From the NCBI RefSeq assembly GCF_004361815.1, contig NZ_SNWA01000002.1:3286001-3350000 (forward strand): a DNA stretch of 64,000 nt, given 5' to 3'. Positions 1 to 64,000 of this stretch are shown piece after piece. The notes under the pieces are model-generated. The model was not told where the DNA came from. It made no database searches and was given only the letters and a program-made list of their open reading frames with translations. Numbering within the stretch: position 1 is the first letter of the stretch; each line of letters begins with the position of its first letter. A program made the position numbers and the translations under genes. The stretch comes from Paraburkholderia sp. BL10I2N1 (GTDB lineage: Bacteria; Pseudomonadota; Gammaproteobacteria; Burkholderiales; Burkholderiaceae).

Positions 1-2
1 CG

Positions 3-1007
3 AAGAACCCGTACAACGTGCTTCACATCACGGGAGGGTCGTCATGCGGCGGCGCAGCTAGCGTGGCCGCGAGACTGGTCCCGGCAGCGCTGGGTGGGGA
101 CACGGTCGGGTCAATTCGCGTTCCTGCAGCGCTATGCGGCGTCGTTGGCTTCAAACCAACACCCGGCCGATGGTCAGGAAGTGGAGTCGCACCGATCTCA
201 AACACATTGGATACGACCGGTCCGATAGCAAGGCGGGTGTCGGATTGCGACCTGCTAGACTCGATCGCGACGGGGAATTATTCGTCCCCACAACGGCTTC
301 CAGCAAGCTTAAGGGGCACGAGACTCGCAGTCGCGCGTCACTATTATCTCGACGGCGCGGACGCGGAAGTAGAAAAGGTCTTCAACGACACGATCTCTAA
401 ACTGAAAGATGCGGGAGCCAGTGTCGTAGAGGTCGATCTTGGCACAGACTTCGGCCCCATGGTCGAGGAAGCTAACTGGGCGCTGTTCTTTCATGATACC
501 CAGCCAGATGTAACGGCGTTCCTGCGAGACCAGAATATCCCTCTTACGTTCGAAGAGATCTACGATGGGCTAGAGCCGCATATTAAAGCTCGCTGGCAAC
601 GATTTGTCCTGACAACTGGAGCCGGCTATACGCGGGACGGCGCCTACAACGACGCTCTTTTCCGGCGCCGGCCAGAAGTCCGACGCCGCTTTGACAGTCA
701 GGTTTTCTCTCGCGCAGATGCGATCGTGTTTCCAACAACCCTGTGCGCCGCTCCGGCCATTGCAGAGCAGTGGCAATATACGGTTGCGGGTCGGACGGTA
801 AACGACGTCTTTCTGTCGAGGAACACCTATCCGGCTAGCTTTGCTGGACTGCCGGGGATATCAATTCCGATGGGACTGACGCAGAACGGCCTACCGCTCG
901 GGCTAGAGTTGGACGCAAGCAGTGGAAGCGATAAAGCCCTATTAACTCTTGCGCGACGTGTCGAACAGGTCATTGGCTTCGTGCGGCCACCGTCGGTTTC
1001 GGCCTGA
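3..1007 (+). CDS. amidase signature family enzyme, 5' end outside window
   Basis: The reading frame is open to the left edge of the window, so the N-terminus and the catalytic lysine of the Ser-cisSer-Lys triad are missing. The visible part carries the amidase signature: GGSSCGGAAS supplies the cis-Ser, and about 24 residues later GGDTVGSIRVPAALCG supplies the nucleophilic Ser. The family hydrolyses carboxamides to acid and ammonia and is normally cytoplasmic. The signature closely resembles that of the second amidase at 9640. The downstream gene is a LysR regulator on the opposite strand, so the two are convergent and 216 bases apart. The substrate cannot be deduced from the sequence. Confidence 0.9.
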   Translation, partial: KNPYNVLHITGGSSCGGAASVAARLVPAALGGDTVGSIRVPAALCGVVGFKPTPGRWSGSGVAPISNTLDTTGPIARRVSDCDLLDSIATGNYSSPQRLPASLRGTRLAVARHYYLDGADAEVEKVFNDTISKLKDAGASVVEVDLGTDFGPMVEEANWALFFHDTQPDVTAFLRDQNIPLTFEEIYDGLEPHIKARWQRFVLTTGAGYTRDGAYNDALFRRRPEVRRRFDSQVFSRADAIVFPTTLCAAPAIAEQWQYTVAGRTVNDVFLSRNTYPASFAGLPGISIPMGLTQNGLPLGLELDASSGSDKALLTLARRVEQVIGFVRPPSVSA

Positions 1008-1223
1008 TCTTTGCGTGGCAGATATCCGCAGGTTCCGGGCTGAATGCACATAGCGTTGCGGCTCTTGGGAAGATGATGTGACGCTGCTTGCTGTTGGGAT
1101 GAATACGTAGCCGGAATCGGACTTGCTTCCTTCCGGTGATGTCGAGTCCGAAGCAGCGTCAACTGTCATCGTCCCGCGTTGCGACGGCAAGCGTTTGATC
1201 AGCGGCACAATCTAGCAAGCCTT

Positions 1224-2225
1224 TCAGGTGACGGGGGTTCTTGTGTCCGCGTCGGTGCTGTACGAATTTGGCATAACTGCGAGATGTGAAGTGGAGGCGC
1301 GTCTCCGGTGGACTGCGTTGGCCTGAGGTTTCAAGTAGTTTTCAAAAAGACTCCCAGCCCATTCGACAAACGCGCGTACTTTTGATGACAAGTGCCGGTT
1401 CGCGGGATATATCGCTGAAACTGGGATTGGTCGCGGTCGGTGATGGCAGATCAGCTCCAGCAGTTCGCCGCTTCGCAAGTGCTCTCTAACCATGAAAGCG
1501 GGGACTTGGATAAGCCCCATTCCGTCAAGGCCGCATCTGATGTACGCATCAACGTCGGTGACCGCAACGGTTCCTGGTATGCGGATTTGAGCAGCATGGC
1601 CATTACGAACGAAGTTGAAGTCAAGGTTTCTTCCGGATCCGGAAAGCAGGTGAACGGCAAAGTGCCGTGGAAGATCGTCGATTTCGAAAGGACAGCCATG
1701 CCGTTGTACGTACCGCGGGCTAGCCGAGGTTACCATTTCCATGTGTCCGAACTGCCTGGCTATCAGACTGGAGTCCTCCAACAGCCCTACGCGGATTGCG
1801 CAGTCTACGCCTTCTTGAACAAGGTCGACACGTCTGTCGCTGAAGCCGATTCTAAGGTCCACTTGGGGATACATGCTACAAAATTCATGGATCCGCGGCA
1901 CGATGACGGTTCTGCCAATAGCCGGCGGCAGGTTGATTCTCAGGGTGCCGTGAATCCCGCTCGCGCCACTGGTTAGCGAGTATTCGGTTTCCTCCAGTTC
2001 AGAAAGGATCTGAACGCAACGCTCATAGTACTGAGCGCCCTCTGCGGTCAAATTAATGCGGCGCGTCGTGCGGTACAGTAGCCGAACCCTGAGATGAGCC
2101 TCTAGGCTCTTGATGATGTTCGAAGCTGATGCACGAGGAAGATTCAAAGAGACCGCGGCGCGAGAGAAACTATTGGTCTCCACGATCCTGGTAAAAACAA
2201 CCATCGCCTGAAAACGGTTGAACAT
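1224..2225 (-). CDS. LysR-family transcriptional regulator
   Basis: A 333-residue LysR protein. The start chosen is the ATG at 2223-2225 (MFNRFQAMVVFTRIVE), because LysR proteins begin directly at the winged HTH; an in-frame extension upstream has no family character. The HTH lies at about residues 8-65 (NSFSRAAVSLNLPRASASN) and the periplasmic-binding-like effector domain at about 90-295. It ends with a roughly 30-residue tail rich in Arg, Ser and Thr that the family does not need. It diverges from the TetR gene at 2604, and a palindromic site lies between the two genes. LysR proteins usually control a divergent or neighbouring gene, but the target here is not known. Confidence 0.9.
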   Translation of the reverse strand: MFNRFQAMVVFTRIVETNSFSRAAVSLNLPRASASNIIKSLEAHLRVRLLYRTTRRINLTAEGAQYYERCVQILSELEETEYSLTSGASGIHGTLRINLPPAIGRTVIVPRIHEFCSMYPQVDLRIGFSDRRVDLVQEGVDCAIRVGLLEDSSLIARQFGHMEMVTSASPRYVQRHGCPFEIDDLPRHFAVHLLSGSGRNLDFNFVRNGHAAQIRIPGTVAVTDVDAYIRCGLDGMGLIQVPAFMVREHLRSGELLELICHHRPRPIPVSAIYPANRHLSSKVRAFVEWAGSLFENYLKPQANAVHRRRASTSHLAVMPNSYSTDADTRTPVT

Positions 2226-2341
2226 AACTGCGCCGAAAGAGTGTTCTTGGGTGTCTGTGGAAAAACTCGTCAGAGGATCTACCGGCGTATTTCGAACTCG
2301 CCGGCGCGGGCCGGCATTGCCGCCCCTATACGGTTTACATG

Positions 2342-2377
2342 AAGGTGCATATACACGTATTATACCAGCATTGTCGA
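2342..2377 (-). promoter_or_regulatory. operator-like palindrome in LysR/TetR intergenic region
   Basis: Positions 2342-2359 hold AAGGTGCATATACACGTA, a diverged version of the palindrome found at the BKACE promoters (13238 and 27435). On the minus strand a TCGACA box (2372-2377) and GTATAT (2349-2354) are 17 bases apart, pointing at the LysR gene. The match is weaker than at the other sites. Confidence 0.45.
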
Positions 2378-2603
2378 GCCGATGCGGATCTGCGATAGCG
2401 CCTCGGCTGCACCGCGCCTTCCTGCACAGGGTGCATCCCACGAAGGCAGGCGCCGACTAGGCCACCGTTGATGCGGCGAATCGAACCGAGGGAACCCGTA
2501 CCAGATGCCGACGGTGCCGACGGTGGCCACGGCCCGTTCGCGGATCCATGCGCACCATGCGACGTCAGTCGAAAAGCAGAGATGTAGCCGAGGAAACGCC
2601 AGT

Positions 2604-3197
2604 ATGCAGAGTCGTGACGCAGCCGAAGAGCGGAAATCAATGATTGAAAGGATCGGCCCCTTCCTTTATCGGGCCGGCCTGCACGGCGCCACGATGGATG
2701 AAATTGCAAGAGAAGCTGGCACCTACAAGATGTCAATCTATCGAGCAATTGGGTCGAAGAACGATGTCTGGATGACCTATGCACGGAAGCTGTGCGAGCA
2801 ACGCAATAGGGAGATGACCGGCCTGCTTCTGCGCTCTGATCAACGACCCGAACGCTTAGTGATGAATTACTTCCTGCAACAACGGGAGCTCGTGCTTAAT
2901 GATGCGATTCTTGGCGACCCATTATTGAAGCTGTCGACGGAAGCGGCGGGGCGATTCGGAGAATTGCATCAGGCACTATGTCGACAGCGTGACGCAGATC
3001 TCGCACGTTTTGTGCAGATCGGAGGATCGATCGCTCCCGATGAGGGGGTCAATCTTGGCATAGAACTGTATATGATGTGGCAAGCATTGGTGTCGTGTGG
3101 TCGCAGCCGTGCTGCAATCGCGCGGGACTCCGAGCATGTTATCCGCATGGTCAGACGAACGCTGGATGCGTATCAGCGACGCCCCGCAGCTGCATAG
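2604..3197 (+). CDS. TetR-family transcriptional regulator
   Basis: About 197 residues from the ATG at 2604, which has a GAGG ribosome binding site about 10 bases upstream; an earlier in-frame ATG at 2505 lacks one and adds non-family sequence. The N-terminal HTH is clear at about residues 15-60: GATMDEIAREAGTYKMSIYR followed by AIGSKNDVW. The rest is the helical ligand-binding domain, which cannot be assigned a ligand. The gene diverges from the LysR gene at 1224-2225 across a region with an operator-like palindrome. TetR proteins are usually repressors released by a small molecule; the target is not known. Confidence 0.88.
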   Translation: MQSRDAAEERKSMIERIGPFLYRAGLHGATMDEIAREAGTYKMSIYRAIGSKNDVWMTYARKLCEQRNREMTGLLLRSDQRPERLVMNYFLQQRELVLNDAILGDPLLKLSTEAAGRFGELHQALCRQRDADLARFVQIGGSIAPDEGVNLGIELYMMWQALVSCGRSRAAIARDSEHVIRMVRRTLDAYQRRPAAA

Positions 3198-3507
3198 AGA
3201 GGCTGACGAAGTTGAAGCGATGTTGAAAAGTTTATGCAAACGTCCAACTCATCGGCGGCAAACGCGGCTAGTGCCTTACTTGAACGAGCAGTGGGTTAGT
3301 GCCAAAGGTCACCGCAGTCGTCGGAGCTAGCCGCTAGCCTCCATCGCCGCCACCGGTTACGAGTCGCGTTCGTTATCACTAAGGCGTCTTCGCGGCCCGT
3401 GTCCATGCAAGCTCGGAACTACGGAAACGGGCAACTGGCCGACAGCAGCGCCTTTTTGGAAGGGATGAAGCGCGGCGCAGTATCACCGTTTGAAGGGAGG
3501 CTTAATC

Positions 3508-4195
3508 TTGACTCATGTGCTGGATAATCCGGCCTGGCATGCTATGACCACCAACCACCGGTCGATTTCGGTGGGCGATGAGTGCGCGCGGCGCTACCTG
3601 GCTGACGTATCGCCGATCGCGGCACTTGCTGATTTTGCCAATGAGAGGGGATGGCTTGCGCTTGGCAGGCTTGCCGCTAACGAAGTCGTCGGTCTGGTTG
3701 GGGTTGCGCCGGAACTGCTCCCTGATGGATGGACGATTCATTGGCATTTCCCGTTTGTGCAAATGACATGCACGGTGGACACCTTTCGGGGCAGTTGCAA
3801 CGCGGCCGACGTCCTGGCACTCACAAAGATGGATACGCGCGCGATGCTGCAGTTGGTCAGCGCCGCAAAGCCGGGGCCGATGGAGCGCCGCACAGTAGAC
3901 ATGGGACGCTATGTCGGGATCAAATCGGGTGGGAAACTGGTGTCTATGGCCGGTGAGAGGCTCGCATTTCCGGGATACGTTGAGGTAGCGAGCGTGTGTA
4001 CGGATCCGGCGCACTCGGGGAAAGGTTTCGCGGAAATGGTAACAACTGCAATCACCGCGGGAATAGTGGAGCGCGGAGACACAGCTTTCCTGCACGTCCG
4101 CCAGGACAATCGCCGAGCTGTCTCACTCTATAGCCGACTCGGGTTTGCGGAACGAAGTGTCACACCTATTGTTGCTGTAAGCCTGTCTGTAGTGG

Positions 4196-4221
<26 letters not shown>
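3508..4221 (+). CDS. GNAT N-acetyltransferase, C-terminus altered by IS insertion
   Basis: The start chosen is the TTG at 3508, because AAGGGAGG (3493-3500) sits 7 bases upstream; a TTG at 3490 would put this ribosome binding site inside the gene. The C-terminal half shows the GNAT acetyl-CoA fold: VEVASVCTDPAHSGKG (motif A, pyrophosphate loop) and DNRRAVSLYSRLGF (motif B). The family transfers acetyl from acetyl-CoA to an amine; the acceptor is unknown. An IS3-family element begins at 4188, inside the last codons. Joining the two copies of the flanking 10-bp repeat restores a natural end, VSLSEKA then TGA at 5463-5465. The present product ends VSLSVVVKLFRTGR instead, so only the tail has changed and the enzyme may still work. 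Confidence 0.82.
4178..4187. repeat. left copy of 10-bp direct repeat flanking IS3 element
   Basis: TAAGCCTGTC, repeated exactly at 5443-5452. It is probably the target duplication, although 10 bp is longer than the 3-5 bp usual for IS3-family elements. Confidence 0.8.
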
Positions 4222-5373
<1,152 letters not shown>

Positions 5374-5442
5374 CTATTGTTTTTCCTCGTCGATTCAGGA
5401 TTGTCCTCCTATCGACCTGTCCGAGGAAATTAGACCATCACA

Positions 5443-5452
5443 TAAGCCTGTC
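5443..5452. repeat. right copy of 10-bp direct repeat flanking IS3 element
   Basis: TAAGCCTGTC, identical to 4178-4187. Reading through it restores the original GNAT stop codon at 5463-5465. Confidence 0.8.
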
Positions 5453-5465
5453 GGAGAAAGCGTGA

Positions 5466-5799
5466 GCAGTTAAAGCGTCGGCCAAGCTTCCGATAGTGAT
5501 TAAGAAAGCACGGCGATAGGGCGCTGAAAAGCTGTTTTTTGGCGGCGAAACGCACATCGCTGGGGCGGCCGGCCTCGCTACGGCTGAAAAAAATAGCATC
5601 CGGTATCACTCGGAGAAGGCACAGCAAAAATCTGTTCTATAAGCGACCAGGCCGTCTGCTGATTCAACGATAAGCTCAAGAACGATGGGACGGCGCCGAT
5701 GCAGATGGCTGCGGCCACCGTCTTGTTCGTAAGGAAAGTTTGCGTCCCCGAGAAGTGTTTAGAAACCACGGTCTGCCTTCGAAGCTCGACGCAATAACC
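5466..5799. other. intergenic stretch without a supported gene
   Basis: Between the ancestral GNAT stop and the end of the split LysR gene. Open frames here are short and show no family features. No terminator was recognised. Confidence 0.5.
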
Positions 5800-6245
5800 C
5801 TAGAGGAGATGGCCTCGGCCCAGTTGCATGAACAACCATTGACGAAACCCTGCCGCAGGCTCTCTTAGAGGACGGTCACTCGGATAAACCAGATAGTATG
5901 CAAAGTCGGCGGCGAGCTTCTCGGGAAATGGCCGTACGAGCAGCCCTGCGCTCAGGTCGTTGTCTGCCAAGGCACTGCGAGCGAGCGCCACGCCGTGTCC
6001 CGCAGCCGCGGCATGCAGTAACAAACCTGCATCGCCATAAGTCGAGCCAGCCGCGATCGGCACATCGTCGTTCATGCCGACATGGCGGAACCAGACCGAC
6101 CAAGGTATGCGTTGGTCGCGCAATAGTGCCACTTTCAGCAGGTCGCGCGGTTCCTTAAGATTGTTCTCCTCCAAAAACTGAGGGCTGCACACTGGAAAGA
6201 TGTCCTCGGTGTATAAAAGCTCCGCCGTAAGGCCGTCCCATTTTC
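5800..6245 (-). pseudogene. C-terminal half of LysR regulator split by ISL3 element
   Basis: This part encodes DGLTAELLYTEDIFPVCSPQ onward, the second half of a GcvA-like LysR effector domain (HGVALARSALADNDL, YYLVYPSDRPL). It has no start codon of its own that makes sense. It joins in frame to the N-terminal half at 7660-8118 when the ISL3 element and one copy of the CCATTTTC duplication are removed, giving a normal 298-residue LysR protein. A fragment could be translated from GTG at 6192, but without a DNA-binding domain it cannot act as a regulator. Confidence 0.9.
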
Positions 6246-6277
6246 GGCTCTTTTAAAAGCGCAGTGGGTAATGCGGC

Positions 6278-7507
6278 TCACGAGGCATGCGGATTGAGTG
6301 CTGAGAAGTCGAGTTTGCCCGCGATGAGAAACAGCACGGTGCGCATGGTCTTGAAGCTGGCGTATCCCCGTGCCTTGCGCTTGGCGGCCTGAAACAGGCC
6401 GTTGATCGCCTCAATGAATCCATTGGTCTGGCGTGTCTGCGCCCACGCGATGATGCCGTCGAAATGACGACGGATCATGCGCGCGACGTCCTTCATGGGC
6501 TCGACCTTGGAACGCATGACGTTGCCGCACCACCGGCGCAGCATTTTGGAGACGACGTGGATCTGTTTGCGATCGAGAATCTCGCGCAGTTGCTCGCGGT
6601 ACATCCACGCTCGGGCCGTGCGGTTGGTGGCGTACTGGCTGATCAGCGCCTCGAGATCGGTCAGTTGCGCGAGATCGAGTTTCTCGGCATCCTTGAGCAG
6701 CGACCAGCGCATGCCCTTCAGCGAGGGATCGGTTTTCTGCTGCGCGCGGCGCACACCATCAAGCGCTTTGGACGCATGCGCCACGACATGAAACTTGTCG
6801 AAGGTCACACGCGCGTCGGGCAGGTGTTCGTCCACGCCCTTGATGAAGGCAGCCGACATGTCGATGCTGACCGATTCGATCTGTGCAGGCGTGGCATTAT
6901 GTTCCTCCAGGTGCCGGGCAAAGCGTTCGACAACGCCGGCATCCTTGCCTGGCGTGACGAAGACCACGCGCCTTGCGTCCATGTCGGCGACCAGCGAGAT
7001 ATAGTCCTGCCCACGTCGGGCCGACGTTTCGTCAATGGCCACCGCGGTAACTTCGGACAGGTCGGTCGCGGCCACGGCCAGGTCCACGTAACGGTCACAG
7101 ATGGCCTTCACCCGATGCCACGACAGGTTCACCACGCGGGCCACCGCGGCAAATGTCATCTCCCGGCACAGCGTCAGCACGAGCGCTTCAAACAGCAGCG
7201 TGAAGCCGTCCAGCTTGCCTATCCAGTCGGGTTCGACCAGGCGCACCGAGCCGTCCGGCAGACGCACCCGCGGCACCCGAACCTCCAGATAGCACTCGTG
7301 CTGAAAGAAGTTGAGGTGGCGCAGCCGCTTGATCTGGGTGTCGTGAGCCGGATGCTCGCCCGCGACGCCGGGATAGGGAAAGCGCGTACCCGCGACAAAG
7401 TCCACGGCAATGGTCAGTTCACGCCGCGCGGCATCGAAATCGACGCCTTGCACGTACCACGGGGCCTTGATTCCCAAGGCGGCTTCAAACAGTTGGGTCT
7501 GGTTCAT
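6278..7507 (-). CDS. ISL3-family transposase
   Basis: About 409 residues from the ATG at 7505-7507 (MNQTQLFEAALGIKAPWYV); a 15-residue upstream extension is possible. The protein has the ISL3 layout: an N-terminal zinc-ribbon/HTH part (LNFFQHECYLEVRVPR, then MTFAAVARVVNLSWHRVKAI), a DDE core (VAIDETSARRGQDY, VSIDMSAAFIKGV) and the C-terminal segment with Glu (TNGFIEAINGLFQAAKRKAR). It should cut and paste the element between 8-bp duplicated targets. The copy at 56982 encodes the same protein. Confidence 0.95.
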   Translation of the reverse strand: MNQTQLFEAALGIKAPWYVQGVDFDAARRELTIAVDFVAGTRFPYPGVAGEHPAHDTQIKRLRHLNFFQHECYLEVRVPRVRLPDGSVRLVEPDWIGKLDGFTLLFEALVLTLCREMTFAAVARVVNLSWHRVKAICDRYVDLAVAATDLSEVTAVAIDETSARRGQDYISLVADMDARRVVFVTPGKDAGVVERFARHLEEHNATPAQIESVSIDMSAAFIKGVDEHLPDARVTFDKFHVVAHASKALDGVRRAQQKTDPSLKGMRWSLLKDAEKLDLAQLTDLEALISQYATNRTARAWMYREQLREILDRKQIHVVSKMLRRWCGNVMRSKVEPMKDVARMIRRHFDGIIAWAQTRQTNGFIEAINGLFQAAKRKARGYASFKTMRTVLFLIAGKLDFSALNPHAS

Positions 7508-7524
7508 CGGTTCACGTTGTCTTG

Positions 7525-7561
7525 CAGGGCTGGTTGCCGCATTCTGCCGCAACCAGCCCTG
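7525..7561. repeat. perfect 13-bp hairpin upstream of ISL3 transposase
   Basis: CAGGGCTGGTTGC (7525-7537) and GCAACCAGCCCTG (7549-7561) are exact complements around an 11-base loop. It lies between the right end of the element and the transposase start, so it could block read-through transcription or translation from outside. The same structure is in copy 2. Confidence 0.6.
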
Positions 7562-7659
7562 TCCCAGCTTACTTCTTCAACGCGCGTCAAGTATTCGCTT
7601 CGCCGGGCTGACGCCCGTACTTGACCCGCCAAACCAGCCACTCGGAATTTGAAATAGGC

Positions 7660-8118
7660 CCATTTTCCAGGTCCATATCGCAAGCCAACGTCCACCCCTT
7701 CGTGCGACAAGTCTGCAAGCAGAGCGGAAGCCCGTATGTTGACTTCGATATCCGGATTGCTTTGATGCAAACTCGCGAGCCGGGGAATGAGCCATCTGGC
7801 AGCAAAGGCTGGTAGAACACTGACCGTGACAATCCTTGAGCGTAGTTTTCGCGCTCTGACTTCTTCAATGCCTTGCGCAAGACGCGACATGCCTTCCGAA
7901 ACGTGCAGCGCCAGCCGTTGGCCCGCCTCGGTAGGCACCATGACATGGCCATCGCGGCGGAACAACTTCACACCTAACAATTGTTCGAGACTCTTGATGT
8001 GATGGCTCACGGCTCCATGGCTCAAGCCTAGTTCGTCAGCGGCGCGACTGTACCCACGTTGGCGAAACGCCGCTTCAAATGCACGAAGTGCTGACAAGGG
8101 TAAATGAGGACGAGGCAT
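7660..8118 (-). pseudogene. N-terminal half of LysR regulator split by ISL3 element
   Basis: The start is the ATG at 8116-8118 (MPRPHLPLSALRAFEAAFRQ); upstream in-frame sequence is not LysR-like. It contains the complete winged HTH (GYSRAADELGLSHGAVSHHI, KSLEQLLGVKLFRRDG) and the first lobe of the effector domain up to DVGLRYGPGKW, where the ISL3 element cuts in. Of the intact 298 residues, 153 are here. It diverges from the MFS-amidase-tautomerase operon at 8270, which it most likely regulated; with the split, that operon is probably no longer under its control. Confidence 0.92.
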
Positions 8119-8269
8119 ATGTGAATTGAAGTAACGTTTAGCACGAGTATTTATCGTTGGATGTGTGGTCGCAGCCCCCATATCATGGGCCCGAAACGCA
8201 AATACACTGAAGGGATAACTCGTGCGAAAAACAAGCGATGGAAGAGATTACGCCGGAGGCAGAGGCACC
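8119..8269. promoter_or_regulatory. divergent LysR / MFS promoter region
   Basis: A 150-base gap between the split LysR gene and the MFS operon, where a LysR protein would be expected to bind. No exact T-N11-A palindrome was confirmed. Confidence 0.45.
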
Positions 8270-9643
8270 ATGGCACCGACGCGCTTTCGTTTCGTGGTCG
8301 TAGGACTGCTGTTCATGATCGCCACTGTGAACTATGTTGACCGCGGTGCGCTATCGTTCGCGTCAGAACACATTATCGGAGCTTTCGGATTCGACAGCGC
8401 ACAGTGGGGTGAAATACTGGGATTTTTCGGCTACGGTTACATGTTCGGAGCTCTAATCGGTGGTGTGTTGCTGGACCGCTGGGGCGCCCGCAAGGTCTGG
8501 ATGGTTGCAGGGGTCGCCTGGTCGATATTTGAGGGCGGCACTGCCATTGCAGGAGAGCTCGGGTTGACCGTCTTCGGAGGCAGCGCTCTTGCCGGCTTTG
8601 CAGTCATGCGGAGCATTTTCGGTTTTAGTGAGGGCCCCGCCTTCTCAAGCATTAACAAAACAATTGTGAGATGGGCGGCGCCGAGTGAACGTGCGATGCT
8701 TTCATCTTTCGCGCTCGCGAGTACTCCGTTTGGTGCAATGCTTGCGGCGCCGATCACTGTCGGACTGCTTACCGCTACTGGCAACTGGCGTATGACATTC
8801 GCGATACTTGGCGCTGGCAGTCTTCTCCTGATCGCTATATTTGCGTGGGTGTTCACTGATAGTCCAGAAGAGAGTCGCCGGGTCAATGCCGCCGAACTCC
8901 GAAAGATTCGGCATCACGCACCAACAGTCTCACCGACAGCGCCCCCTCCGGACTCGAACGAAGAAATCCCGGGCTGGCTTTCGTTTTTCTCAAGTCGCAC
9001 ATTGGTATGTAACGCTATTGGCTACTTTGCGTTTCTTTACGTGACGTTTCTGCTGCTCACATGGACGCCAAAGTACCTTCAGAACCAATTCCACTATAGT
9101 CTTTCATCTCTTTCGTACGTCGGCGCCATCCCATGGCTCGGATCGTGTCTTGCGGTCTTGATCGGCGGCCGACTCTCGGATTTGATATTGACAAAGACGG
9201 GTGACTTGCGGATCGCACGCGGCCAGTTCGCGGCCGCCTGTCTGCTGCTTGCGGGCGTGTGCTTTTTGCTGGTCCCGAAGGCGGGATCTGCAGCAGGTGT
9301 TCTAGCGCTGATGACGATCGCGAACGCACTGAACACCTTGCCAAATGCAGTGTATTGGGTTGTCGTGTTGGATACCGCCCCGCGCGCCCGCATCGGTACA
9401 TTTAGTGGTATGACGCACTTTATTGCGAACATCTCGTCTGTCGCGGCACCTACGCTCACCGGATACCTGGTCAAGGTTAATGGCTACAACGCCATGTTCT
9501 TTGCCGCCGGACTAGTCTCGCTTGTCGGAATGATTGCGATGTTATCCGTAGTGCCAGGTGTATTCGTCAAACGTAAGCTCGCTCTTGTGCAGCCTGACGC
9601 ACGCCGGGCAGAAATTCCGGACAACGGCAACAGAACATCATGA
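8270..9643 (+). CDS. MFS transporter, anion:cation symporter type
   Basis: About 457 residues with 12 predicted membrane spans. The ATG at 8270 (MAPTRFRFVVVGLLFMIATV, then NYVDR) gives the usual ACS-family N-terminus, with GGAGG at 8255-8259; a GTG at 8222 would add 16 residues and cannot be excluded. Family marks include DRWGARKVW after span 2 and the SEGPAF motif in span 4. ACS transporters import organic anions such as hexuronates, tartrate or phthalate by H+ symport. The stop overlaps the start of the amidase gene (ATGA), so both are translated together. The likely cargo is the amide substrate or its acid. Confidence 0.9.
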   Translation: MAPTRFRFVVVGLLFMIATVNYVDRGALSFASEHIIGAFGFDSAQWGEILGFFGYGYMFGALIGGVLLDRWGARKVWMVAGVAWSIFEGGTAIAGELGLTVFGGSALAGFAVMRSIFGFSEGPAFSSINKTIVRWAAPSERAMLSSFALASTPFGAMLAAPITVGLLTATGNWRMTFAILGAGSLLLIAIFAWVFTDSPEESRRVNAAELRKIRHHAPTVSPTAPPPDSNEEIPGWLSFFSSRTLVCNAIGYFAFLYVTFLLLTWTPKYLQNQFHYSLSSLSYVGAIPWLGSCLAVLIGGRLSDLILTKTGDLRIARGQFAAACLLLAGVCFLLVPKAGSAAGVLALMTIANALNTLPNAVYWVVVLDTAPRARIGTFSGMTHFIANISSVAAPTLTGYLVKVNGYNAMFFAAGLVSLVGMIAMLSVVPGVFVKRKLALVQPDARRAEIPDNGNRTS

Positions 9644-11034
9644 CGAAACATCAATCCAAAATCAGCGCGTCCAAGGGGGCGGACGACGACGGTAATTGTG
9701 CAACGATACTTGCGCAGTCCGCTGCGATGGAAGCCGGGCAGGCAAGCAGCTCGGAACAAGTGGAACTGTGCATTGCCCGGATCGACGATCCAATGGGCGA
9801 GGGAATTCGCACTTTTACAAAGGTGTGGCGCGAGCAAGCACGAGACGTTGCCGTCGCCCAGGACACGCTACTTCGGTCGGGCTACCGGGCCTCCCCAATC
9901 GCCGGCATACCGGTGTCTATAAAAGATCTACTAGACGTTAAAGGGGAAGTAACGCGAGCTGGTGCACTCGCGCTCGACGATATGCCGGTAGCTGCGTGCG
10001 ATGCGCCTGTGGTATCTCGGCTACGGTCGTCGGGGGCGGTGCTCATTGGCCGTACCAACATGACGCCTTTTGCATTCTCGGTGGTCGGGCTCAACTCTCA
10101 TTTTGGCACCCCAGGGAACCCGTGGGACCGCGATCGCATTCCCGGAGGATCGTCGTCTGGTGCGGCGGTCTCGGTGGCTGACGGCATGGTTGCCGCCGCG
10201 ATCGGCTCTGATACCGTTGGCTCTATTCGCGTCCCGGCAGCCCTTTGCGGCGTTGTCGGCTTCAAACCTACTCAGCGCGCGGTGCCATTGTCAGGAGCGG
10301 TTCCGCTGTCGGCGACACTTGATTCGATTGGACCGCTTGCCCGATCGGTGGCTGATTGCGCCGCGATTCATGCAGTCATTTCAGGCGAAGCCGCAGTACC
10401 TCTGGATATGGTTGGTGTCCGTGGGTTGACCTTCGGCGTGCCTCGCGAAATAGTGCTTGACGACTTGGACATCGAAGTTGGGCGCGCGTTCGAGCGCGCC
10501 TGTGCGCTAATTTCGGAAGCTGGGGCGCGGATACAACTAGTCTCTTTCACAGCACTTCGCGAAGTGGATGCGCTCAATGGCAATCGCGTAATTCAATTAG
10601 CAGAAGCATATGCATGGCATCGGGAACTGCTCGAGCGGCGTGGCACCGACTACGATCCCCGCATTAGCGCCCGGGTGAGAAGTGGAGCACAGATACTGGC
10701 TGCCGAGTACCTGTCGATGCTTTCACATCGTCGTCGCCTCATGCGAGAGTTCGACGGCGCTACGTCAGGGTTCGACGCGTTGTTACTCCCGACGACCTCA
10801 ATTATCGCTCCGACGTTCGACGAATGTATGGCTGCGGAAGATGCTGTCCGGACGAAACTACTACGAAATACCGCCCCGTTCAATTTTCTCGACTGCTGTT
10901 CGATTTCGCTGCCTGTACACCGCCCAGGCGAAGCTCCGGTCGGCCTGATGGTTGCTGGACACAGGAACGGCGACTGGCAACTGCTGAAAGTAGCCAACGC
11001 GATCGAATCAATCATTGCGGGCACTGGACGCTGA
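9640..11034 (+). CDS. amidase signature family hydrolase
   Basis: 464 residues, complete. The catalytic triad is visible: Lys95 in GIPVSIKDLLDVKG, cis-Ser171 in PGGSSSGAAVSVA and nucleophile Ser195 in GSDTVGSIRVPAALCG; the 24-residue Ser-Ser spacing matches the family. It hydrolyses a C-N amide bond in the cytoplasm, releasing ammonia or an amine. The start ATG overlaps the MFS stop, so import and hydrolysis appear coupled. A tautomerase gene follows after 103 bases. Family members range from indoleacetamide and malonamate hydrolases to GatA; this one has no GatB/C partners here and is surely catabolic, but the substrate is not determined. Confidence 0.93.
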   Translation: MTKHQSKISASKGADDDGNCATILAQSAAMEAGQASSSEQVELCIARIDDPMGEGIRTFTKVWREQARDVAVAQDTLLRSGYRASPIAGIPVSIKDLLDVKGEVTRAGALALDDMPVAACDAPVVSRLRSSGAVLIGRTNMTPFAFSVVGLNSHFGTPGNPWDRDRIPGGSSSGAAVSVADGMVAAAIGSDTVGSIRVPAALCGVVGFKPTQRAVPLSGAVPLSATLDSIGPLARSVADCAAIHAVISGEAAVPLDMVGVRGLTFGVPREIVLDDLDIEVGRAFERACALISEAGARIQLVSFTALREVDALNGNRVIQLAEAYAWHRELLERRGTDYDPRISARVRSGAQILAAEYLSMLSHRRRLMREFDGATSGFDALLLPTTSIIAPTFDECMAAEDAVRTKLLRNTAPFNFLDCCSISLPVHRPGEAPVGLMVAGHRNGDWQLLKVANAIESIIAGTGR

Positions 11035-11137
11035 AGCTATTTTTAGATCAGCGAACACTTTGGGGACGATCGGGATGCCCGCGACTGCACCGTCCGTTTT
11101 CCTTTTTTATCCAACCTAACATATAGGAAGTAGGCAG

Positions 11138-11536
11138 ATGCCATATTTGCAGCTCGATGTAAACGGTCAGTACCCGCCAGAGGCAAAGGCGCGGCTTGCG
11201 CAGCTTCTTTGCGAAACGTATGCAAGCATGATGAGCGTCGACATCCGCCGCATTAGTGTCGCGGTGAGGGAGTGCGGAGACGGTGGTGTTTGGCGAATGA
11301 TTGATGGCCGCCCGCAACCTGTCGCAGTTCTAATGTGCGACATCCGAAGGGGACGCTCCGCTGAGTTGCGGCTCGAAGTCGCTAAATCGCTCTGCCGGCA
11401 CTGTATCGAAATCCTCGGGCTTCACGAGGACCGCCTAAATGTTGAGTTCACTCAGCATGCCGGCGATGAAATGTACCACCCGACACTAGGTGGGTACAGC
11501 CCGGAGTGGTCTGAAGACGAGAGGTCAGGGGCGTGA
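11138..11536 (+). CDS. tautomerase superfamily protein
   Basis: 132 residues starting MPYLQLDVNGQYPPEAKARL. The Pro after Met is the expected catalytic base of the 4-oxalocrotonate tautomerase/MIF superfamily (Pro1 after Met removal), followed by the typical strand and long helix. At 132 residues it is about twice the 62-residue 4-OT and fits the double-domain cis-CaaD/MSAD/MIF-like group. Such enzymes interconvert keto and enol acids in catabolic pathways. It sits at the end of the MFS-amidase operon and probably processes a downstream keto acid. The function inside the superfamily is open. Confidence 0.78.
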   Translation: MPYLQLDVNGQYPPEAKARLAQLLCETYASMMSVDIRRISVAVRECGDGGVWRMIDGRPQPVAVLMCDIRRGRSAELRLEVAKSLCRHCIEILGLHEDRLNVEFTQHAGDEMYHPTLGGYSPEWSEDERSGA

Positions 11537-11596
11537 TCGTTCTTATATAGGGCAGTTCTGAACGTTCCCAGCCCGGGAACACGACTGCGCCGACGC

Positions 11597-11995
11597 CTAG
11601 CGGATGCCTCCTGTTGATAAGGCATCCGATGGCAATCCGCTGTGCTCGGCCAGCGTAATAGCGAGGACCAGCAGGGCCGTCTCATCCGTCTCCATGCTCT
11701 CCCCGTGTCCTCGAAGTAACTCGTGCAACGCCGACAGTAGTTCACTGATCGACGAGCCGCTCTCCGACGTCACCGGCCAGGCGCGCAACAGGTAAGCAAG
11801 CTGGACAATCCTTCGGCGTTCGCAGAAGACATCAAACAGGCGAGTACAGGCATCGTCGAAATGCCAATTTTGGATTTTCGAACTCGCCGGACCGGAGGTC
11901 GGATTTGGAGGAGGATTGGCGAAATTTCTGGCGCGGCTCCTAAGGGTCCACCGCCCTATAGACGCACACCTCCTGATTGTCGTCGACATATTCAC
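11597..11995 (-). CDS. hypothetical protein, weakly supported
   Basis: A 132-residue frame. The last 85 residues look protein-like and helical (HFDDACTRLFDVFCERRRIV, SGSSISELLSALHELLRGHG, ALLVLAITLAEHSGL), whereas the first 40 are Arg/Pro-rich and could be untranslated. It is convergent with the tautomerase and follows BKACE1 on the same strand after about 215 bases. No family is recognised. Confidence 0.4.
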   Translation of the reverse strand: MNMSTTIRRCASIGRWTLRSRARNFANPPPNPTSGPASSKIQNWHFDDACTRLFDVFCERRRIVQLAYLLRAWPVTSESGSSISELLSALHELLRGHGESMETDETALLVLAITLAEHSGLPSDALSTGGIR

Positions 11996-12209
11996 GATCC
12001 AATAAATTTGATGCCGTCTCTAGGAGTCACCGATATGTTCCCGTGAATCGCGCACACACCTGTTCCGACATGGCAGCCGAGAACGTCATGACGGCCACAA
12101 CATGCAGTGTGCGTTCGCTACGCCATCGGAAGGGGATCTTTTCGATATGGCCAAAGAAGCATCCGCCTCGGTGCTCGCCACGGAGCATTGGTTGTGGAAC
12201 TACTTCGAC

Positions 12210-13142
12210 TTAGAAGTTAACGTTGTCTGCGCCTTTTAGCGAAAGGATCGTTCTGGCTTCCTCCGGCGTCGCCACTTCGAGCGAAAATTCGCTGAGCAGT
12301 CGCCGGACCTTTCGGACTTGGTCTGCATTGTCTTTTGCCAAGCGTCCTTTCTTTATATACAGGCTGTCCTCAAGCCCGACACGGACGTTTCCGCCCATAA
12401 TGGCCGCTTGTGTCGCGACAGGCATTTGGTGCCGCCCTGCGGCGAGTACTGACCAGATGTAGTCGTCGCCAAATAGGCGATCGGCCGTTTGGCGCATGAA
12501 GACTACATTATCCCCATCGGGACCGATACCCCCAAGAATGCCGAAGACGCTTTGAATGAAAAGCGGCGGTTTGACAACGCCCTTATCAAGAAAGTATGCA
12601 AGATTATAGAGATGACCAATGTCGTAGCACTCGTGCTCGAAGCGGGTACCATGATCCGCCATTAGCTCATAGATGCGGGCTATGTCACGGAAGGTATTGC
12701 GGAAGATGAACGCTTCGCTGGCGGCAAGATACTCCCGTTCCCACGAAAACTTCCATTCAGAAATCTTCTCTTCGAGCGGATGCATGGAAAAGTTGATTGA
12801 ACCCATATTCAACGAACACATTTCGGGGCGAAACCTGAGCGCGGCCGCAAGCCGGTCCTCCACCGTCATCTCTGGACTGCCTCCCGTCGTGAGATTGATG
12901 ACAGCGTTCGTACGTTCCTTAATAACAGGTAGGAACTTGTTGAAAGTCTCCGGGTTGCCTGTGGGTGCTCCGGTTTCGGGGTCGCGCGCGTGGAGGTGGA
13001 GAATTGACGCGCCTGCGTCCGCTGCCGCGACCGCCTGCGCTGCGATGTCCGCTGGTTTATAGGGCAGATAATCGGAGAGTGTGGGAGTGTGGATTGCACC
13101 TGTGACGGCGCAGGTAACAATGACTTTGCGTTGCTTCTTCAT
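12210..13142 (-). CDS. BKACE beta-keto acid cleavage enzyme (DUF849), copy 1
   Basis: 310 residues. BKACE enzymes are TIM barrels that use Zn to condense a beta-keto acid with acetyl-CoA, giving acetoacetate and a new acyl-CoA. Zn ligands are visible: His49 and His51 in ILHLHARDPETGAPTG, and Glu258 in GNVRVGLEDSLY. The protein is nearly the same as copy 2 (27541-28473). The start follows a promoter with an internal palindrome (13234-13262). This copy belongs to a mirror-image duplicate of the main catabolic locus, whose other genes, except MarR, have decayed. Which R-group it accepts cannot be told from sequence. Confidence 0.93.
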   Translation of the reverse strand: MKKQRKVIVTCAVTGAIHTPTLSDYLPYKPADIAAQAVAAADAGASILHLHARDPETGAPTGNPETFNKFLPVIKERTNAVINLTTGGSPEMTVEDRLAAALRFRPEMCSLNMGSINFSMHPLEEKISEWKFSWEREYLAASEAFIFRNTFRDIARIYELMADHGTRFEHECYDIGHLYNLAYFLDKGVVKPPLFIQSVFGILGGIGPDGDNVVFMRQTADRLFGDDYIWSVLAAGRHQMPVATQAAIMGGNVRVGLEDSLYIKKGRLAKDNADQVRKVRRLLSEFSLEVATPEEARTILSLKGADNVNF

Positions 13143-13233
13143 GTCTACTCCTTGTATAACCGCAAGCTACGCGCTGCTGCTGGCGCAAGCGCGCTGAGAT
13201 GTATGCTACGTGACGCGAATTGCTTTGATGATG

Positions 13234-13262
13234 ATATTGGGTGTATATACGCGCATTGTCAA
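13234..13262 (-). promoter_or_regulatory. BKACE1 promoter with operator in the spacer
   Basis: On the minus strand, TTGACA (13257-13262), a 17-base spacer and CAATAT (13234-13239). The palindromic site TGGGTGTATATACGCGCA (13238-13255, plus strand) fills the spacer, so a bound repressor would block RNA polymerase. The layout is the same as at 27428-27456. Confidence 0.78.
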
Positions 13263-13352
13263 CGGTGTTAACTACGGGCTAACGTTGACGTCATTGAGCG
13301 AAGGCGATGACGGACCGACGCGACACGAAATGTTCAGACGCAACGAGGTAGA

Positions 13353-13440
13353 ACGCATCCGATGTAGGCTGGAAATTGAGAGCTTGACCGCTGGTAGGCT
13401 GCTGAACTGAAGAATGAGTTTGAAGAAATTGAGCCCGAAC
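13353..13440 (+). pseudogene. remnant of DUF485 gene (mirror copy)
   Basis: Starting at 13353, the frame reads T-HP-M-stop-AGN-stop-ELDRW, which lines up with HPTEFGNLEFDRLES at the start of the intact DUF485 protein (26965-27339). The DNA similarity is clear over about 40 bases and then fades. Its position next to the BKACE1 promoter mirrors the intact locus. Confidence 0.7.
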
Positions 13441-13617
13441 ATGGGCTCGCGCCAAAGTGCTTAACCGTTTCCGCTGGAAAGGATTTGCGACAACATCAGA
13501 AAACCAGCAACCCTGCGCGCTCAGCGGTTTGGTGCCGAGAGGGCGGTGAAGTAAAGATCCATGTCTGTGCCTTGCCCCGAGGCTGCACGCTAGCTACCGA
13601 GGATATGGGATAACTGC
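13441..13617. other. scar of deleted symporter gene (mirror copy)
   Basis: In the intact locus, a 1.6-kb symporter gene separates DUF485 from the hydratase. Here only about 180 bases remain between the two remnants and no symporter sequence is recognisable, so the gene appears to be deleted. Confidence 0.5.
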
Positions 13618-14203
13618 CTTTCCGAAGAACTGATGCTGTTCAGAAAGAGGTAACGTCGCCGTCATTGCCATGCAACTCGCTCCCCATAATCTGGTGCACA
13701 GCGTGCTGTGGAAGCTGCTGATGAGTGCGTGCTGCGTGCCGGGACCGAAAGCGCACGGCAACGGTAATCAGAAGCGGCTCAAGGCGATTTTCGGCTGAGA
13801 CGGAGGTGTCCCGCGTCGACGAGGGAGGCCTCACCAGCCCGAAGTAGATTTCGCCGGTGTTCTCGTACTGTCGACCAATTGCCGATCTCGGATATCCCGT
13901 CGGTTCACGGCATTGCGGTTGGTGGTGGGTAATTGGAGATTGCGCTCACTTCCGATCTCATCGTTGCGGCTGTTTCTTCAACAGTTTTATCGGAGCGACG
14001 ATGCCCGGCGTTCATCTGCTTACGGGAGGCGTGCGGCGCCGAGCTCCAAATTCCAACTATGTGGCTTGCTTACGAGATCGCGGCCGGCTCAACCATAGAG
14101 CATGCCCTGCTTTAAACAATTAGGGCGCGCACGCCGCGGCGAAGGAATCCGTGACATTTTTTCACCGTGCTACAAGTCAGCGGACTTGCAATGGGGTCTG
14201 GCA
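13618..14203 (+). pseudogene. remnant of enoyl-CoA hydratase gene (mirror copy)
   Basis: Decayed copy of the hydratase at 24560-25339. Recognisable pieces in order: ERGNVAVIAMQLAPHNLV (intact DGDVAVITMQFAPHNLV), IRSGSRRFSAETEVS, PSVHGIAVGGG followed by a stop codon and LEIALTSDLIVAA (intact SVHGIAVGGGFEIALASDLI), PGVHLLTGGVRR (intact LGLHPLMGGVQR), YEIAAGSTIEHA and YKSADLQWGLA. There are several frameshifts and stops, so no product is possible. The 3' end is fused by deletion to the CoA-transferase remnant. Confidence 0.85.
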
Positions 14204-14757
14204 CATCGATGTTGCCACGGCCGCAACCAGGCCGTGAATGAGCGCGTGCATGTTAATTTATCGGAAACTTTCTCGCGTGAGCCGCCCCCGTTTGCGGGCA
14301 CCGATTTCGCCATCCTTCAGGACGAGTACGAAAAGGAAAATCACAGTCGCAGCAGGTGTAATCGGTAGCCTCGCATTCCGCCTCTAAATTGGCGCGATGC
14401 GGCGTGCCGACCTTGTTCGCGATACGCGGTTCCTTACTCCCGAGCTTTAGCGTCGAGGCGCTGGATGCTCCGCTCGACTAGGCCAAGCTTGCGTCTTGGG
14501 GATGTTGCGCCATAGCAAGGACTTCGGTTCGCCGGAATGGACGAGATAGTGGGGCACCACCGAGGAGGGTGACAACCGCTCGAGAGGTACAGCCCGCGTA
14601 CCGGGGCAAGCCGTGGAAATCTTCCTGAGATGCACCCGAACACCTCGGAATCCCGGCTTTCCACGACGAGCATATCCGAGAAGCACTGTCCGAACTTGGG
14701 TACAGCGCAGACGTATTTGACGATGTCGTTGTCAGGAAGGTTATGTCATCTGATTGA
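14204..14757 (+). pseudogene. remnant of family III CoA-transferase gene (mirror copy)
   Basis: Decayed copy of the gene at 23326-24546, missing its first half. Pieces in order: HIDVATAAT, NERVHVNLS (intact NERVHVDLS), IGAMRRADL with a preceding stop, EALDAPLD-stop-AKLA, SRGTARVPG, and a well-preserved end, EHLGIPAFHDEHIREALSEL then GYSADVF, with the stop at 14755-14757 (intact EHPGIPAFRGEHNCEVLREL). Multiple frameshifts occur. It is followed by MarR1, exactly as the intact gene is followed by MarR2. Confidence 0.87.
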
Positions 14758-14851
14758 GTCGCTGGTTGCCTTTGTTGTGGAGATACGGAGCGCTGCTTAG
14801 TGTGGCGAGATTGCCCAGGCGCCGGTCCCTTTCGGACGCGTGCGAACTGGA

Positions 14852-14869
14852 TGCATATGCGCGTATACT
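14852..14869. promoter_or_regulatory. conserved palindrome upstream of MarR1
   Basis: TGCATATGCGCGTATACT, ending in a possible -10 box (TATACT), 34 bases before the MarR1 start. The same site with one change lies upstream of MarR2 (23226-23243). MarR proteins commonly repress their own gene through such sites, so autoregulation is likely. Confidence 0.6.
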
Positions 14870-14903
14870 GTTCCAAGTTGCCACAACCACCCGGAGACGT
14901 TCG

Positions 14904-15353
14904 ATGGAATTGCTTCAATGTAACTGTTCGTTTCTACGCAGTGCAACGCGTGCGTTGACGCAGGCATATGACGAGGTGCTCAGGCCAAGCGGCTTGCGTA
15001 TGACGCAATTCTCCATGCTCGCGCGAGCGTCAGCGGTAGGCGAAATTTCACTGAGCGAGCTGGCCGACCTGATGGCGATGGACCGTACTACTCTCGGAAG
15101 AAACTTGCGGCCCCTCGAGCGCGAGGGCCTCGTGCAAGTTGACATCGGGGAAGACAGGCGTGAAAGGCTGGTTACCGTGACGCCCGCTGGCGTGAAGGTC
15201 CTGGCTAGTGCCCTGCCGTTGTGGGAGCAAGTGCACCAACGTTTTGAGCGAAAGGTGGGTAAACGTGAAGCTAAAGAGTTGCGATTTGCTCTGAAACGGC
15301 TTGTAAGCGTGGGCCGAGAGTTGTCTGCGGAAAACGCGTGCCATCCTCAATGA
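14904..15353 (+). CDS. MarR-family regulator, copy 1
   Basis: 149 residues from the ATG at 14904 (MELLQCNCSFLRSATRAL), preceded by GGAG at 14893-14896. The winged HTH lies at about residues 45-95 (ISLSELADLMAMDRTTLGRN, then REGLVQVDIGEDRRERLVTV). Two cysteines, Cys6 and Cys8, near the N-terminus are conserved in copy 2 and could sense redox state or a reactive ligand. It is about three-quarters identical to copy 2 at 22742. It lies after the decayed CoA-transferase, the mirror of the intact arrangement, and remains open, so it may still act in trans on both BKACE promoters. Confidence 0.9.
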   Translation: MELLQCNCSFLRSATRALTQAYDEVLRPSGLRMTQFSMLARASAVGEISLSELADLMAMDRTTLGRNLRPLEREGLVQVDIGEDRRERLVTVTPAGVKVLASALPLWEQVHQRFERKVGKREAKELRFALKRLVSVGRELSAENACHPQ

Positions 15354-16168
15354 GCGTTGCCAGTGGCCATCGCGGTCCGCTGCTGGCAGGGCATAGTCCG
15401 TGCGCTCCATCCTCGTGATGCTCGGTATCCCAAGCGTTTCGCGTGCGGTGTGACCGCCGGGGTGCGGAGCCTCGACGGGGACAACGTCAGGATGGTTCTG
15501 ACAACCTGTACGCAGTTGCTCTGCGGCTGTCGACGCTGGCCGATGCCGTGATAGATTGAGGCATCAAAAGGATGTCGTTGTCCGCTGGTCAGATCGACAC
15601 CCATCGTCACGATTGCGGTTGCCAAAGCTACCCAAGGGCAGGGCACGCGAACCGTGACAATGAGGGCCGTATCAGGATTATTACCGACCCGGAAAGCGGT
15701 TATCCGGGTGACTGAGAATCGAAAGGCCCCTTCCCTGAGGTACTTTCGGATCAGCGGCTGCTTGGTCCCGCATAAGCCGTCGTTGTAACACCGCCACGAT
15801 CCCTGGCGCTGCTGATGCGCGCCGGCACGGTGGCGGCCCGTGGTCACTGGGGCGGCCACGAGGGCGTGGCGACGCTTGCATCACCGGTTTTGCAGGCGCG
15901 CCACGCGCACTTCTAATCGGGCCGGCGCCTCTATCGCAACCGCAACCGACTGAAAAATCGAAGTGCCGCTTACGTTGCGATGTCCGGCGAACCCGACGCG
16001 CCGGCCCCTTGCGTTTGGGTGTCACGTTGATAGTTACTTGGATCTTACAGATAGGTAACAGAACGTATTGACGGCAAGCGCACTTGCGGTGATCTTCGTG
16101 GCGTGCGTGATCTAAGGATCGCGTCGAAGTGGCCGCGCCTTGAGATTAAACCGTGGGAGAGACCAAAA
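15354..16168. other. long stretch without a supported gene
   Basis: About 800 bases. Overlapping frames exist on the minus strand (to 171 residues) but have Arg/Pro/Gly-rich composition without family features or a convincing ribosome binding site. This may be decayed sequence from the flank of the duplicated locus. Confidence 0.45.
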
Positions 16169-16570
16169 ATGCATGCACTGCGAGCGCTCAGAGAATCCGG
16201 GGTACACAGTCCACAGGATATAAGGGCAATACTTGCCGAAGATGTAGTCTTCAATTCCCCGGTTCTGACCCGGCCGTTAGCTGGCGCAGAAATCGTCTCT
16301 GCTGTACTCGCAGCGTCGGCGCTCGCTCGGGGTATCGGGGGACAGTATGTATCGGAGTACCGCGTTGACGCAGTCACGACGGTTCTGAGATGGCAAGGCA
16401 CCGTTCAGGGTCACTTACTTGAAAGCATCGAGATATTAGTTGATGACGCCGCAGGCCTTCTAGTTGAGCGGACAATCGCGTATCGTCCGCTGCCCGCTGT
16501 CGAGATATTCCGTGACCTGCTTTATCCTCTTATCAAAGACATTGTGCCGGCGGATTTGTGGGCTTATTGA
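16169..16570 (+). CDS. NTF2/SnoaL-like small protein
   Basis: 133 residues from the ATG at 16169, with GGGAGA at 16153-16158 as ribosome binding site; an in-frame ATG at 16103 lacks one. The pattern of an N-terminal helix, then LAEDVVFNSPVLTRPLAGAE and alternating strands (LRWQGTVQGHLLESIEILVD, GLLVERTIAYRP), is that of the cone-shaped NTF2-like fold. Members include polyketide cyclases, isomerases and dehydratases, as well as non-enzymatic proteins. It stands alone between decayed regions, so its role is not known. Confidence 0.7.
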   Translation: MHALRALRESGVHSPQDIRAILAEDVVFNSPVLTRPLAGAEIVSAVLAASALARGIGGQYVSEYRVDAVTTVLRWQGTVQGHLLESIEILVDDAAGLLVERTIAYRPLPAVEIFRDLLYPLIKDIVPADLWAY

Positions 16571-17271
16571 CAGATCCATGTGCTTTGAGCCGCCTTCGCG
16601 AAGGCACCAGGTCGCTACGCTGCGGTCGCTGAAGTAGCACGAAAGTTCAGGGCGTTAGCTACCTGGAGGCCAGGCAGCGGCGCCTTCCGTAATCGGCGGA
16701 TTACTGTGCGGCATGATTGCTTAGGCCATGCCGTAGAGCTTGCGCTGCAACGTCCAAAGACCGACCGCAATGCTCGCGCGAACAGATAGCGATGCCATCC
16801 CGTACGACTGTGGGCCAGCGTAGCGCGGTTCCCTTATAGCGCATACCGGCAGCAGCCGTCGCAGAACTCTTCACCGTTCGCCAACCATTGTTTGCCCGCG
16901 TGGCAATGGAATGTCTCACGCCGGAAACTGGCCGCCGTGTGCGCGAATTAAGGATATAATGCGCGTATATACACGTATTGTCCGTTGCGCAATCCGTATG
17001 TCATCCGCAGCTATAGGTCCCGAGTGGGCAAGCAGGATGTGAGCGTTACATGCAGCAGATGCGGCGCTATCCCTGGATCAGAACGCCCGGAAAGCTGCGC
17101 TGCCAACAACAGATCTGAGCTCGCTCGCCGTCCATGGAACGGGGCCGGCGACGGTTTCCGACAACTGCTCGGTTTTAGCCGAGCGGTTGCCGAAGCCGCG
17201 TTAGCTCAACAGTAATCGAAGACCGATCCTTAGATCGAGGTCCCGATGGGTTCAACTCGAGGTTTGCCAAG
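16571..17271. other. stretch without a supported gene, contains one operator site
   Basis: 700 bases before the chemotaxis receptor gene. A 72-residue minus-strand frame (16701-16919) lies downstream of the promoter-like site at 16956-16984 but shows no family features; it could be the remains of a deleted gene of the operator's regulon. Confidence 0.45.
16956..16984 (-). promoter_or_regulatory. promoter-like site with the BKACE-type operator
   Basis: TGCGCGTATATACACGTA (16960-16977) matches the palindrome of the BKACE promoters. On the minus strand it sits between CGGACA (16979-16984) and CATTAT (16956-16961), 17 bases apart. No clear gene follows on that strand. Confidence 0.6.
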
Positions 17272-18837
17272 ATGGCGTTTATCAAGAACATGAAGGTTGG
17301 GCGACGCCTCGGTGTCGGCTTTGCACTCGTACTGCTGCTATTGACTGCTGTCGGTTGCATTGGCGTGGTGCAGTCGTCCAGGATCTACGCCGGGACCCGC
17401 GCCATCTCGGAAGACTGATTGCCTAGTGTTGAGGCGTTGAGCGAAATCCGGCGCAGGGCCGACGACGTGCGTCGCATTTCCCTGCGCGAACTGCTTCCGG
17501 CAGACGAAAAGGGGATCAGCGAATTGCACGCACGTCGCGCGGCAGGGGTGATCGGATTTGCGGCTGCGATGCAAGAATATAAAAGGTATCTTTCCTCTGA
17601 CGATGAAAGAAGGCTTTACGAAGGTATCGAATCGTCGTGGGCGCGTTATCTTGATACGAGCGACCAGATTGAACGGTTGATGGGGTCAGCAGACGCCAAT
17701 TTGTCCAGCGCCCGTCAGCTTGCGGCCAGCGAAGGCGTTACGCGCTTTGCGACTACTCTGTCGTTCATAGACGCGGACAGCAAGCTTAATCATGATGGGT
17801 CTGTGCGGGAAGTTGAGGCTGCAAATGCGGCGTTCGTTAGCGCGCGCGTATGGACATTTGTCCTCATGATTGCTGCATTGATCGGGGGTGTTTCGATCGC
17901 CTTCCTCATCACCCGGTCTATTACTGTTCCACTGCAACAGTCCGTGCAATTAGCCGAGCGCGTCGCAAAAGGCGACCTAACATCAACGATACAAGCGGAC
18001 GGTGAAGATGAGATCAGCCTACTGCTCGCGTCGCTTGGGCGCATGAACGAGGGTCTTCGCGAGACGGTAGCACGCGTGTTTTCTGGCAGCGGAAGCATTG
18101 CGATCAGCTCTGCGGAGATCGCGACGGGAAACGCGGACCTGAGCCAGCGTACCGAAGAGCAGGCGGCCTCCTTGCAAGAAACGGCTGCCAGCATGGAACA
18201 GCTAGCGGCGACCGTACGGCGAAATACAGACGACGCAGGAAAAGGTAATTCGCTCGCTTCGCAGGCTTGCCAGACTGCTAGCCGCGGCGAGGCGATCGTA
18301 GGCCGGGTTGTCCAGACCATGAGCGACATATCGACCAGTTCCGGGAAAGTAACGCAGATAATTTCGGTGATCGAAGGCATCGCCTTCCAGACAAACATTC
18401 TGGCGCTCAATGCCGCAGTCGAGGCCGCGCGCGCTGGCGAGCAGGGAAGGGGATTTGCTGTAGTGGCCAGCGAGGTGCGTACGCTAGCACAGCGAAGCGC
18501 TTCGGCTGCCAAGGAGGTGAAGGACCTGATAACTCAGGCCGTCGCAACGGTCAGCGATGGCAGCGCCTTGGTCGAAGATGCTGGACTCACAATGCGTGAG
18601 ATTCTGGAATCCGTGCAACGGGTTGCCGAATTGATGCAAAAAATTAGCGCTGCATCCGAGGAACAGGATTCGGGAATTGCGCAGGCGACCGTTGCTATCT
18701 CGCAAATGGACGAGGTGACGCAGCGCAATGCGGCGTTGGTGGAACAGGTTTCGGCGGCGGCTCAATCGATGGCGGCTCAGTCGCGTTCTTTGCGCGACGT
18801 GGTGTCGGTATTCAAGGTGCCCGATTTCGACAGATAG
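17272..18837 (+). pseudogene. methyl-accepting chemotaxis protein with in-frame stop
   Basis: Starting at ATG 17272 the frame gives a normal receptor N-terminus with the first membrane span (GVGFALVLLLLTAVGCIGVV), then TGA at 17416-17418 (codon 49), then continues in the same frame to 18837. The stop lies where related receptors have Trp (the WLPSV segment), so a single TGG-to-TGA change is likely. The rest is complete: helical ligand domain, second span ([17 protein letters not shown]), HAMP (residues about 210-262) and the signalling tip [20 protein letters not shown]. There is no C-terminal NWETF-type methylation tether. Without readthrough, the receptor lacks its first anchor. Confidence 0.88.
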
Positions 18838-18957
18838 CCAGTCCTATTACGCCAAGATCCGGCCGTCGCGGAGCGGCCGCAGAGCTTGCTGCAGTCCAGT
18901 CGGAATTCCGGCTGCGACGCCTCAGGTTTGCCGGCCGAATGTTACGGCAAAGCTGTA

Positions 18958-20080
18958 GTGTCGTACCTGGGCAAAGCTGAAGCGTCGCATGTCATGCTGG
19001 CTGACCTTTGATGGGAGGCTCACATGACGACATCCGGGACGATCACCATGACGATGCGCGAGGTTGACCGGCTCAGGACGATCCAGTCGGTAGTCGATGG
19101 CATGCTGATGACGTGGCAGGCTGCGGAGCGGCTCCATCTGAGCCGGCGTCAGGTCGAGCGGCTGACGGTGCGGTATCGTAGCCAGGGCGCATCAGGCGTC
19201 CTGTCACGGCATCGTGGGCATCCGAGCAACTACCAGCTGGCCGATGGCGTGGCTGAGCGGGCGTTGAACCTGATCCGGGACTGCTACACGGATTTGGGCC
19301 GACGCTGGCGTGCGAGAAACTGCGTGAATGTCATGGGCTGGCGCTGTCAAAGGAAACGGTGCGTCACCTGATGACGGAGGCTGGCTTGTGGATTCCGCGC
19401 CGGCAGCGACCGCCGAAGATCTACCAGCCGAGAAGCCGTCGTGCCTGTCTGGGCGAGCTGATCCAGATCGACGGCAGCGATCATCGCTGGTTCGAGGAAC
19501 GGGCGCCGGCGTGCACGCTGCTGGGCTATGTGGACGATGCCACGAACCGGCTGATGGCACTGCACTTCGCCACCGAATTGACCTTCAGCTATTTCGAGGC
19601 GATGGCGCGTACCTTAAACAGCGTGGCAAGACGGTGGCGCTGTACAGCAACAAGTACAGCGTGTTTCGCGAGACGGGCGCGAACAAGGACGGCAATAGCC
19701 TGACTCACTTTAGCCGCTCGATGCGTACGAATTGAACGTCGATACATTCTGCGCAAATGGCAGTCCGGCCACGAGGCGCGTGGACCGTGCGCATGTGACG
19801 TCGCCTGACCGGCTCGTCAAGGAACTGCGACTACGTGGTATCAGCACAGTCGGCGAAGCCAACGCCTATGCACGTGTTTTCATGGCGGCCCTGTAACGCA
19901 CGCTTCGCTAAGCCGCCGAAGAGCGACCTGGATGCGCACCGGCCGCTACGCGCGAATGAGAGCCCTGAGCTGGTGATGACGTAGCGCGAGCCGCGAAAGG
20001 TGACGAAGTCGTTGACGGTGCAGTACGCCCGGGTCATGTATCGACTGGACGACACGCCGGAAAACCAGAAAGCCTATTGC
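18958..20080 (+). pseudogene. ruined ISNCY/IS1202-type transposase gene
   Basis: A degraded relative of the intact transposase at 42958-44445. Matching pieces fall in changing frames: MREVDRLRTIQSVVDG (19048 onward), the region around 19310 to 19610 (RHLMTEAGLWIPRRQRPPKI, LGELIQIDGSDHRWFEE, VDDATNRLM), TFCANGSPA, DRLVKELRLRGIST and NARFAKPPKS. At least four frameshifts are present and the 3' end is lost. It is not a copy of the intact element but a diverged cousin. Confidence 0.85.
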
Positions 20081-20313
20081 GCCAGACACCAGCCTGCTCA
20101 AAAATTTTCTCCCTGCGATCTCATCGTCGAATCCCATTCTCTGCGATTCCACGTTGGCTCACTACGCCCCGCAAGCAAGGCATGCCGCCCCTGTGCGACA
20201 AGGCAGGCGCCCCTGCCATCGCCTACTCGACGCAACCCATGATGCCACGGCGGAACCCTTCGCAGTGGCCTACGGTACGTTTTGCTCACCCCGTTAATCC
20301 GCAAGACTCCCAG

Positions 20314-20342
20314 TTGACATTGCGCGTATATGCACCCATTAT
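20314..20342 (+). promoter_or_regulatory. promoter with BKACE-type operator upstream of porin
   Basis: TTGACA (20314-20319), 17 bases, CATTAT (20337-20342), with TGCGCGTATATGCACCCA (20321-20338) filling the spacer. The next gene on this strand is the porin at 20616, which would have a leader of about 265 bases. Confidence 0.68.
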
Positions 20343-20615
20343 TCAGCTCCGATGTGAACACTGGCTTACGGCGTTTCGTGAAAACGTCGTTAACGTGAGG
20401 TAGTTCACGATGCAGTTTGGGAAGTGCTCAAAGGTAGGAACCGGCTGTGTCCGCGCGGCTGGAGACTGCCGTCGGCGGCACTGACAGCAACAGGCTGTGG
20501 AAGGCAGGCCTGTACGCCCTTCTCTCGTCTTCGGCGCGAACTGGGAATCGGGGCGGGCAGAAGGCTGGCGCTATGAAAACGACCATACAGCAAGACAAGA
20601 GTCAACGGAGACGTC

Positions 20616-21803
20616 ATGATGAAGAAAACCTTCTTTGCAGCCGCAGCCGCAGCCGCTGGCAGCCCTGCCAGCGCATTACCTGTCGATAGTCACGCACAAA
20701 ATAGCGTGACGCTTTACGGCGTTATTGACGCTGGTTTCCCATACGTCAACAAGGTAGCGAGCGCCACAGGACATGGCAGCGTTCTAAAATATGGTGACGG
20801 TGTCTCGCAAGGTAGCCGCTTCGGAATTCGAGGTGCCGGAGACCTCGGGGGCGCCCTCAAAGCACTGTTTGTGCTGGAAAATGGTTTCAACAGCGGTGAT
20901 GGCACGCTGGGACAAGGCGGTGCAATGTTCGGACGCCAAGCGTACGTCGGTCTGGCGAAGGTTGGAATCGGCTCCCTAACGCTTGGCCGCCAGTACTCGC
21001 TTTCAACCGATATTCTCGGCGCTGGGTACACGACGGGTAGTCAGACACCTGCGGGCAATTACGCTTATCACATTAACGACCTCGACCAGCTCGTTCAGAG
21101 TCGTCTCAACAATGCCGTAAAGTTCAGCAGCGCAAATTTTGCGGGATTGACATTCGGCGCGATGTACGCTTTCTCAAACTCGACGAACTTTTCCGGTGCG
21201 CCGACGACAACCGCCGGCACCACGACCACCCAAGGTTCATCGAGCGCCTATAGCTTCGGTGCGAATTATACGAACGGTCCCTTCGCCATCGGCGCCGCCT
21301 ACACCAATACTCGCTATCCCAACGGAGCAACACCACCGTTTGGCGTGAGCGTCGCGAACGTAAATACCGGAGGCCTCCGCGACCTCGAAACGTTCGGCAT
21401 CGGGAGCCGGTATGCAATTGGCGCTGGCCTGGCATGGGCTAACTGGACGCGCACAAAGTTGGAACCGCTGGCGGGTCGATCGTCAACACTGAACAACTAC
21501 GAAATTGGCGGCCGATATCTGTTCACTGCAGCACTTAATGTCGGATTAGGCTACACATTCTCCGACCTCAGTGATCGTTTCGAAGGGAAATGGCACCAGG
21601 TCAATGGAGCAGTTGACTACGCGCTGTCGAAGCGTACGGACATTTACTTCCTGGCGGTTTATCAAAAGGCATCGGGCAGCAACTCGGTTGCCGGCCGCTC
21701 TGTCCAAGTTCAGGCTGAGATCGGTTCCGCACCTTCTTTCATCGGGAACGCAGGTGCGAACTCACAACTCGTGACTCGCGTTGGGCTTCGTCACAAGTTT
21801 TGA
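20616..21803 (+). CDS. Gram-negative general porin (OmpC-like, Burkholderia type)
   Basis: 395 residues. The start MMKKTFFAAAAAAAGSPASA and the SHA-QNS junction form a signal peptide, followed by the family opening SVTLYGVIDAG. The protein is a 16-stranded barrel with characteristic pieces (GSRFGIRGAGDLGGALKALF, FGRQAYVGL, LTLGRQYS) and ends LVTRVGLRHKF, the terminal Phe being the BAM-recognition signal. It forms trimers that let small solutes through the outer membrane. The upstream promoter carries the same operator as the BKACE genes, so it is probably induced with that pathway to admit its substrate. Confidence 0.92.
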   Translation: MMKKTFFAAAAAAAGSPASALPVDSHAQNSVTLYGVIDAGFPYVNKVASATGHGSVLKYGDGVSQGSRFGIRGAGDLGGALKALFVLENGFNSGDGTLGQGGAMFGRQAYVGLAKVGIGSLTLGRQYSLSTDILGAGYTTGSQTPAGNYAYHINDLDQLVQSRLNNAVKFSSANFAGLTFGAMYAFSNSTNFSGAPTTTAGTTTTQGSSSAYSFGANYTNGPFAIGAAYTNTRYPNGATPPFGVSVANVNTGGLRDLETFGIGSRYAIGAGLAWANWTRTKLEPLAGRSSTLNNYEIGGRYLFTAALNVGLGYTFSDLSDRFEGKWHQVNGAVDYALSKRTDIYFLAVYQKASGSNSVAGRSVQVQAEIGSAPSFIGNAGANSQLVTRVGLRHKF

Positions 21804-21919
21804 TTTTCGCAGAAGACGCAACCCGGCTCGGTGCTGCACCCCACCGCCAACGAGGCAGCATTGGGACCCGCTGAAGAACGCGCTAGTAGACCATGTACGC
21901 GAGAACTAAGGAGCACATG

Positions 21920-22308
21920 ATGAGCAACAATTCACAAGAGGCCGGTATGGCCCGCCGCACCCAAGTGATGGGGGCAGACTTCGTCGAGCGTGCGATGTCG
22001 TCTGCTGACGCGTTTTCCCGCCCTTTGCAGGAATGGCTGAATGAGCATGCGTGGGGCACGACGTGGTTACGCGACGGGCTTGATCTCAAGACCCGGAGCC
22101 TCTGCACATGCGCAATGCTTGCCGCGCTCGAAAAGGTGCCGAACTGAAAGGCCATATACGTGGCGCCATTAACAATGGTGCGACTACAACCGAAATCCGC
22201 GAGGTCTTACTTCACAGTGCAATATATGCTGGGGCGCCTGCAGCTGTCGAAGCGTTTCGAAACGCTGGCGAAGTGCTGCAGGAACTTGGTGCGAGCATCC
22301 CCGAATAG
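21920..22308 (+). pseudogene. carboxymuconolactone decarboxylase family gene, frameshifted
   Basis: Two frames together make one CMD/AhpD-like protein. The first (ATG 21920, AAGGAG at 21908-21913) runs through RTQVMGADFVERAM and LKTRSLCTCAMLAALEK and then hits a stop. The second continues KGAELKGHIRGAINNGATTT, then EIREVLLHSAIYAGAPAAVE. Adding one A to the run at 22131-22134 would give the expected ALEKGAELKGH. The family includes PcaC, which decarboxylates 4-carboxymuconolactone, and many proteins of unknown role. It follows the porin by 116 bases. It is either a real 1-base deletion or a sequencing error in a homopolymer. Confidence 0.85.
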
Positions 22309-22741
22309 CCGAACCTCCGCCAAAAGGATCCCGCAACAACACGCTCCAAGAAAGCGTCGTGTCGCAAACACGTCAGTATCAAGAAAGACCGCGATCTCGT
22401 ACCGGGCCCACCAGTCCCCGAGTTCCCACTTTCATCGACGCAATTCACCTGATCAAGGCATCGCGACAGTAACCCGCTGACCAAATCAAAGTGGTGTGCA
22501 ACGCTCCGCCCCGGTTTCGCTCCGGGCTTTAAGGCAACAGAGGTATAAGCACGATCCAGTATGGCCCTGACGACTACCCGGTAAGTGCGGTCGAAGCCAT
22601 CCAAATCCGCGAAGCCCGCATATCAGTGGATACGATATTGCTGTGCAATGCAGCCGTCGGTTGGTGCTTACATCGTCGCCTCCAGCTTTCGATGACGTAA
22701 GTCGATCGCCGATCCGCAGTCGATGAGGCCAATGAGCCACT
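22309..22741. other. intergenic stretch without a supported gene
   Basis: 430 bases between the CMD remnant and MarR2. A 130-residue minus-strand frame runs antisense into the CMD gene and has no recognisable features. Confidence 0.5.
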
Positions 22742-23191
22742 TCAACCAATGACTGTCTCATTCTCCGCAGACAATTCCCTGCCTACATTCACAATCCTCT
22801 TGAGCGTGTGGCGTAGTTCCTTAGATTCGCGTTTCCCCAACTTCTGCTCAAACCGCAGATGCACGCTCTCCCATAGGGGCAATGCACGAGCCAAGAGCTT
22901 CCGGCCAGCCGGAGTGACGCTGACAAGTCTCTCGCGCCTGTCTTCCCCAACGTTGATTTGTACGAGGCCCTCCCGTTCGAGTGGCTGCAGATTGCGGCCC
23001 AGTGTTGTGCGATCCATTGCCATCAAATCTGCCAACTCACTCAACGACATCTCCCCCACTGCCGACGCACGCGCAAGCATGGAGAATTGAGTGATACGTA
23101 GTCCGCTTGGTCTAAGTACTTCGTCGTACGCTAGTGAAAGGGCACGGGTCGCACTGCGCAAAAACGAACAGTTACATTGCAGCAATTCCAT
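22742..23191 (-). CDS. MarR-family regulator, copy 2
   Basis: 149 residues starting MELLQCNCSFLRSATRAL at 23191, the same start as copy 1. The winged HTH (MSLSELADLMAMDRTTLGRN, then REGLVQINVGEDRRERLVSV) and the Cys6/Cys8 pair are present. It is the last gene of the intact CoA-transferase-hydratase-symporter group, separated from the CoA-transferase by 134 bases that contain its own palindrome (23226-23243). It is the best local candidate for controlling the pathway, but direct evidence for its operator is lacking. Confidence 0.92.
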   Translation of the reverse strand: MELLQCNCSFLRSATRALSLAYDEVLRPSGLRITQFSMLARASAVGEMSLSELADLMAMDRTTLGRNLQPLEREGLVQINVGEDRRERLVSVTPAGRKLLARALPLWESVHLRFEQKLGKRESKELRHTLKRIVNVGRELSAENETVIG

Positions 23192-23225
23192 CGGGGCCTC
23201 TCAGGAAAAATCCATGTCAAAAGTT

Positions 23226-23243
23226 AGTATACGGGCATATGCA
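23226..23243. promoter_or_regulatory. conserved palindrome upstream of MarR2
   Basis: AGTATACGGGCATATGCA; its reverse complement differs by one base from the site upstream of MarR1 (14852-14869). The surrounding DNA is less conserved than the site, which supports a binding function. Confidence 0.6.
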
Positions 23244-23325
23244 TTTTGTTATCGACGTTGCAAAACGACAGTACAAAACTGGGAATCTCTGCCACCGGCG
23301 CAGAGATTCTTCCTTGGATCAGCGA

Positions 23326-24546
23326 CTACTGAACAGCTGGGTCTTTCGTCATGACGTTCCGGTTAGTCAGCTCCGCAATCTGTTCCGAGGTGTAGCCCAA
23401 CTCGCGAAGCACTTCGCAGTTATGTTCTCCGCGGAAGGCGGGAATGCCGGGATGCTCGAGTTCATTGGCCGAAAATCGCCACGGCTTCCCCGGCACACGT
23501 GCTGTGCCGCCCGCGCGGTCATCGATAGCTTCGGTCGCACCCCACCATTGCGCCCACTCTGATTCGGCGAAATCCTTGATGTCCCTAACCACGCCGAACG
23601 CCAGCTTGGCCTCGTCCAGTTGAGCGTCCAACGCCGCAAGGCTATCGAACGTAAGGATCCAGTCCTGTACGATCTGATGAAACTCGGCGAGATTTTTTTT
23701 GCGAAGTTCCGGCGTCTGGAAGCGTGGATCGCGCGCAAGGTCCGCACGTCGCATTGCGCCGATGTAGAGGGGGAACGACAGGCTCGCAACGACGCTCGTA
23801 GCAATTGTGATCTTCTCGCCGGTGCTCGTCCGGAAGAATGGCGAGAATGACGGCCCCAGCGCCGGAGGTTCGGCCCCGAGATCGGCATCGGACAAGTCCA
23901 CGTGCACCCGCTCGTTAATGGCCAGCATGGTGGCAGCCATTGCCACGTCGATATGCTGCCCCTCACCGGTTACGCCGCGGCGATGCAAGGCTGCGAGCAC
24001 CCCGATGGTAGCTTCAAGACCGGTGTAAATGTCAGCGTGCGAATAGGGATCGTGTCGGTCTTGCGCGAGGTCGTCTCCCAGATGGGAGAGGAAAGTGGAC
24101 GTGAACCCTGACTCTGCATGCACAGTAGGCGCATAGGCAGCACGATGCGACAGCGGGCCGCCTTGACCATATCCGCTGATGGAGACGTAGATGAGTCTCG
24201 GGTTAATCTCGCGCACGGACTCGTAGTCAAGACCGAAGAACGCCAGTGTCCCGGCTCTGAAGTTCTCAACCAGAATATCGGCTTCACTGATCAGCTTCTT
24301 CGCAATCTCCCGCGCTTCCGGGTAATTCAGGTCAAGGCTGACGTTGCGCTTTCCAGCATTTTGCTGAATATAGTAATACGAAATCGAGTTGTATTGCGGC
24401 AACGCCGAACGCGAAATGTCAGGTCGCGGCGGCTCGACCTTAATTACATCGGCGCCGAGGTCATGCAACGTCTTCGCACAGTGCGGTCCCGCAAGCACGC
24501 GCGAGAAGTCTATTACCTTGATGCCTGAAAGTGGCCCCTTGCTCAT
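23326..24546 (-). CDS. family III CoA-transferase (CaiB/BaiF)
   Basis: 406 residues from the ATG at 24544-24546 (MSKGPLSGIKVIDFSRVLAG), with GAGG upstream. Family III features are clear: the N-terminal GIKVIDFSRVLAGPHCAKTL, DLGADVIKVEPPRPD, NAGKRNVSLDLNYPEAREIA, ADILVENFRAGTL, LIYVSISGYGQGG and GEGQHIDVAMAAT. The enzyme moves CoA from an acyl-CoA donor to a carboxylic acid and would activate the pathway's acid. The residue a few places after HIDVAM that is often acidic in this family is Ala here, in both this gene and the decayed copy; this alignment is uncertain. It lies 13 bases after the hydratase gene in the same operon. Confidence 0.92.
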   Translation of the reverse strand: MSKGPLSGIKVIDFSRVLAGPHCAKTLHDLGADVIKVEPPRPDISRSALPQYNSISYYYIQQNAGKRNVSLDLNYPEAREIAKKLISEADILVENFRAGTLAFFGLDYESVREINPRLIYVSISGYGQGGPLSHRAAYAPTVHAESGFTSTFLSHLGDDLAQDRHDPYSHADIYTGLEATIGVLAALHRRGVTGEGQHIDVAMAATMLAINERVHVDLSDADLGAEPPALGPSFSPFFRTSTGEKITIATSVVASLSFPLYIGAMRRADLARDPRFQTPELRKKNLAEFHQIVQDWILTFDSLAALDAQLDEAKLAFGVVRDIKDFAESEWAQWWGATEAIDDRAGGTARVPGKPWRFSANELEHPGIPAFRGEHNCEVLRELGYTSEQIAELTNRNVMTKDPAVQ

Positions 24547-24559
24547 GTCATCCTCGTTT

Positions 24560-25339
24560 TCAGTTGCCTTCAAAGACCGCACTACCGGGTCCCGTCGTTG
24601 CAAATGCGTCTAGACCGCGCTGAAGGTCAGCGGTCCGGTAGATGGCATCAGCGATATCGGCCATTGCCTCATCCGCTGCACGCATCCCATTGTTACTGTA
24701 AAGCGAGGCGAGCCGCTTGGTGGCGGCATGAGCGACGGTCGGACCAGCCGCAATTTCTCGAGCGACCGACATCGTCACAGCTTCCAGTTCAGAGTCGGGG
24801 ACGACACGATTGATCACGTTCCAGCGCTCGAGCGTCGCCGCGTCGTGCCTGCGAGCAAGCAAGACGATTTCTTTCGCCCTCGCGAGGCCGACGCGGTCGA
24901 TAAGGCGCTGCACGCCCCCCATGAGAGGGTGCAGCCCCAGCGTCGCTTCGACTAGGCCCATCTTTGCGGATGCTGCGGCGATAATCAGATCTGAAGCAAG
25001 AGCAATCTCAAATCCACCGCCAACGGCGATACCATGGACGGAGGAAATGATCGGGATCGGAAGTTCATCAAAGGCGCGAAGGACACCGACGAAGTCAACG
25101 TCGTTACGACGCGCGCCTGCGTTTTCAAAAAGCGACATCTCCGCTCCAGCCGAAAAATGTCGCAATCCGCTTTTGATGACGACCGCTCGCGCCTTCTCTC
25201 TTTCGGCACGCTTCAGGTTGTCGATCAACGCTTCTGACAGCGTTTTTCCCACAAGGTTATGGGGGGCGAACTGCATTGTGATGACGGCAACATCGCCGTC
25301 TTTCGCGAATTGGATCGCTTCGGTATCAAGTGAAGTCAT
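24560..25339 (-). CDS. enoyl-CoA hydratase/isomerase (crotonase family)
   Basis: 259 residues from the ATG at 25337-25339, chosen for the strong AAAGGA ribosome binding site and normal family length. The oxyanion-hole segments are present: LRHFSAGAEMSLFENA and SSVHGIAVGGGFEIALASDL. Glu residues in GGGFEIAL and GLVEATLGLHPLMGG fit the two catalytic positions of hydratases. It would hydrate an enoyl-CoA made from the CoA-transferase product. It lies between the symporter (46 bases upstream) and the CoA-transferase. The crotonase family is functionally broad, so isomerase or decarboxylase activity is possible. Confidence 0.92.
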   Translation of the reverse strand: MTSLDTEAIQFAKDGDVAVITMQFAPHNLVGKTLSEALIDNLKRAEREKARAVVIKSGLRHFSAGAEMSLFENAGARRNDVDFVGVLRAFDELPIPIISSVHGIAVGGGFEIALASDLIIAAASAKMGLVEATLGLHPLMGGVQRLIDRVGLARAKEIVLLARRHDAATLERWNVINRVVPDSELEAVTMSVAREIAAGPTVAHAATKRLASLYSNNGMRAADEAMADIADAIYRTADLQRGLDAFATTGPGSAVFEGN

Positions 25340-25385
25340 CTTGTTTCCTTTATAGATAACGTGTAGTTGAGCGAGGGTGCCGGCG

Positions 25386-26972
25386 TCAGTGCTCGATCGC
25401 CTCCTCGGCACCGTACCCGCTAAGCATCCGCAACTGCTGCTCTTCGAAGCTACTGGCAGACGTTCTTTGAGAAGTGATCAACGAGACGAGCCAACCAGCC
25501 ACAAAGCCGCAAGGGATGCTGATGATTCCCGGATTGGCGAGGGAAATCAGTGGCGTAGTAGTTTTGAACACGAGACCATGTGCGCCAATGACGGCCGGTC
25601 CCACAAGGACAAGTCCTATTGAAGAGAGAACACCAACAACGACGGCCGCGACGGCGCCTGCGTCAGTGAATCGGCGCCAGTAGAGTGTCAAGAGGATGAC
25701 GGGCAGATTCGCGCTGGCCGCAATGACAAAAGCAAGTCCGACAAGAAACGCGACGTTCAAGGACTTCACTGCCAGCGCGAGGCAGATTGCGACTATCCCA
25801 AACGTCACAGTCGCAATCTTGGCCACACGAACCTGACGCTTGTCCTGCGCGTCGTTGCGGAAGATCAGCATCGCAAAAATGTCGTGGGCAATCGTCGATG
25901 CGGAGGAAATCATGATGCCGGACACAACCGCGAGGATCGTCGCGAACGCGATCGCGGATACACAGGCAAGCAACATTTCCCCGCCGAACGATCCCACGCC
26001 ACCGCCCAACGAGACAGCGAGCAGCGTTATTGCGCTATTACCTGCCTTGTTTGATTGGAGGATCGACTGCGGACCCACGATTGCGCATGCTGCAAAGCCT
26101 AAGAGACAGACCATGATTGCAAATGATGTCATGACAACGAGTGCGATCTTTGCCGAATGCCTTGCGTCGACCGCCGACGGTACGGTGTAGAAACGTGTCA
26201 TGACGTGCGGAAGTCCAGCCGTTCCAAGAGCGAGAGCGATCGCGAGCGAAACGGTGTCCAGAGGGTTTTTAAGGTACGCCCCTGGAATCAGATAGTGATC
26301 CGGATGCAAAGAAGAGGCTTTAGCCTTCGTGAACATCGCCCCAACGTCAAACGAAAAATGTGCGAGCGCTAGCACGAGCAGAAAAGCTGCCGCAGACCAT
26401 ACGAGGATAGCTTTGACGATCTGAACATACGTCGCTCCGACCATGCCGCCGAACAGCACATAGGCGATCATGAGCACGCCGATCAGAATCACTGCTGCAT
26501 CCGTGCCAATCGGCAGCAAGAGGCTTGCGAGCGCGCCAGCACCCACGAGTTGCGCAAGCAGATAGGCCAGGGCAATGAGCAGCGACGACACGGCAGTTGC
26601 CCCCCGCACCGATGCCGACGGCAGACGAAGCGCAACAACGTCCGACAGAGTGTATTTGCCGCAGTTGCGCACCGGCTCGGCGACAATCAACATGATCATC
26701 AACCAACCGACGATAAACCCAACCTGATAAACGAGACCGTCAAACCCGAACAGCGCCACGAGCCCTGTTACCCCCAAGAACGACGCGGCGGACATGAAGT
26801 CGCCAGAAATCGCAAGCCCATTTTGCATTGGCGTGAGATTGCGCCCTGCAACAAAGAATCCAGCCGCTCCTTTTGACCGACGCGAAGCCCAACTCGTCAA
26901 CAACAGACTGAGCAGAATGAACGCGGCGAATGCAGCAATCCGGACGCCGCCGCCAGATATGAAATTAGACAT
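25386..26972 (-). CDS. sodium:solute symporter, ActP-like
   Basis: 528 residues from the ATG at 26970-26972, which overlaps the DUF485 stop. There are 13 predicted membrane spans. SSF features include FFVAGRNLTPMQNGLAISGD then FMSAASFLGV near the N-terminus, and GLPHVMTRFYTVPSAVDARH in the middle; together with the adjacent DUF485 gene these point to the acetate/short-chain monocarboxylate branch (ActP, MctC). It takes up an organic acid with Na+ across the inner membrane. The overlap with DUF485 suggests translational coupling. The substrate is probably the acid that the CoA-transferase activates. Confidence 0.92.
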   Translation of the reverse strand: MSNFISGGGVRIAAFAAFILLSLLLTSWASRRSKGAAGFFVAGRNLTPMQNGLAISGDFMSAASFLGVTGLVALFGFDGLVYQVGFIVGWLMIMLIVAEPVRNCGKYTLSDVVALRLPSASVRGATAVSSLLIALAYLLAQLVGAGALASLLLPIGTDAAVILIGVLMIAYVLFGGMVGATYVQIVKAILVWSAAAFLLVLALAHFSFDVGAMFTKAKASSLHPDHYLIPGAYLKNPLDTVSLAIALALGTAGLPHVMTRFYTVPSAVDARHSAKIALVVMTSFAIMVCLLGFAACAIVGPQSILQSNKAGNSAITLLAVSLGGGVGSFGGEMLLACVSAIAFATILAVVSGIMISSASTIAHDIFAMLIFRNDAQDKRQVRVAKIATVTFGIVAICLALAVKSLNVAFLVGLAFVIAASANLPVILLTLYWRRFTDAGAVAAVVVGVLSSIGLVLVGPAVIGAHGLVFKTTTPLISLANPGIISIPCGFVAGWLVSLITSQRTSASSFEEQQLRMLSGYGAEEAIEH

Positions 26973-27339
26973 GTTGGACCTCGCGAGTAGCTTGTTGCGC
27001 ATGCAACCTCAAAGAGGCCGCGCGTGCGTCGAACTTCGCGGCCGCCCACGTGCAATAGGCCCAGAAAGCAGCCACCGTTACAAGCAGTTGCGCAGCCACC
27101 GCTGCCAGGCCGATGTTGATCTCACCATACAGAGACTGGCTCATCGCAGCGGGCGATGACAGGACCAAAATCAACAGACCAAAGTAGATAGCGAGCGATC
27201 CCCCAAGCAGCGGCCAGACAAACCGGTTCCGGGTCTTGGCCAACTCCCACGTCTTCGCAACAAGCTCTGTCGACTCTTCCACCGCTCCTGCCGATTCCAG
27301 CCGGTCGAACTCAAGATTTCCAAACTCTGTCGGGTGCAT
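26965..27339 (-). CDS. DUF485 (YjcH-like) membrane protein
   Basis: 124 residues with two membrane spans (PLLGGSLAIYFGLLILVLSS, then IGLAAVAAQLLVTVAAFWAY). DUF485 proteins are small inner-membrane partners almost always encoded directly before an ActP-type symporter, as here. It is the first gene of the leftward operon and diverges from BKACE2; a shared control region (27340-27540) lies between. A mutated stub of the same gene is at 13353-13440. Confidence 0.92.
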   Translation of the reverse strand: MHPTEFGNLEFDRLESAGAVEESTELVAKTWELAKTRNRFVWPLLGGSLAIYFGLLILVLSSPAAMSQSLYGEINIGLAAVAAQLLVTVAAFWAYCTWAAAKFDARAASLRLHAQQATREVQHV

Positions 27340-27427
27340 CTCCGCCTCCTTGCCTCAATGTTTTCGTGACGCGCTGACTTCATTGCGCTGCGTCTTCCGT
27401 GTATGCGTTGTACTCGCGTAAACACCG

Positions 27428-27456
27428 TTGACAATGCGAGTATATACACGCAATAT
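27428..27456 (+). promoter_or_regulatory. BKACE2 promoter with operator in the spacer
   Basis: TTGACA (27428-27433), 17 bases, CAATAT (27451-27456). The spacer holds TGCGAGTATATACACGCA (27435-27452), an 18-bp palindrome broken only at one symmetric base pair. A downstream 16-bp block, CATCAAAGCAATTCGC (27462-27477), is also conserved at BKACE1 (13215-13230, reverse strand). A repressor bound here would cover both promoter boxes. Confidence 0.8.
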
Positions 27457-27540
27457 AGCGTCATCAAAGCAATTCGCATCACTTGGTGTAAACACCAACA
27501 GGGACCTGCGCTGTCAGGTTGCAATCAATCAGGAGCCGCC

Positions 27541-28473
27541 ATGAAGAAGCAGCGTAAAGTCATTGTCACTTGTGCCGTGACAGGCGCTATTCACACCCCT
27601 ACGCTTTCCGACTATCTGCCGTATAAGCCTGAGGACATCGCAGAGCAGGCGATTGCCGCTGCAGAAGCAGGTGCATCAATCCTTCATCTTCACGCACGCG
27701 ACCCGGAGACGGGCGCCCCGACCGGCAATCCAGAGATTTTCTCGAAGTTTCTGCCAGTTATTAAGGAACGTACGAACGCCGTCATTAACCTGACAACGGG
27801 CGGTAGTCCCGAAATGACAGTTGAAGACCGGCTCGCGGCAGCGCTCATGTTTCATCCAGAGATGTGCTCGCTGAACATGGGCTCCATTAATTTCTCAATG
27901 CATCCGCTTGCGGGGAAAATTTCTGAATGGAAATTTCCGTGGGAGAAGGAATACCTTCTGGCGAGCGAGGCATTCATCTTTCGCAACACGTTCCGAGACA
28001 TTGCAAGAATCTATGAGTTGATGACCGACCACGGCACCCGCTTCGAACACGAATGCTATGACATCGGCCATCTATATAACCTCGCGTATTTCCTCGATAA
28101 GGGACTCGTCAAACCGCCTTTCTTTATTCAGAGTGTGTTCGGCATCTTGGGCGGAATTGGGCCTGAGGCGGACAACGTCGTTTTCATGCGACGTACCGCG
28201 GACCGTCTTTTCGGTACCGATTACATCTGGTCCGTTCTTGCTGCGGGCCGCCACCAGATGCCGGTGGCAACGCAGTCGGCTCTTATGGGAGGAAACGTCC
28301 GCGTGGGGCTTGAAGACAGCCTGTATATCGAACGAGGCCAGCTTGCCAGAAGTAACGCGGATCAAGTTACCAAGATAACGCGCATGCTTAGCGAGTTCTC
28401 GCTGGAAGTCGCAACGCCGGACGAAGCGAGGGAGATGCTGCACCTGAAGGGCGGAGACAACGTTAGCTTCTGA
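27541..28473 (+). CDS. BKACE beta-keto acid cleavage enzyme (DUF849), copy 2
   Basis: 310 residues from the ATG at 27541, with AGGAGCC upstream. It is nearly the same protein as copy 1, with the same Zn ligands (HLHARD at 49-51, Glu258 in VGLEDSLY). It converts a beta-keto acid plus acetyl-CoA to acetoacetate plus an acyl-CoA. It is the first gene of a rightward operon with DUF302, a PanE-like reductase and a thiolase; the thiolase can split the resulting acetoacetyl-CoA. It diverges from the symporter-hydratase-CoA-transferase operon, so both arms probably serve one pathway. Confidence 0.94.
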   Translation: MKKQRKVIVTCAVTGAIHTPTLSDYLPYKPEDIAEQAIAAAEAGASILHLHARDPETGAPTGNPEIFSKFLPVIKERTNAVINLTTGGSPEMTVEDRLAAALMFHPEMCSLNMGSINFSMHPLAGKISEWKFPWEKEYLLASEAFIFRNTFRDIARIYELMTDHGTRFEHECYDIGHLYNLAYFLDKGLVKPPFFIQSVFGILGGIGPEADNVVFMRRTADRLFGTDYIWSVLAAGRHQMPVATQSALMGGNVRVGLEDSLYIERGQLARSNADQVTKITRMLSEFSLEVATPDEAREMLHLKGGDNVSF

Positions 28474-28541
28474 GCAAAGCATCGCGTGTCGCGTGTAAAG
28501 AATCAGGTACTCGAACCATCATCAATAAGGAGATATTTATC

Positions 28542-29123
28542 GTGAAGTCAACCGTCAACGTCGCACGCCGATTGGCCACCCTTTGCCTGTCTGCATCCTT
28601 CTTCGCGAGCATGTCCGCCCACGCGGCAACTGTGGACGTTTCGGAAACGTCGATGGTTGTGCAACACGTGACTGTCTCTTCGAGCAAGCCTTACCCGGCG
28701 GTGATTGCGGACATTGAGGGCAGTCTCTCAAAGCTCGATGACCGCTACCGCCAAATGGCAAAGGAGAAGCGTACAGATGAACTTCAGACCGAGCTCCAGA
28801 AGGCAGCGGGAAAATACGGCCTGATGATCCATTACACAGGCTCCTTTACCAACTGGTTGGCTCTGAAGGGGGTTCAGAAGCATGGAACCGAGTACTTTAC
28901 CGGCAACATTTTGACGGCCGTGGAGATGACAAGTCAGAACATGGGTGCCGGTCTATATGCACCATTGCGCATCATGGTCTATGAAAACTCTCAGGGCGGT
29001 ACGACCATCGAGTACGACAAGCCGTCAAGTCTGTTGGGTCAGTACCACAGCGCTGCAATCGACGTACAGGGTCGGTCACTCGACGAGCGCCTCGCGAAGC
29101 TTTGCAACGCGGTGCTTCAATAA
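28542..29123 (+). CDS. exported DUF302 protein
   Basis: 193 residues starting with GTG at 28542; AAGGAG at 28527-28532 with 9-base spacing decides this start. There is a signal peptide (LATLCLSASFFASMSAHAA). The C-terminal half is a DUF302 domain with its typical PLRIMVYEN and EYDKPSSLLG motifs. DUF302 proteins are small periplasmic or lipoprotein-like proteins of unknown function. It is in the BKACE2 operon and may bind a substrate or help at the envelope; no role can be assigned from sequence. Confidence 0.85.
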   Translation: MKSTVNVARRLATLCLSASFFASMSAHAATVDVSETSMVVQHVTVSSSKPYPAVIADIEGSLSKLDDRYRQMAKEKRTDELQTELQKAAGKYGLMIHYTGSFTNWLALKGVQKHGTEYFTGNILTAVEMTSQNMGAGLYAPLRIMVYENSQGGTTIEYDKPSSLLGQYHSAAIDVQGRSLDERLAKLCNAVLQ

Positions 29124-29235
29124 ACGGTTTCTGACGCACCTCTACCCGCCATCGGAATGTGAAATGGCGGGTGTTATTCCTCGCGAGCGCGCGATTATCT
29201 TGCGCGATTGCCAATGTCTTCACAATGGTGATGAG

Positions 29236-30162
29236 ATGAGAATTCTAGTGCTGGGAGCAGGCGCGCTGGGTGGATATTACGGTGCTCGTCTTTTAGAGGC
29301 AGGAGCCGATGTGACCTTCCTCGTCAGGCCCAAGCGCCGGGAGGTCCTACAGGCCAACGGGATTGTCGTGAAAAGTGCCTCCGGTGACATCCTGTCAAAC
29401 GTCAAAACTGTACTGGCAGAGGATGTAGACCCCCGGTATGACCTGGTGCTTCTCACTTGCAAGGCTTACGACCTCAATGCGGCTATTGTCTCCATTGCGC
29501 CCGCCGTTGCAGAAAACTCTGTCATCCTTCCCTTGCTTAACGGACTTGCGACTTACGACGCTCTCGACCGCCACTTCGGTCGTCACCGCGTGCTTGGTGG
29601 TATCGCTTACATCGCCACAAAGTTGTTGCCGAATGGTGATATCGCTCATCTGAGTCCATTCGACAAGTTGATTATCGGGACGCGCGATCCGGTCCAGGCG
29701 GATGCTGCCCGGAAGATTTTTGAATGTTTTTCTCGCACCGCGGGGGACCGCACTCTGTCCCAACGGATTGAAGCTCAGCTTTGGGAAAAATGGGTCATGG
29801 TTTGCGCAGGCGCCGCAGCGACTTGTCTGATGCGCTCGACGATCGGCCAAATCATGCATACGGCCAAGGGCGAGCACCTGATTCGCGCGTTGATCAGCGA
29901 ATGCCAGCAAGTTGCGCTGAGATCGGGATTTGCGCTTGAGGATGCCGCTGTCCGCAGCTTGGAAGGTTCTCTGCTTGATCCGGACTCAACGTGGGCGGCT
30001 TCGATGATGCGCGATATTGACGTTGGGGCGCGGCAGATTGAGGCAGACGCCATCGCTGGCGACATGATCCAGCGCGCAAAGCAGCACTCGATCGACACCC
30101 CTTATCTGGACGTCGCTTATTCGCACCTTCAGGCATACGGACTCCAGCGTACCGCATCGTAA
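29236..30162 (+). CDS. ketopantoate reductase family (PanE/ApbA) enzyme
   Basis: 308 residues from the ATG at 29236 (MRILVLGAGALGGYYGARLL), the NADP-binding GxGxxG motif being at the very start; longer frames upstream are not family-like. The C-terminal ApbA_C domain is present (LWEKWVMVCAGAAATCLMRS). PanE reduces 2-ketopantoate with NADPH, but many homologues in catabolic operons act on other keto or hydroxy acids. The position between BKACE2/DUF302 and a thiolase suggests it makes or removes the beta-keto acid used by BKACE, rather than a role in pantothenate synthesis. The substrate is an inference. Confidence 0.88.
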   Translation: MRILVLGAGALGGYYGARLLEAGADVTFLVRPKRREVLQANGIVVKSASGDILSNVKTVLAEDVDPRYDLVLLTCKAYDLNAAIVSIAPAVAENSVILPLLNGLATYDALDRHFGRHRVLGGIAYIATKLLPNGDIAHLSPFDKLIIGTRDPVQADAARKIFECFSRTAGDRTLSQRIEAQLWEKWVMVCAGAAATCLMRSTIGQIMHTAKGEHLIRALISECQQVALRSGFALEDAAVRSLEGSLLDPDSTWAASMMRDIDVGARQIEADAIAGDMIQRAKQHSIDTPYLDVAYSHLQAYGLQRTAS

Positions 30163-30264
30163 ACCGGCGCGACGATGCAGTCCGTTCCACGCCTCCAATA
30201 GGTTTGACGCACGCATGGGCGTGCGTCGCTGTCAGCGCAGATATGCAGCACACGGAGAAATGAT

Positions 30265-31452
30265 ATGTTCAAAGACACGGAAATTGTATTGACCGCACCG
30301 GTTCGTACGGCGATTGGCGCGTTCAACGGCTCTCTCAAGGGCGTACCTGCCACCGACTTGGGTGCCTCAGTGGTCAAGGAGGTCCTTCGTCGAACCGGGT
30401 TGCCCGCTTCGAAGGTGGACTCTGCCGTCCTCGGCAACGTGATTCAGGCTGGTAACGGCATGAATCCGGCGCGCCAGGCATCAATTAAAGGCGGCCTTCC
30501 GGTGTCTTCCCCCGCCCTCACGGTCAACCGCGTATGCGGCTCCGGTGCGCAGGCCATCGTAACAGCCGCTCAGGAAGTAGCCCTTGGCACAGCCGCGGCT
30601 GTGATTGCCGGGGGGATGGAAAACATGGACAGAGCGCCTTATCTCTTTCCTGACGGCCGATGGGGCAGCCGCATGGGGAATACGTTGATCATTGATAGCA
30701 TGCTGCGCGATGGCCTCAACGATGCGTTTTCAAACGAGCATTCCGGATGGCACACTGAAGACCTGGTCAAGGAATACTGTATCAGCCGGGAGGCGCAGGA
30801 TCGTTGGGCAGAGCGGTCACAGACCCGCTTTTCGAATGCCCAGGCAGAAGGAAGATTCAAAAATGAGATCGTCCCCCTTGAGATATCCCTCGGGAAACGA
30901 CTCGTCGAGTTTTCTGTCGACGAGCAGCCCCGCCCCGATTCGACGTTCGAGACCCTCTCGAAGTTGCGGCCAGCCTTCAGGCCGGACGGCACTATTACTG
31001 CAGGCAACGCGCCAGGCTTGAACTCCGGAGCATCGGGCATGCTCGTCTCGACCCGGGCCTTCGCTGACAAGAACAATCTCGAGCCTGTAGCGAAGCTCGT
31101 TGCATTCGCAGTATCTGCGGTCGAGCCGGGCATCTTTGGTATCGCGCCTGCCCCCGCAGTCGGGCTGGTGCTTGAGCGCGCGGGATGGCGCCTGACGGAT
31201 GTCGATCGAGTTGAAATCAATGAGGCTTTCGCCGCTGTCCCGCTAGCCGTCATGAAACGGATTGGTCTGCCAGACGAAATAGTCAACGTGGAGGGTGGTG
31301 CGATTGCGCATGGTCACGCGATCGGCGCAACGGGCGCTGTACTCACGACCCGCCTGCTTCACTCCTTACTGCGCGATGGCTTGAAGCGTGGCATCGTCAC
31401 GCTGTGCATTGGCGGTGGCCAAGGTATTGCGCTTGCGGTCGAACTTCTGTGA
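30265..31452 (+). CDS. acetyl-CoA C-acetyltransferase (thiolase II type)
   Basis: 395 residues. The active-site residues are visible: Cys91 in NRVCGSGAQA, His351 in GGAIAHGHAIGATG and Cys381 in LCIGGGQGIAL, matching the Cys89/His348/Cys378 set of biosynthetic thiolases. Positions before His351 read AIAHGHAIGATG instead of the common AIxxGHPxGATG. It would split acetoacetyl-CoA to two acetyl-CoA, the natural follow-up to BKACE action once acetoacetate is activated. It is the last gene of the BKACE2 operon. Confidence 0.93.
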   Translation: MFKDTEIVLTAPVRTAIGAFNGSLKGVPATDLGASVVKEVLRRTGLPASKVDSAVLGNVIQAGNGMNPARQASIKGGLPVSSPALTVNRVCGSGAQAIVTAAQEVALGTAAAVIAGGMENMDRAPYLFPDGRWGSRMGNTLIIDSMLRDGLNDAFSNEHSGWHTEDLVKEYCISREAQDRWAERSQTRFSNAQAEGRFKNEIVPLEISLGKRLVEFSVDEQPRPDSTFETLSKLRPAFRPDGTITAGNAPGLNSGASGMLVSTRAFADKNNLEPVAKLVAFAVSAVEPGIFGIAPAPAVGLVLERAGWRLTDVDRVEINEAFAAVPLAVMKRIGLPDEIVNVEGGAIAHGHAIGATGAVLTTRLLHSLLRDGLKRGIVTLCIGGGQGIALAVELL

Positions 31453-31845
31453 CCCCTTCATGAGCAGCAAAGGATCACTGAGTCGTTGGCCCCACCGAGC
31501 AAACGACGCTGACGCGGGTATAAGACGCGTAGCCGCAGAGGTCCCGTCCAGACTATTGCACGGGTCTTCCTCTACGTTGACTTTCATGTTTCCTGCGCCC
31601 GTCAGGGTCCAGCCTTTCCGCCGCTTGGTGAGCGGGCGCTCAGTCTCTCCAGGACCAAGCGCTCGGAGTTCTGGTGTGGCAGCAGCCGGAAATTCGTATT
31701 GACGGACTTCCCGTTTTCATCGTTCAACGGTGCGATGAACGTTGTGGGGTGGGCAAACGGATGGCCCAGTCGATCCCAGGGCCCTTGCCTGCATAAGAAT
31801 TCCAACTCGCCGCGACTCGCTGAACATCGAGCACAAGGGTCGCCT
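31453..31845. other. intergenic stretch without a supported gene
   Basis: About 390 bases after the thiolase. No family-like frame was found, and no clear terminator was recognised. Confidence 0.5.
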
Positions 31846-31874
31846 TTGGCGGTATGTGCACATACGCCCAATAT
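31846..31874 (+). promoter_or_regulatory. promoter with 14-bp palindrome upstream of DHA2 transporter
   Basis: TTGGCG (31846-31851), 17 bases, CAATAT (31869-31874). A perfect palindrome, GTATGTGCACATAC (31852-31865), fills most of the spacer. The layout resembles the BKACE promoters, but the half-sites are set 6 bases further apart. Probably a repressor site for the DHA2 gene at 31989. Confidence 0.6.
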
Positions 31875-31988
31875 TGGCGACGCAAACAAACGATGAGCGG
31901 TTGGGGCCGTTGACCGTTGAACGTCGATCTGATTCGTCAGCATCCGCAGCGGCTCGGAGGCGTCTAAAATCGAGATTGGAGCACTCAT

Positions 31989-33599
31989 ATGGATGAAAGG
32001 TCACGTGCTTTCGGCGATTCCGCCAAAAAAGCCCTGCCGAACAGCGCTCGCCGCGCAAGAGTGAGGCGCTGGTTGTCGACGCGAAGTGCTCGAGTTCTGC
32101 TTTGCACATCTGGCGTATCTTTCATGATCATGCTGGATTCGAATATTGTCGCGGTATCGCTACCGACGATAGCTAGAGATCTTAACGCTAGTTTTACAGA
32201 CATCGAGTGGGTCGTCAGCGCATACGTTTTGCCGTTTGCGGCGTTCCTGATGCCTGCGGGAGCCCTCGCTGACCGATTCGGACGGCGCCGTTTGTTACTG
32301 ACCGGCATGTTGCTCTTTACGGCTGCCTCCTTTGTTTGCGGTCTGGCGCCCAATTTCCTTATTCTAAATGCCTCGCGTGGGCTGCAAGGTGTTGGATCGG
32401 CACTCCAGCTTAGTGCTGCTCTGGCAGTACTGGGTCATACTTTTCGCGGCGCCGAGAGGGCACGAGCGTTCGCATTTTGGGGAACGCTCGTCGGAGTAGC
32501 TGTAGCGATAGGCCCTCTAATTGGCGGCTTTATTACGTCTACCGTCGGCTGGCGATGGGCGTTCCTGGTCAACGTCCCTGTTGGGGCCGCGCTGATCGCC
32601 GTCGGATTCTCATCAGTCGACGAATCAAACGACCCGCATTCGCAGAAGTTGGATTTCGCCGGGATAACGTTTTTCGGAGGCGGGCTCTTTTGTTCGGTTT
32701 GGGGGCTGATAAACGCCAACGTTGACGGCTGGCTCAGCAACGTAACTCTCGGCAAGCTTTCCGTCGCGGCCGCACTGCTGTTTTGTTTCGTGATCGCTGA
32801 ACTGGTTCAAAAGCGCCCCATGGTTGATTTTTCGCTGTTTCGCAGGCGGACGTTCTTGGGCAGCAGTATTGCCATGCTTGGATTTGCATCAGCGGCCCAA
32901 GTCATGATGACGTATCTGCCTTTGTACCTGCAGAATAGCTTCGGCTTCAATCCGGCCTTGGCTGGATTTACCATGATGCCGTTCGCGCTCCCCTTGTTTT
33001 TTCTTCCCCGCGTCGGGGCGATTCTCGCTCGCAGCATGTCAGGGCGAGCCATTCTCACGATCGGCCTATGCATTGTTGCTTGCGGCAACCTCAGTACTGC
33101 GCTGGTGGTACTTTCGGGTGGTTCGCTGAAGTTGCTTTGGATTGGGATGTTGATCACTGGTTGCGGGGCAGGTCTGCTCAACGGTGAAACAACGAAGGTT
33201 TCTATGACTGTGATCCCGCCCGAACGCAGTGGAATGGCATCTGGAATTGGTGCCACGTTGCGCTTCGTTGGACTTGTACTCGGTATCACATGCCTTGGCG
33301 CGATCTTGACCAGCGAGACAAGGCGTCAGTTCATACGGGCCGCAGCGAATGAAGGGCTCCCGCAACTCGATGGGAAGACGATCGAACTGGTTGTCTCGCA
33401 TATTGTCGCCGGGGACACCGGGGGACGTACCGTCCCGGCTGTGACAGATCAAGTGATTTTTGTGGCCCGCAATAGCTTTGAGCTTGGCTTTTCCTCGGTG
33501 TTGTTCGTTGCAGCCGCTGTTGCTGCAGTCTGCGCAATGCTCACTTATCTACTTGTCGATGTTTGGGAAACTGCTCCCCAGCCTAAGATGACGCATTGA
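31989..33599 (+). CDS. DHA2-family (EmrB/QacA-like) MFS efflux transporter
   Basis: 536 residues with 14 predicted spans. Motif A is present (GALADRFGRRRLLLTGMLLF), motif C in span 5 reads GVAVAIGPLIGGF, and the first span carries the family's acidic residue (MLDSNIVAVSLP). DHA2 proteins expel drugs, dyes and other hydrophobic compounds by proton antiport. No membrane-fusion partner (EmrA) is adjacent, so it would work alone in the inner membrane. The gene is preceded by a palindrome-containing promoter. Its stop abuts the GMC oxidoreductase fragment. Confidence 0.9.
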   Translation: MDERSRAFGDSAKKALPNSARRARVRRWLSTRSARVLLCTSGVSFMIMLDSNIVAVSLPTIARDLNASFTDIEWVVSAYVLPFAAFLMPAGALADRFGRRRLLLTGMLLFTAASFVCGLAPNFLILNASRGLQGVGSALQLSAALAVLGHTFRGAERARAFAFWGTLVGVAVAIGPLIGGFITSTVGWRWAFLVNVPVGAALIAVGFSSVDESNDPHSQKLDFAGITFFGGGLFCSVWGLINANVDGWLSNVTLGKLSVAAALLFCFVIAELVQKRPMVDFSLFRRRTFLGSSIAMLGFASAAQVMMTYLPLYLQNSFGFNPALAGFTMMPFALPLFFLPRVGAILARSMSGRAILTIGLCIVACGNLSTALVVLSGGSLKLLWIGMLITGCGAGLLNGETTKVSMTVIPPERSGMASGIGATLRFVGLVLGITCLGAILTSETRRQFIRAAANEGLPQLDGKTIELVVSHIVAGDTGGRTVPAVTDQVIFVARNSFELGFSSVLFVAAAVAAVCAMLTYLLVDVWETAPQPKMTH

Positions 33600-33985
33600 T
33601 TGATCCAAACTGGTTGAGTGATCCCTCTGACCAGTCCCGGCTGCTGTACGCGATGAATTACCTGCGTCGCATCGCAGCTACTGCGCCGCTTTCCAACGTG
33701 ATCAGCGAAGAGAGTCAGCCCGGTGCAGCCATTCCGTCGGACGAGCAGTTGCTGAGCTATATGCGCCGTACAACGGACAGCAACTATCACCCTTGCGGGA
33801 CTTGCCGTATGGACCGATCTGGCGATCCCATGGCCGTTTTGACTGCCGATCTTCGGGTGAAGGGCGTAGCGGGTTTGCGCGTATTCGATGCCTCCATGAT
33901 GCCGTCGGTCATTAGCGCAAATACCAATGCAACGGTCATGGCAGTCGCGGACAGAGGAGTTGACATCATGATGGGGCGGAACTGA
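33600..33985 (+). pseudogene. C-terminal fragment of a GMC oxidoreductase
   Basis: About 128 residues matching the end of the glucose-methanol-choline oxidoreductase family: DPNWLSDPSDQSRLL, the active-site His in SNYHPCGTCRMD, and the closing NTNATVMAVADRGVDIMMGR with the conserved Asn. The FAD-binding first 400 residues are missing, so no enzyme can form. It begins exactly at the stop of the DHA2 gene, which marks a recombination junction. The full-length ancestor would have been an FAD-dependent alcohol or choline dehydrogenase. Confidence 0.85.
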
Positions 33986-34667
33986 CGTGCGGGTTGCGCA
34001 TCGATGCGAGCGAGGTCCGTCGAGGGGGGAGCGGGCGGGCGCTTGCTTATAGGCGTCGTGATGCTTTTGGCCGTCGTGTGTATGAATCACATCGACGCCT
34101 GTTGTGCTCAATTGATCTGGCGGTTGCCCAACAGACCGGCATCCTGTTCGGTATTCAACAACGTTTCTATAGTATCGCTCTCTGCTTGCACCCTATCTTC
34201 AAAGGGCATCTCTCGGGAAGTCGTAGGCATCGTGCTGCTTCTGATCTTTGTCATGGACGGCACACCGCAGCGAGCATGTTTTATCGGCCTTTGCGAGAAA
34301 TCACCTGGGCGGCTATTGGGTTGGACGCCGGCCAGTTGCACATGGCGCCTGGTGTTGCCGCGCAATGACGAGATTAGGGGATGTGCTGAAACACCGGGCT
34401 GATGAAGGTCATATGTCGGGTGGGGGCGTTCCGGCGCGCAGAAAAACCATGGCAACCAACTCACCAACAAAGTCCGGAGGCCGAGGCTGCGCTCGATGTG
34501 AAAGATAACGCTTCAAAAGCGGGTTGTGCGGACCTTCCCTAACCGCCATTTTCCACACGAAAGGAAATTTACCCCATCGCGGTCACTTTTAATTTTTTAC
34601 TGGTCAAGAGTTTCGGTCGTCCGTGTATCTACGTTGTTGCCGACCGACCGCACCCAGGAGAGCATGG
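33986..34667. other. stretch without a supported gene
   Basis: About 680 bases between the GMC fragment and the EtfB-kinase fusion. Frames of up to 132 residues overlap on both strands with no family features. The last bases include the ribosome binding site CAGGAGAG (34655-34662). Confidence 0.5.
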
Positions 34668-35942
34668 ATGAAGATATTGGTAGCGGTAACGCGTGTGATC
34701 GATGCGAACATCAAAGTCGCCGCGAAATCGGATGGCACGGGCGCCGACATTGCGAACGTGAAGATGTCGATGAACCCTTTCGACGAAATCGCGATTGAAG
34801 AAGCGGTGCGTCTGAAGGAGGCGGGCGTGGCCACGGAAGTGGTGGCGGTGTCGGCCGGTGTGGCGCAACGCCAAGAGACGCTGCGCACGGCACTGGCGAT
34901 CGGTGCCGATCGCGTGATCCTGATCGAATCGAACGAAGATCTGCAGCCGCTGGCTGTGGCAAAGCTGCTCAAGATGCTCAGCGACAAAAAGCAGCCGCAG
35001 CTCGTTATCCTGGGCAAGCAGGCGATTGCCGAGGGCAAAGCGACGGTCGCGCGTGAAGTGGACGGGGGTGGCGAGACGCTCGCCTTGACGGTGCCGGCGG
35101 TGGTGACGACGGATCTGCGCCTGAACGAGCCGCGTTATGTGACGCTGCCCAACATCATGAAGGCGAAGAAGAAACCGTTGGAAACGATCAAACCTGAAGA
35201 CCTCCCAGCTGTTTCGTTGACTCGCACGGAGCAGCCTGAGGCCAGCGGAAGTCTACGTGAATCATATCTGCTACTGCAGGAAGCAACGACGAGACGTGAA
35301 ACGGCATGCGAAGAGGAGCGTAAGCGTATTGCCCGCGAGATGCACGACGAGTTAGGCCAACAACTGACCGCATTGCGACTGAACATCTCTGCGCTGCGGA
35401 TCGAATTTGGAGCCGACAACCCCGAACTTCTCGACCGGTTGCAGGGATTGTTGAGCCTTTGCGATCAGACGATGCAGGTCGTGCGCCATGCAATAGTGTC
35501 CATGCGACCAGCTGCACTGGACGCCGGCATTATTCCCGCATTGGAATTGCTCGCTACGACGTTTTCCCGGGACAACAACATAGCTTGTCGGCTTCAGACT
35601 CCCAAGGTCACCGTGGTGCTCGACGAGGAGCGGGAAGCTGCGATGTTTCGGATCGCACAAGAGGCGTTGACGAACGCCGCACGCCATGCGCACGCGAATC
35701 AGGTCACCGTCTCGCTTTCGCAGGCCGATTCTTTTTGGTTGCTCGAAGTACATGACGACGGGTGCGGATTCGATAGCGAATCCGCGCGCCCGAGGTCTTT
35801 TGGCCTCTTGGGCATGAGGGAGAGGGCACTTATTCTTGGTGGCCAACTCTCGATCACAAGTGCACAAGGTAAGGGTACTTCAATCGTCGCGCGCATCCCT
35901 GTGGAAACACCTTTCCCAGAGGCCAGTATCGGCATCACGTAG
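34668..35942 (+). CDS. chimeric gene: deleted EtfB fused to histidine kinase core
   Basis: 424 residues from the ATG at 34668 ([20 protein letters not shown]), with CAGGAGAG upstream. Residues 1-179 are electron-transfer flavoprotein beta up to [16 protein letters not shown]. An in-frame deletion of about 30 residues after GKQAI removes the DDDxNQTGQ loop that binds AMP/FAD. From about residue 180 the sequence becomes a HisKA_3 kinase: H-box with His226 in [21 protein letters not shown]-box [21 protein letters not shown]-boxes DDGCGFD and [11 protein letters not shown]. Normal EtfB is about 249 residues and has no kinase. There is no sensor domain and no response regulator beside it. The kinase core looks complete, so activity is possible, driven from an etfB-type start. 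Confidence 0.88.
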
Positions 35943-36449
35943 TTTTACGAACGATAACAAGCATCCATCGAGTTCTCGTAAATGTCACAATGATATACTC
36001 TGCATAGTGTCGCAGTTTACTCCCGATCTAAGAACGGCCGAGGTGTTCGCGTGACGGACGGGATTTTCGTTGCCTTTGGGGCCAAGCTCGCTTGCTCATC
36101 AACACACTGAGCATCGGCTCTCGGCTTTCCGGGCTCAAGCAGTCATTTGCGCGAATGCGTTCGCATAAGAACCTTCCGACGGTGCTCGCCGCATTGCCAC
36201 CTACGACTGTGGGCTGGGGCACCGGATGCCTAATGGGATTGTGTCGATACTGGCTGCCTGCCGTGATTGCCCGGACTAAGTCTGCATCGGCGTTCGATCA
36301 CGGCCACAGATTAGCCCCGCGCATTTGACATAATTAAGTTTGTCATCGTCAGTGGTACGGGAAAGAGCGTTGCGGATTTCCCGTTCCTTTCACGAATTCG
36401 ACGCAACGGCTTCGTACCATTTGGTACCTGATCACTGTTGCGTGAATCA
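35943..36449. other. upstream region of recombinase operon with palindromes
   Basis: No gene seen. TGACATAATTAAGTTTGTCA (36326-36345) has 5-bp inverted arms and is AT-rich against a GC-rich background, a plausible recombinase or attachment core. GTACCATTTGGTAC (36414-36427) is a perfect 14-bp palindrome 22 bases before the first recombinase start and may be an operator. Confidence 0.5.
36326..36345. other. candidate attachment/recombinase site
   Basis: TGACATAATTAAGTTTGTCA, inverted 5-bp arms around an AT-rich core, about 105 bases before the recombinase operon. No second copy was spotted in the window, so the assignment is tentative. Confidence 0.3.
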
Positions 36450-37688
36450 ATGGCATTTCTACAGCTATCGGATCCGCTGGTGCCGCCGCATCTCAGAAGT
36501 CCCACACTGGTGAGCGAAGCCGCCGTTCCGCGATACTGGGCGAACATCTGGTCGATTGTTTCGATGGGTCATCTGGCCGCATCGACCCAGGCGGGCAAGC
36601 TTCGGTACATTGAAGATCTGTATCAGCATGCGGACCGGTTGCTGGGACCGAGCGGTCTCGATGACGCGCTCGCGGATATGAACGATGCCGCGCTGGCCGA
36701 TGTGCTCGAATCGTGGTTTGTCTCGATCCGGAACCGGCCACGCGTCACGCGAGCCGACGAACTGCGCTGGCATGCGGGCCTGGGATTCCTGACAGACGTG
36801 CTGACGTGGCTTTCCAGGAGCCGCATTCCAGATGACCGGCTACGGGACATCGAGACACGCTTGCACAGGCTCTCAACGCTGTACGGCCAATTGCACGTCC
36901 GGAAATGCAGGCAGACGGAGATGATCCGCTCGTTGCCTGCCGCAGTGGTCGAGACGCTGTACGATCTGCTGGACCCCGTGTCAAGCCGGAACCCATTCAG
37001 ACATACAAAGACCCGCTGGCGTATTTACATTGCTTTCATTCTGATGCTGCACCAAGGTCTGCGGCGTGGAGAGTTACTGCTCCTGGCGGCCGACGCCATC
37101 AAGACAGGATTTGACCGAAAACGGCAGACGCTGCGCCATTGGCTCAACGTGCAGCAAAATGAGTACGAGGACGACGACACGGATGGTTCGATCGACTCGC
37201 GCTACTCGAAGCCGAGCATCAAAACAGCCCATTCTGTTCGTCAGATGCCGGTCAGCCCAGTGACGGCGCAGCTGGTTCAGACATACATCGAGAACTATCG
37301 CGGTCGCCCTGGCCACCCCTTCCTGCTCAATTCGCATTTCGACAGCCCGTTCGCGACGGAATCGCTGACGAAAGCGTTTCGCGAGATATCGAATGCGTTG
37401 CCTGACGCCGTACGCCAGGAATTGCGCGATCGCACTGGCAAGGCTTCCGTGATGCCACACGACCTGCGGCACACAGGCGCCGTTGTCCGGTTACAGCAGC
37501 TGATCGATAACGGCGATTCGATCGATGAGGCGCTTCAGAAGATGCGCACGTTCTTCGGCTGGTCGAAAAAATCTGTGATGCCCTTGCGCTACGCGCGGGC
37601 CGTCTTCGAAGACCGGCTCGCTGACGTCTGGAACGACAGCTTCGATGACCGGGTGGCGCTGCTGCGCGCCATCCCGAAGGGGCTCTGA
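36450..37688 (+). CDS. tyrosine recombinase 1 of GInt-type module (GinA-like)
   Basis: 412 residues from the ATG at 36450; a TTG at 36438 is also in frame. The catalytic region of a phage-type integrase is visible: first Arg in LMLHQGLRRGELLLLAADAI, the H-x-x-R box MPHDLRHTGAVVRLQQLID, and a final Tyr in VMPLRYARAVFEDRL. These enzymes cut and rejoin DNA through a phosphotyrosine. It is the first of four tightly packed genes (2 bases to the next). Three recombinases plus a small protein, with lengths near 410, 510, 770 and 160, match the ginABCD module of GInt genomic islands and resemble Tn554 TnpABC. Confidence 0.85.
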   Translation: MAFLQLSDPLVPPHLRSPTLVSEAAVPRYWANIWSIVSMGHLAASTQAGKLRYIEDLYQHADRLLGPSGLDDALADMNDAALADVLESWFVSIRNRPRVTRADELRWHAGLGFLTDVLTWLSRSRIPDDRLRDIETRLHRLSTLYGQLHVRKCRQTEMIRSLPAAVVETLYDLLDPVSSRNPFRHTKTRWRIYIAFILMLHQGLRRGELLLLAADAIKTGFDRKRQTLRHWLNVQQNEYEDDDTDGSIDSRYSKPSIKTAHSVRQMPVSPVTAQLVQTYIENYRGRPGHPFLLNSHFDSPFATESLTKAFREISNALPDAVRQELRDRTGKASVMPHDLRHTGAVVRLQQLIDNGDSIDEALQKMRTFFGWSKKSVMPLRYARAVFEDRLADVWNDSFDDRVALLRAIPKGL

Positions 37689-37690
37689 CC

Positions 37691-39232
37691 ATGCGGCCGC
37701 CCCATCGTCGCGACGGCGCAGATGTTGCCGTTGGGGCCGGGCAACTGATCATCGACGTGGTCTCGCGACTCCCTGCTCTTCCCCCTGTCATCCGCTACTA
37801 CGACGAGTTTGATAACGCTACCCGTTCGATCCCTGCGCCTGCCGACGCAACAGTATTCGAGCTGTCGATATACGGGCGACCGCACAGGCTGGACTTCGAT
37901 CGTTATCCAGGTGCATACGCCATGCTGGTGAAGCAGCTCTTCCTGTATCTGCTGGGGGAAGATCTCCACGTCGTTTCGGCCTTCAAGGCGGCAAGTGGAG
38001 CGATGCACTTCCCGGTTGCTGAAGTCGAAAAGCTGATCGACGCCGGCCCCCACAAGATTAGCCGCGAATGGACTGTCATGCGCGCACGCGATCTGCCTCA
38101 GGACGCGTACCGGTTTGGTAAAACGCTGCTACGGTTGCTTTGTGCTCACCGGCTTGGCGGCTGGTCTCCAACATTTGCGGAATTCATCCGATCTTCCCTG
38201 CCGGGCCCTGCGAGCGACGCCTACGCGGGAGTGCATTCCGGCGACGCCTTCCTGTCGGCCGACGAAGAGGCCGCGATCGTTCGGCATCTTGACGAAGTGG
38301 TTTCGGTTCTCACGTCGTCAGTGAAAACGCCGTTAGCGTACGAGGACGTCTGCGACGCTGGCATGTTGCTGTGCGCCTACCAGTTCGCCATGCGCCCGAT
38401 CCAGATTGCGATGCTGGGCATGCGCAATGTTCGCATCTGGCAGGATGCGCCGGATGGACTGCCGACGGTTCATTTAACCTTCCATATGGCCAAGCAGCGA
38501 AGCGACTCGAAAAGAAAGCCGCTTACACGCCGCGTCAAACGTGAGTGGGTCCCGATCTTCGTTGTACTCAATACATGGCGGCGGTCTGAAGGGGCCGCTG
38601 GCGCTGCGCGCTTCTTCGCTGTGCAGTCGAACTACGAGGCTGGAGCCCGGATTGCCGCGCTCGTCAGGAAACTGATCGGCTCGGATGACCTCGGTACGGC
38701 CACGGATTTGCGGCACACCGCAGCGCAACGGCTCGTTGACGCTGGTGCAACTCATGAGGAACTTGCGGAATTCCTGGGGCATTCTCATGTCCAGAGGGGG
38801 CTGGTGTACTTTGCGACATCGGCCTCCCACGCGGAACGGGTCAACCGGGCGCTCGGCGCGTCGGACATATACCGGCGTGTGGCGAAAATTGCGCACGACC
38901 GGTTCATCCTCCCGGAAGAGCTCACCCTTCTTAAAGGTGAGCAACAGATCGCTGGTGTGCCTCACGGCATTCCGATTGCAGGTATCGGCGGATGCTCTTC
39001 GGGGCAGCCGGCCTGCCCCTATAACCCGGTCACGTCGTGCTATGGATGCAGGAAGTTCATGCCGTTACACGATAGATCGATGCATGAGCGGGTGCTGGCC
39101 ACCATGCGTGAAGTGGTTGTGTTCTTCGACAGGAGTTCCCGCGGCGACACCCGGTCGCCGGCCTATCTGCAGCTGCAGCGCACGATCGCCGAGATCCAGA
39201 CGGTCATTGACGAACTGGAAGGCGACGACTGA
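37691..39232 (+). CDS. tyrosine recombinase 2 of GInt-type module (GinB-like)
   Basis: 513 residues. Conserved catalytic parts lie at about residues 330-395: ATDLRHTAAQRLVDAGATHE then ELAEFLGHSHVQRGLVYF, with the nucleophilic Tyr in GLVYFATSAS. The C-terminal segment holds a cysteine cluster (CSSGQPACPYNPVTSCYGCR) that could bind a metal. The stop overlaps the start of the next gene (TGATG), so expression is coupled. It probably acts together with the other two recombinases at the ends of the island. Confidence 0.85.
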   Translation: MRPPHRRDGADVAVGAGQLIIDVVSRLPALPPVIRYYDEFDNATRSIPAPADATVFELSIYGRPHRLDFDRYPGAYAMLVKQLFLYLLGEDLHVVSAFKAASGAMHFPVAEVEKLIDAGPHKISREWTVMRARDLPQDAYRFGKTLLRLLCAHRLGGWSPTFAEFIRSSLPGPASDAYAGVHSGDAFLSADEEAAIVRHLDEVVSVLTSSVKTPLAYEDVCDAGMLLCAYQFAMRPIQIAMLGMRNVRIWQDAPDGLPTVHLTFHMAKQRSDSKRKPLTRRVKREWVPIFVVLNTWRRSEGAAGAARFFAVQSNYEAGARIAALVRKLIGSDDLGTATDLRHTAAQRLVDAGATHEELAEFLGHSHVQRGLVYFATSASHAERVNRALGASDIYRRVAKIAHDRFILPEELTLLKGEQQIAGVPHGIPIAGIGGCSSGQPACPYNPVTSCYGCRKFMPLHDRSMHERVLATMREVVVFFDRSSRGDTRSPAYLQLQRTIAEIQTVIDELEGDD

Positions 39233-41547
39233 TGAACCCACACTACTCCGCGTTCATCGAGCTGGGCAAAACGCTGGCCCGTGAGAAAGGCCTGTCGTGG
39301 GACATGCCTCTCGATGAAACAGGCGCCGCACTCGATGGTGTCGGCTGGAACCTGACCGCTATTGCCAATGACGTGCCGCCGCCCACGCATTATCTGCGAG
39401 ACCTTGGAGCTGATGCGAAGGCGCTGGCGATCATTAACGCCGAGCGCGACCTGACGCCACTGGCACGCCAACCGCTGTCGCCCGCATGGCAGGACCTGGT
39501 CAAGGCAGCAGTCGCCGAACAGTTGCTGTTCAAACGGAACACCTCCGGGTATGTCTCGCAGTCCATCGCACGTCCGCTGCGTGTAATCGCTACATGCGTG
39601 AACAGGGAGCCATGGCAACTGACCGTCGACGATCTGTGTCTGGCGATCCGCGTCGGAAAGGCGATCCAGGCCACAGGGAAGCTGGGAGACCTGGTGGCCG
39701 GCATCATCAAAATAGTGTTCGACGCCCAGCACCTCTGCGACGCTGGTCAGTTGTACTCGTCGCTCGCCGTTCCCCGTATGAAAATGAAAAATGCGATCAA
39801 GGCGAAGCATACCTGGTCGCAGGAGGAGTTGCGCACTGACCTCGATGCGCGCAAGCGTGAGGAGCGGTTGCCGGAGCGCCAGGCGTTCTGGGAGCTGACC
39901 CGCATCGTGATGACCGAAAAGCCGCGTACGTTCATGGACGATCTCCGATTCGCCGCGATCCGGACAATGATCGTGACGGGGCTCCGGATAGGCGAAGCCG
40001 CGCTGCTACCTGTTGGCTGGAAGCGTGAGCGAACTTACGTCGATGCCAAGGGCCGCCCTGCCGGCGAAGCCGGCGGCATCTCGACGTCGCTCATGATTCG
40101 CCACTTCGCGGAAAAGCAACAGATCGAGGAGTCGGATGGCCGTGTTCTGTTCGAGAATGCGCAGCCTGTGCCAGACATGTTCCGGCAATTGCTGACCGAC
40201 ACGCTCGATCACGTCGCAAAGCTCACGGAGCCGCTGCGCGCGACGCTGAAGTTGCAGTGCGAGACCGGTCGGCTACTGCCCTGGTATCGGGCCAATGACG
40301 TCGTGCCGTTCACGGAAGCGTATGTGCGGCTGATGGGCAACCCGTTCTGGCTGGACATCGAGCGCGAGCCGTTCATCGAACGTTATCGGAAAAGCTTCGA
40401 TCCTGATGTGCTGATCGACCTCCAGCGATATCAGGCAGAAAGAGCCCGGAATGGTCCGATCTCGCTGGACATGGCGGTATATCAGTTCGGAAAACGGCTG
40501 CTCGACAGGATGCGTGACGGGCAGATCGAATTGCGCTTCCGTCGAGCGGACGGACAGGTGCAGGGGGTGCGGGAACGCATGAGCTGGCACAACACCTATC
40601 TCCATGTGGGCGAGCTCGAAGACCATATCCGGGCCACAATACCGACCAAGGTCTCCGACACAATGCCGCTGCCACTCGCGGTCGGCGTCGTACGGTCGTG
40701 GGAATTCCTGTTCGTCCAGCCGAAGCGATCGCTCTCGGAGGAGCGCAACGATGGCTTGTGTGACGTCACCCGCTGCATGTCAGTTAGCCGCCCTGTACCA
40801 CGCTTTATAGGACTCGCGCTGGGTGACGACAAGCGAATACCGTCACTGTTCGAAAAATACGGGCAGACCGACGAAGACAGGGCAATGAAGATCGAGTCGC
40901 ACATGCTGCGCCATCTGCAAAACACCGAACTGTTCCGCCTGGGCGTGGCCGATACGATCATCTCGAAGCGCTTCAACCGGCGCAGCGTCGCACAGAGCTA
41001 CGAGTACGACCATCGCAGTCTTGCAGAAGAGCTCGACCAGATCGAAATCCCGCAGGACATCGAGGTCATGCTCGGCGAGAAGGCCAGCACGGTTGCCAGG
41101 CTCATCAAGGGCGGCAAGGCCAACGGCCCGATCGTTGATGCGTTCCGACGCATTCAGGCAACAGAGGGCGACGCTGCCGCGTACGCGTACCTGCGCGCCG
41201 AAGCGGACGGCTTCCATGCCACGCCGTATGGGCACTGCCTGAATTCGTTCACGGTTGACCCCTGCCCGAGACACCTCGAATGCTTCGCGGATTGCCGTCA
41301 CCTCTCGGCGACCGATCTGCCGGAGAACCGGCAGAACCTGATCCAGCTCGAGGGCAAGTTCAAGCTTGCGCTGGAAACAATCAGGGCCCGGCCATCGACC
41401 AGCATTGGCTGGAAAAACCAGCTTGATCACGCGGAAAAACGGCTGGCCGGCGTACAGAGGCTCCTTGCAACACCATCGGGGAAGCGCCCCTTCCCTGACG
41501 GCGTTGACCTGTCAATGCCGCGGCAACGAGGAGTACTTGATGACTGA
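39232..41547 (+). CDS. tyrosine recombinase 3 of GInt-type module (GinC-like)
   Basis: 771 residues, unusually large for a tyrosine recombinase, as expected for the third GInt enzyme. Catalytic pieces: MIVTGLRIGEAALLPVGWKR with the first Arg, and HMLRHLQNTELFRLGVADTI then KRFNRRSVAQSYEYDHRS with the H-x-x-R and Tyr. The end has a Cys/His group (HCLNSFTVDPCPRHLECFAD, then CRHL) resembling that in the second recombinase. It overlaps the next gene by 8 bases. No DNA substrate site can be assigned. Confidence 0.85.
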   Translation: MNPHYSAFIELGKTLAREKGLSWDMPLDETGAALDGVGWNLTAIANDVPPPTHYLRDLGADAKALAIINAERDLTPLARQPLSPAWQDLVKAAVAEQLLFKRNTSGYVSQSIARPLRVIATCVNREPWQLTVDDLCLAIRVGKAIQATGKLGDLVAGIIKIVFDAQHLCDAGQLYSSLAVPRMKMKNAIKAKHTWSQEELRTDLDARKREERLPERQAFWELTRIVMTEKPRTFMDDLRFAAIRTMIVTGLRIGEAALLPVGWKRERTYVDAKGRPAGEAGGISTSLMIRHFAEKQQIEESDGRVLFENAQPVPDMFRQLLTDTLDHVAKLTEPLRATLKLQCETGRLLPWYRANDVVPFTEAYVRLMGNPFWLDIEREPFIERYRKSFDPDVLIDLQRYQAERARNGPISLDMAVYQFGKRLLDRMRDGQIELRFRRADGQVQGVRERMSWHNTYLHVGELEDHIRATIPTKVSDTMPLPLAVGVVRSWEFLFVQPKRSLSEERNDGLCDVTRCMSVSRPVPRFIGLALGDDKRIPSLFEKYGQTDEDRAMKIESHMLRHLQNTELFRLGVADTIISKRFNRRSVAQSYEYDHRSLAEELDQIEIPQDIEVMLGEKASTVARLIKGGKANGPIVDAFRRIQATEGDAAAYAYLRAEADGFHATPYGHCLNSFTVDPCPRHLECFADCRHLSATDLPENRQNLIQLEGKFKLALETIRARPSTSIGWKNQLDHAEKRLAGVQRLLATPSGKRPFPDGVDLSMPRQRGVLDD

Positions 41548-42028
41548 ACCGAAAGGGTCCGGCGACGACGCGATGCGCGAGACGCTCGAAGCGTTGCTCG
41601 CCGATGATGAAGACATTACGGCTCGCGCTGTTGCACGGTTGCATCCGTCCATCTGTGCGGCATCGTCGATCACCCGTAGCGAATCACGGAGAGCGCTGCT
41701 CGCTGAATATCAGCAACGGCAGACCGAATACCGGCGCTGGCGAGGCCGCGTGGCGAAACGCTCTGGTGCCGACACCGCAGCATCGCTCGCCGACAAGGAC
41801 ATCCGGATTGCCGAACTTGAAGCGACTGTGCAATTGCTGACCGCTTCCCACCTCGCCATGCTGCGTGCCGTCGGCGAGATGGGTGGTTTCAGTAAATGGG
41901 CCAGGTTCTATGAACATCATCGCGAGGCGCGAGACACACTTGCGAAGCACGGCGCGATTCCCGAGGCGGAAGTTTCTCCAATGCCGGTAGATATCCCGGT
42001 GCGACGTGGAGATAGAAGGCAGCGTTGA
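41540..42028 (+). CDS. small coiled-coil protein of GInt-type module (GinD/TnpC-like)
   Basis: 162 residues from the ATG at 41540, overlapping the recombinase-3 stop (ATGACTGA). There is an N-terminal helical part with RLHPSICAASSITRSESRRA and then a heptad-like coiled coil (ASLADKDIRIAELEATVQLL). Proteins of this kind accompany the three recombinases in GInt islands and correspond to TnpC of Tn554, where they aid or orient recombination. There is no catalytic motif. Confidence 0.78.
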   Translation: MTEPKGSGDDAMRETLEALLADDEDITARAVARLHPSICAASSITRSESRRALLAEYQQRQTEYRRWRGRVAKRSGADTAASLADKDIRIAELEATVQLLTASHLAMLRAVGEMGGFSKWARFYEHHREARDTLAKHGAIPEAEVSPMPVDIPVRRGDRRQR

Positions 42029-42126
42029 CTGGCAGCGTGACGTGATAGTGTTTGCGTGATCGCCGCAGCTACGAAATGGCTGCGGTTCGGCGGCGGAAGC
42101 CGCCTCTCTCCCGAAAGGAGCACGAA

Positions 42127-42627
42127 ATGTCTTACCCACCCTGCTTCCAGAGACTGCACGATGAGGCCGGTCCAGTCGGATACCTCGGGCGAGGTACGCA
42201 TTATTCTGTTTTACGCATACCGACGTGGCACGACGAACTGATGAACCAGCTTCAGTACGGCAGGTTCCTCGACTTCGCAATTATCTGGGACGAAGATCAC
42301 GACGACCGGGTGCTCGATGCGATCCTGATCATGTACCTCACTGGCCTGCTTGCGCCCGTGCGATTCATCGGCGAACGCAAAGGCGTGCTCTCAGTGCTGC
42401 TTGCACCTTCAACCGTCAAGACCTGGGACAATGACACGTTCCAGCAATATCGCGAGGACATCGTCGCCGTATGCGCCCATCTTGATGATCCGTGGACAGC
42501 AGAAATCAACAGCCTGGATAGCACACAACATTCGATCATCCAGGCGTCTGCTGAAAACGTCGCGACCTATCTGAAGAACATCGACATGCTGTGGCAGCTC
42601 GGAACGAAGTCTACCCTTCCTGCCTAG
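42127..42627 (+). CDS. hypothetical protein after the recombinase module
   Basis: 166 residues from the ATG at 42127, chosen for the AAAGGAG ribosome binding site. No family is recognised. It is acidic with mixed helix and strand (WDEDHDDRVLDAILIMYLTG, LLAPVRFIGERKGVLSVLLA). It follows the small coiled-coil gene by about 100 bases on the same strand and may be an accessory gene of the island. A TAG stop is at 42625-42627. Confidence 0.65.
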   Translation: MSYPPCFQRLHDEAGPVGYLGRGTHYSVLRIPTWHDELMNQLQYGRFLDFAIIWDEDHDDRVLDAILIMYLTGLLAPVRFIGERKGVLSVLLAPSTVKTWDNDTFQQYREDIVAVCAHLDDPWTAEINSLDSTQHSIIQASAENVATYLKNIDMLWQLGTKSTLPA

Positions 42628-42872
42628 GTAGCGCGGATCCGCAACAACATCCGATCACGCGATGCCACGACCCGGCCGCCGTTGTTGCGCAGTCGCACGT
42701 CCCATCGCGCAACAGACGTTGCACTTCGGTGATGCAACAGCCCTTCAGCGAATAGCGGCGCCTGTGGATAACTTCCCCCCTATAGATAAAGGGAGAGTTG
42801 AAGAACAAACCTTCGCAACACGATGCCCGAGGTGCCAAGAATCAACATTTTTTTTGTAGCGGCAATATGAGA

Positions 42873-44479
42873 ATGTCGTGTTCTAGCAAGATACAAATGT
42901 CGTGTTTTACGGTGGCTGGCAAGCTGGCGTTTTGCAGCGTGATCGCAGGAGCCAGTCATGAGCCCAGCCGCACTGGTGACATTGAACATGCGCGAACTCG
43001 ACCGTTTGAAGGTGATCCAGGCCGTGGTGGACATGGGGCTCAAGCCAGGGCGTGCCGCCGGGCGACTGGGTCTGACCGTGCGTCAGGTCGAGCGGCTGGT
43101 AACGCGATATCGGGAATCGGGCGCGGCGGGACTGGCTTCACGCAAGCGCAAGTCGCCCGGCAACCGGAAGCTCGATGAAGGACTGGCCGTGCGGGCCCTG
43201 ACCACCATTCGCGAGCGCTACGCCGATTTTGGGCCGACGCTGGCGTGCGAGAAGCTGCGCGAATGTCATGGCCTCGTGCTGTCGAAGGAAACCGTGCGGC
43301 ACCTGATGATGGACGCCGGCCTGTGGGTACCGCGCCGGCAGCGGCCACCGAAGATCTACCAGCCGCGTGCGCGGCGTGCATGCCTGGGTGAGCTGGTGCA
43401 GATCGACGGCAGCGACCATCATTGGTTCGAGGACCGGGCGCCGGCCTGCACGCTGCTGGTGTACGTCGATGACGCCACGAGCCGCCTGATGATGCTGCAC
43501 TTTACGTCGACCGAATCGACCTTCAGCTACTTTGAGGCGACGCGCGCGTATCTTGAGCAGCATGGCAAGCCGGTGGCGTTCTACAGTGACAGGGCCAGCG
43601 TCTTTTACGTGAAGCGACGCTCGGAGACAGCGGGTAAAGGTGTTACACAGTTCGGCCGGGCGATGTACGAGCTGAACATCGACACGTTCTGCGCGAACTC
43701 AAGCCCCGCCAAGGGACGCGTCGAGCGCGCCCACCTCACGCTGCAGGACCGGCTCGTCAAGGAGCTCCGGCTGCGCGGTATCAGCACCATCGAGGCTGCC
43801 AACGCCTGGGCGCCCGCGTTCATGGCAGCCTATAACGCGCGCTTTGCGAAGCCGCCACGCAGCGCTTTCGATGCGCATCGACCCGTGCGCGCTGACGAGG
43901 ATCTCGACGCGGTCCTGACCTGGCGGGTTCTGCGCAAGGTCTCGGATTCACTGACGCTGCTGAACGACCGCGTGATCTGGCTGCTTGACGATACGCCGGC
44001 CAACCGCAGGCTGATTCACCGCTATATCGACGTGTGGGAGTATCCGGACGGACGCCTCGAGATCCGTGCCGATGGTGTCGCACTGCCCTGTGTCCAGTAC
44101 GACAAGCTTGCCGAGATCGACCAGGGCGCGGTGATCGAGCACAAGCGTCTTGGTCATGCGCTGCAGGTCGCGCAGGCGCTCCAGGCCCAGCGCGACAACC
44201 GCCGGATCTCCGGCTCACCGTCACGCACGAACCGCGGTGAACCCGTGCGTGCGAAGGCGCGGCTACCTGGCACGAAGAAGCAGCGCGAAGTGACGCTCGA
44301 TGACTGGAATGCGGCAGTCATGGGGACACACCAGAACCCGGGAGGCTCGGTGCTAAAAACCCCCCTCCAGAGAGATATAAAAGGACCGCAAGACAACCCT
44401 AGCCCAACACCCAGAACCGACCTCAACCCCGACATCTGTATCTAGCTAAGACCCCGACATTTCAATCTGGCTTTGACAT
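42873..44479 (+). mobile_element. ISNCY/IS1202-type insertion sequence, intact
   Basis: It carries one full transposase gene. The left end has two copies of ATGTCGTGTT (42873 and 42897); the right end has CCCCGACAT twice (44429 and 44452), then TGACAT (44474), i.e. the same repeat in reverse. The exact boundaries and any target duplication could not be fixed by eye, so the ends are approximate. Confidence 0.7.
42958..44445 (+). CDS. ISNCY/IS1202-type transposase
   Basis: 495 residues. An N-terminal HTH repeat (MRELDRLKVIQAVVDMGLKP, RLGLTVRQVERLVTRYRESG) is followed by a DDE integrase core: Asp in LGELVQIDGSDHHWFED, Asp in VAFYSDRASVF and Glu in SPAKGRVERAHLTLQDRLVK. The tail is a basic region (TKKQREVTLDDWNAAVMG). 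A diverged, broken relative is at 18958-20080. The element separates the GInt-type module from the Tn7-like operon. Confidence 0.92.
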   Translation: MSPAALVTLNMRELDRLKVIQAVVDMGLKPGRAAGRLGLTVRQVERLVTRYRESGAAGLASRKRKSPGNRKLDEGLAVRALTTIRERYADFGPTLACEKLRECHGLVLSKETVRHLMMDAGLWVPRRQRPPKIYQPRARRACLGELVQIDGSDHHWFEDRAPACTLLVYVDDATSRLMMLHFTSTESTFSYFEATRAYLEQHGKPVAFYSDRASVFYVKRRSETAGKGVTQFGRAMYELNIDTFCANSSPAKGRVERAHLTLQDRLVKELRLRGISTIEAANAWAPAFMAAYNARFAKPPRSAFDAHRPVRADEDLDAVLTWRVLRKVSDSLTLLNDRVIWLLDDTPANRRLIHRYIDVWEYPDGRLEIRADGVALPCVQYDKLAEIDQGAVIEHKRLGHALQVAQALQAQRDNRRISGSPSRTNRGEPVRAKARLPGTKKQREVTLDDWNAAVMGTHQNPGGSVLKTPLQRDIKGPQDNPSPTPRTDLNPDICI

Positions 44480-44744
44480 TTTTCCGTAGGAGTCCGTAGG
44501 AGTGCTTGGCATAGGTGCGGATGTTTTCTAAACCACGGTCCCATCCGAACCATACGCGTCAGCACGTAGGGAGACTGCGCCGGAGTTGCCCGGGGCGTAG
44601 CGGTGATAACCCGCGCCTTATCGCGGCATCGGACAACATGCACGGCGAGATCTGTTCGCAACATACTGCCATGTGCAGTTGCGGTGCGGTCAGTAACCCG
44701 ATAGCCACGCCCAAATTAGCTCCTCGCGTCCCCTGCGGAGGATT

Positions 44745-45776
44745 CTAACGCCGTGCCGATTTCGGGCGTATCTCGGGGAAGTTTATGCCCCATGCCTCGT
44801 AAAGACACTCCCAGCCGACGCCTCTCGGAGCCATCCCTTTGATTACCTTCCAGTCCCAGTCCAACGAATCCGCCGCCTTTTCGATTCTGAGGAAACGCTC
44901 CCACTGCGCGCGAAAAAAGGCTAAGAACCGATGATCGGGCAGTCGAACTCGACCTGAGCGAAGATATCGGGTTACGCCGTTGTTAAATCGGTTTCTCCGC
45001 TGTTCCACGTATCGCATTTTTGCCTCGAATGCCGCCCAAAGGCGGACTGTAGACGAAGGGGCAGTTTTGCAGGGTAAAAGAGATGAATAACTGCGCGCCA
45101 AGGGCAGTCGCGGCTCGGCTATTTTCAAGTAACGCAGCAGCGGCTGAGATATGTGATTGAAGACCGCGTCGGTCTTGCGCAGTTCGTCGTGGCACGCGTC
45201 GATTGCATTTGCCAGCCCTTGCAGGTCCGTATCGCCGCTACCCGTAAGTGTCAGCAGCCGATATCGGATCCATAACTCGATATATTTCCCTAGAAAAAGA
45301 TTTTGAGGAGCAGAGTCGATCGTAAGACGGATGGTCGTCAGGCGGTCCAGCGTGATAGTGCTGTCGAGCACTTCCCATAGCAAGGAATGCAACCAGAGAC
45401 GAGCCGTCGCCCCACCGGGTAGGGCGTGCACTGCGCCAGTCAGATCAACCTTGTATTTGCCGCGCGGCCCTTCCACTGGACACCGGTCTCCGCGCAAGTA
45501 CTGGTGCATGATTTTGCTGTTAGGGGCGCAGCGATCGCCCCGCCGTGCCCGGCCGTCTGATCGTGAAGCGACTGAGCGTCCTAAACAGCTGAGTCGTGAG
45601 GCCGTTTGGCCAATTTTGAGTACGGCGGCTGCTGCCCATGACATTCCCTTCAATCCCCGCAGACGTCGAGAAAGTGACATCTCCTTTCGATCTTGAATAT
45701 CCGCCGGGGCCGGCAAAAGTCGGCGCCAGTATCGGTAGTCCTGCATGGAAGAGCGGTTTACAGCTTCGTCAGCCAT
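44745..45776 (-). CDS. hypothetical protein between IS and Tn7-like operon
   Basis: 343 residues in the longest frame; the start is uncertain, since the first 60 residues are basic and unstructured. The middle and end look like a folded helical protein (LWLHSLLWEVLDSTITLDRL, YIELWIRYRLLTLTGSGDTD, HRFLAFFRAQWERFLRIEKA). No family is recognised. It is transcribed away from the Tn7-like genes and could be element cargo. Confidence 0.6.
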   Translation of the reverse strand: MADEAVNRSSMQDYRYWRRLLPAPADIQDRKEMSLSRRLRGLKGMSWAAAAVLKIGQTASRLSCLGRSVASRSDGRARRGDRCAPNSKIMHQYLRGDRCPVEGPRGKYKVDLTGAVHALPGGATARLWLHSLLWEVLDSTITLDRLTTIRLTIDSAPQNLFLGKYIELWIRYRLLTLTGSGDTDLQGLANAIDACHDELRKTDAVFNHISQPLLRYLKIAEPRLPLARSYSSLLPCKTAPSSTVRLWAAFEAKMRYVEQRRNRFNNGVTRYLRSGRVRLPDHRFLAFFRAQWERFLRIEKAADSLDWDWKVIKGMAPRGVGWECLYEAWGINFPEIRPKSARR

Positions 45777-46198
45777 TGGGGGACCCCAAATACACTAATG
45801 CACCGCCAGCGCGAGCCGTTGCCGATTCCCTCGGAGCCTTGGCTGGTGAGGGTTTTCGCATCGAGTTGTCGTCTCGACGTCGTGAGTTTGACTTCTGTGG
45901 CTAAGCTTCACATTGGCGCGCAGTACGCAGTCCTGGAGGCGGATATTGGGTCACGAGTAGCACTCAGGAACTTAACGAAATGACCTTGTGCTTCGAGGCT
46001 CGGCAACTCTCAGTTGGGAATCGGTTGCCAGTAGTCGATAGGAAAAATATATAGATTGCGGGGTAGTCAATCGTGCTGGGCGCCTGCCTGGACGTCCGTC
46101 AGGGCGGAGTGCCGGGAGCTTTTACAACCTTCTCAAGCAATGCAAATTCACGAGGTACTTCAGTTATGAAGCAAGGTCCGTGAAAATCGCCAAGCAAT
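45777..46198. other. non-coding stretch upstream of the Tn7-like operon
   Basis: About 420 bases. Frames are short and featureless. Part of it is AT-richer (GGAAAAATATATAGATTG at 46040-46057) and could hold one end of the Tn7-like element, but no repeated TnsB-type sites were recognised by eye. Confidence 0.4.
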
Positions 46199-46239
46199 AA
46201 AAAACGGGCACCCGGTCCTCTCAAGACCAGACGCCCGTT
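46199..46239 (-). terminator. strong intrinsic terminator, minus strand
   Basis: The reverse strand reads AACGGGC (46239-46233), an inner hairpin GGTC-TTGAGAG-GACC, GCCCGTT, then a run of T (46204-46199). The 7-bp outer stem and T-run are typical of Rho-independent termination. Confidence 0.8.
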
Positions 46240-46272
46240 CGTCTCGGCCTGATCGGCAGAGTGGACAATCTA
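46199..46272 (-). ncRNA. candidate small RNA, about 75 nt
   Basis: A self-contained transcription unit on the minus strand: a promoter (TTGACT-N17-GATTAT, 46280-46308) followed about 75 bases later by a strong intrinsic terminator. There is no open frame of note between them. It runs opposite to the hypothetical gene at 46331 and ends before any minus-strand gene. No known RNA family is recognised; it could be a regulator of the neighbouring element genes. Confidence 0.45.
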
Positions 46273-46279
46273 CAAATCC

Positions 46280-46308
46280 ATAATCTGCCGAATCCGGCCT
46301 CAAGTCAA
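46280..46308 (-). promoter_or_regulatory. promoter of the candidate small RNA
   Basis: Minus-strand TTGACT (46303-46308), 17 bases, GATTAT (46280-46285). It lies in the gap before the plus-strand gene at 46331. Confidence 0.55.
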
Positions 46309-46330
46309 GCTTTGTTTAATGGAGGCTGAT

Positions 46331-47290
46331 ATGAACTCGTCTGTAGATTTCGTGCAGTCGGACAAACCCGTAGCTGGCGGCATTATCAGGGGCAGTAAAG
46401 CTCCAGGCGGTGATTCAAAGATGGTGAATGCGAGTTGTAGGCGACTGCACGGAGCGCTCTCGCAGACACCGCGAGCAGTAGTTCCGTGCGCCAGGAACGT
46501 GGTGGAACGGATCTTCGCCGCCAAGGAATCGCTTGTGGACCGAAGGCTTCCGCCGCTTTCGCCGCGTGCCGTCAGCAGCGATCACGAGCGGCAAGAGATC
46601 CGATTTGTCATTGGGCCAGACACACCCAGCCGGAGAAGGGAGTTGGCTGCATGTGTGAATCATCTCGCGGGTCCGCGAGGACAGAAGCTGGTCGTGCCAC
46701 GCAAGCAAGGTGGACTCGACGAGCAGCTTGATCACGTCAGGACATGGGCGACAGAACGATGTGTCCGAAGTCCCATGCGGCCGGTTGTTGTCGGCATAGA
46801 CGGAATGGACCAATGGCTGACATCAGCGAGTGCAGCTGCGTCTCAACTGCGAGCGTTACTCAACGTCGGCGCCGAGGTCGTATGCGCGGTCGACTCGAGA
46901 TATGGTGATTTCCGTTTGCTGACACTTCACCTGCGCATTCTTGGGATCGAGGTGATCCGTGAGCCTCGTCTCCCGAAAAGGCTGACCAGTGTTTCGACTG
47001 ACCCCGAGACGCAGCGTCTCTCGCCTGAAGCGGAGTGTGGGGTACCAGTTCGGCGATTCCCCAGTGTCCAGATCCCGGCACTGGCTGCATACGCGTCCGA
47101 CCTCCAACACGTCAAGTTGCAACCTACGCGGAATAACCGGGCCGGCCAGCAGCGGGAGTTGACGCACCGCTGGTCAAGCGAAGGCGGGACTCATTCCGCT
47201 TTTTCCCAATACAAACAGAACGAATACGCGCGGGTATATCGGAACCACTTTGCCATCAATCGCCTTTTGCGTGAGTTGTTTGACGTCTAG
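46331..47290 (+). CDS. hypothetical protein upstream of tnsA
   Basis: 319 residues from the ATG at 46331, selected because GGAGG at 46321-46325 precedes it by 5 bases. The first 110 residues are basic and low in structure. The middle looks like an alpha/beta fold (PVVVGIDGMDQWLTSASAAA, GAEVVCAVDSRYGDFRLLTL, LGIEVIREPRLPKR). The tail is polar with many Gln, Arg and Tyr. No family is recognised. It is in line with, and 241 bases before, the tnsA-like gene, so it may be part of the transposon, possibly an accessory or target-related factor. Confidence 0.6.
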   Translation: MNSSVDFVQSDKPVAGGIIRGSKAPGGDSKMVNASCRRLHGALSQTPRAVVPCARNVVERIFAAKESLVDRRLPPLSPRAVSSDHERQEIRFVIGPDTPSRRRELAACVNHLAGPRGQKLVVPRKQGGLDEQLDHVRTWATERCVRSPMRPVVVGIDGMDQWLTSASAAASQLRALLNVGAEVVCAVDSRYGDFRLLTLHLRILGIEVIREPRLPKRLTSVSTDPETQRLSPEAECGVPVRRFPSVQIPALAAYASDLQHVKLQPTRNNRAGQQRELTHRWSSEGGTHSAFSQYKQNEYARVYRNHFAINRLLRELFDV

Positions 47291-47531
47291 GCACGGGAGC
47301 GATCACAGCGACGCTGAACTGCTGCGTGTGAGGCCATCCTGGTCTTCAGCAGGTCGCGCGCAGCAGGCGCATCAATCGCCCGACCGCGGCGCAATGATCA
47401 GAAAAGCAAAGGGCAACGAAATTGCGTCGTCCTCGATTTAGCGATGGGCTGTGATTCGACATAGCGCTTTCTCCTTTCCTCCCGAGGCGCCTATAAGACG
47501 CTCCGGGATATCCAACATATTGGAGAGTGAC

Positions 47532-48347
47532 ATGACGACAGATGCGTTGAGAATTCGAAAAGGAACGCTATCGCGCAAGCTGAAGGAACAGACGAACGCC
47601 AAAGAGAGCGGATTGCATCAACGTTGGCTGCATACGCGGGACAGGCCAGGCGCTGGAATCAGAACGCGACTTGTGTGCGACAAGGCAGCAGGCGGGGAAC
47701 TGCACCTGTTATCCGAGGCAGAGCACGCCGAATTCCTTGAAGGATGGTACCGGCACGATGTGAAGATTATCTACGATCAGGTAGCCCTCGAGCGCGACAA
47801 GACCCAGAGAGCGGCGGCGTCCATCAATGTTGCACATCCATTCTATCGGCAACTCGGCGAACCCGCGGTGATTAGTACGGCCCTCGTGTACCTGACGGAG
47901 CACGGGACGACGCACAAGCGGGAGGCGAGGTCAGTCAGGTCGAGCAGCACTAACAAACCACGCAAACGAACGCGCTCGCAACTTATAGAGCAAAAAACAT
48001 GGGAAGACGACGGCGCTTCGTACTCTGCCGTCAGGGCTAACGGTATGCATGCGCGGCGCTCCAAAAATCTGGCGTGGATCTTTCGAGCGCACAACGACAC
48101 GGTAGGCCGAAGTCTGTCTGACTTCGAGAAGGCGGCGCAGCGCGAGTTGCTTCATCTGGTTCGATGGAGGAAGGAGTTACGAGTTATCGAGGCATGTGGA
48201 CTCGTTGACAGAACACGAGGTCTCCCGGCGGGCTCGGGCGTACAGGCCTTTCGGCAACTAGCTGGCGCCAAACGAATAGCGTTTGACTTCGACGTTTCCG
48301 ACCCGCTGGACTTGAAGCTCGGTGAAGTCTGGCGGCCAAAGCTTTGA
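47532..48347 (+). CDS. tnsA: TnsA-like protein with missing catalytic residues
   Basis: 271 residues from the ATG at 47532. The overall pattern is TnsA: LLSEAEHAEFLEGWYRHDVK with the expected Glu (E64), YDQVALERDKTQRAAASINV then AHP, and a C-terminal domain RWRKELRVIEACGLVDRTRG then LPAGSGVQAFRQLAG. TnsA is a restriction-type nuclease that cuts the 5' ends of Tn7-like elements. Where TnsA proteins have the catalytic Asp in a T-T/S-D-F motif, this one reads STALV (Ala117), and the later VK motif reads SVR (Arg136). If that alignment is right, 5' cleavage is impaired and transposition would leave cointegrates. It could instead be a structural partner of TnsC. The operon continues with tnsB after 39 bases. 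Confidence 0.75.
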   Translation: MTTDALRIRKGTLSRKLKEQTNAKESGLHQRWLHTRDRPGAGIRTRLVCDKAAGGELHLLSEAEHAEFLEGWYRHDVKIIYDQVALERDKTQRAAASINVAHPFYRQLGEPAVISTALVYLTEHGTTHKREARSVRSSSTNKPRKRTRSQLIEQKTWEDDGASYSAVRANGMHARRSKNLAWIFRAHNDTVGRSLSDFEKAAQRELLHLVRWRKELRVIEACGLVDRTRGLPAGSGVQAFRQLAGAKRIAFDFDVSDPLDLKLGEVWRPKL

Positions 48348-48386
48348 AGGGCGCCACTGTTTTGTGCTTACTTGACGGAGGCACGA

Positions 48387-50822
48387 ATGCTCATGAAATC
48401 GACGTGCCCACACGAAATCGCTGTGGGAGACGTGCTCAGGGATCGCAACGGTGATCACATATATATAGTGTTGAAAACAGGGAGGAACGCCAGGTGGACC
48501 CATCTTATCGACATTGAACATAACGCAAAATCGGCAGCCGGTCGAAGAGCATCACCGTTTAAGGAAAAAACGGACGATCTGCTGTTGCGACTGTCAACCA
48601 ATGTCGAGCCTGAACGTGCTCTCGAAAAACTTGCAAAGCTTCCGGGTAACGTGTCAGAGCGAAGATGTGTACTGGCTTTTGGTCTCTCTCGTCGGTCCAG
48701 AAAATATCGGGAGATCGCCGATGAACCAACCAAGTCTAAAGGCTGGATCCTTATATCGGGATTACTAACATTCGATTTACCACCGAACGACGACGGATCT
48801 TCACCGCAACCTTCGATTTATGGGGATGCATTCGAGGAGTTGCTTCACCGCGAAACCCGCAGGAAGCGAATCTTGCGATATTGCGCGGCATCGGGCGTGA
48901 CAGAGTCAACGGTTTACAGGACGTTCAGGCGATTTTGCCAGCAGGGGATGACACCGGCAGCGGCCGCAGATGATTACGATCGGTGCGGAGGGAGAGGTCA
49001 GCTTCGGAACTGGGAGTGCGCACCCGGTAGAAAGCCGAAACGCAGGAAGTTGAAGGGTTCAGCTCGTAACCACGAGGTGCAGTGCTTGCTCGAACTGGCG
49101 GCCGATCACTACTTTGCGTTCGAATACTCGAAAGGAAAGCGGGCCCAAAAAACGTTAGAACAAGCCATAAACTGGATCAACGCAACCTTTCTGCATGATA
49201 GGGTCGTCTACAACGAACGTGGAGAAATGATCGCGTTGGAACTCGGTCGCCGTATCGTTATAACTGCCCGCCAACTTCAATACCATATCTATCGGAACTA
49301 CAGTTACGAAGAACGTCGCATCCACAAGGTTGGTCTGAGGCGGTATTTGCTGCACGAGCGCCCTTTGACCGGTCGACTTAGAAGGTCACGTGGGCCCGGT
49401 GAACGCTTCCACATTGACGCGACGATCGCTGATATCTATCTGGTGGGGCAAGTGTTGCGGACGAAGGTAATCGGCAGACCGACGCTTTATCTTGTTATCG
49501 ACGACTATACAGCGATGGTTGTTGGCTTCTATGTGACATTTGAGCCGCCCTCATGGGATGGAGCAATGATGGCGCTTGCCAACGCCGTCAGTCCCAAAGT
49601 CCAGTTTTGCGCGTCAATTGACATTGCGATCCGAGAAGAGCAGTGGCCAGCGGATCGCTTGTGTGAAATCGTCTATGGGGATCAGGGTGAGCTAAGCAGT
49701 GTGCATAAGGCACACCCTCTGATCGCGCACTTTCGCGTAGAAATGCAAAACCCTCCGGCCTATCGCCCAGACCTGCGATCTGTTATGGAAAGGCGATTCG
49801 GCATCATTCCGGCGATCTGGAACTCGCTCGTGCCTGGGGTCGTTGAAAAGAGTTCGTTTGACCGTGGCATTGAACACCCCGCATATCACGCGGCCTTGGA
49901 CATTATCGAATTTCGGCGCATCGTTTGCTATGCAATACTTAGCTATATCAATCGGCTCATCCGCGGTTATCCAACGCCACCAGAAATGGTAGAGCGAGGC
50001 CTCGCACCAACGCCGCTCAACCTTTGGAAATGCGGTACTGAGATTAATGGTTGCGGGAGGCGTGTCGATATAGACGATTTTCGTGCGAAAGTCATGCCGC
50101 GAACAACAGTTCCGATCGATGGCGATGGGATCCTTCATAACGGGATGCACTACGACTGTCCTACGCCTTCGCTCATTGAGCGCCAGGCAATGTTTCGCGC
50201 CCAGAACGTGGAGTCCATGGTCGAGATCGGTTACGACTCCGCGGATAACAGCAGCATTCAACTTCATGGACTGGGCGAGCCCGTGTCTTGCCAGCTTTCT
50301 GAGCACGAACTCGACAAGATGTGCGGGCTGACATACGCCGAACAGTTGCTTTATACAGAGCACAATGCAACTAATGGAGGCATGAGTAAGGAGGCGTCCG
50401 AGTCCGATCGCGCGATGACGGACTTCAACATTGCAAAGATCGCCAAAGACGCCGTCTCCAAAACTTCGAGGGCGCTAAAAGACGCAGGGATGATGCGATC
50501 GAACATCAGTGATATGGACGAAATGCGTAACCTTGAGCGAGCCGCTGAATCGACGTCGCGTGCAGGGAAAGGTTCGAAGAAGTCTGAGCGAAACGGGAGG
50601 CGCAAAAGGAATGGTGCGTCGTTCAAGAAAATCATCAAGACGATTCAGCAAGGAAAAAACTTGGATGACCCGGAAACGCAAGAAACGTATGACGAGGAAG
50701 GAGACGCGTACGACGAGTTGGAAAATCAAGGTAACGCGGCCTCTCCCGAGGCTGATCGCATGACCGCGAAGGAACTCCGTGAGAAGCGCACGAGGGAGTT
50801 ACTTGCGGAAATGGACGCATAG
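48387..50822 (+). CDS. tnsB: TnsB-like DDE transposase
   Basis: 811 residues from the ATG at 48387, preceded by GGAGG. The catalytic triad follows the Mu/TnsB rve pattern: Asp344 in GERFHIDATIADIYLVGQVL, Asp432 in CEIVYGDQGELSS and Glu468 in LRSVMERRFGIIP, giving a 35-residue D-E interval. An N-terminal HTH region precedes it (ASGVTESTVYRTFRRFCQQG). The C-terminal 130 residues are charged and flexible, as in TnsB proteins that contact TnsC. It binds element ends and joins the 3' ends to the target. The stop is 9 bases before tnsC. Confidence 0.92.
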   Translation: MLMKSTCPHEIAVGDVLRDRNGDHIYIVLKTGRNARWTHLIDIEHNAKSAAGRRASPFKEKTDDLLLRLSTNVEPERALEKLAKLPGNVSERRCVLAFGLSRRSRKYREIADEPTKSKGWILISGLLTFDLPPNDDGSSPQPSIYGDAFEELLHRETRRKRILRYCAASGVTESTVYRTFRRFCQQGMTPAAAADDYDRCGGRGQLRNWECAPGRKPKRRKLKGSARNHEVQCLLELAADHYFAFEYSKGKRAQKTLEQAINWINATFLHDRVVYNERGEMIALELGRRIVITARQLQYHIYRNYSYEERRIHKVGLRRYLLHERPLTGRLRRSRGPGERFHIDATIADIYLVGQVLRTKVIGRPTLYLVIDDYTAMVVGFYVTFEPPSWDGAMMALANAVSPKVQFCASIDIAIREEQWPADRLCEIVYGDQGELSSVHKAHPLIAHFRVEMQNPPAYRPDLRSVMERRFGIIPAIWNSLVPGVVEKSSFDRGIEHPAYHAALDIIEFRRIVCYAILSYINRLIRGYPTPPEMVERGLAPTPLNLWKCGTEINGCGRRVDIDDFRAKVMPRTTVPIDGDGILHNGMHYDCPTPSLIERQAMFRAQNVESMVEIGYDSADNSSIQLHGLGEPVSCQLSEHELDKMCGLTYAEQLLYTEHNATNGGMSKEASESDRAMTDFNIAKIAKDAVSKTSRALKDAGMMRSNISDMDEMRNLERAAESTSRAGKGSKKSERNGRRKRNGASFKKIIKTIQQGKNLDDPETQETYDEEGDAYDELENQGNAASPEADRMTAKELREKRTRELLAEMDA

Positions 50823-50831
50823 GAGCGCATC

Positions 50832-52370
50832 ATGACCATCAAGAAAATCGTCACCAATCAGACGAAAAACCAAACATCGAGCCAACCTGAGCCGGTGAGG
50901 CAATGTGTCGAAGCAGTGGAGGCATGTTACTACGGCGGTGAAACGCTCTTGCCCGAGTACCGAAGCAATCCGTTGATTTCAGCATTGGGGCCTGTTTGGG
51001 ATCAGAAGTCGATTTTGAAGGCGCTCAACGTGCCCGTCGCCTTCGATGAGAAGGAGCGCACGAAGTCTGAAGAGTATCGCTTGCATGCGATTGGGCGACT
51101 GTCTCGACTTGTCGTCGCACTTCCTGCTCATGTTGACGTGGTCAGCACAATTCAGATCATTATTCGTCAGCATTATATTGGAAGCGAGCTACGGGACGAT
51201 TACGCAGAAGGACTCAAGGACCGATATAGGGCGAACCAAGATGGGCAGCTCTCTCCTGTTTACCTGCATCAGCGTTCACATGCGTATTGTGCCGGCATCT
51301 TCGGCCTTTCGGGTGGTGGCAAAACCACAGCGCTGGAAGCTGCGCTACGCTTGTTCCCCAAGGTGATCCTGCATAAGGAATATGGGATGAGTCAGGTTGT
51401 CTGGATAAAGGTTGATTGTCCCAAGAGTGCCAGTCTCAAAGACACACTCAAGCTTCTCATATTGAAATTTGATGACCTGCTTGGGACGGACTATACGAAG
51501 GAGATTGGGCTCAGAGCCACGTTGGCTGACTACGCGAATAAGCTACACCGTATCTGCCAACGGCATCACACGGGCCTCATTGTTATTGACGAGATGCAGA
51601 ACGCGCTACAGGCGGTGGCAAGGAACGACCCGCTCTTTGACTTCTTTGTCAATCTTACTAACGTGGTTGGAATTCCAGTCATCGTGAGCGGCACTCCGAA
51701 AGCAGCTCAGCTTTTTCGGAAGACGTTGCGGTCTGCGCGGCGCATTAGCAGTCAGGGCGTTACCGTCTGGAGCGGTATGAGGAATGAGGACGACTGGAAG
51801 CGATTCTGTGATCAGCTACAGAAATATCAGTGGATTGCCGACCCGGTGCCTCTTTCGGATGCCATGAGGAAGTACTTGTATTTCTTGACTCAGGGGCTGC
51901 CTGGGATTGCGATTCCTCTGTTTCAGCTGGCGCAGTACGCGGCAATCTCGTCAGGGGAGGAGCGGTTGTCGCGAAAAATCATTAGAGATGTATTCGATGA
52001 AAAGATGGCTTCGTTGAGGCCGATGATGAACGCGGTGCGATCTGGGAATAAGGCAAGAATGGTGGAATATGACGACCTGTTGGGCGACACGCTGGACGAC
52101 ATCGTCGACTCGATGGAGGCGGCGGCGAAGCGACATGGTTACTATGAGGTGGCCATGGAGCATGACAGGAACGAGTCAGCGATCAGTGCAGTCTCCAGAC
52201 TGATGCTTCTGGGCGTGCCGCAAGAGGTGGCGTCGTCGCTCATTTGCACGGTCCAAAAGGAGTACCCTTCCGCATCATCGCAAGATCTGAGTAACGAGGC
52301 AGCGCGCCGTTTCTATAAACACAAATCTCCTGCGGAATCTCTGAAGACAAGCGGCAAGGAGTCGAAATAG
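50832..52370 (+). CDS. tnsC: TnsC-like AAA+ ATPase
   Basis: 512 residues. Walker A is GLSGGGKTT (residues 158-166), Walker B LIVIDE (249-254), and the sensor region VIVSGTPKAAQLF follows. TnsC passes the signal from the target selector (TniQ/TnsD) to TnsA and TnsB. The N-terminal 150 residues and the C-terminal tail (KEYPSASSQDLSNEAARRFY) should contact TnsD/TniQ and TnsA/TnsB respectively. It forms an operon with tnsB. After its stop, a hairpin and 256 bases separate it from the first tniQ gene. Confidence 0.92.
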   Translation: MTIKKIVTNQTKNQTSSQPEPVRQCVEAVEACYYGGETLLPEYRSNPLISALGPVWDQKSILKALNVPVAFDEKERTKSEEYRLHAIGRLSRLVVALPAHVDVVSTIQIIIRQHYIGSELRDDYAEGLKDRYRANQDGQLSPVYLHQRSHAYCAGIFGLSGGGKTTALEAALRLFPKVILHKEYGMSQVVWIKVDCPKSASLKDTLKLLILKFDDLLGTDYTKEIGLRATLADYANKLHRICQRHHTGLIVIDEMQNALQAVARNDPLFDFFVNLTNVVGIPVIVSGTPKAAQLFRKTLRSARRISSQGVTVWSGMRNEDDWKRFCDQLQKYQWIADPVPLSDAMRKYLYFLTQGLPGIAIPLFQLAQYAAISSGEERLSRKIIRDVFDEKMASLRPMMNAVRSGNKARMVEYDDLLGDTLDDIVDSMEAAAKRHGYYEVAMEHDRNESAISAVSRLMLLGVPQEVASSLICTVQKEYPSASSQDLSNEAARRFYKHKSPAESLKTSGKESK

Positions 52371-52387
52371 GAGATTATTTGACAACT

Positions 52388-52409
52388 CCGAAGCCGGGGG
52401 TGGCTTCGG
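52388..52409. repeat. perfect hairpin after tnsC
   Basis: CCGAAGCC-GGGGGT-GGCTTCGG, 8-bp stem, 17 bases after the tnsC stop. There is no T-run, so it is at best a weak terminator; it may separate tnsABC from the tniQ pair. Confidence 0.5.
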
Positions 52410-52626
52410 TGGGCCTCCATCTTGAAATTCAGTTGCCACCAGCAGTCGGTTCACCCATTCCGGTCTCATGCGAGCGCGTTGGGTTGTGAGAGGCGATCCG
52501 TCGTCTGCTGAATCACGCCGCCATACTTGGTGAAGAGGTCTGTGAGCGCTGGATTTTAAAGTGACTTGGACGAGAGTAGACGAGGATACGTAGGGTAATG
52601 CGGTTGGGAGAACACGGAGAAAGGTT

Positions 52627-54129
52627 ATGGCTATCGCGTTGTTTCCGCTTTTAAATGGTGAAACTATTGGCAGCAATCTAGGCCGCTATGGGAACTTCAT
52701 TGGTCTAGAAACTACGCTGCCGCTTAGGCAACGTCTCTTTGGCTATGCCTGTATGCCGGATACCAGACTCCCGAGCGGACTTGATCATCTCGTCGCGGAA
52801 ACCAGAGACTATTGGGATCTGGACGCAGAGGCAATTATCCGTGATTACACGGAGTTCCATTACGCGACCTTGACGGTCTCGGAGAAACAAAGAGAGGCGA
52901 TGCGCTCGGATATGCTCGGTCGACCTGCCGGTAGATGTTCACGAAGAAGCGCCTGTGGCTGGAGTGGGGAAATCGTATCAAGGTTCCGATATTGCGAAGA
53001 CTGCCTATTGGATTGGAAAGCGAAGCGGATTCCAGCCCATTGGATGGTCGACCATCAAATCCCGGGCGTGTATGTCTGTTGCACGCATTCACGCATGCTC
53101 AAAGTAACGGTCTCGGATTTCTCCAAAAATCTCACGGACACGACGGTAGTGGAACTGAGGGGGCGTGCCGATGAAGAGGTTTTGACTCGGTTGTCAGTTT
53201 CAGAGAGGAGCGCGATTGAGGATGTAGCTAAACGTAGCGTGCAGTACAGGATGCCGAATGATGGTCTCCCATCGGCGACGACCTATCGAGAATTGCTTCG
53301 GGAAGCGGGGTTTGTGTGGCCTGACGGTAGGATGGACCATCGTGCCTTTATTGCATGTTTTTTGAAGCATTTCGGCCACGAATATTGCCGATTGGCTGGT
53401 TTGGATTGGCAAAAAATGACAGTCTGGCTGCGTAACATCGCAGATCAAAGTAGAGACAAGGATGCTTCCCATCCGCTTATGTTCATCGCAGCCGAGTCGT
53501 TACTGAATCGCCGTTGCTCGTTGCCCGGATCGTTTGTGCCTGCGACATGGAATACGATGATTGCTCGTGGAACTGATTGGCTGGATTGTCGTGATAATTC
53601 TGTCAATAAAAAAATGCGTGAGCTGTCATGCGTCGGAATCCTTCATCGGAGGAACGACACCTGGAGAGAATGCTTGAGTGAAAGGGCTGGATGGAAGCTT
53701 GTCTGCTCATGCGGAGTATCCTATCGGGTGCCCGGCTTGTCGTCATCTGAAAAAGCGCCGTTGACAGTGGAGGCGTATGGAGCGCGATATCGAGACCTCA
53801 TTCTCATGGGGCTCGCCGATGACGGTAGCGCTCCAACCGCATCACGCGCAGTACGTGAGAGGTTCCTTCGTTGGGCGCGCTATGCGGGATTTCGCAAAAA
53901 CACGGATTTGTCCCGAGATGAGGTTCAACGCATGCGTGACCGCTGGTGCTCGCTCGTTCAAAATGCTCCGCGGAGCAAGAAAATTACCTCGGCCTATCGC
54001 GTTGATCCTGCACTCTATAGAACCTTGTGTCGACACGACCACGAGTGGTTTGCGGCTTTCAACTTCGCGAATCGAACACGCCTTGCATTCGTTGTCCACC
54101 GGAGGGGGACGGAACCTGTTAGCCATTAG
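52627..54129 (+). CDS. TniQ/TnsD-like target selector 1
   Basis: 500 residues starting MAIALFPLLNGETIGSNLGR, with AGAAAGG upstream. The TniQ domain is followed by a zinc site: YCEDC (about residue 125) and CCTH in GVYVCCTHSRMLKV. A second CxC pair is in KLVCSCGVSYRVPG. The N-terminal half is clearly homologous to the second selector at 54368. It is about 110 residues shorter at the C-terminus, where DNA target recognition normally lies. TniQ/TnsD proteins choose the insertion site and recruit TnsC. It probably has its own promoter in the 256-base gap. Confidence 0.88.
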   Translation: MAIALFPLLNGETIGSNLGRYGNFIGLETTLPLRQRLFGYACMPDTRLPSGLDHLVAETRDYWDLDAEAIIRDYTEFHYATLTVSEKQREAMRSDMLGRPAGRCSRRSACGWSGEIVSRFRYCEDCLLDWKAKRIPAHWMVDHQIPGVYVCCTHSRMLKVTVSDFSKNLTDTTVVELRGRADEEVLTRLSVSERSAIEDVAKRSVQYRMPNDGLPSATTYRELLREAGFVWPDGRMDHRAFIACFLKHFGHEYCRLAGLDWQKMTVWLRNIADQSRDKDASHPLMFIAAESLLNRRCSLPGSFVPATWNTMIARGTDWLDCRDNSVNKKMRELSCVGILHRRNDTWRECLSERAGWKLVCSCGVSYRVPGLSSSEKAPLTVEAYGARYRDLILMGLADDGSAPTASRAVRERFLRWARYAGFRKNTDLSRDEVQRMRDRWCSLVQNAPRSKKITSAYRVDPALYRTLCRHDHEWFAAFNFANRTRLAFVVHRRGTEPVSH

Positions 54130-54367
54130 GTTCGCGGAATCAAGCAGTTCTTCGCGATGGTGAATGCGTTCGTGATCGGAGTATAAGCCGTCAGAAGTTT
54201 TCTGAGACCGGGAAAATTCGATGCGAAGTGTGGACCGACTGGTCAACGCTTGGTGGTATCGGATTGCCGCGTGAAATGCGCGGAAAATCCAAGGAATTAG
54301 CGAAAAGCTGGTGTGTCGATATCGCGTGCGGTCAAAACTCTGAACTGTCAAAACTAGGATTGATTCG

Positions 54368-56212
54368 ATGGCTATTGCACTTTTACCGTTGAAGGAAGGT
54401 GAGACTCTTGGGGGTAATTTCGGACGTTACGCCGAGTTAGCGGATTTGAAGTTGGTTCACAATTTTAAGCGATCGCTTTTCGGCTATGCTTCCAGGCGAC
54501 TTACGCGGCTTCCTGGTGGCATTGGATATCTTGCAGAGCAAACGCGTGACTACTGGAATCTTAAAGCAGAAGTCATAATTAATGAGCATACGGAATTCAG
54601 ATATGCAACGATGATGGCCTCGTCACCGACAAGAGAAAAGATACTTCGAGGAATGCTAGAGCATCCAAAAAACACAGAATTCGTGCCGAGAATTATTCGA
54701 TTGAATGGTGAGCGCACCGTGGCATTGCGATACTGCAAGGAATGTCTAGTCGAATGGATTGAGAAACAGGAAATACCCTATTGGAAAATCGATCACCAGT
54801 TGGCCGGAGTGTACTGCTGTGTTAGGCACTCTTCTATATTGAAGTCAGTAAATAAAATATTTCCTCGGGGTACCTTTGACCCAACTGTAATGCACTTGAT
54901 TAGTGCTTCAGATGAGCAGGTTTTGCAAAGGACGGCAGCATCAGAAAAGCATGCCATTGATGATATTGCAAAAAGAAGCGTGCAGCAGAGAGCGGAGGGC
55001 GGTCCATGCAAGCCAGCAGAAGCCTTTCTAAGTTTTATTCTGGAGGCAGGATTTCTGCGAGAAAATTCAAAAATAAAAAAACACGCTTTGATTTCCAGCT
55101 GGCTTGATTATTTTGGACGTGAATATTGTCATATGACGGGCATGACTGCGGAAAGAATCTCAAGTTGGCTTTCGAGCTTGAGGGAACGTGCTCCCGTTTT
55201 CGAATGCCGTCATCCATTCATGTTTATTGCAGGTCAGTCGTTTCTTGAACATCATGTCGAATTGCCGGGGTCATATTTGCCGCGGATCCGGTGTAAAGCT
55301 TCGACCTCCTCAGGTGAGAGCAAAATAGTTTCTCCCATTTTAGGACCACCCTCATGCACGGGTGCGTTGCATCGAGATGGTGATGTCCTTAACTCTTCAT
55401 CACTGAAGACAGGCGGTTGGAAGCTCGTGTGTACCTGCGGGATATCGTATCGGATGTCGGAGGCAACGCCACGTGTTACTGCACAATTGATACCACTCTC
55501 ATATGGTTCTCGCTACCGCGACCGGTTTCACGAGTTGATTGCTACAGGTGCGAGCGCTTTCCGTGCAGCACAAGCGTTACGTTTGGGAAGGACTACTGCC
55601 TCTCGTTGGGCGGGCAGGAAAGATGTGGAAAATATCAAACTGTTGCCTCAGAGCGAAGTCAGGAGATTGCGCGTGACGTGGCGCCGGCTGGTTGAAAATG
55701 CCTCACCGGAAAGACGCATCACCTTCGCTGCTGAAACGGATCCAGCTGTATATGCGGCACTGCTAAAAAATGACCGGGATTGGCTACGCTCATTTAATCG
55801 ACGCCACCGGTCGCACCGGCCGTGCATTCTGTACGAACCAACCTCTGTCGAGATTCGCGAGGCGTGGCGCAGATTAATGTTAATCGAGCCCCCGATCATG
55901 GCAACTCAAAGCGCTATCCTCGATCGAACAGGTTTCCGACGAGTACGGACCCCGAGCCGATCTTTTTCGGCCGTTTTGGCAGAAGTTGTGGAATGCCGAC
56001 CGGCCTATTGCGAACGCGTCGTTTCTTGGCTTGCCACGATGGCATCGAAACGACAGTTGGGCGACTGCGACGAAGCCATATACATGGCCGGGTTGCGGCG
56101 ACGTAGCTTTACTAGGGAGCAGCAGGAGCGAATCCGGGAAATCGAACGGATGGGTTCTGCCGAGGTCCCTCCACTGGCAAATGTTCATTGGGAAGATAAT
56201 CACTCTATTTAA
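54368..56212 (+). CDS. TniQ/TnsD-like target selector 2
   Basis: 614 residues starting MAIALLPLKEGETLGGNFGR. The zinc sites are YCKEC and CCVRH in YCCVRHSSILK, with KLVCTCGISYRM later. Compared with selector 1, it has an extra C-terminal domain (FSAVLAEVVECRPAYCERVV, DEAIYMAGLRRRSFTREQQE), the usual place for sequence-specific target binding in TnsD. The gene is visibly more AT-rich than its neighbours, suggesting separate acquisition. Two tandem selectors imply two target pathways or a two-part complex. It is 238 bases after selector 1. Confidence 0.88.
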   Translation: MAIALLPLKEGETLGGNFGRYAELADLKLVHNFKRSLFGYASRRLTRLPGGIGYLAEQTRDYWNLKAEVIINEHTEFRYATMMASSPTREKILRGMLEHPKNTEFVPRIIRLNGERTVALRYCKECLVEWIEKQEIPYWKIDHQLAGVYCCVRHSSILKSVNKIFPRGTFDPTVMHLISASDEQVLQRTAASEKHAIDDIAKRSVQQRAEGGPCKPAEAFLSFILEAGFLRENSKIKKHALISSWLDYFGREYCHMTGMTAERISSWLSSLRERAPVFECRHPFMFIAGQSFLEHHVELPGSYLPRIRCKASTSSGESKIVSPILGPPSCTGALHRDGDVLNSSSLKTGGWKLVCTCGISYRMSEATPRVTAQLIPLSYGSRYRDRFHELIATGASAFRAAQALRLGRTTASRWAGRKDVENIKLLPQSEVRRLRVTWRRLVENASPERRITFAAETDPAVYAALLKNDRDWLRSFNRRHRSHRPCILYEPTSVEIREAWRRLMLIEPPIMATQSAILDRTGFRRVRTPSRSFSAVLAEVVECRPAYCERVVSWLATMASKRQLGDCDEAIYMAGLRRRSFTREQQERIREIERMGSAEVPPLANVHWEDNHSI

Positions 56213-56828
56213 ACTTGCTGGGCCCTTCCGGCTGCGCAGTGCAATCGTGGGATCCTCTCTCGTAGTCATCAATCCTGTAACAGGCGCCCTGATTGAGCAT
56301 GTCACTGACGAGGTGGCCAATTCTGCTGACGCATCGCGGCGAATCGCACCTATCCGCCAACGGAATTTCGAAAGCAATGCCGGTTATACGGGCTTGGGCG
56401 ATGCAGCATGATTTTGATGTGCCCCTTTTTGTATTTGCTTTCCCGAGCCTTGCCGGCCGGCGGTCTCGCAGACTTTGCTGAACTGGAATCGATACAATTC
56501 AAAAGATCGCGATCGCTGCTGCAGACTTTGATTCTTTTTTGCACTCGGGACCGCAACGGTGACTACAGCCCTCTGAGCGTTTTTCCCCGCGGACTTTGAT
56601 GTATCTCCATACGAGGGCAGGCGCGCGCTGACCTCGCAGGCCCGCGCGTCAGCCATACTCTATGGTTGTTATTCATTCAGTGGACCCAGAGGAACGACGG
56701 CCATGTCTGAATCGCTAGATGCTTCGTTGCGCGCGCGAATCTTCGGAACCTCAAACCACCCAGCAATGAAGAAAAGATTGCGCTCTTCGATTCGATGTTC
56801 GCCTACGTCGAAACGTATGTAGTCGAAT
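56213..56828. other. stretch without a supported gene after the tniQ pair
   Basis: About 615 bases. An in-frame reading across 56213-56411 (KLAGPFRLRSAIVGSSLVVI) looks partly protein-like but has no independent start and may be a fragment. The right end of the Tn7-like element should lie here or just beyond; no repeated end sites were recognised by eye. Confidence 0.4.
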
Positions 56829-56949
56829 TAGATTCTTGGTGCGTCGATAGATCAACGACGCCTTGGTCCGGCGCATCGTGTGGGATCCATAGGCAGTGTC
56901 GTCAAAGCCGATTGACGCGATCCACCGATGAACCAGCCGGGCATATTGC
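56829..56949 (-). pseudogene. C-terminal piece of tyrosine recombinase split by ISL3 copy 2
   Basis: Continues in frame from the piece at 58364 once the element is removed: ARLVHRWIASIGFDDTAYGS then HTMRRTKASLIYRRTKNL, the H-x-x-R block of a phage-type integrase. Sequence similarity stops after KNL (56829), before the catalytic Tyr, so the gene was already truncated. Confidence 0.82.
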
Positions 56950-58363
56950 GGCTCTTTTAAAAGCGCAGTGGGTAATGCGGCTCACGAGGCATGCGGATTG
57001 AGTGCTGAGAAGTCGAGTTTGCCCGCGATGAGAAACAGCACGGTGCGCATGGTCTTGAAGCTGGCGTATCCCCGTGCCTTGCGCTTGGCGGCCTGAAACA
57101 GGCCGTTGATCGCCTCAATGAATCCATTGGTCTGGCGTGTCTGCGCCCACGCGATGATGCCGTCGAAATGACGACGGATCATGCGCGCGACGTCCTTCAT
57201 GGGCTCGACCTTGGAACGCATGACGTTGCCGCACCACCGGCGCAGCATTTTGGAGACGACGTGGATCTGTTTGCGATCGAGAATCTCGCGCAGTTGCTCG
57301 CGGTACATCCACGCTCGGGCCGTGCGGTTGGTGGCGTACTGGCTGATCAGCGCCTCGAGATCGGTCAGTTGCGCGAGATCGAGTTTCTCGGCATCCTTGA
57401 GCAGCGACCAGCGCATGCCCTTCAGCGAGGGATCGGTTTTCTGCTGCGCGCGGCGCACACCATCAAGCGCTTTGGACGCATGCGCCACGACATGAAACTT
57501 GTCGAAGGTCACACGCGCGTCGGGCAGGTGTTCGTCCACGCCCTTGATGAAGGCAGCCGACATGTCGATGCTGACCGATTCGATCTGTGCAGGCGTGGCA
57601 TTATGTTCCTCCAGGTGCCGGGCAAAGCGTTCGACAACGCCGGCATCCTTGCCTGGCGTGACGAAGACCACGCGCCTTGCGTCCATGTCGGCGACCAGCG
57701 AGATATAGTCCTGCCCACGTCGGGCCGACGTTTCGTCAATGGCCACCGCGGTAACTTCGGACAGGTCGGTCGCGGCCACGGCCAGGTCCACGTAACGGTC
57801 ACAGATGGCCTTCACCCGATGCCACGACAGGTTCACCACGCGGGCCACCGCGGCAAATGTCATCTCCCGGCACAGCGTCAGCACGAGCGCTTCAAACAGC
57901 AGCGTGAAGCCGTCCAGCTTGCCTATCCAGTCGGGTTCGACCAGGCGCACCGAGCCGTCCGGCAGACGCACCCGCGGCACCCGAACCTCCAGATAGCACT
58001 CGTGCTGAAAGAAGTTGAGGTGGCGCAGCCGCTTGATCTGGGTGTCGTGAGCCGGATGCTCGCCCGCGACGCCGGGATAGGGAAAGCGCGTACCCGCGAC
58101 AAAGTCCACGGCAATGGTCAGTTCACGCCGCGCGGCATCGAAATCGACGCCTTGCACGTACCACGGGGCCTTGATTCCCAAGGCGGCTTCAAACAGTTGG
58201 GTCTGGTTCATCGGTTCACGTTGTCTTGCAGGGCTGGTTGCCGCATTCTGCCGCAACCAGCCCTGTCCCAGCTTACTTCTTCAACGCGCGTCAAGTATTC
58301 GCTTCGCCGGGCTGACGCCCGTACTTGACCCGCCAAACCAGCCACTCGGAATTTGAAATAGGC
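56950..58363 (-). mobile_element. ISL3-family insertion sequence, copy 2, 1414 bp
   Basis: Appears identical to copy 1 (6246-7659), including the transposase, ends and internal hairpin. It is flanked by its own 8-bp target duplication, CATATTGC (56942-56949 and 58364-58371), different from that of copy 1. It sits in a tyrosine recombinase remnant. Both copies have the same orientation, 50.7 kb apart. Confidence 0.95.
56982..58211 (-). CDS. ISL3-family transposase, copy 2
   Basis: Same 409-residue protein as at 6278-7507, with no difference seen; ATG at 58209-58211. Since two unchanged copies persist, transposition was probably recent. Confidence 0.95.
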   Translation of the reverse strand: MNQTQLFEAALGIKAPWYVQGVDFDAARRELTIAVDFVAGTRFPYPGVAGEHPAHDTQIKRLRHLNFFQHECYLEVRVPRVRLPDGSVRLVEPDWIGKLDGFTLLFEALVLTLCREMTFAAVARVVNLSWHRVKAICDRYVDLAVAATDLSEVTAVAIDETSARRGQDYISLVADMDARRVVFVTPGKDAGVVERFARHLEEHNATPAQIESVSIDMSAAFIKGVDEHLPDARVTFDKFHVVAHASKALDGVRRAQQKTDPSLKGMRWSLLKDAEKLDLAQLTDLEALISQYATNRTARAWMYREQLREILDRKQIHVVSKMLRRWCGNVMRSKVEPMKDVARMIRRHFDGIIAWAQTRQTNGFIEAINGLFQAAKRKARGYASFKTMRTVLFLIAGKLDFSALNPHAS

Positions 58364-58559
58364 CATATTGCCGTGTCGACAAGTGCGGAGAGTCGTGAAT
58401 TCTGCCCGGGAACAGGAAGTCGGTTGCGTGCAGCCCCGCATGCCCTATCCATGCCGCGACACTCTCGCGAGTCTGTTCGGTAATGGGCGCTACCCGACCC
58501 GGTGCTGCCACTCGCAAGTTAACCTCACCAATGCCCCCAATGAGCAGTAGTTCGGACAC
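58364..58559 (-). pseudogene. N-terminal-side piece of tyrosine recombinase split by ISL3 copy 2
   Basis: Encodes VAPITEQTRESVAAWIGHAG then LHATDFLFPGRIHDSPHLST and RQY, then meets the element. Joined to the piece at 56829-56949 it gives RQYARLVHRWIASIG, a typical integrase. The preceding first Arg region and N-terminal domain are not recognisable upstream, so both ends are lost. Confidence 0.8.
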
Positions 58560-59016
58560 TGCGGGGCGGGTACTTCAGAGCGGCCTTTGGCTCTCAACCT
58601 TATCGCGGGTACGAAGCAGCCGAGGCGGCCCGGTTCTGCCGTCCAACGTGCAGACTTCGATGCGCAGCGACTTGGCATCGCTGAGGCCACCATTCTGGGG
58701 CGCAGTGCTTCTGCAAGCGCATACATGTTTTGACCGCTCTTCTGCATGCCCCATGCCATGTCAATCGGGGTGGGGACGCAACGCGACAAACCAGCATCCG
58801 TAATGAACTTTTCACACAAATGAGGCTGCCGCGACCTAGTGTGTTTCTGCGGGGGCATTTCTGCAGTCGATTGTCTCGGTGGGTCGCAGCAGGCGTTGGT
58901 ATTGCGGTCGGGCAAGTCGTTTTCGCACCTGGATCGGCCGATCACAGTGCGAGAGTCAAGGTGCCGGTGGTGTAAAGCCGGCATTTGGCGTTTTACCCTT
59001 TTTCGCGAGGCACAGA
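58560..59016. other. stretch without a supported gene
   Basis: About 450 bases between the recombinase remnant and the BNR-repeat gene. A 178-residue minus-strand frame is Cys/Arg-rich and featureless. The promoter of the BNR gene should be here. Confidence 0.45.
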
Positions 59017-60711
59017 ATGAAATCAACTTTCAGACGCCTATCCAGTTTTGTTTCTCAAGGTCTCGCTGGTGGCAGCGCCGTCGCACTCATGTGCGCGTTC
59101 TGCCCAGGCGCCCAGGCGCAAACGCTCGGTCCGCTCGTCCAGGTGGCCGCGGGCGATCCATTCAGCGGATGCACTGCCGACCAGGTGCACAAGCAGGAGA
59201 CCGCATTCGGGAGCATCCTCTATCCAGCCACGTCGATCGAGCCATGGGTGGCATCCGATCCGACGAACCCGTCTCGCCTCCTCGTCGGTCACCAGCAGGA
59301 CCGCTGGAGCGACGGTGGCTCACGCGGGCTCGTTGGCGTCGTCTCCAACGATGCGGGCAGCAACTGGACCAATACGATCCCGTCCGGCGTTACCGATTGC
59401 ACCGGAGGTAAATTCCGTCGCGCCTCCGATCCCTGGGTAGACTTTGCGAAGGACGGAACGGCCTTCTTCTTCTCACTGGTGTTGGACCCCGCGAAGCCGA
59501 CGACACCCTTTGGGACACGAAGAAGCGGGATGATGGTCAGCCGCTCCGTCGACCACGCCGCGACGTGGCAAGCTCCGGTTACGCTGATCAGCAACAGCAC
59601 GCAGGACGTGCTAAATGACAAGAACTCGCTCACCGCCGATCCGACCGCGAACGGTTTAGTCTATGCGGTGTGGGATCAGCTGCGCGTCTTCCCGGCAACC
59701 ACCGCCGGCGCCCAGATGCTCGCGCAAGGCGAGGGTGTCGCAATCGCGCGCAAATTGCTTAACTCTACGGCGGGCGCGTCTTTGGTGTGCGCGCCGGTCA
59801 CGAAGTCGCCGTGCAAGGCCGCCAGTGCCCAGGCCGTCACGTTCAATACTGTCGGACCGACGTTCTTCTCCCGATCCCTTGACAATGGCGTGACCTGGAG
59901 CACGGCCGCTCCGATCTATCAGCCCGGCACGAACAATCAGACGATCGACAACATCGTGCAGGTGTTGCCTGATGGGACCGTGCTCGATTTCTTCACCGCG
60001 ATCGGTGTCACGGCAACAGGCCTCGACATCGGCTATATTAGGTCCACGGATAAGGGCGCGCACTGGAGCGGGCCAGCGTTCGCCAGCGACATTCAAGTGG
60101 TCGGGGTAGTCACTCCGGACACAGGCCAGCCGGTGCGCGATGCCTCCATACTCTACAGTGTCGCTGTGAACCGGGTGACGGGGGCGATCTATCTCGCCTG
60201 GCAGGACGATCGCTTTTCGACAGCCACCTGCACCACGCCCACTGGGTCAATCCCGGTCGACGGGATCTATTTCAGCGAGTCGCGTGACCGCGGGGCCACC
60301 TGGTCGGCACCGGTGATGGTCAACAAGACGCCCGCGAATGCCACAAACCCGTGCCGGCAGCAGGCTTTCATCCCCGCAGTGGTGGCGTCGGGGGACGGCC
60401 AGTCGATCGTGGTGACCTACTACGACTTTCGTAACGACACGAACACACCTGCCGGCTTCGAGGGTACTGACTATTTCGCGCTCTTCTGCTCTACCGCCAC
60501 CGACTGCGCGAACTCCGCCAACTGGCACCATGAGAAGCGGCTGACCACAACCTCGTTCAACATACTGAACGCTCCGGTAGCGGCTGGCCATTTTCTCGGC
60601 GATTACATGGGGCTGGCTGCTAGCGGACCCGATAACGTGTACCCGGTATTCGGCATAGCCACCGGTCTCAACGTGACGGCCGAATTCACCCGCAAAATCA
60701 CATTGCCTTGA
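59017..60711 (+). CDS. exported BNR/Asp-box repeat (sialidase-fold) protein
   Basis: 564 residues from the ATG at 59017; longer frames lack a ribosome binding site. A signal peptide is present (GLAGGSAVALMCAFCPGAQA). Asp-box repeats S-x-D-x-G-x-x-W recur: SNDAGSNWTN, SRSVDHAATWQAP, SRSLDNGVTWSTA, RSTDKGAHWSGP and SESRDRGATWSAP, giving a beta-propeller like sialidases. An Arg-Tyr-Glu sialidase active site could not be confirmed, so enzymatic activity is uncertain. Eight or so Cys suggest disulphides in the periplasm or outside. A strong hairpin follows the stop. Confidence 0.85.
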   Translation: MKSTFRRLSSFVSQGLAGGSAVALMCAFCPGAQAQTLGPLVQVAAGDPFSGCTADQVHKQETAFGSILYPATSIEPWVASDPTNPSRLLVGHQQDRWSDGGSRGLVGVVSNDAGSNWTNTIPSGVTDCTGGKFRRASDPWVDFAKDGTAFFFSLVLDPAKPTTPFGTRRSGMMVSRSVDHAATWQAPVTLISNSTQDVLNDKNSLTADPTANGLVYAVWDQLRVFPATTAGAQMLAQGEGVAIARKLLNSTAGASLVCAPVTKSPCKAASAQAVTFNTVGPTFFSRSLDNGVTWSTAAPIYQPGTNNQTIDNIVQVLPDGTVLDFFTAIGVTATGLDIGYIRSTDKGAHWSGPAFASDIQVVGVVTPDTGQPVRDASILYSVAVNRVTGAIYLAWQDDRFSTATCTTPTGSIPVDGIYFSESRDRGATWSAPVMVNKTPANATNPCRQQAFIPAVVASGDGQSIVVTYYDFRNDTNTPAGFEGTDYFALFCSTATDCANSANWHHEKRLTTTSFNILNAPVAAGHFLGDYMGLAASGPDNVYPVFGIATGLNVTAEFTRKITLP

Positions 60712-60718
60712 GCGTGAC

Positions 60719-60743
60719 GGGCGGCGACCGGAGGTCGCCGCCC
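60719..60743. terminator. GC-rich hairpin after BNR gene
   Basis: GGGCGGCGACC-GGA-GGTCGCCGCCC, perfect 11-bp stem, 7 bases after the stop. No T-run follows, so it may act as a transcript-stabilising hairpin or a weak terminator. Confidence 0.55.
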
Positions 60744-61006
60744 AGTCCCCTGGAACGCGCTAAGGCAAGCCATTCGGAAATGAATGCGTACGGGAGGAGC
60801 CGATGTCCGGCTGGGCCGATTACCTCTAGCGCACGGCCTGGTGGTAACAGCCCAGCGAACGACCACAGTTGGATGCCGATCAGCCGTTTCAATGACCGGA
60901 GCCAGCGTGAGCGGGGGACCGTACATGGCCCGACGTCTGCCCAAGGTCCGAATGCCGGGTCGACGTGCGCCCGTTCGGTACATCGGGGCGCCAACCGCCG
61001 ACGCTG

Positions 61007-61666
61007 TCATCGGACTGTCGATGTGACCCACGCGAACATCCGGCGTGCGTAGCGCCCGCTGACCATCAGCAGAACGGCCGCGACGCCGAAATTCCAGACC
61101 AGGATCATGACCGTCGCGTCGAGCGGATGAAACATCGAAAGCGCCACGGCCGTCAGCGCGGATACCGCCAGGCTTCCCGTCATCACGACGGGCGCAGGGG
61201 CGAGCCGGGCCACGTGGCGCAGCATGATCAGAAGGGCGAGCGACATGGGGATGCCTGTGAGCCCGAGCGTCGCAAAGCAGCGCGCAGTTTCCCCGAGCGA
61301 TATGCCGTTCGGGCCGATCTCCACCCAGTTCGTCAGACACCCGTAACCGACTGTCGACAGCCAGGCCGCTAGTGATGGCAGCGGCAGCAGCAACCAGCGC
61401 AGGGACCGTCCCGGCACGCTGGCAACGAACGACGAGATGGCGGCCAGCACCCCTGTCAGCGCGGCTGCCGCCACGCCCGCCACGAAAACCGGCTGATGGA
61501 GCTTTGCCACGAGGCTGGGCCGCGTGCCGTTCGCAACGCCGACGAGAATGAGCACAAGGACAGCAAACAGCAGCCAGCCCGCCGCCCGCAGCGCGGGCGC
61601 GCGCAGCGGACGCACCGGCCTTGCATCGGCGACGAGCGATTCGATCAGGTCGGGGGTCGTTTTCAT
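61007..61666 (-). CDS. nrsF: NrsF-type anti-sigma factor (DUF1109)
   Basis: 219 residues with six predicted membrane spans (AGWLLFAVLVLILVGVANGT, SLAAWLSTVGYGCLTNWVEI, VMILVWNFGVAAVLLMVSGR and others). The N-terminal MKTTPDLIESLVADARPVRP segment is typical of DUF1109 proteins. These inner-membrane proteins hold an ECF sigma factor until metal or oxidative stress occurs. The start overlaps the sigma factor stop by 4 bases (ATGA), so both are made in step. Cys residues in the membrane part (GCLTNW, ARCFATL) may be part of stress sensing, as proposed for Caulobacter NrsF. Confidence 0.9.
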   Translation of the reverse strand: MKTTPDLIESLVADARPVRPLRAPALRAAGWLLFAVLVLILVGVANGTRPSLVAKLHQPVFVAGVAAAALTGVLAAISSFVASVPGRSLRWLLLPLPSLAAWLSTVGYGCLTNWVEIGPNGISLGETARCFATLGLTGIPMSLALLIMLRHVARLAPAPVVMTGSLAVSALTAVALSMFHPLDATVMILVWNFGVAAVLLMVSGRYARRMFAWVTSTVR

Positions 61667-62319
61667 TTGCCGTCGCCCTTTGCCAGCAGCTTGCGCAGGC
61701 TTTTCAGCCCGCGGTGCACCGCAACCTTCAACGCGGCAACGGTCATTCCGCTTGCCACGGCCGCCTCTTTCAATGACATCTCCTCGAGTTTGAGCATCCG
61801 GATCGCGTCGCGCTGCCCGGGAGGCAGACGCTCGATTGCCTCACGCAGCACGCGCGCATCGGTGGCTTCTTCCATCAGATTCGCTGTGGCGCCGGCCAAG
61901 GTTTCATGCTCATCGTCCAGCGGCACTTCCCGCGCGTCAAGACGCCCTTCGCGCCGAAGCGTGTCGACCACGCGGCGCATGGCGACCGTCAGCAGCCACG
62001 GGCCAAACGGCCGCGTGGGGTCGTATGTGTGGCGCACGAGGTGCACGGTAGCAAGAATGTCCTGCACGACGTCCTCGACGGCGTCCGGACGGACGCCGTG
62101 GCGGCTCGCGACGCCCCGCAGATACGGCGTGATGCTTTGCAGCAGCCGGCGGTAGGCGTCGCGATCGCCTCGCTGCGCGTGCGCCATCAATACGGACCAG
62201 TCGGGCGAGCCGTCGGGACGAGTTGCTTCATCACGTGTGGCGTCCGGCGGCTGAGTGCCTGCCGGCGAAGACCGGACCAGACGGATGTGCGTGGCGCGGC
62301 GGTGTCGGAAGTCGGACAT
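61663..62319 (-). CDS. sigF: ECF sigma factor, SigF-like
   Basis: 218 residues from the ATG at 62317-62319, the point where family similarity begins. Region 2 is at about 50-110 (DRDAYRRLLQSITPYLRGVA, DAVEDVVQDILATVHLVRHT, RPFGPWLLTVAMRRVVDTLR) and region 4 at about 155-210 (LPPGQRDAIRMLKLEEMSLK, EAAVASGMTVAALKVAVHRG). It directs RNA polymerase to stress promoters and is paired with the NrsF anti-sigma factor. The divergent bufferin operon has a promoter of the SigF type, so that is its probable target. Confidence 0.93.
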   Translation of the reverse strand: MSDFRHRRATHIRLVRSSPAGTQPPDATRDEATRPDGSPDWSVLMAHAQRGDRDAYRRLLQSITPYLRGVASRHGVRPDAVEDVVQDILATVHLVRHTYDPTRPFGPWLLTVAMRRVVDTLRREGRLDAREVPLDDEHETLAGATANLMEEATDARVLREAIERLPPGQRDAIRMLKLEEMSLKEAAVASGMTVAALKVAVHRGLKSLRKLLAKGDGK

Positions 62320-62371
62320 CGTTGCAATTAGTGGAGGAGGCAAGCGGCGCGAAAAAATCCCGGCACGCCGC

Positions 62372-62397
62372 GTAACCTTTGGCCGCGCCGGACCGAA
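62372..62397 (+). promoter_or_regulatory. SigF-type promoter of the bufferin operon
   Basis: GTAACC (62372-62377), 16 bases, CGAA (62394-62397). This fits the -35/-10 pattern known for Caulobacter SigF. It lies 50 bases before the bufA start and 53 bases from the sigF start. Confidence 0.72.
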
Positions 62398-62446
62398 CTT
62401 GCTTACAGGGTCGCGTGTTCGCGATCCCACCCTTGGAGAAGATACT

Positions 62447-62758
62447 ATGAGCAAGTCCGCTTTGACCATTTCGTCGCTGTCGGCAGCAGTCGGCATGGCG
62501 CTCGCGATGCAGGCGCTGCCCGCGCAGGCGCAGGGCATGGGTAATCCGCCGCAGGTCGTGAAAGACAACATGGCGAGGATGGCGCAGAACCACCTCGAGA
62601 AATGCTACGGGGTCAACGCGGCAGCCAGGAACGACTGCGCCGAAGGCGCGCATTCGTGTGCCGGCCAGGCCTCGCAGGCGCGTGATCCGAAGTCATTCGT
62701 ATTACTGCCGGCAGGCGATTGCAGCAAGATCGCGGGTGGGCAGTCGAAGGCAGGCTGA
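62447..62758 (+). CDS. bufA1: bufferin precursor peptide BufA1 (DUF2282)
   Basis: 103 residues from the ATG at 62447, with TTGGAGAAG upstream. A signal peptide (SAAVGMALAMQALPAQAQG) precedes a core with four Cys in the bufferin order: EKCYGVNAAARNDCAEGAHS then CAGQ and AGDCSK. Bufferins are ribosomally made peptides whose Cys are modified by an MNIO enzyme to copper-binding groups and which protect the periplasm against copper. The modifying enzyme is encoded 8 bases downstream. Confidence 0.93.
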   Translation: MSKSALTISSLSAAVGMALAMQALPAQAQGMGNPPQVVKDNMARMAQNHLEKCYGVNAAARNDCAEGAHSCAGQASQARDPKSFVLLPAGDCSKIAGGQSKAG

Positions 62759-62766
62759 GAGCCGCT

Positions 62767-63663
62767 ATGACCATGAGCGCAACAGTGACCCCGCCACGCA
62801 CGCCAGCCAGCCAGATGCCCGCCAGGGCCGGTGTGGGCCTGCGCTTTTGCCATCATCGGACCGTGCTCGACGAACGCCCGGCGGTGGCGTGGTTCGAGGT
62901 GCATACCGAGAATTACATGGGCGGCGTTCCGGGCACGCGCGACCTGGATGCCATTCGCCGCGACTATCCGGTTTCCCTGCACGGCGTGGGCCTCTCCCTC
63001 GGCAGCGCCGACGGGCTGGACGCCGCGCATCTGGCCCGCGTGTGCGAGGTCGCGGCGCGCGTACAGCCCGGCCTCGTCTCCGAGCACCTGGCCTGGAGCG
63101 TGGCGGGTGGTACCTACCTTGCAGATCTGTTGCCGTTGCCGCTGACCGAAGAAGCGCTCGACGTCGTTTGCCGGCATGTCGATCAGGTGCAGACGGCGCT
63201 TGGCCGGCAGATTCTGGTGGAAAACCCGTCCACCTATCTCCGCTTTGCGCATTCGACGATTCCGGAATGGGAGTTCCTCGCGCAGGTCGCACAACGCACG
63301 GGTTGTGGAATCCTGTGTGACGTGAACAACATCTACGTCAGCGCGTGCAATCACGGCTGGGATCCTGGTACTTATCTTGCAGCGCTGCCGCCGATGGCCG
63401 TCGGCGAAATCCATCTTGCCGGCCACAGTGTGAGGCAACTCGACAACGGCAGCACGTTGCGCATCGACGATCACGGCTCGCGTGTCGCGCCGGAAGTCTG
63501 GGCACTGTACCAAGCGGCGTTGAACCGCTTTGGACCCGTGCCGACGCTGATCGAATGGGACACCGATATGCCATCTCTCGAAGTTCTCATCGATGAAGCT
63601 GCAACGGCAGAATCGGCCCTGGAGGCGGTTCGACATGAATACGCGTACGCCCTCGCTGACTGA
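62767..63663 (+). CDS. bufB1: MNIO-family bufferin maturase BufB (DUF692)
   Basis: 298 residues from the ATG at 62767. The multinuclear non-heme iron oxidase TIM barrel shows its metal-ligand motifs: WFEVHTENYMGG, LHGVGLSLGSADGL, LVSEHLAWSV, VENPSTYLRF, CDVNNIYVSACNHGWD, EIHLAGHSV, DDHGSRV and LIEWDTDMPSL. With BufC it oxidises Cys of BufA. It overlaps the bufC start by 29 bases. Confidence 0.94.
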   Translation: MTMSATVTPPRTPASQMPARAGVGLRFCHHRTVLDERPAVAWFEVHTENYMGGVPGTRDLDAIRRDYPVSLHGVGLSLGSADGLDAAHLARVCEVAARVQPGLVSEHLAWSVAGGTYLADLLPLPLTEEALDVVCRHVDQVQTALGRQILVENPSTYLRFAHSTIPEWEFLAQVAQRTGCGILCDVNNIYVSACNHGWDPGTYLAALPPMAVGEIHLAGHSVRQLDNGSTLRIDDHGSRVAPEVWALYQAALNRFGPVPTLIEWDTDMPSLEVLIDEAATAESALEAVRHEYAYALAD

Positions 63664-64000
63664 ACTGCAACAGGCCATGCGACAGAGCCTGCTGCACCAT
63701 GAGCACGACGATGTGGCGGCCGTCGTGCTCGCAGATGGGCTCGACCCGCAGGCACGTCTGAACATCTACCGGAACACGGCAGCAGGCGTGCTGGTCAATG
63801 CGCTGCGTCTCGCCTTTCCTTGCCTGCAGCGTCTCGTTGGCACGGACTTTTTCGAAGGCGCCGCGCGCCTCTTCTGCACTGCTGCACCGCCGCGCAGCGC
63901 GTGGCTCGATGAATTCGGCGCAGCGTTTCCAGAATTCCTCGCGCAGATGCCGCAAATCGCCTCGGTGCCGTACGTGGCCGACGTTGCCCGGCTCGAATGG
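63635..64000 (+). CDS. bufC1: bufferin maturation partner BufC (DUF2063), cut by window end
   Basis: The start ATG at 63635 lies inside the end of bufB. The 122 visible residues (MNTRTPSLTELQQAMRQSLL, LDPQARLNIYRNTAAGVLVN, ALRLAFPCLQRLVGTDFFEG) are the N-terminal DUF2063 domain, which recruits precursor peptide to the MNIO enzyme. The gene continues beyond the window. Confidence 0.92.
   Translation, partial: MNTRTPSLTELQQAMRQSLLHHEHDDVAAVVLADGLDPQARLNIYRNTAAGVLVNALRLAFPCLQRLVGTDFFEGAARLFCTAAPPRSAWLDEFGAAFPEFLAQMPQIASVPYVADVARLEW

Follow-up and report, generated by a model that had tools for sequence, protein, structure and literature searches.

The window analysed here, a 64,000-nucleotide stretch of the genome of Paraburkholderia sp. 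BL10I2N1, contains two related loci for beta-keto acid cleavage enzymes (BKACEs), one intact and one decayed (Table 1). As had been described, BKACE1 (310 aa) and MarR1 (149 aa from position 14,904) are the only open genes of the decayed locus. A 199-aa reading frame for MarR1 relies on a doubtful upstream TTG. The MarR domain (PF01047, gathering score 24.6) was matched with scores of 32.6 by MarR1 and 27.6 by MarR2.

Table 1. Features of the BKACE gene cluster, by position in the window
Feature	Position	Strand	Basis or remark
BKACE1, open, NF053538-type	12,210–13,142	−	PF05853 and NF053538 above cut-off
BKACE1 promoter, TTGACA-17 nt-CAATAT, palindrome in spacer	13,234–13,262	−	By eye; not called by consensus scanner
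Operator-like palindrome GGGTGTATATACGCGC at BKACE1	13,239–13,254	+	Kept beside dead BKACE1 in P. graminis
DUF485 stub	13,319–13,477	+	Weak local match
Enoyl-CoA hydratase remnant	13,643–14,034	+	blastn, shuffled-control alignment
CoA-transferase family III remnant	14,201–14,700	+	blastn, shuffled-control alignment
Conserved 5′ block of MarR1	14,834–14,903	+	70/70 bases same in P. graminis
Palindrome GCATATGCGCGTATAC in MarR1 5′ block	14,853–14,868	+	Kept in P. graminis
GTTGCCACAA in MarR1 5′ block	from 14,877	+	Kept in P. graminis
MarR1, retained regulator	14,904–15,353	+	PF01047, dN/dS
Operator-like site before chemoreceptor	16,961–16,976	−	1 mismatch
Methyl-accepting chemotaxis protein	17,272–18,837	+	Interrupted in the window genome by one in-frame stop (17,416)
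Block in opposite orientation in P. graminis	20,267–33,585
Porin promoter, TTGACA-17-CATTAT	20,314–20,342	+	Scanner match 10/12
Operator-like site in porin promoter spacer	20,322–20,337		2 mismatches; 1 in P. graminis
Porin (Porin_4)	20,616–21,803	+
MarR2, last gene in intact operon	22,742–23,191	−	PF01047
CoA-transferase family III, intact	23,326–24,603	−	PF02515; true start probably further in
Enoyl-CoA hydratase/isomerase, intact	24,560–25,411	−	PF00378; true start probably further in
Sodium:solute (acetate-type) symporter, intact	25,386–27,002	−	PF00474
DUF485 protein, intact	26,965–27,339	−	PF04341
Promoter opposite BKACE2, toward DUF485, TTGATG-17-TATACT			The only one called here by the scanner
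BKACE2 promoter, TTGACA-17-CAATAT	27,428–27,456	+	By eye
Operator-like site in BKACE2 promoter	27,436–27,451
BKACE2, intact	27,541–28,473	+	PF05853 and NF053538

The preliminary description presented the decayed locus as a mirror-image counterpart of the intact one. When the reverse complement of 12,210–15,353 was compared with 22,742–28,473 by blastn, inverted matches were obtained in the order described, and these extended beyond BKACE and MarR: 12,209–13,272 with 28,474–27,418 (BKACE and the region upstream of it, 75.2%), 13,643–13,961 with 25,304–24,984 (hydratase, 65.5%), 14,448–14,683 with 23,644–23,412 (CoA-transferase, 67.9%) and 14,902–15,334 with 23,193–22,761 (MarR, 73.9%). The CoA-transferase remnant is 62–68% identical to its intact counterpart. 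In local alignments scored against block-shuffled controls (60 shuffles each), the hydratase remnant reached 109 against a null maximum of 29 and the CoA-transferase remnant 93 against 24, the start of the latter (14,201–14,265) being weak at 26 against 20. The remnant peptides reported earlier are present (IAVGGG-stop-LEIALTSDLI in the hydratase and EHLGIPAFHDEHIREALSEL in the CoA-transferase). The proposed DUF485 stub scored 33 against a null maximum of 24, so that a match exists, but a weak one, and a symporter match was not found by blastn or by a protein search of 13,143–14,903 (best E value of 0.41). These results support the decay of one of two related loci, with its transport and activation genes lost.

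Both BKACEs exceed the curated cut-offs over their full length. Scores of 353.9 (BKACE1) and 354.6 (BKACE2) were obtained with PF05853 (cut-off 24.8), and of 530.8 and 531.7, respectively, with NF053538 (cut-off 430); the two proteins are 88% identical at the amino acid level. Tyr173, given in PMC12871164 as the catalytic tyrosine of PdKce, is kept in both within RFEHECYDIGHL, with the register deduced from the equal ranges (4–310) in the match to 8rio. BKACE1 is open in the window genome alone among the three compared: it is deleted and frame-broken in Paraburkholderia graminis and absent from the 40 kb examined of plasmid p3 of Caballeronia zhejiangensis. The last 97 codons carry five amino acid changes assigned to the window, and the tree branch is long. 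Constraint on BKACE1 in the window looks somewhat relaxed, so the gene may contribute dosage or act on a second substrate. Accelerated evolution of BKACE1 was considered and rejected, given that of four Tajima relative-rate tests (16:8, 15:9, 15:8 and 16:6) only the last passed the 5% level. A foreign composition of one locus was also rejected, since GC3 is alike for the two BKACEs (0.61 and 0.62).

The same decayed locus is present in P. graminis. Both genomes lack the same 59 bp of the CoA-transferase remnant, which shifts the frame, and their hydratase remnants share short deletions that also shift it; these lesions argue that the operon of BKACE1 and MarR1 (version 1) was probably dead before the two species split. 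The hydratase remnants are 85.6% identical and differ by a further five frame-shifting indels; the CoA-transferase remnants are 83.9% identical over 14,275–14,800, a stretch that runs ∼100 bp past the remnant, and differ by a further seven. The pseudogenes near MarR1 differ by ∼15%. BKACE1 is a late survivor of version 1. The earlier claim that BKACE and regulator were selectively retained holds for MarR1, which survives in all three genomes, but survival of BKACE is not a rule.

Plasmid p3 (NZ_CP084287.1) resembles the window in a colinear arrangement of ene-reductase, response regulator, amidase, solitary MarR1 and chemoreceptor, and in an intact MarR2-to-BKACE2 operon followed by a thiolase. 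Unlike the window, it carries neither BKACE1 nor recognisable version-1 remnants in the 40 kb, and a porin is not annotated between chemoreceptor and operon. The mirror orientation is not stable between relatives: P. graminis carries the two loci as direct repeats, owing to the inversion of a ∼13-kb block. Given that the order in C. zhejiangensis agrees with that of the window, the inversion was probably an event in the P. graminis line, and a tandem-direct ancestor with a flip in the window was dropped on the same ground.

With regard to the origin of the two versions, the preliminary description invoked duplication in this lineage. In the trees, BKACE1 and BKACE2 group apart, each with proteins of other species, as do MarR1 and MarR2, and AU tests rejected a common clade for either pair (p = 0.008 for BKACE and 0.0002 for MarR). 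Nor was synonymous divergence low: pS was 0.81 for either pair, and synonymous sites are saturated. Duplication inside this lineage is unsupported, given the rejected clades and these pS values. An older duplication within a mobile cluster, predating the Paraburkholderia/Caballeronia split of the versions and followed by later losses in each, is a possible origin, to which we would give rather less than an even chance. It is consistent with the matching relative place and orientation of MarR1 and MarR2 on p3, with the result for a wider clade (p = 0.18 for BKACE with P0002, not rejected; 0.05 for MarR) and with the alike GC3 of the loci, but BKACE1 and MarR1 have close relatives of their own elsewhere (P0002, P0004; P0125, Burkholderia anthina P0124), which import of a second version would also explain. 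Such a duplication concerns origin only, predicts the same outcome for MarR1 and can hold alongside the explanation preferred below. An inverted duplication in this lineage, with redundant genes then lost and BKACE1 retained because of dosage or an additional substrate, is quite improbable: the shared mirror-image gene order would fit it, as would the open frame, Tyr173 and NF053538 score of BKACE1, but the rejected clades, the saturated pS and a BKACE1 broken or absent in both cluster-bearing relatives argue against it.

MarR1 is under strong purifying selection. Set against its P. graminis counterpart, the gene of the window shows 23 synonymous and 2 nonsynonymous changes (dN/dS of 0.025 at a synonymous divergence of ∼0.21), and neutrality was rejected (binomial p = 2 × 10−12). 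In C. zhejiangensis the gene is intact at near-saturated synonymous divergence, with a dN/dS of 0.054. The constraint on MarR1 does not significantly exceed that on MarR2 (Fisher p = 0.09) or on the pooled intact locus (Fisher p = 0.27). The stretch DRTTLGRNL, which we take to be the recognition helix of the MarR fold, is shared by both MarR proteins of the window, both of P. graminis and MarR1 of p3; MarR2 of p3 departs from it at one residue. In a family-wide search for MarR1, 5 of 398 genomes, including its own, gave matches at an E value of 10−45, the other four being 61–65% identical. The protein cluster of MarR1 (P0121) comprises 11 sequences. Around the MarR1-like genes of G018 (family search) and G167 (genus search), no BKACE match was found in the 38 kb examined of each.

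The 5′ block of MarR1 is also conserved; at pseudogene divergence, the chance of its complete identity in P. graminis is ∼5 × 10−6 to 2 × 10−5. The core elements GCATATGCGCGTATAC and GTTGCCACAA recur in p3, where the palindrome has one changed base. This palindrome is phased differently from the other sites, with which it shares the half-site TATACGCGCAT. A consensus promoter scanner, run on four stretches, called two promoters overall and none at MarR1 or BKACE1.

In the 9.2-Mb genome, sites with at most one mismatch to the operator-like palindrome number four, although two of these themselves define the motif, and all lie inside ∼30 kb, at BKACE1, BKACE2, the chemoreceptor and the ene-reductase. 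At up to two mismatches there are 11 places, 6 of them outside the cluster, which is about the control expectation. Among 144 genomes of the genus, only this one (four) and P. graminis (three) hold at least three sites; the remaining 142 contain 20 sites across 19 genomes, with a maximum of two per genome. Corresponding sites occur in P. graminis at all five places, with up to three mismatches, and in C. zhejiangensis p3 at three (ene-reductase, chemoreceptor and BKACE), with two mismatches each; the chemoreceptor site has three mismatches in the former and two in the latter.

We consider it probable that MarR1, left over from the dead one of two long-diverged versions, is maintained as a self-regulated repressor of a local regulon. 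Two versions of a putatively MarR-controlled BKACE operon lie side by side in one catabolic gene cluster, common to P. graminis and the C. zhejiangensis plasmid. MarR1 has outlived the version-1 operon; it has its own conserved and apparently self-regulated promoter region, and may bind the palindrome common to both BKACE promoters, the porin, the chemoreceptor and the ene-reductase, where it would be an additional local repressor alongside MarR2. Binding to this shared operator is most likely the reason why purifying selection holds MarR1. The mechanism is ordinary gene loss with the transcription factor retained. Counted against this explanation were the interrupted chemoreceptor gene, the different phasing of the MarR1 palindrome, the three mismatches at the chemoreceptor site of P. 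graminis and the two at each p3 site, together with a constraint on MarR1 not significantly above that on MarR2 or the pooled locus, the role of two of the four sites in defining the motif, the six places outside the cluster and the lack of a scanner call at BKACE1 and MarR1.

A further step, to which we give a little less than even weight, is that MarR1, freed from its operon, became a self-regulated master of the chemoreceptor, ene-reductase and BKACE2 in three genomes and of the porin in two, MarR2 having lost its own palindrome and depending on the operon promoter. An unrelated target elsewhere in the genome, with the local palindromes irrelevant, is an unlikely reason for the retention of MarR1; strong selection by itself names no target and the phasing of the site before MarR1 is compatible with this, but beyond the four local ones the genome has no site within one mismatch, and MarR1 remains in the cluster in three genomes. 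That MarR1 has simply not yet decayed is scarcely credible, because even though BKACE1 in the window illustrates that single genes can linger, the low dN/dS accrued while adjacent pseudogenes gained 5 and 7 frame-shifting indels, and the gene is intact in C. zhejiangensis at near-saturated synonymous divergence.

Local repressors of the MarR family have a winged-helix domain, are encoded inside the catabolic cluster that they control and bind a palindrome between −35 and −10. The window agrees with this scheme in its MarR domain, gene location and candidate palindromic site between −35 and −10, and departs from it in having two diverged MarR paralogues, one set of candidate sites and one lost operon. 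The cluster is a clear natural example of a regulator that outlived its operon: decay, selection on the survivor, a promoter footprint and likely shared operators can all be seen within ∼30 kb and checked in two relatives. It also supplies a specific operator candidate for a BKACE regulon, and two defined MarR paralogues in which division of labour could be probed. BKACE diversity was reportedly surveyed earlier by Bastard et al.; PMC full-text searches (MarR/pseudogene, orphan regulator, BKACE and triacetate) returned no study of this cluster among the matches listed. The NF053538 subgroup of the BKACE family (PF05853/DUF849) comprises 3,5-dioxohexanoate:acetyl-CoA acetone transferases, and from the family score both BKACEs are predicted to be of this type and to cleave 3,5-dioxohexanoate with acetyl-CoA. 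In the account of the triacetate acetoacetate-lyase of Clostridium scatologenes (PMC10470551), the cluster also holds thiolase and CoA-transferase genes, as in the window cluster; as a point of difference, the CoA-transferase of the window belongs to family III (CaiB-type).

Nucleotide comparison of the intact locus 2 with locus 1 revealed matches in inverse orientation and identical gene order. In the intact locus, the DUF485, symporter, hydratase, CoA-transferase and MarR2 genes occupy one strand and the gene for BKACE2, a beta-keto acid cleavage enzyme, is divergent on the other. Support against shuffled controls was strong for the hydratase and CoA-transferase remnants of locus 1 and weak for its DUF485 stub, and no symporter match was found in locus 1. 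The preliminary description of a decayed, mirror-image counterpart is correct. The decay of locus 1, in a host genome of 9.2 Mb, is ordinary gene loss.

The proposal that the duplication was made locally was not borne out. BKACE1 and BKACE2 share 88% protein identity, and MarR1 and MarR2 83%; the suggested check of synonymous against nonsynonymous change met saturated synonymous sites in both pairs (pS ∼0.81). In a tree of best BKACE matches (50 rows: the best 47 of 120 listed database rows and three of this analysis), BKACE1 clustered with database proteins P0002 and P0004; the neighbours of BKACE2 were other proteins from Paraburkholderia and Caballeronia. In the corresponding MarR tree (55 rows: the best 51 of 71 listed rows and four of this analysis), MarR1 clustered with P0125, P0128 and a protein from Burkholderia anthina; MarR2 grouped with sequences of Paraburkholderia phenoliruptrix and Caballeronia. 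Trees in which BKACE1 was forced to join the BKACE2 group (6 rows), or MarR1 the MarR2 group (also 6 rows), were rejected (p = 0.008 and 0.0002, respectively); for wider groupings rejection was not clear-cut (p = 0.18 and 0.05). These p values are somewhat optimistic because the groups were chosen after the trees were viewed. Judged by these sequence comparisons, the two loci are not a local duplication.

Among 71 named loci examined, many of them short, the entire operon was present at 94–99% protein identity in one, from Paraburkholderia graminis C4D1M. One further locus, from Cupriavidus sp. UYMMa02A, has the enzyme and symporter genes with disrupted frames and a 46% identical MarR ∼7 kb away, and another (Variovorax, L060) holds hydratase, CoA-transferase and BKACE homologues at 44–66%. 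The decayed locus 1 is also present in P. graminis, where BKACE1 has lost ∼680 bp and the rest has a 2-base frame change, where ∼1.4 kb separates the promoter and hydratase remnants (∼0.3 kb in the window), and where MarR1 is open and 98.7% identical. Since the CoA-transferase remnants of both genomes share a frame-shifting deletion of 59 bp, and their hydratase remnants share short frame-shifting deletions, decay predates their split. Window positions 1–18939 are colinear with P. graminis, and 20267–33585 are inverted there, which makes direct repeats of the two loci in that genome. On the Caballeronia zhejiangensis plasmid p3 (NZ_CP084287.1), the cluster contains MarR1 standing alone and an intact MarR2 operon, and it is colinear with the window, so the orientation seen in the window is probably older than that in P. 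graminis. Neither BKACE1 nor locus 1 remnants were found in 40 kb of p3.

MarR1 of the window is separated from that of P. graminis by 2 nonsynonymous and 23 synonymous changes, a dN/dS of 0.025. Values were 0.112 for MarR2 and 0.033–0.107 for the remaining intact-locus genes; the difference in constraint between MarR1 and MarR2 was not significant (p = 0.09). The hydratase and CoA-transferase remnants show 14–16% divergence with 5 and 7 frame-shifting indels. Over the last 97 codons of BKACE1, the comparable part, 15 amino acid changes fell on the P. graminis side, 5 on the window side and 3 were ambiguous, with 6 synonymous changes; the window copy is thus under partial constraint at best.

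The window and P. graminis agree at all 70 bases preceding MarR1. The core palindrome of this block, with one base changed, and its GTTGCCACAA element recur in C. zhejiangensis (MarR1 dS ∼1.6). In front of MarR2, the window and P. graminis have a degenerate form of the palindrome, and none could be recognised in C. zhejiangensis.

Both BKACE promoters read TTGACA-17-CAATAT, the spacer holding the palindrome GCGTGTATATACGCGC, with mismatches, as a candidate operator. At ≤1 mismatch, all four sites in the genome lie inside C2:3283069-3313451. Two of them served to define the motif; the other two lie within 20 kb of these (chance under uniform placement ∼3e-5, the distance being chosen afterwards). 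At ≤2 mismatches, 13 strand-hits at 11 places (5 inside the BKACE cluster, 6 elsewhere) compare with 8 strand-hits for a reversed control. Across 144 genus genomes at ≤1 mismatch, this genome has 4 sites, P. graminis 3 and the other 142 genomes 20 (in 19 genomes), and the reversed control gave 18 hits over all 144.

Nine residues of the putative recognition helix are the same in MarR1 and MarR2, in the window as in P. graminis. Because these residues are kept alike and sites are shared, both proteins probably act as repressors of the same cluster. MarR1 is preceded by a conserved promoter region of its own, and MarR2 lies at the end of the operon; a kept MarR1 would allow repression to be set independently of the operon. 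The interest lies in a regulator outliving its operon together with clustered candidate operators, which may explain that survival.

Both BKACE1 and BKACE2 pass the subgroup profile NF053538. The triacetate acetoacetate-lyase of C. scatologenes, a BKACE, forms acetoacetate and acetoacetyl-CoA from 3,5-dioxohexanoate and acetyl-CoA (PMC10470551). The BKACE2 cluster includes a thiolase and a CoA-transferase, which makes a putative pathway for triacetate-like keto acids plausible.

Features of the window and of related loci (window positions unless stated)
Feature	Position	Observation
Locus 1	12210-15353	decayed
Locus 2	22742-28473	intact
Palindrome, ≤1 mismatch, genome-wide scan		before ene-reductase, just left of window
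Palindrome, ≤1 mismatch, genome-wide scan		at BKACE1
Palindrome, ≤1 mismatch, genome-wide scan		before chemoreceptor
Palindrome, ≤1 mismatch, genome-wide scan		at BKACE2
Palindrome, 2 mismatches, genome-wide scan		before porin, within TTGACA-17-CATTAT promoter
Palindrome, 3 mismatches, P. graminis		TTGACA-17-CAATAT setting, adjoins further MarR-like gene
Further MarR-like protein	G146:C52:82481; L152 6444-6854	left end of cluster; ∼42% identical in C. zhejiangensis, recognised by eye in P. graminis
Promoter-like hexamers, by eye	13220-13262; 27428-27470	face DUF485-side operon in each locus; spacer 15 bases at dead operon (window and P. graminis), 17 in intact locus
Transposase-like stretches	19054-20066; 42988-44005	72% identical to each other; named by eye, ORF tested without Pfam match; one at left edge of block flipped in P. 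graminis
ISL3-family element, two copies	6242-7660; 56946-58364	99.93% identical; left copy absent from P. graminis, flanking matches overlapping by 9 bases
LysR-type gene	5800-6192; 7504-8181	apparently split by left ISL3 copy
Insertion with rve-domain transposase	4187-5443	absent from P. graminis
Chemoreceptor gene	17272-18837	one in-frame stop, at 17416; uninterrupted in P. graminis and C. zhejiangensis
84-aa ORF	21893-22147	first part of 138-aa P. graminis ORF (L010 4498-4914); seems shortened in window
Cupriavidus sp. UYMMa02A genes	L012 11065-15001	BKACE, DUF485, symporter, hydratase, CoA-transferase in one direction; matches jump between frames (decay or sequencing errors)
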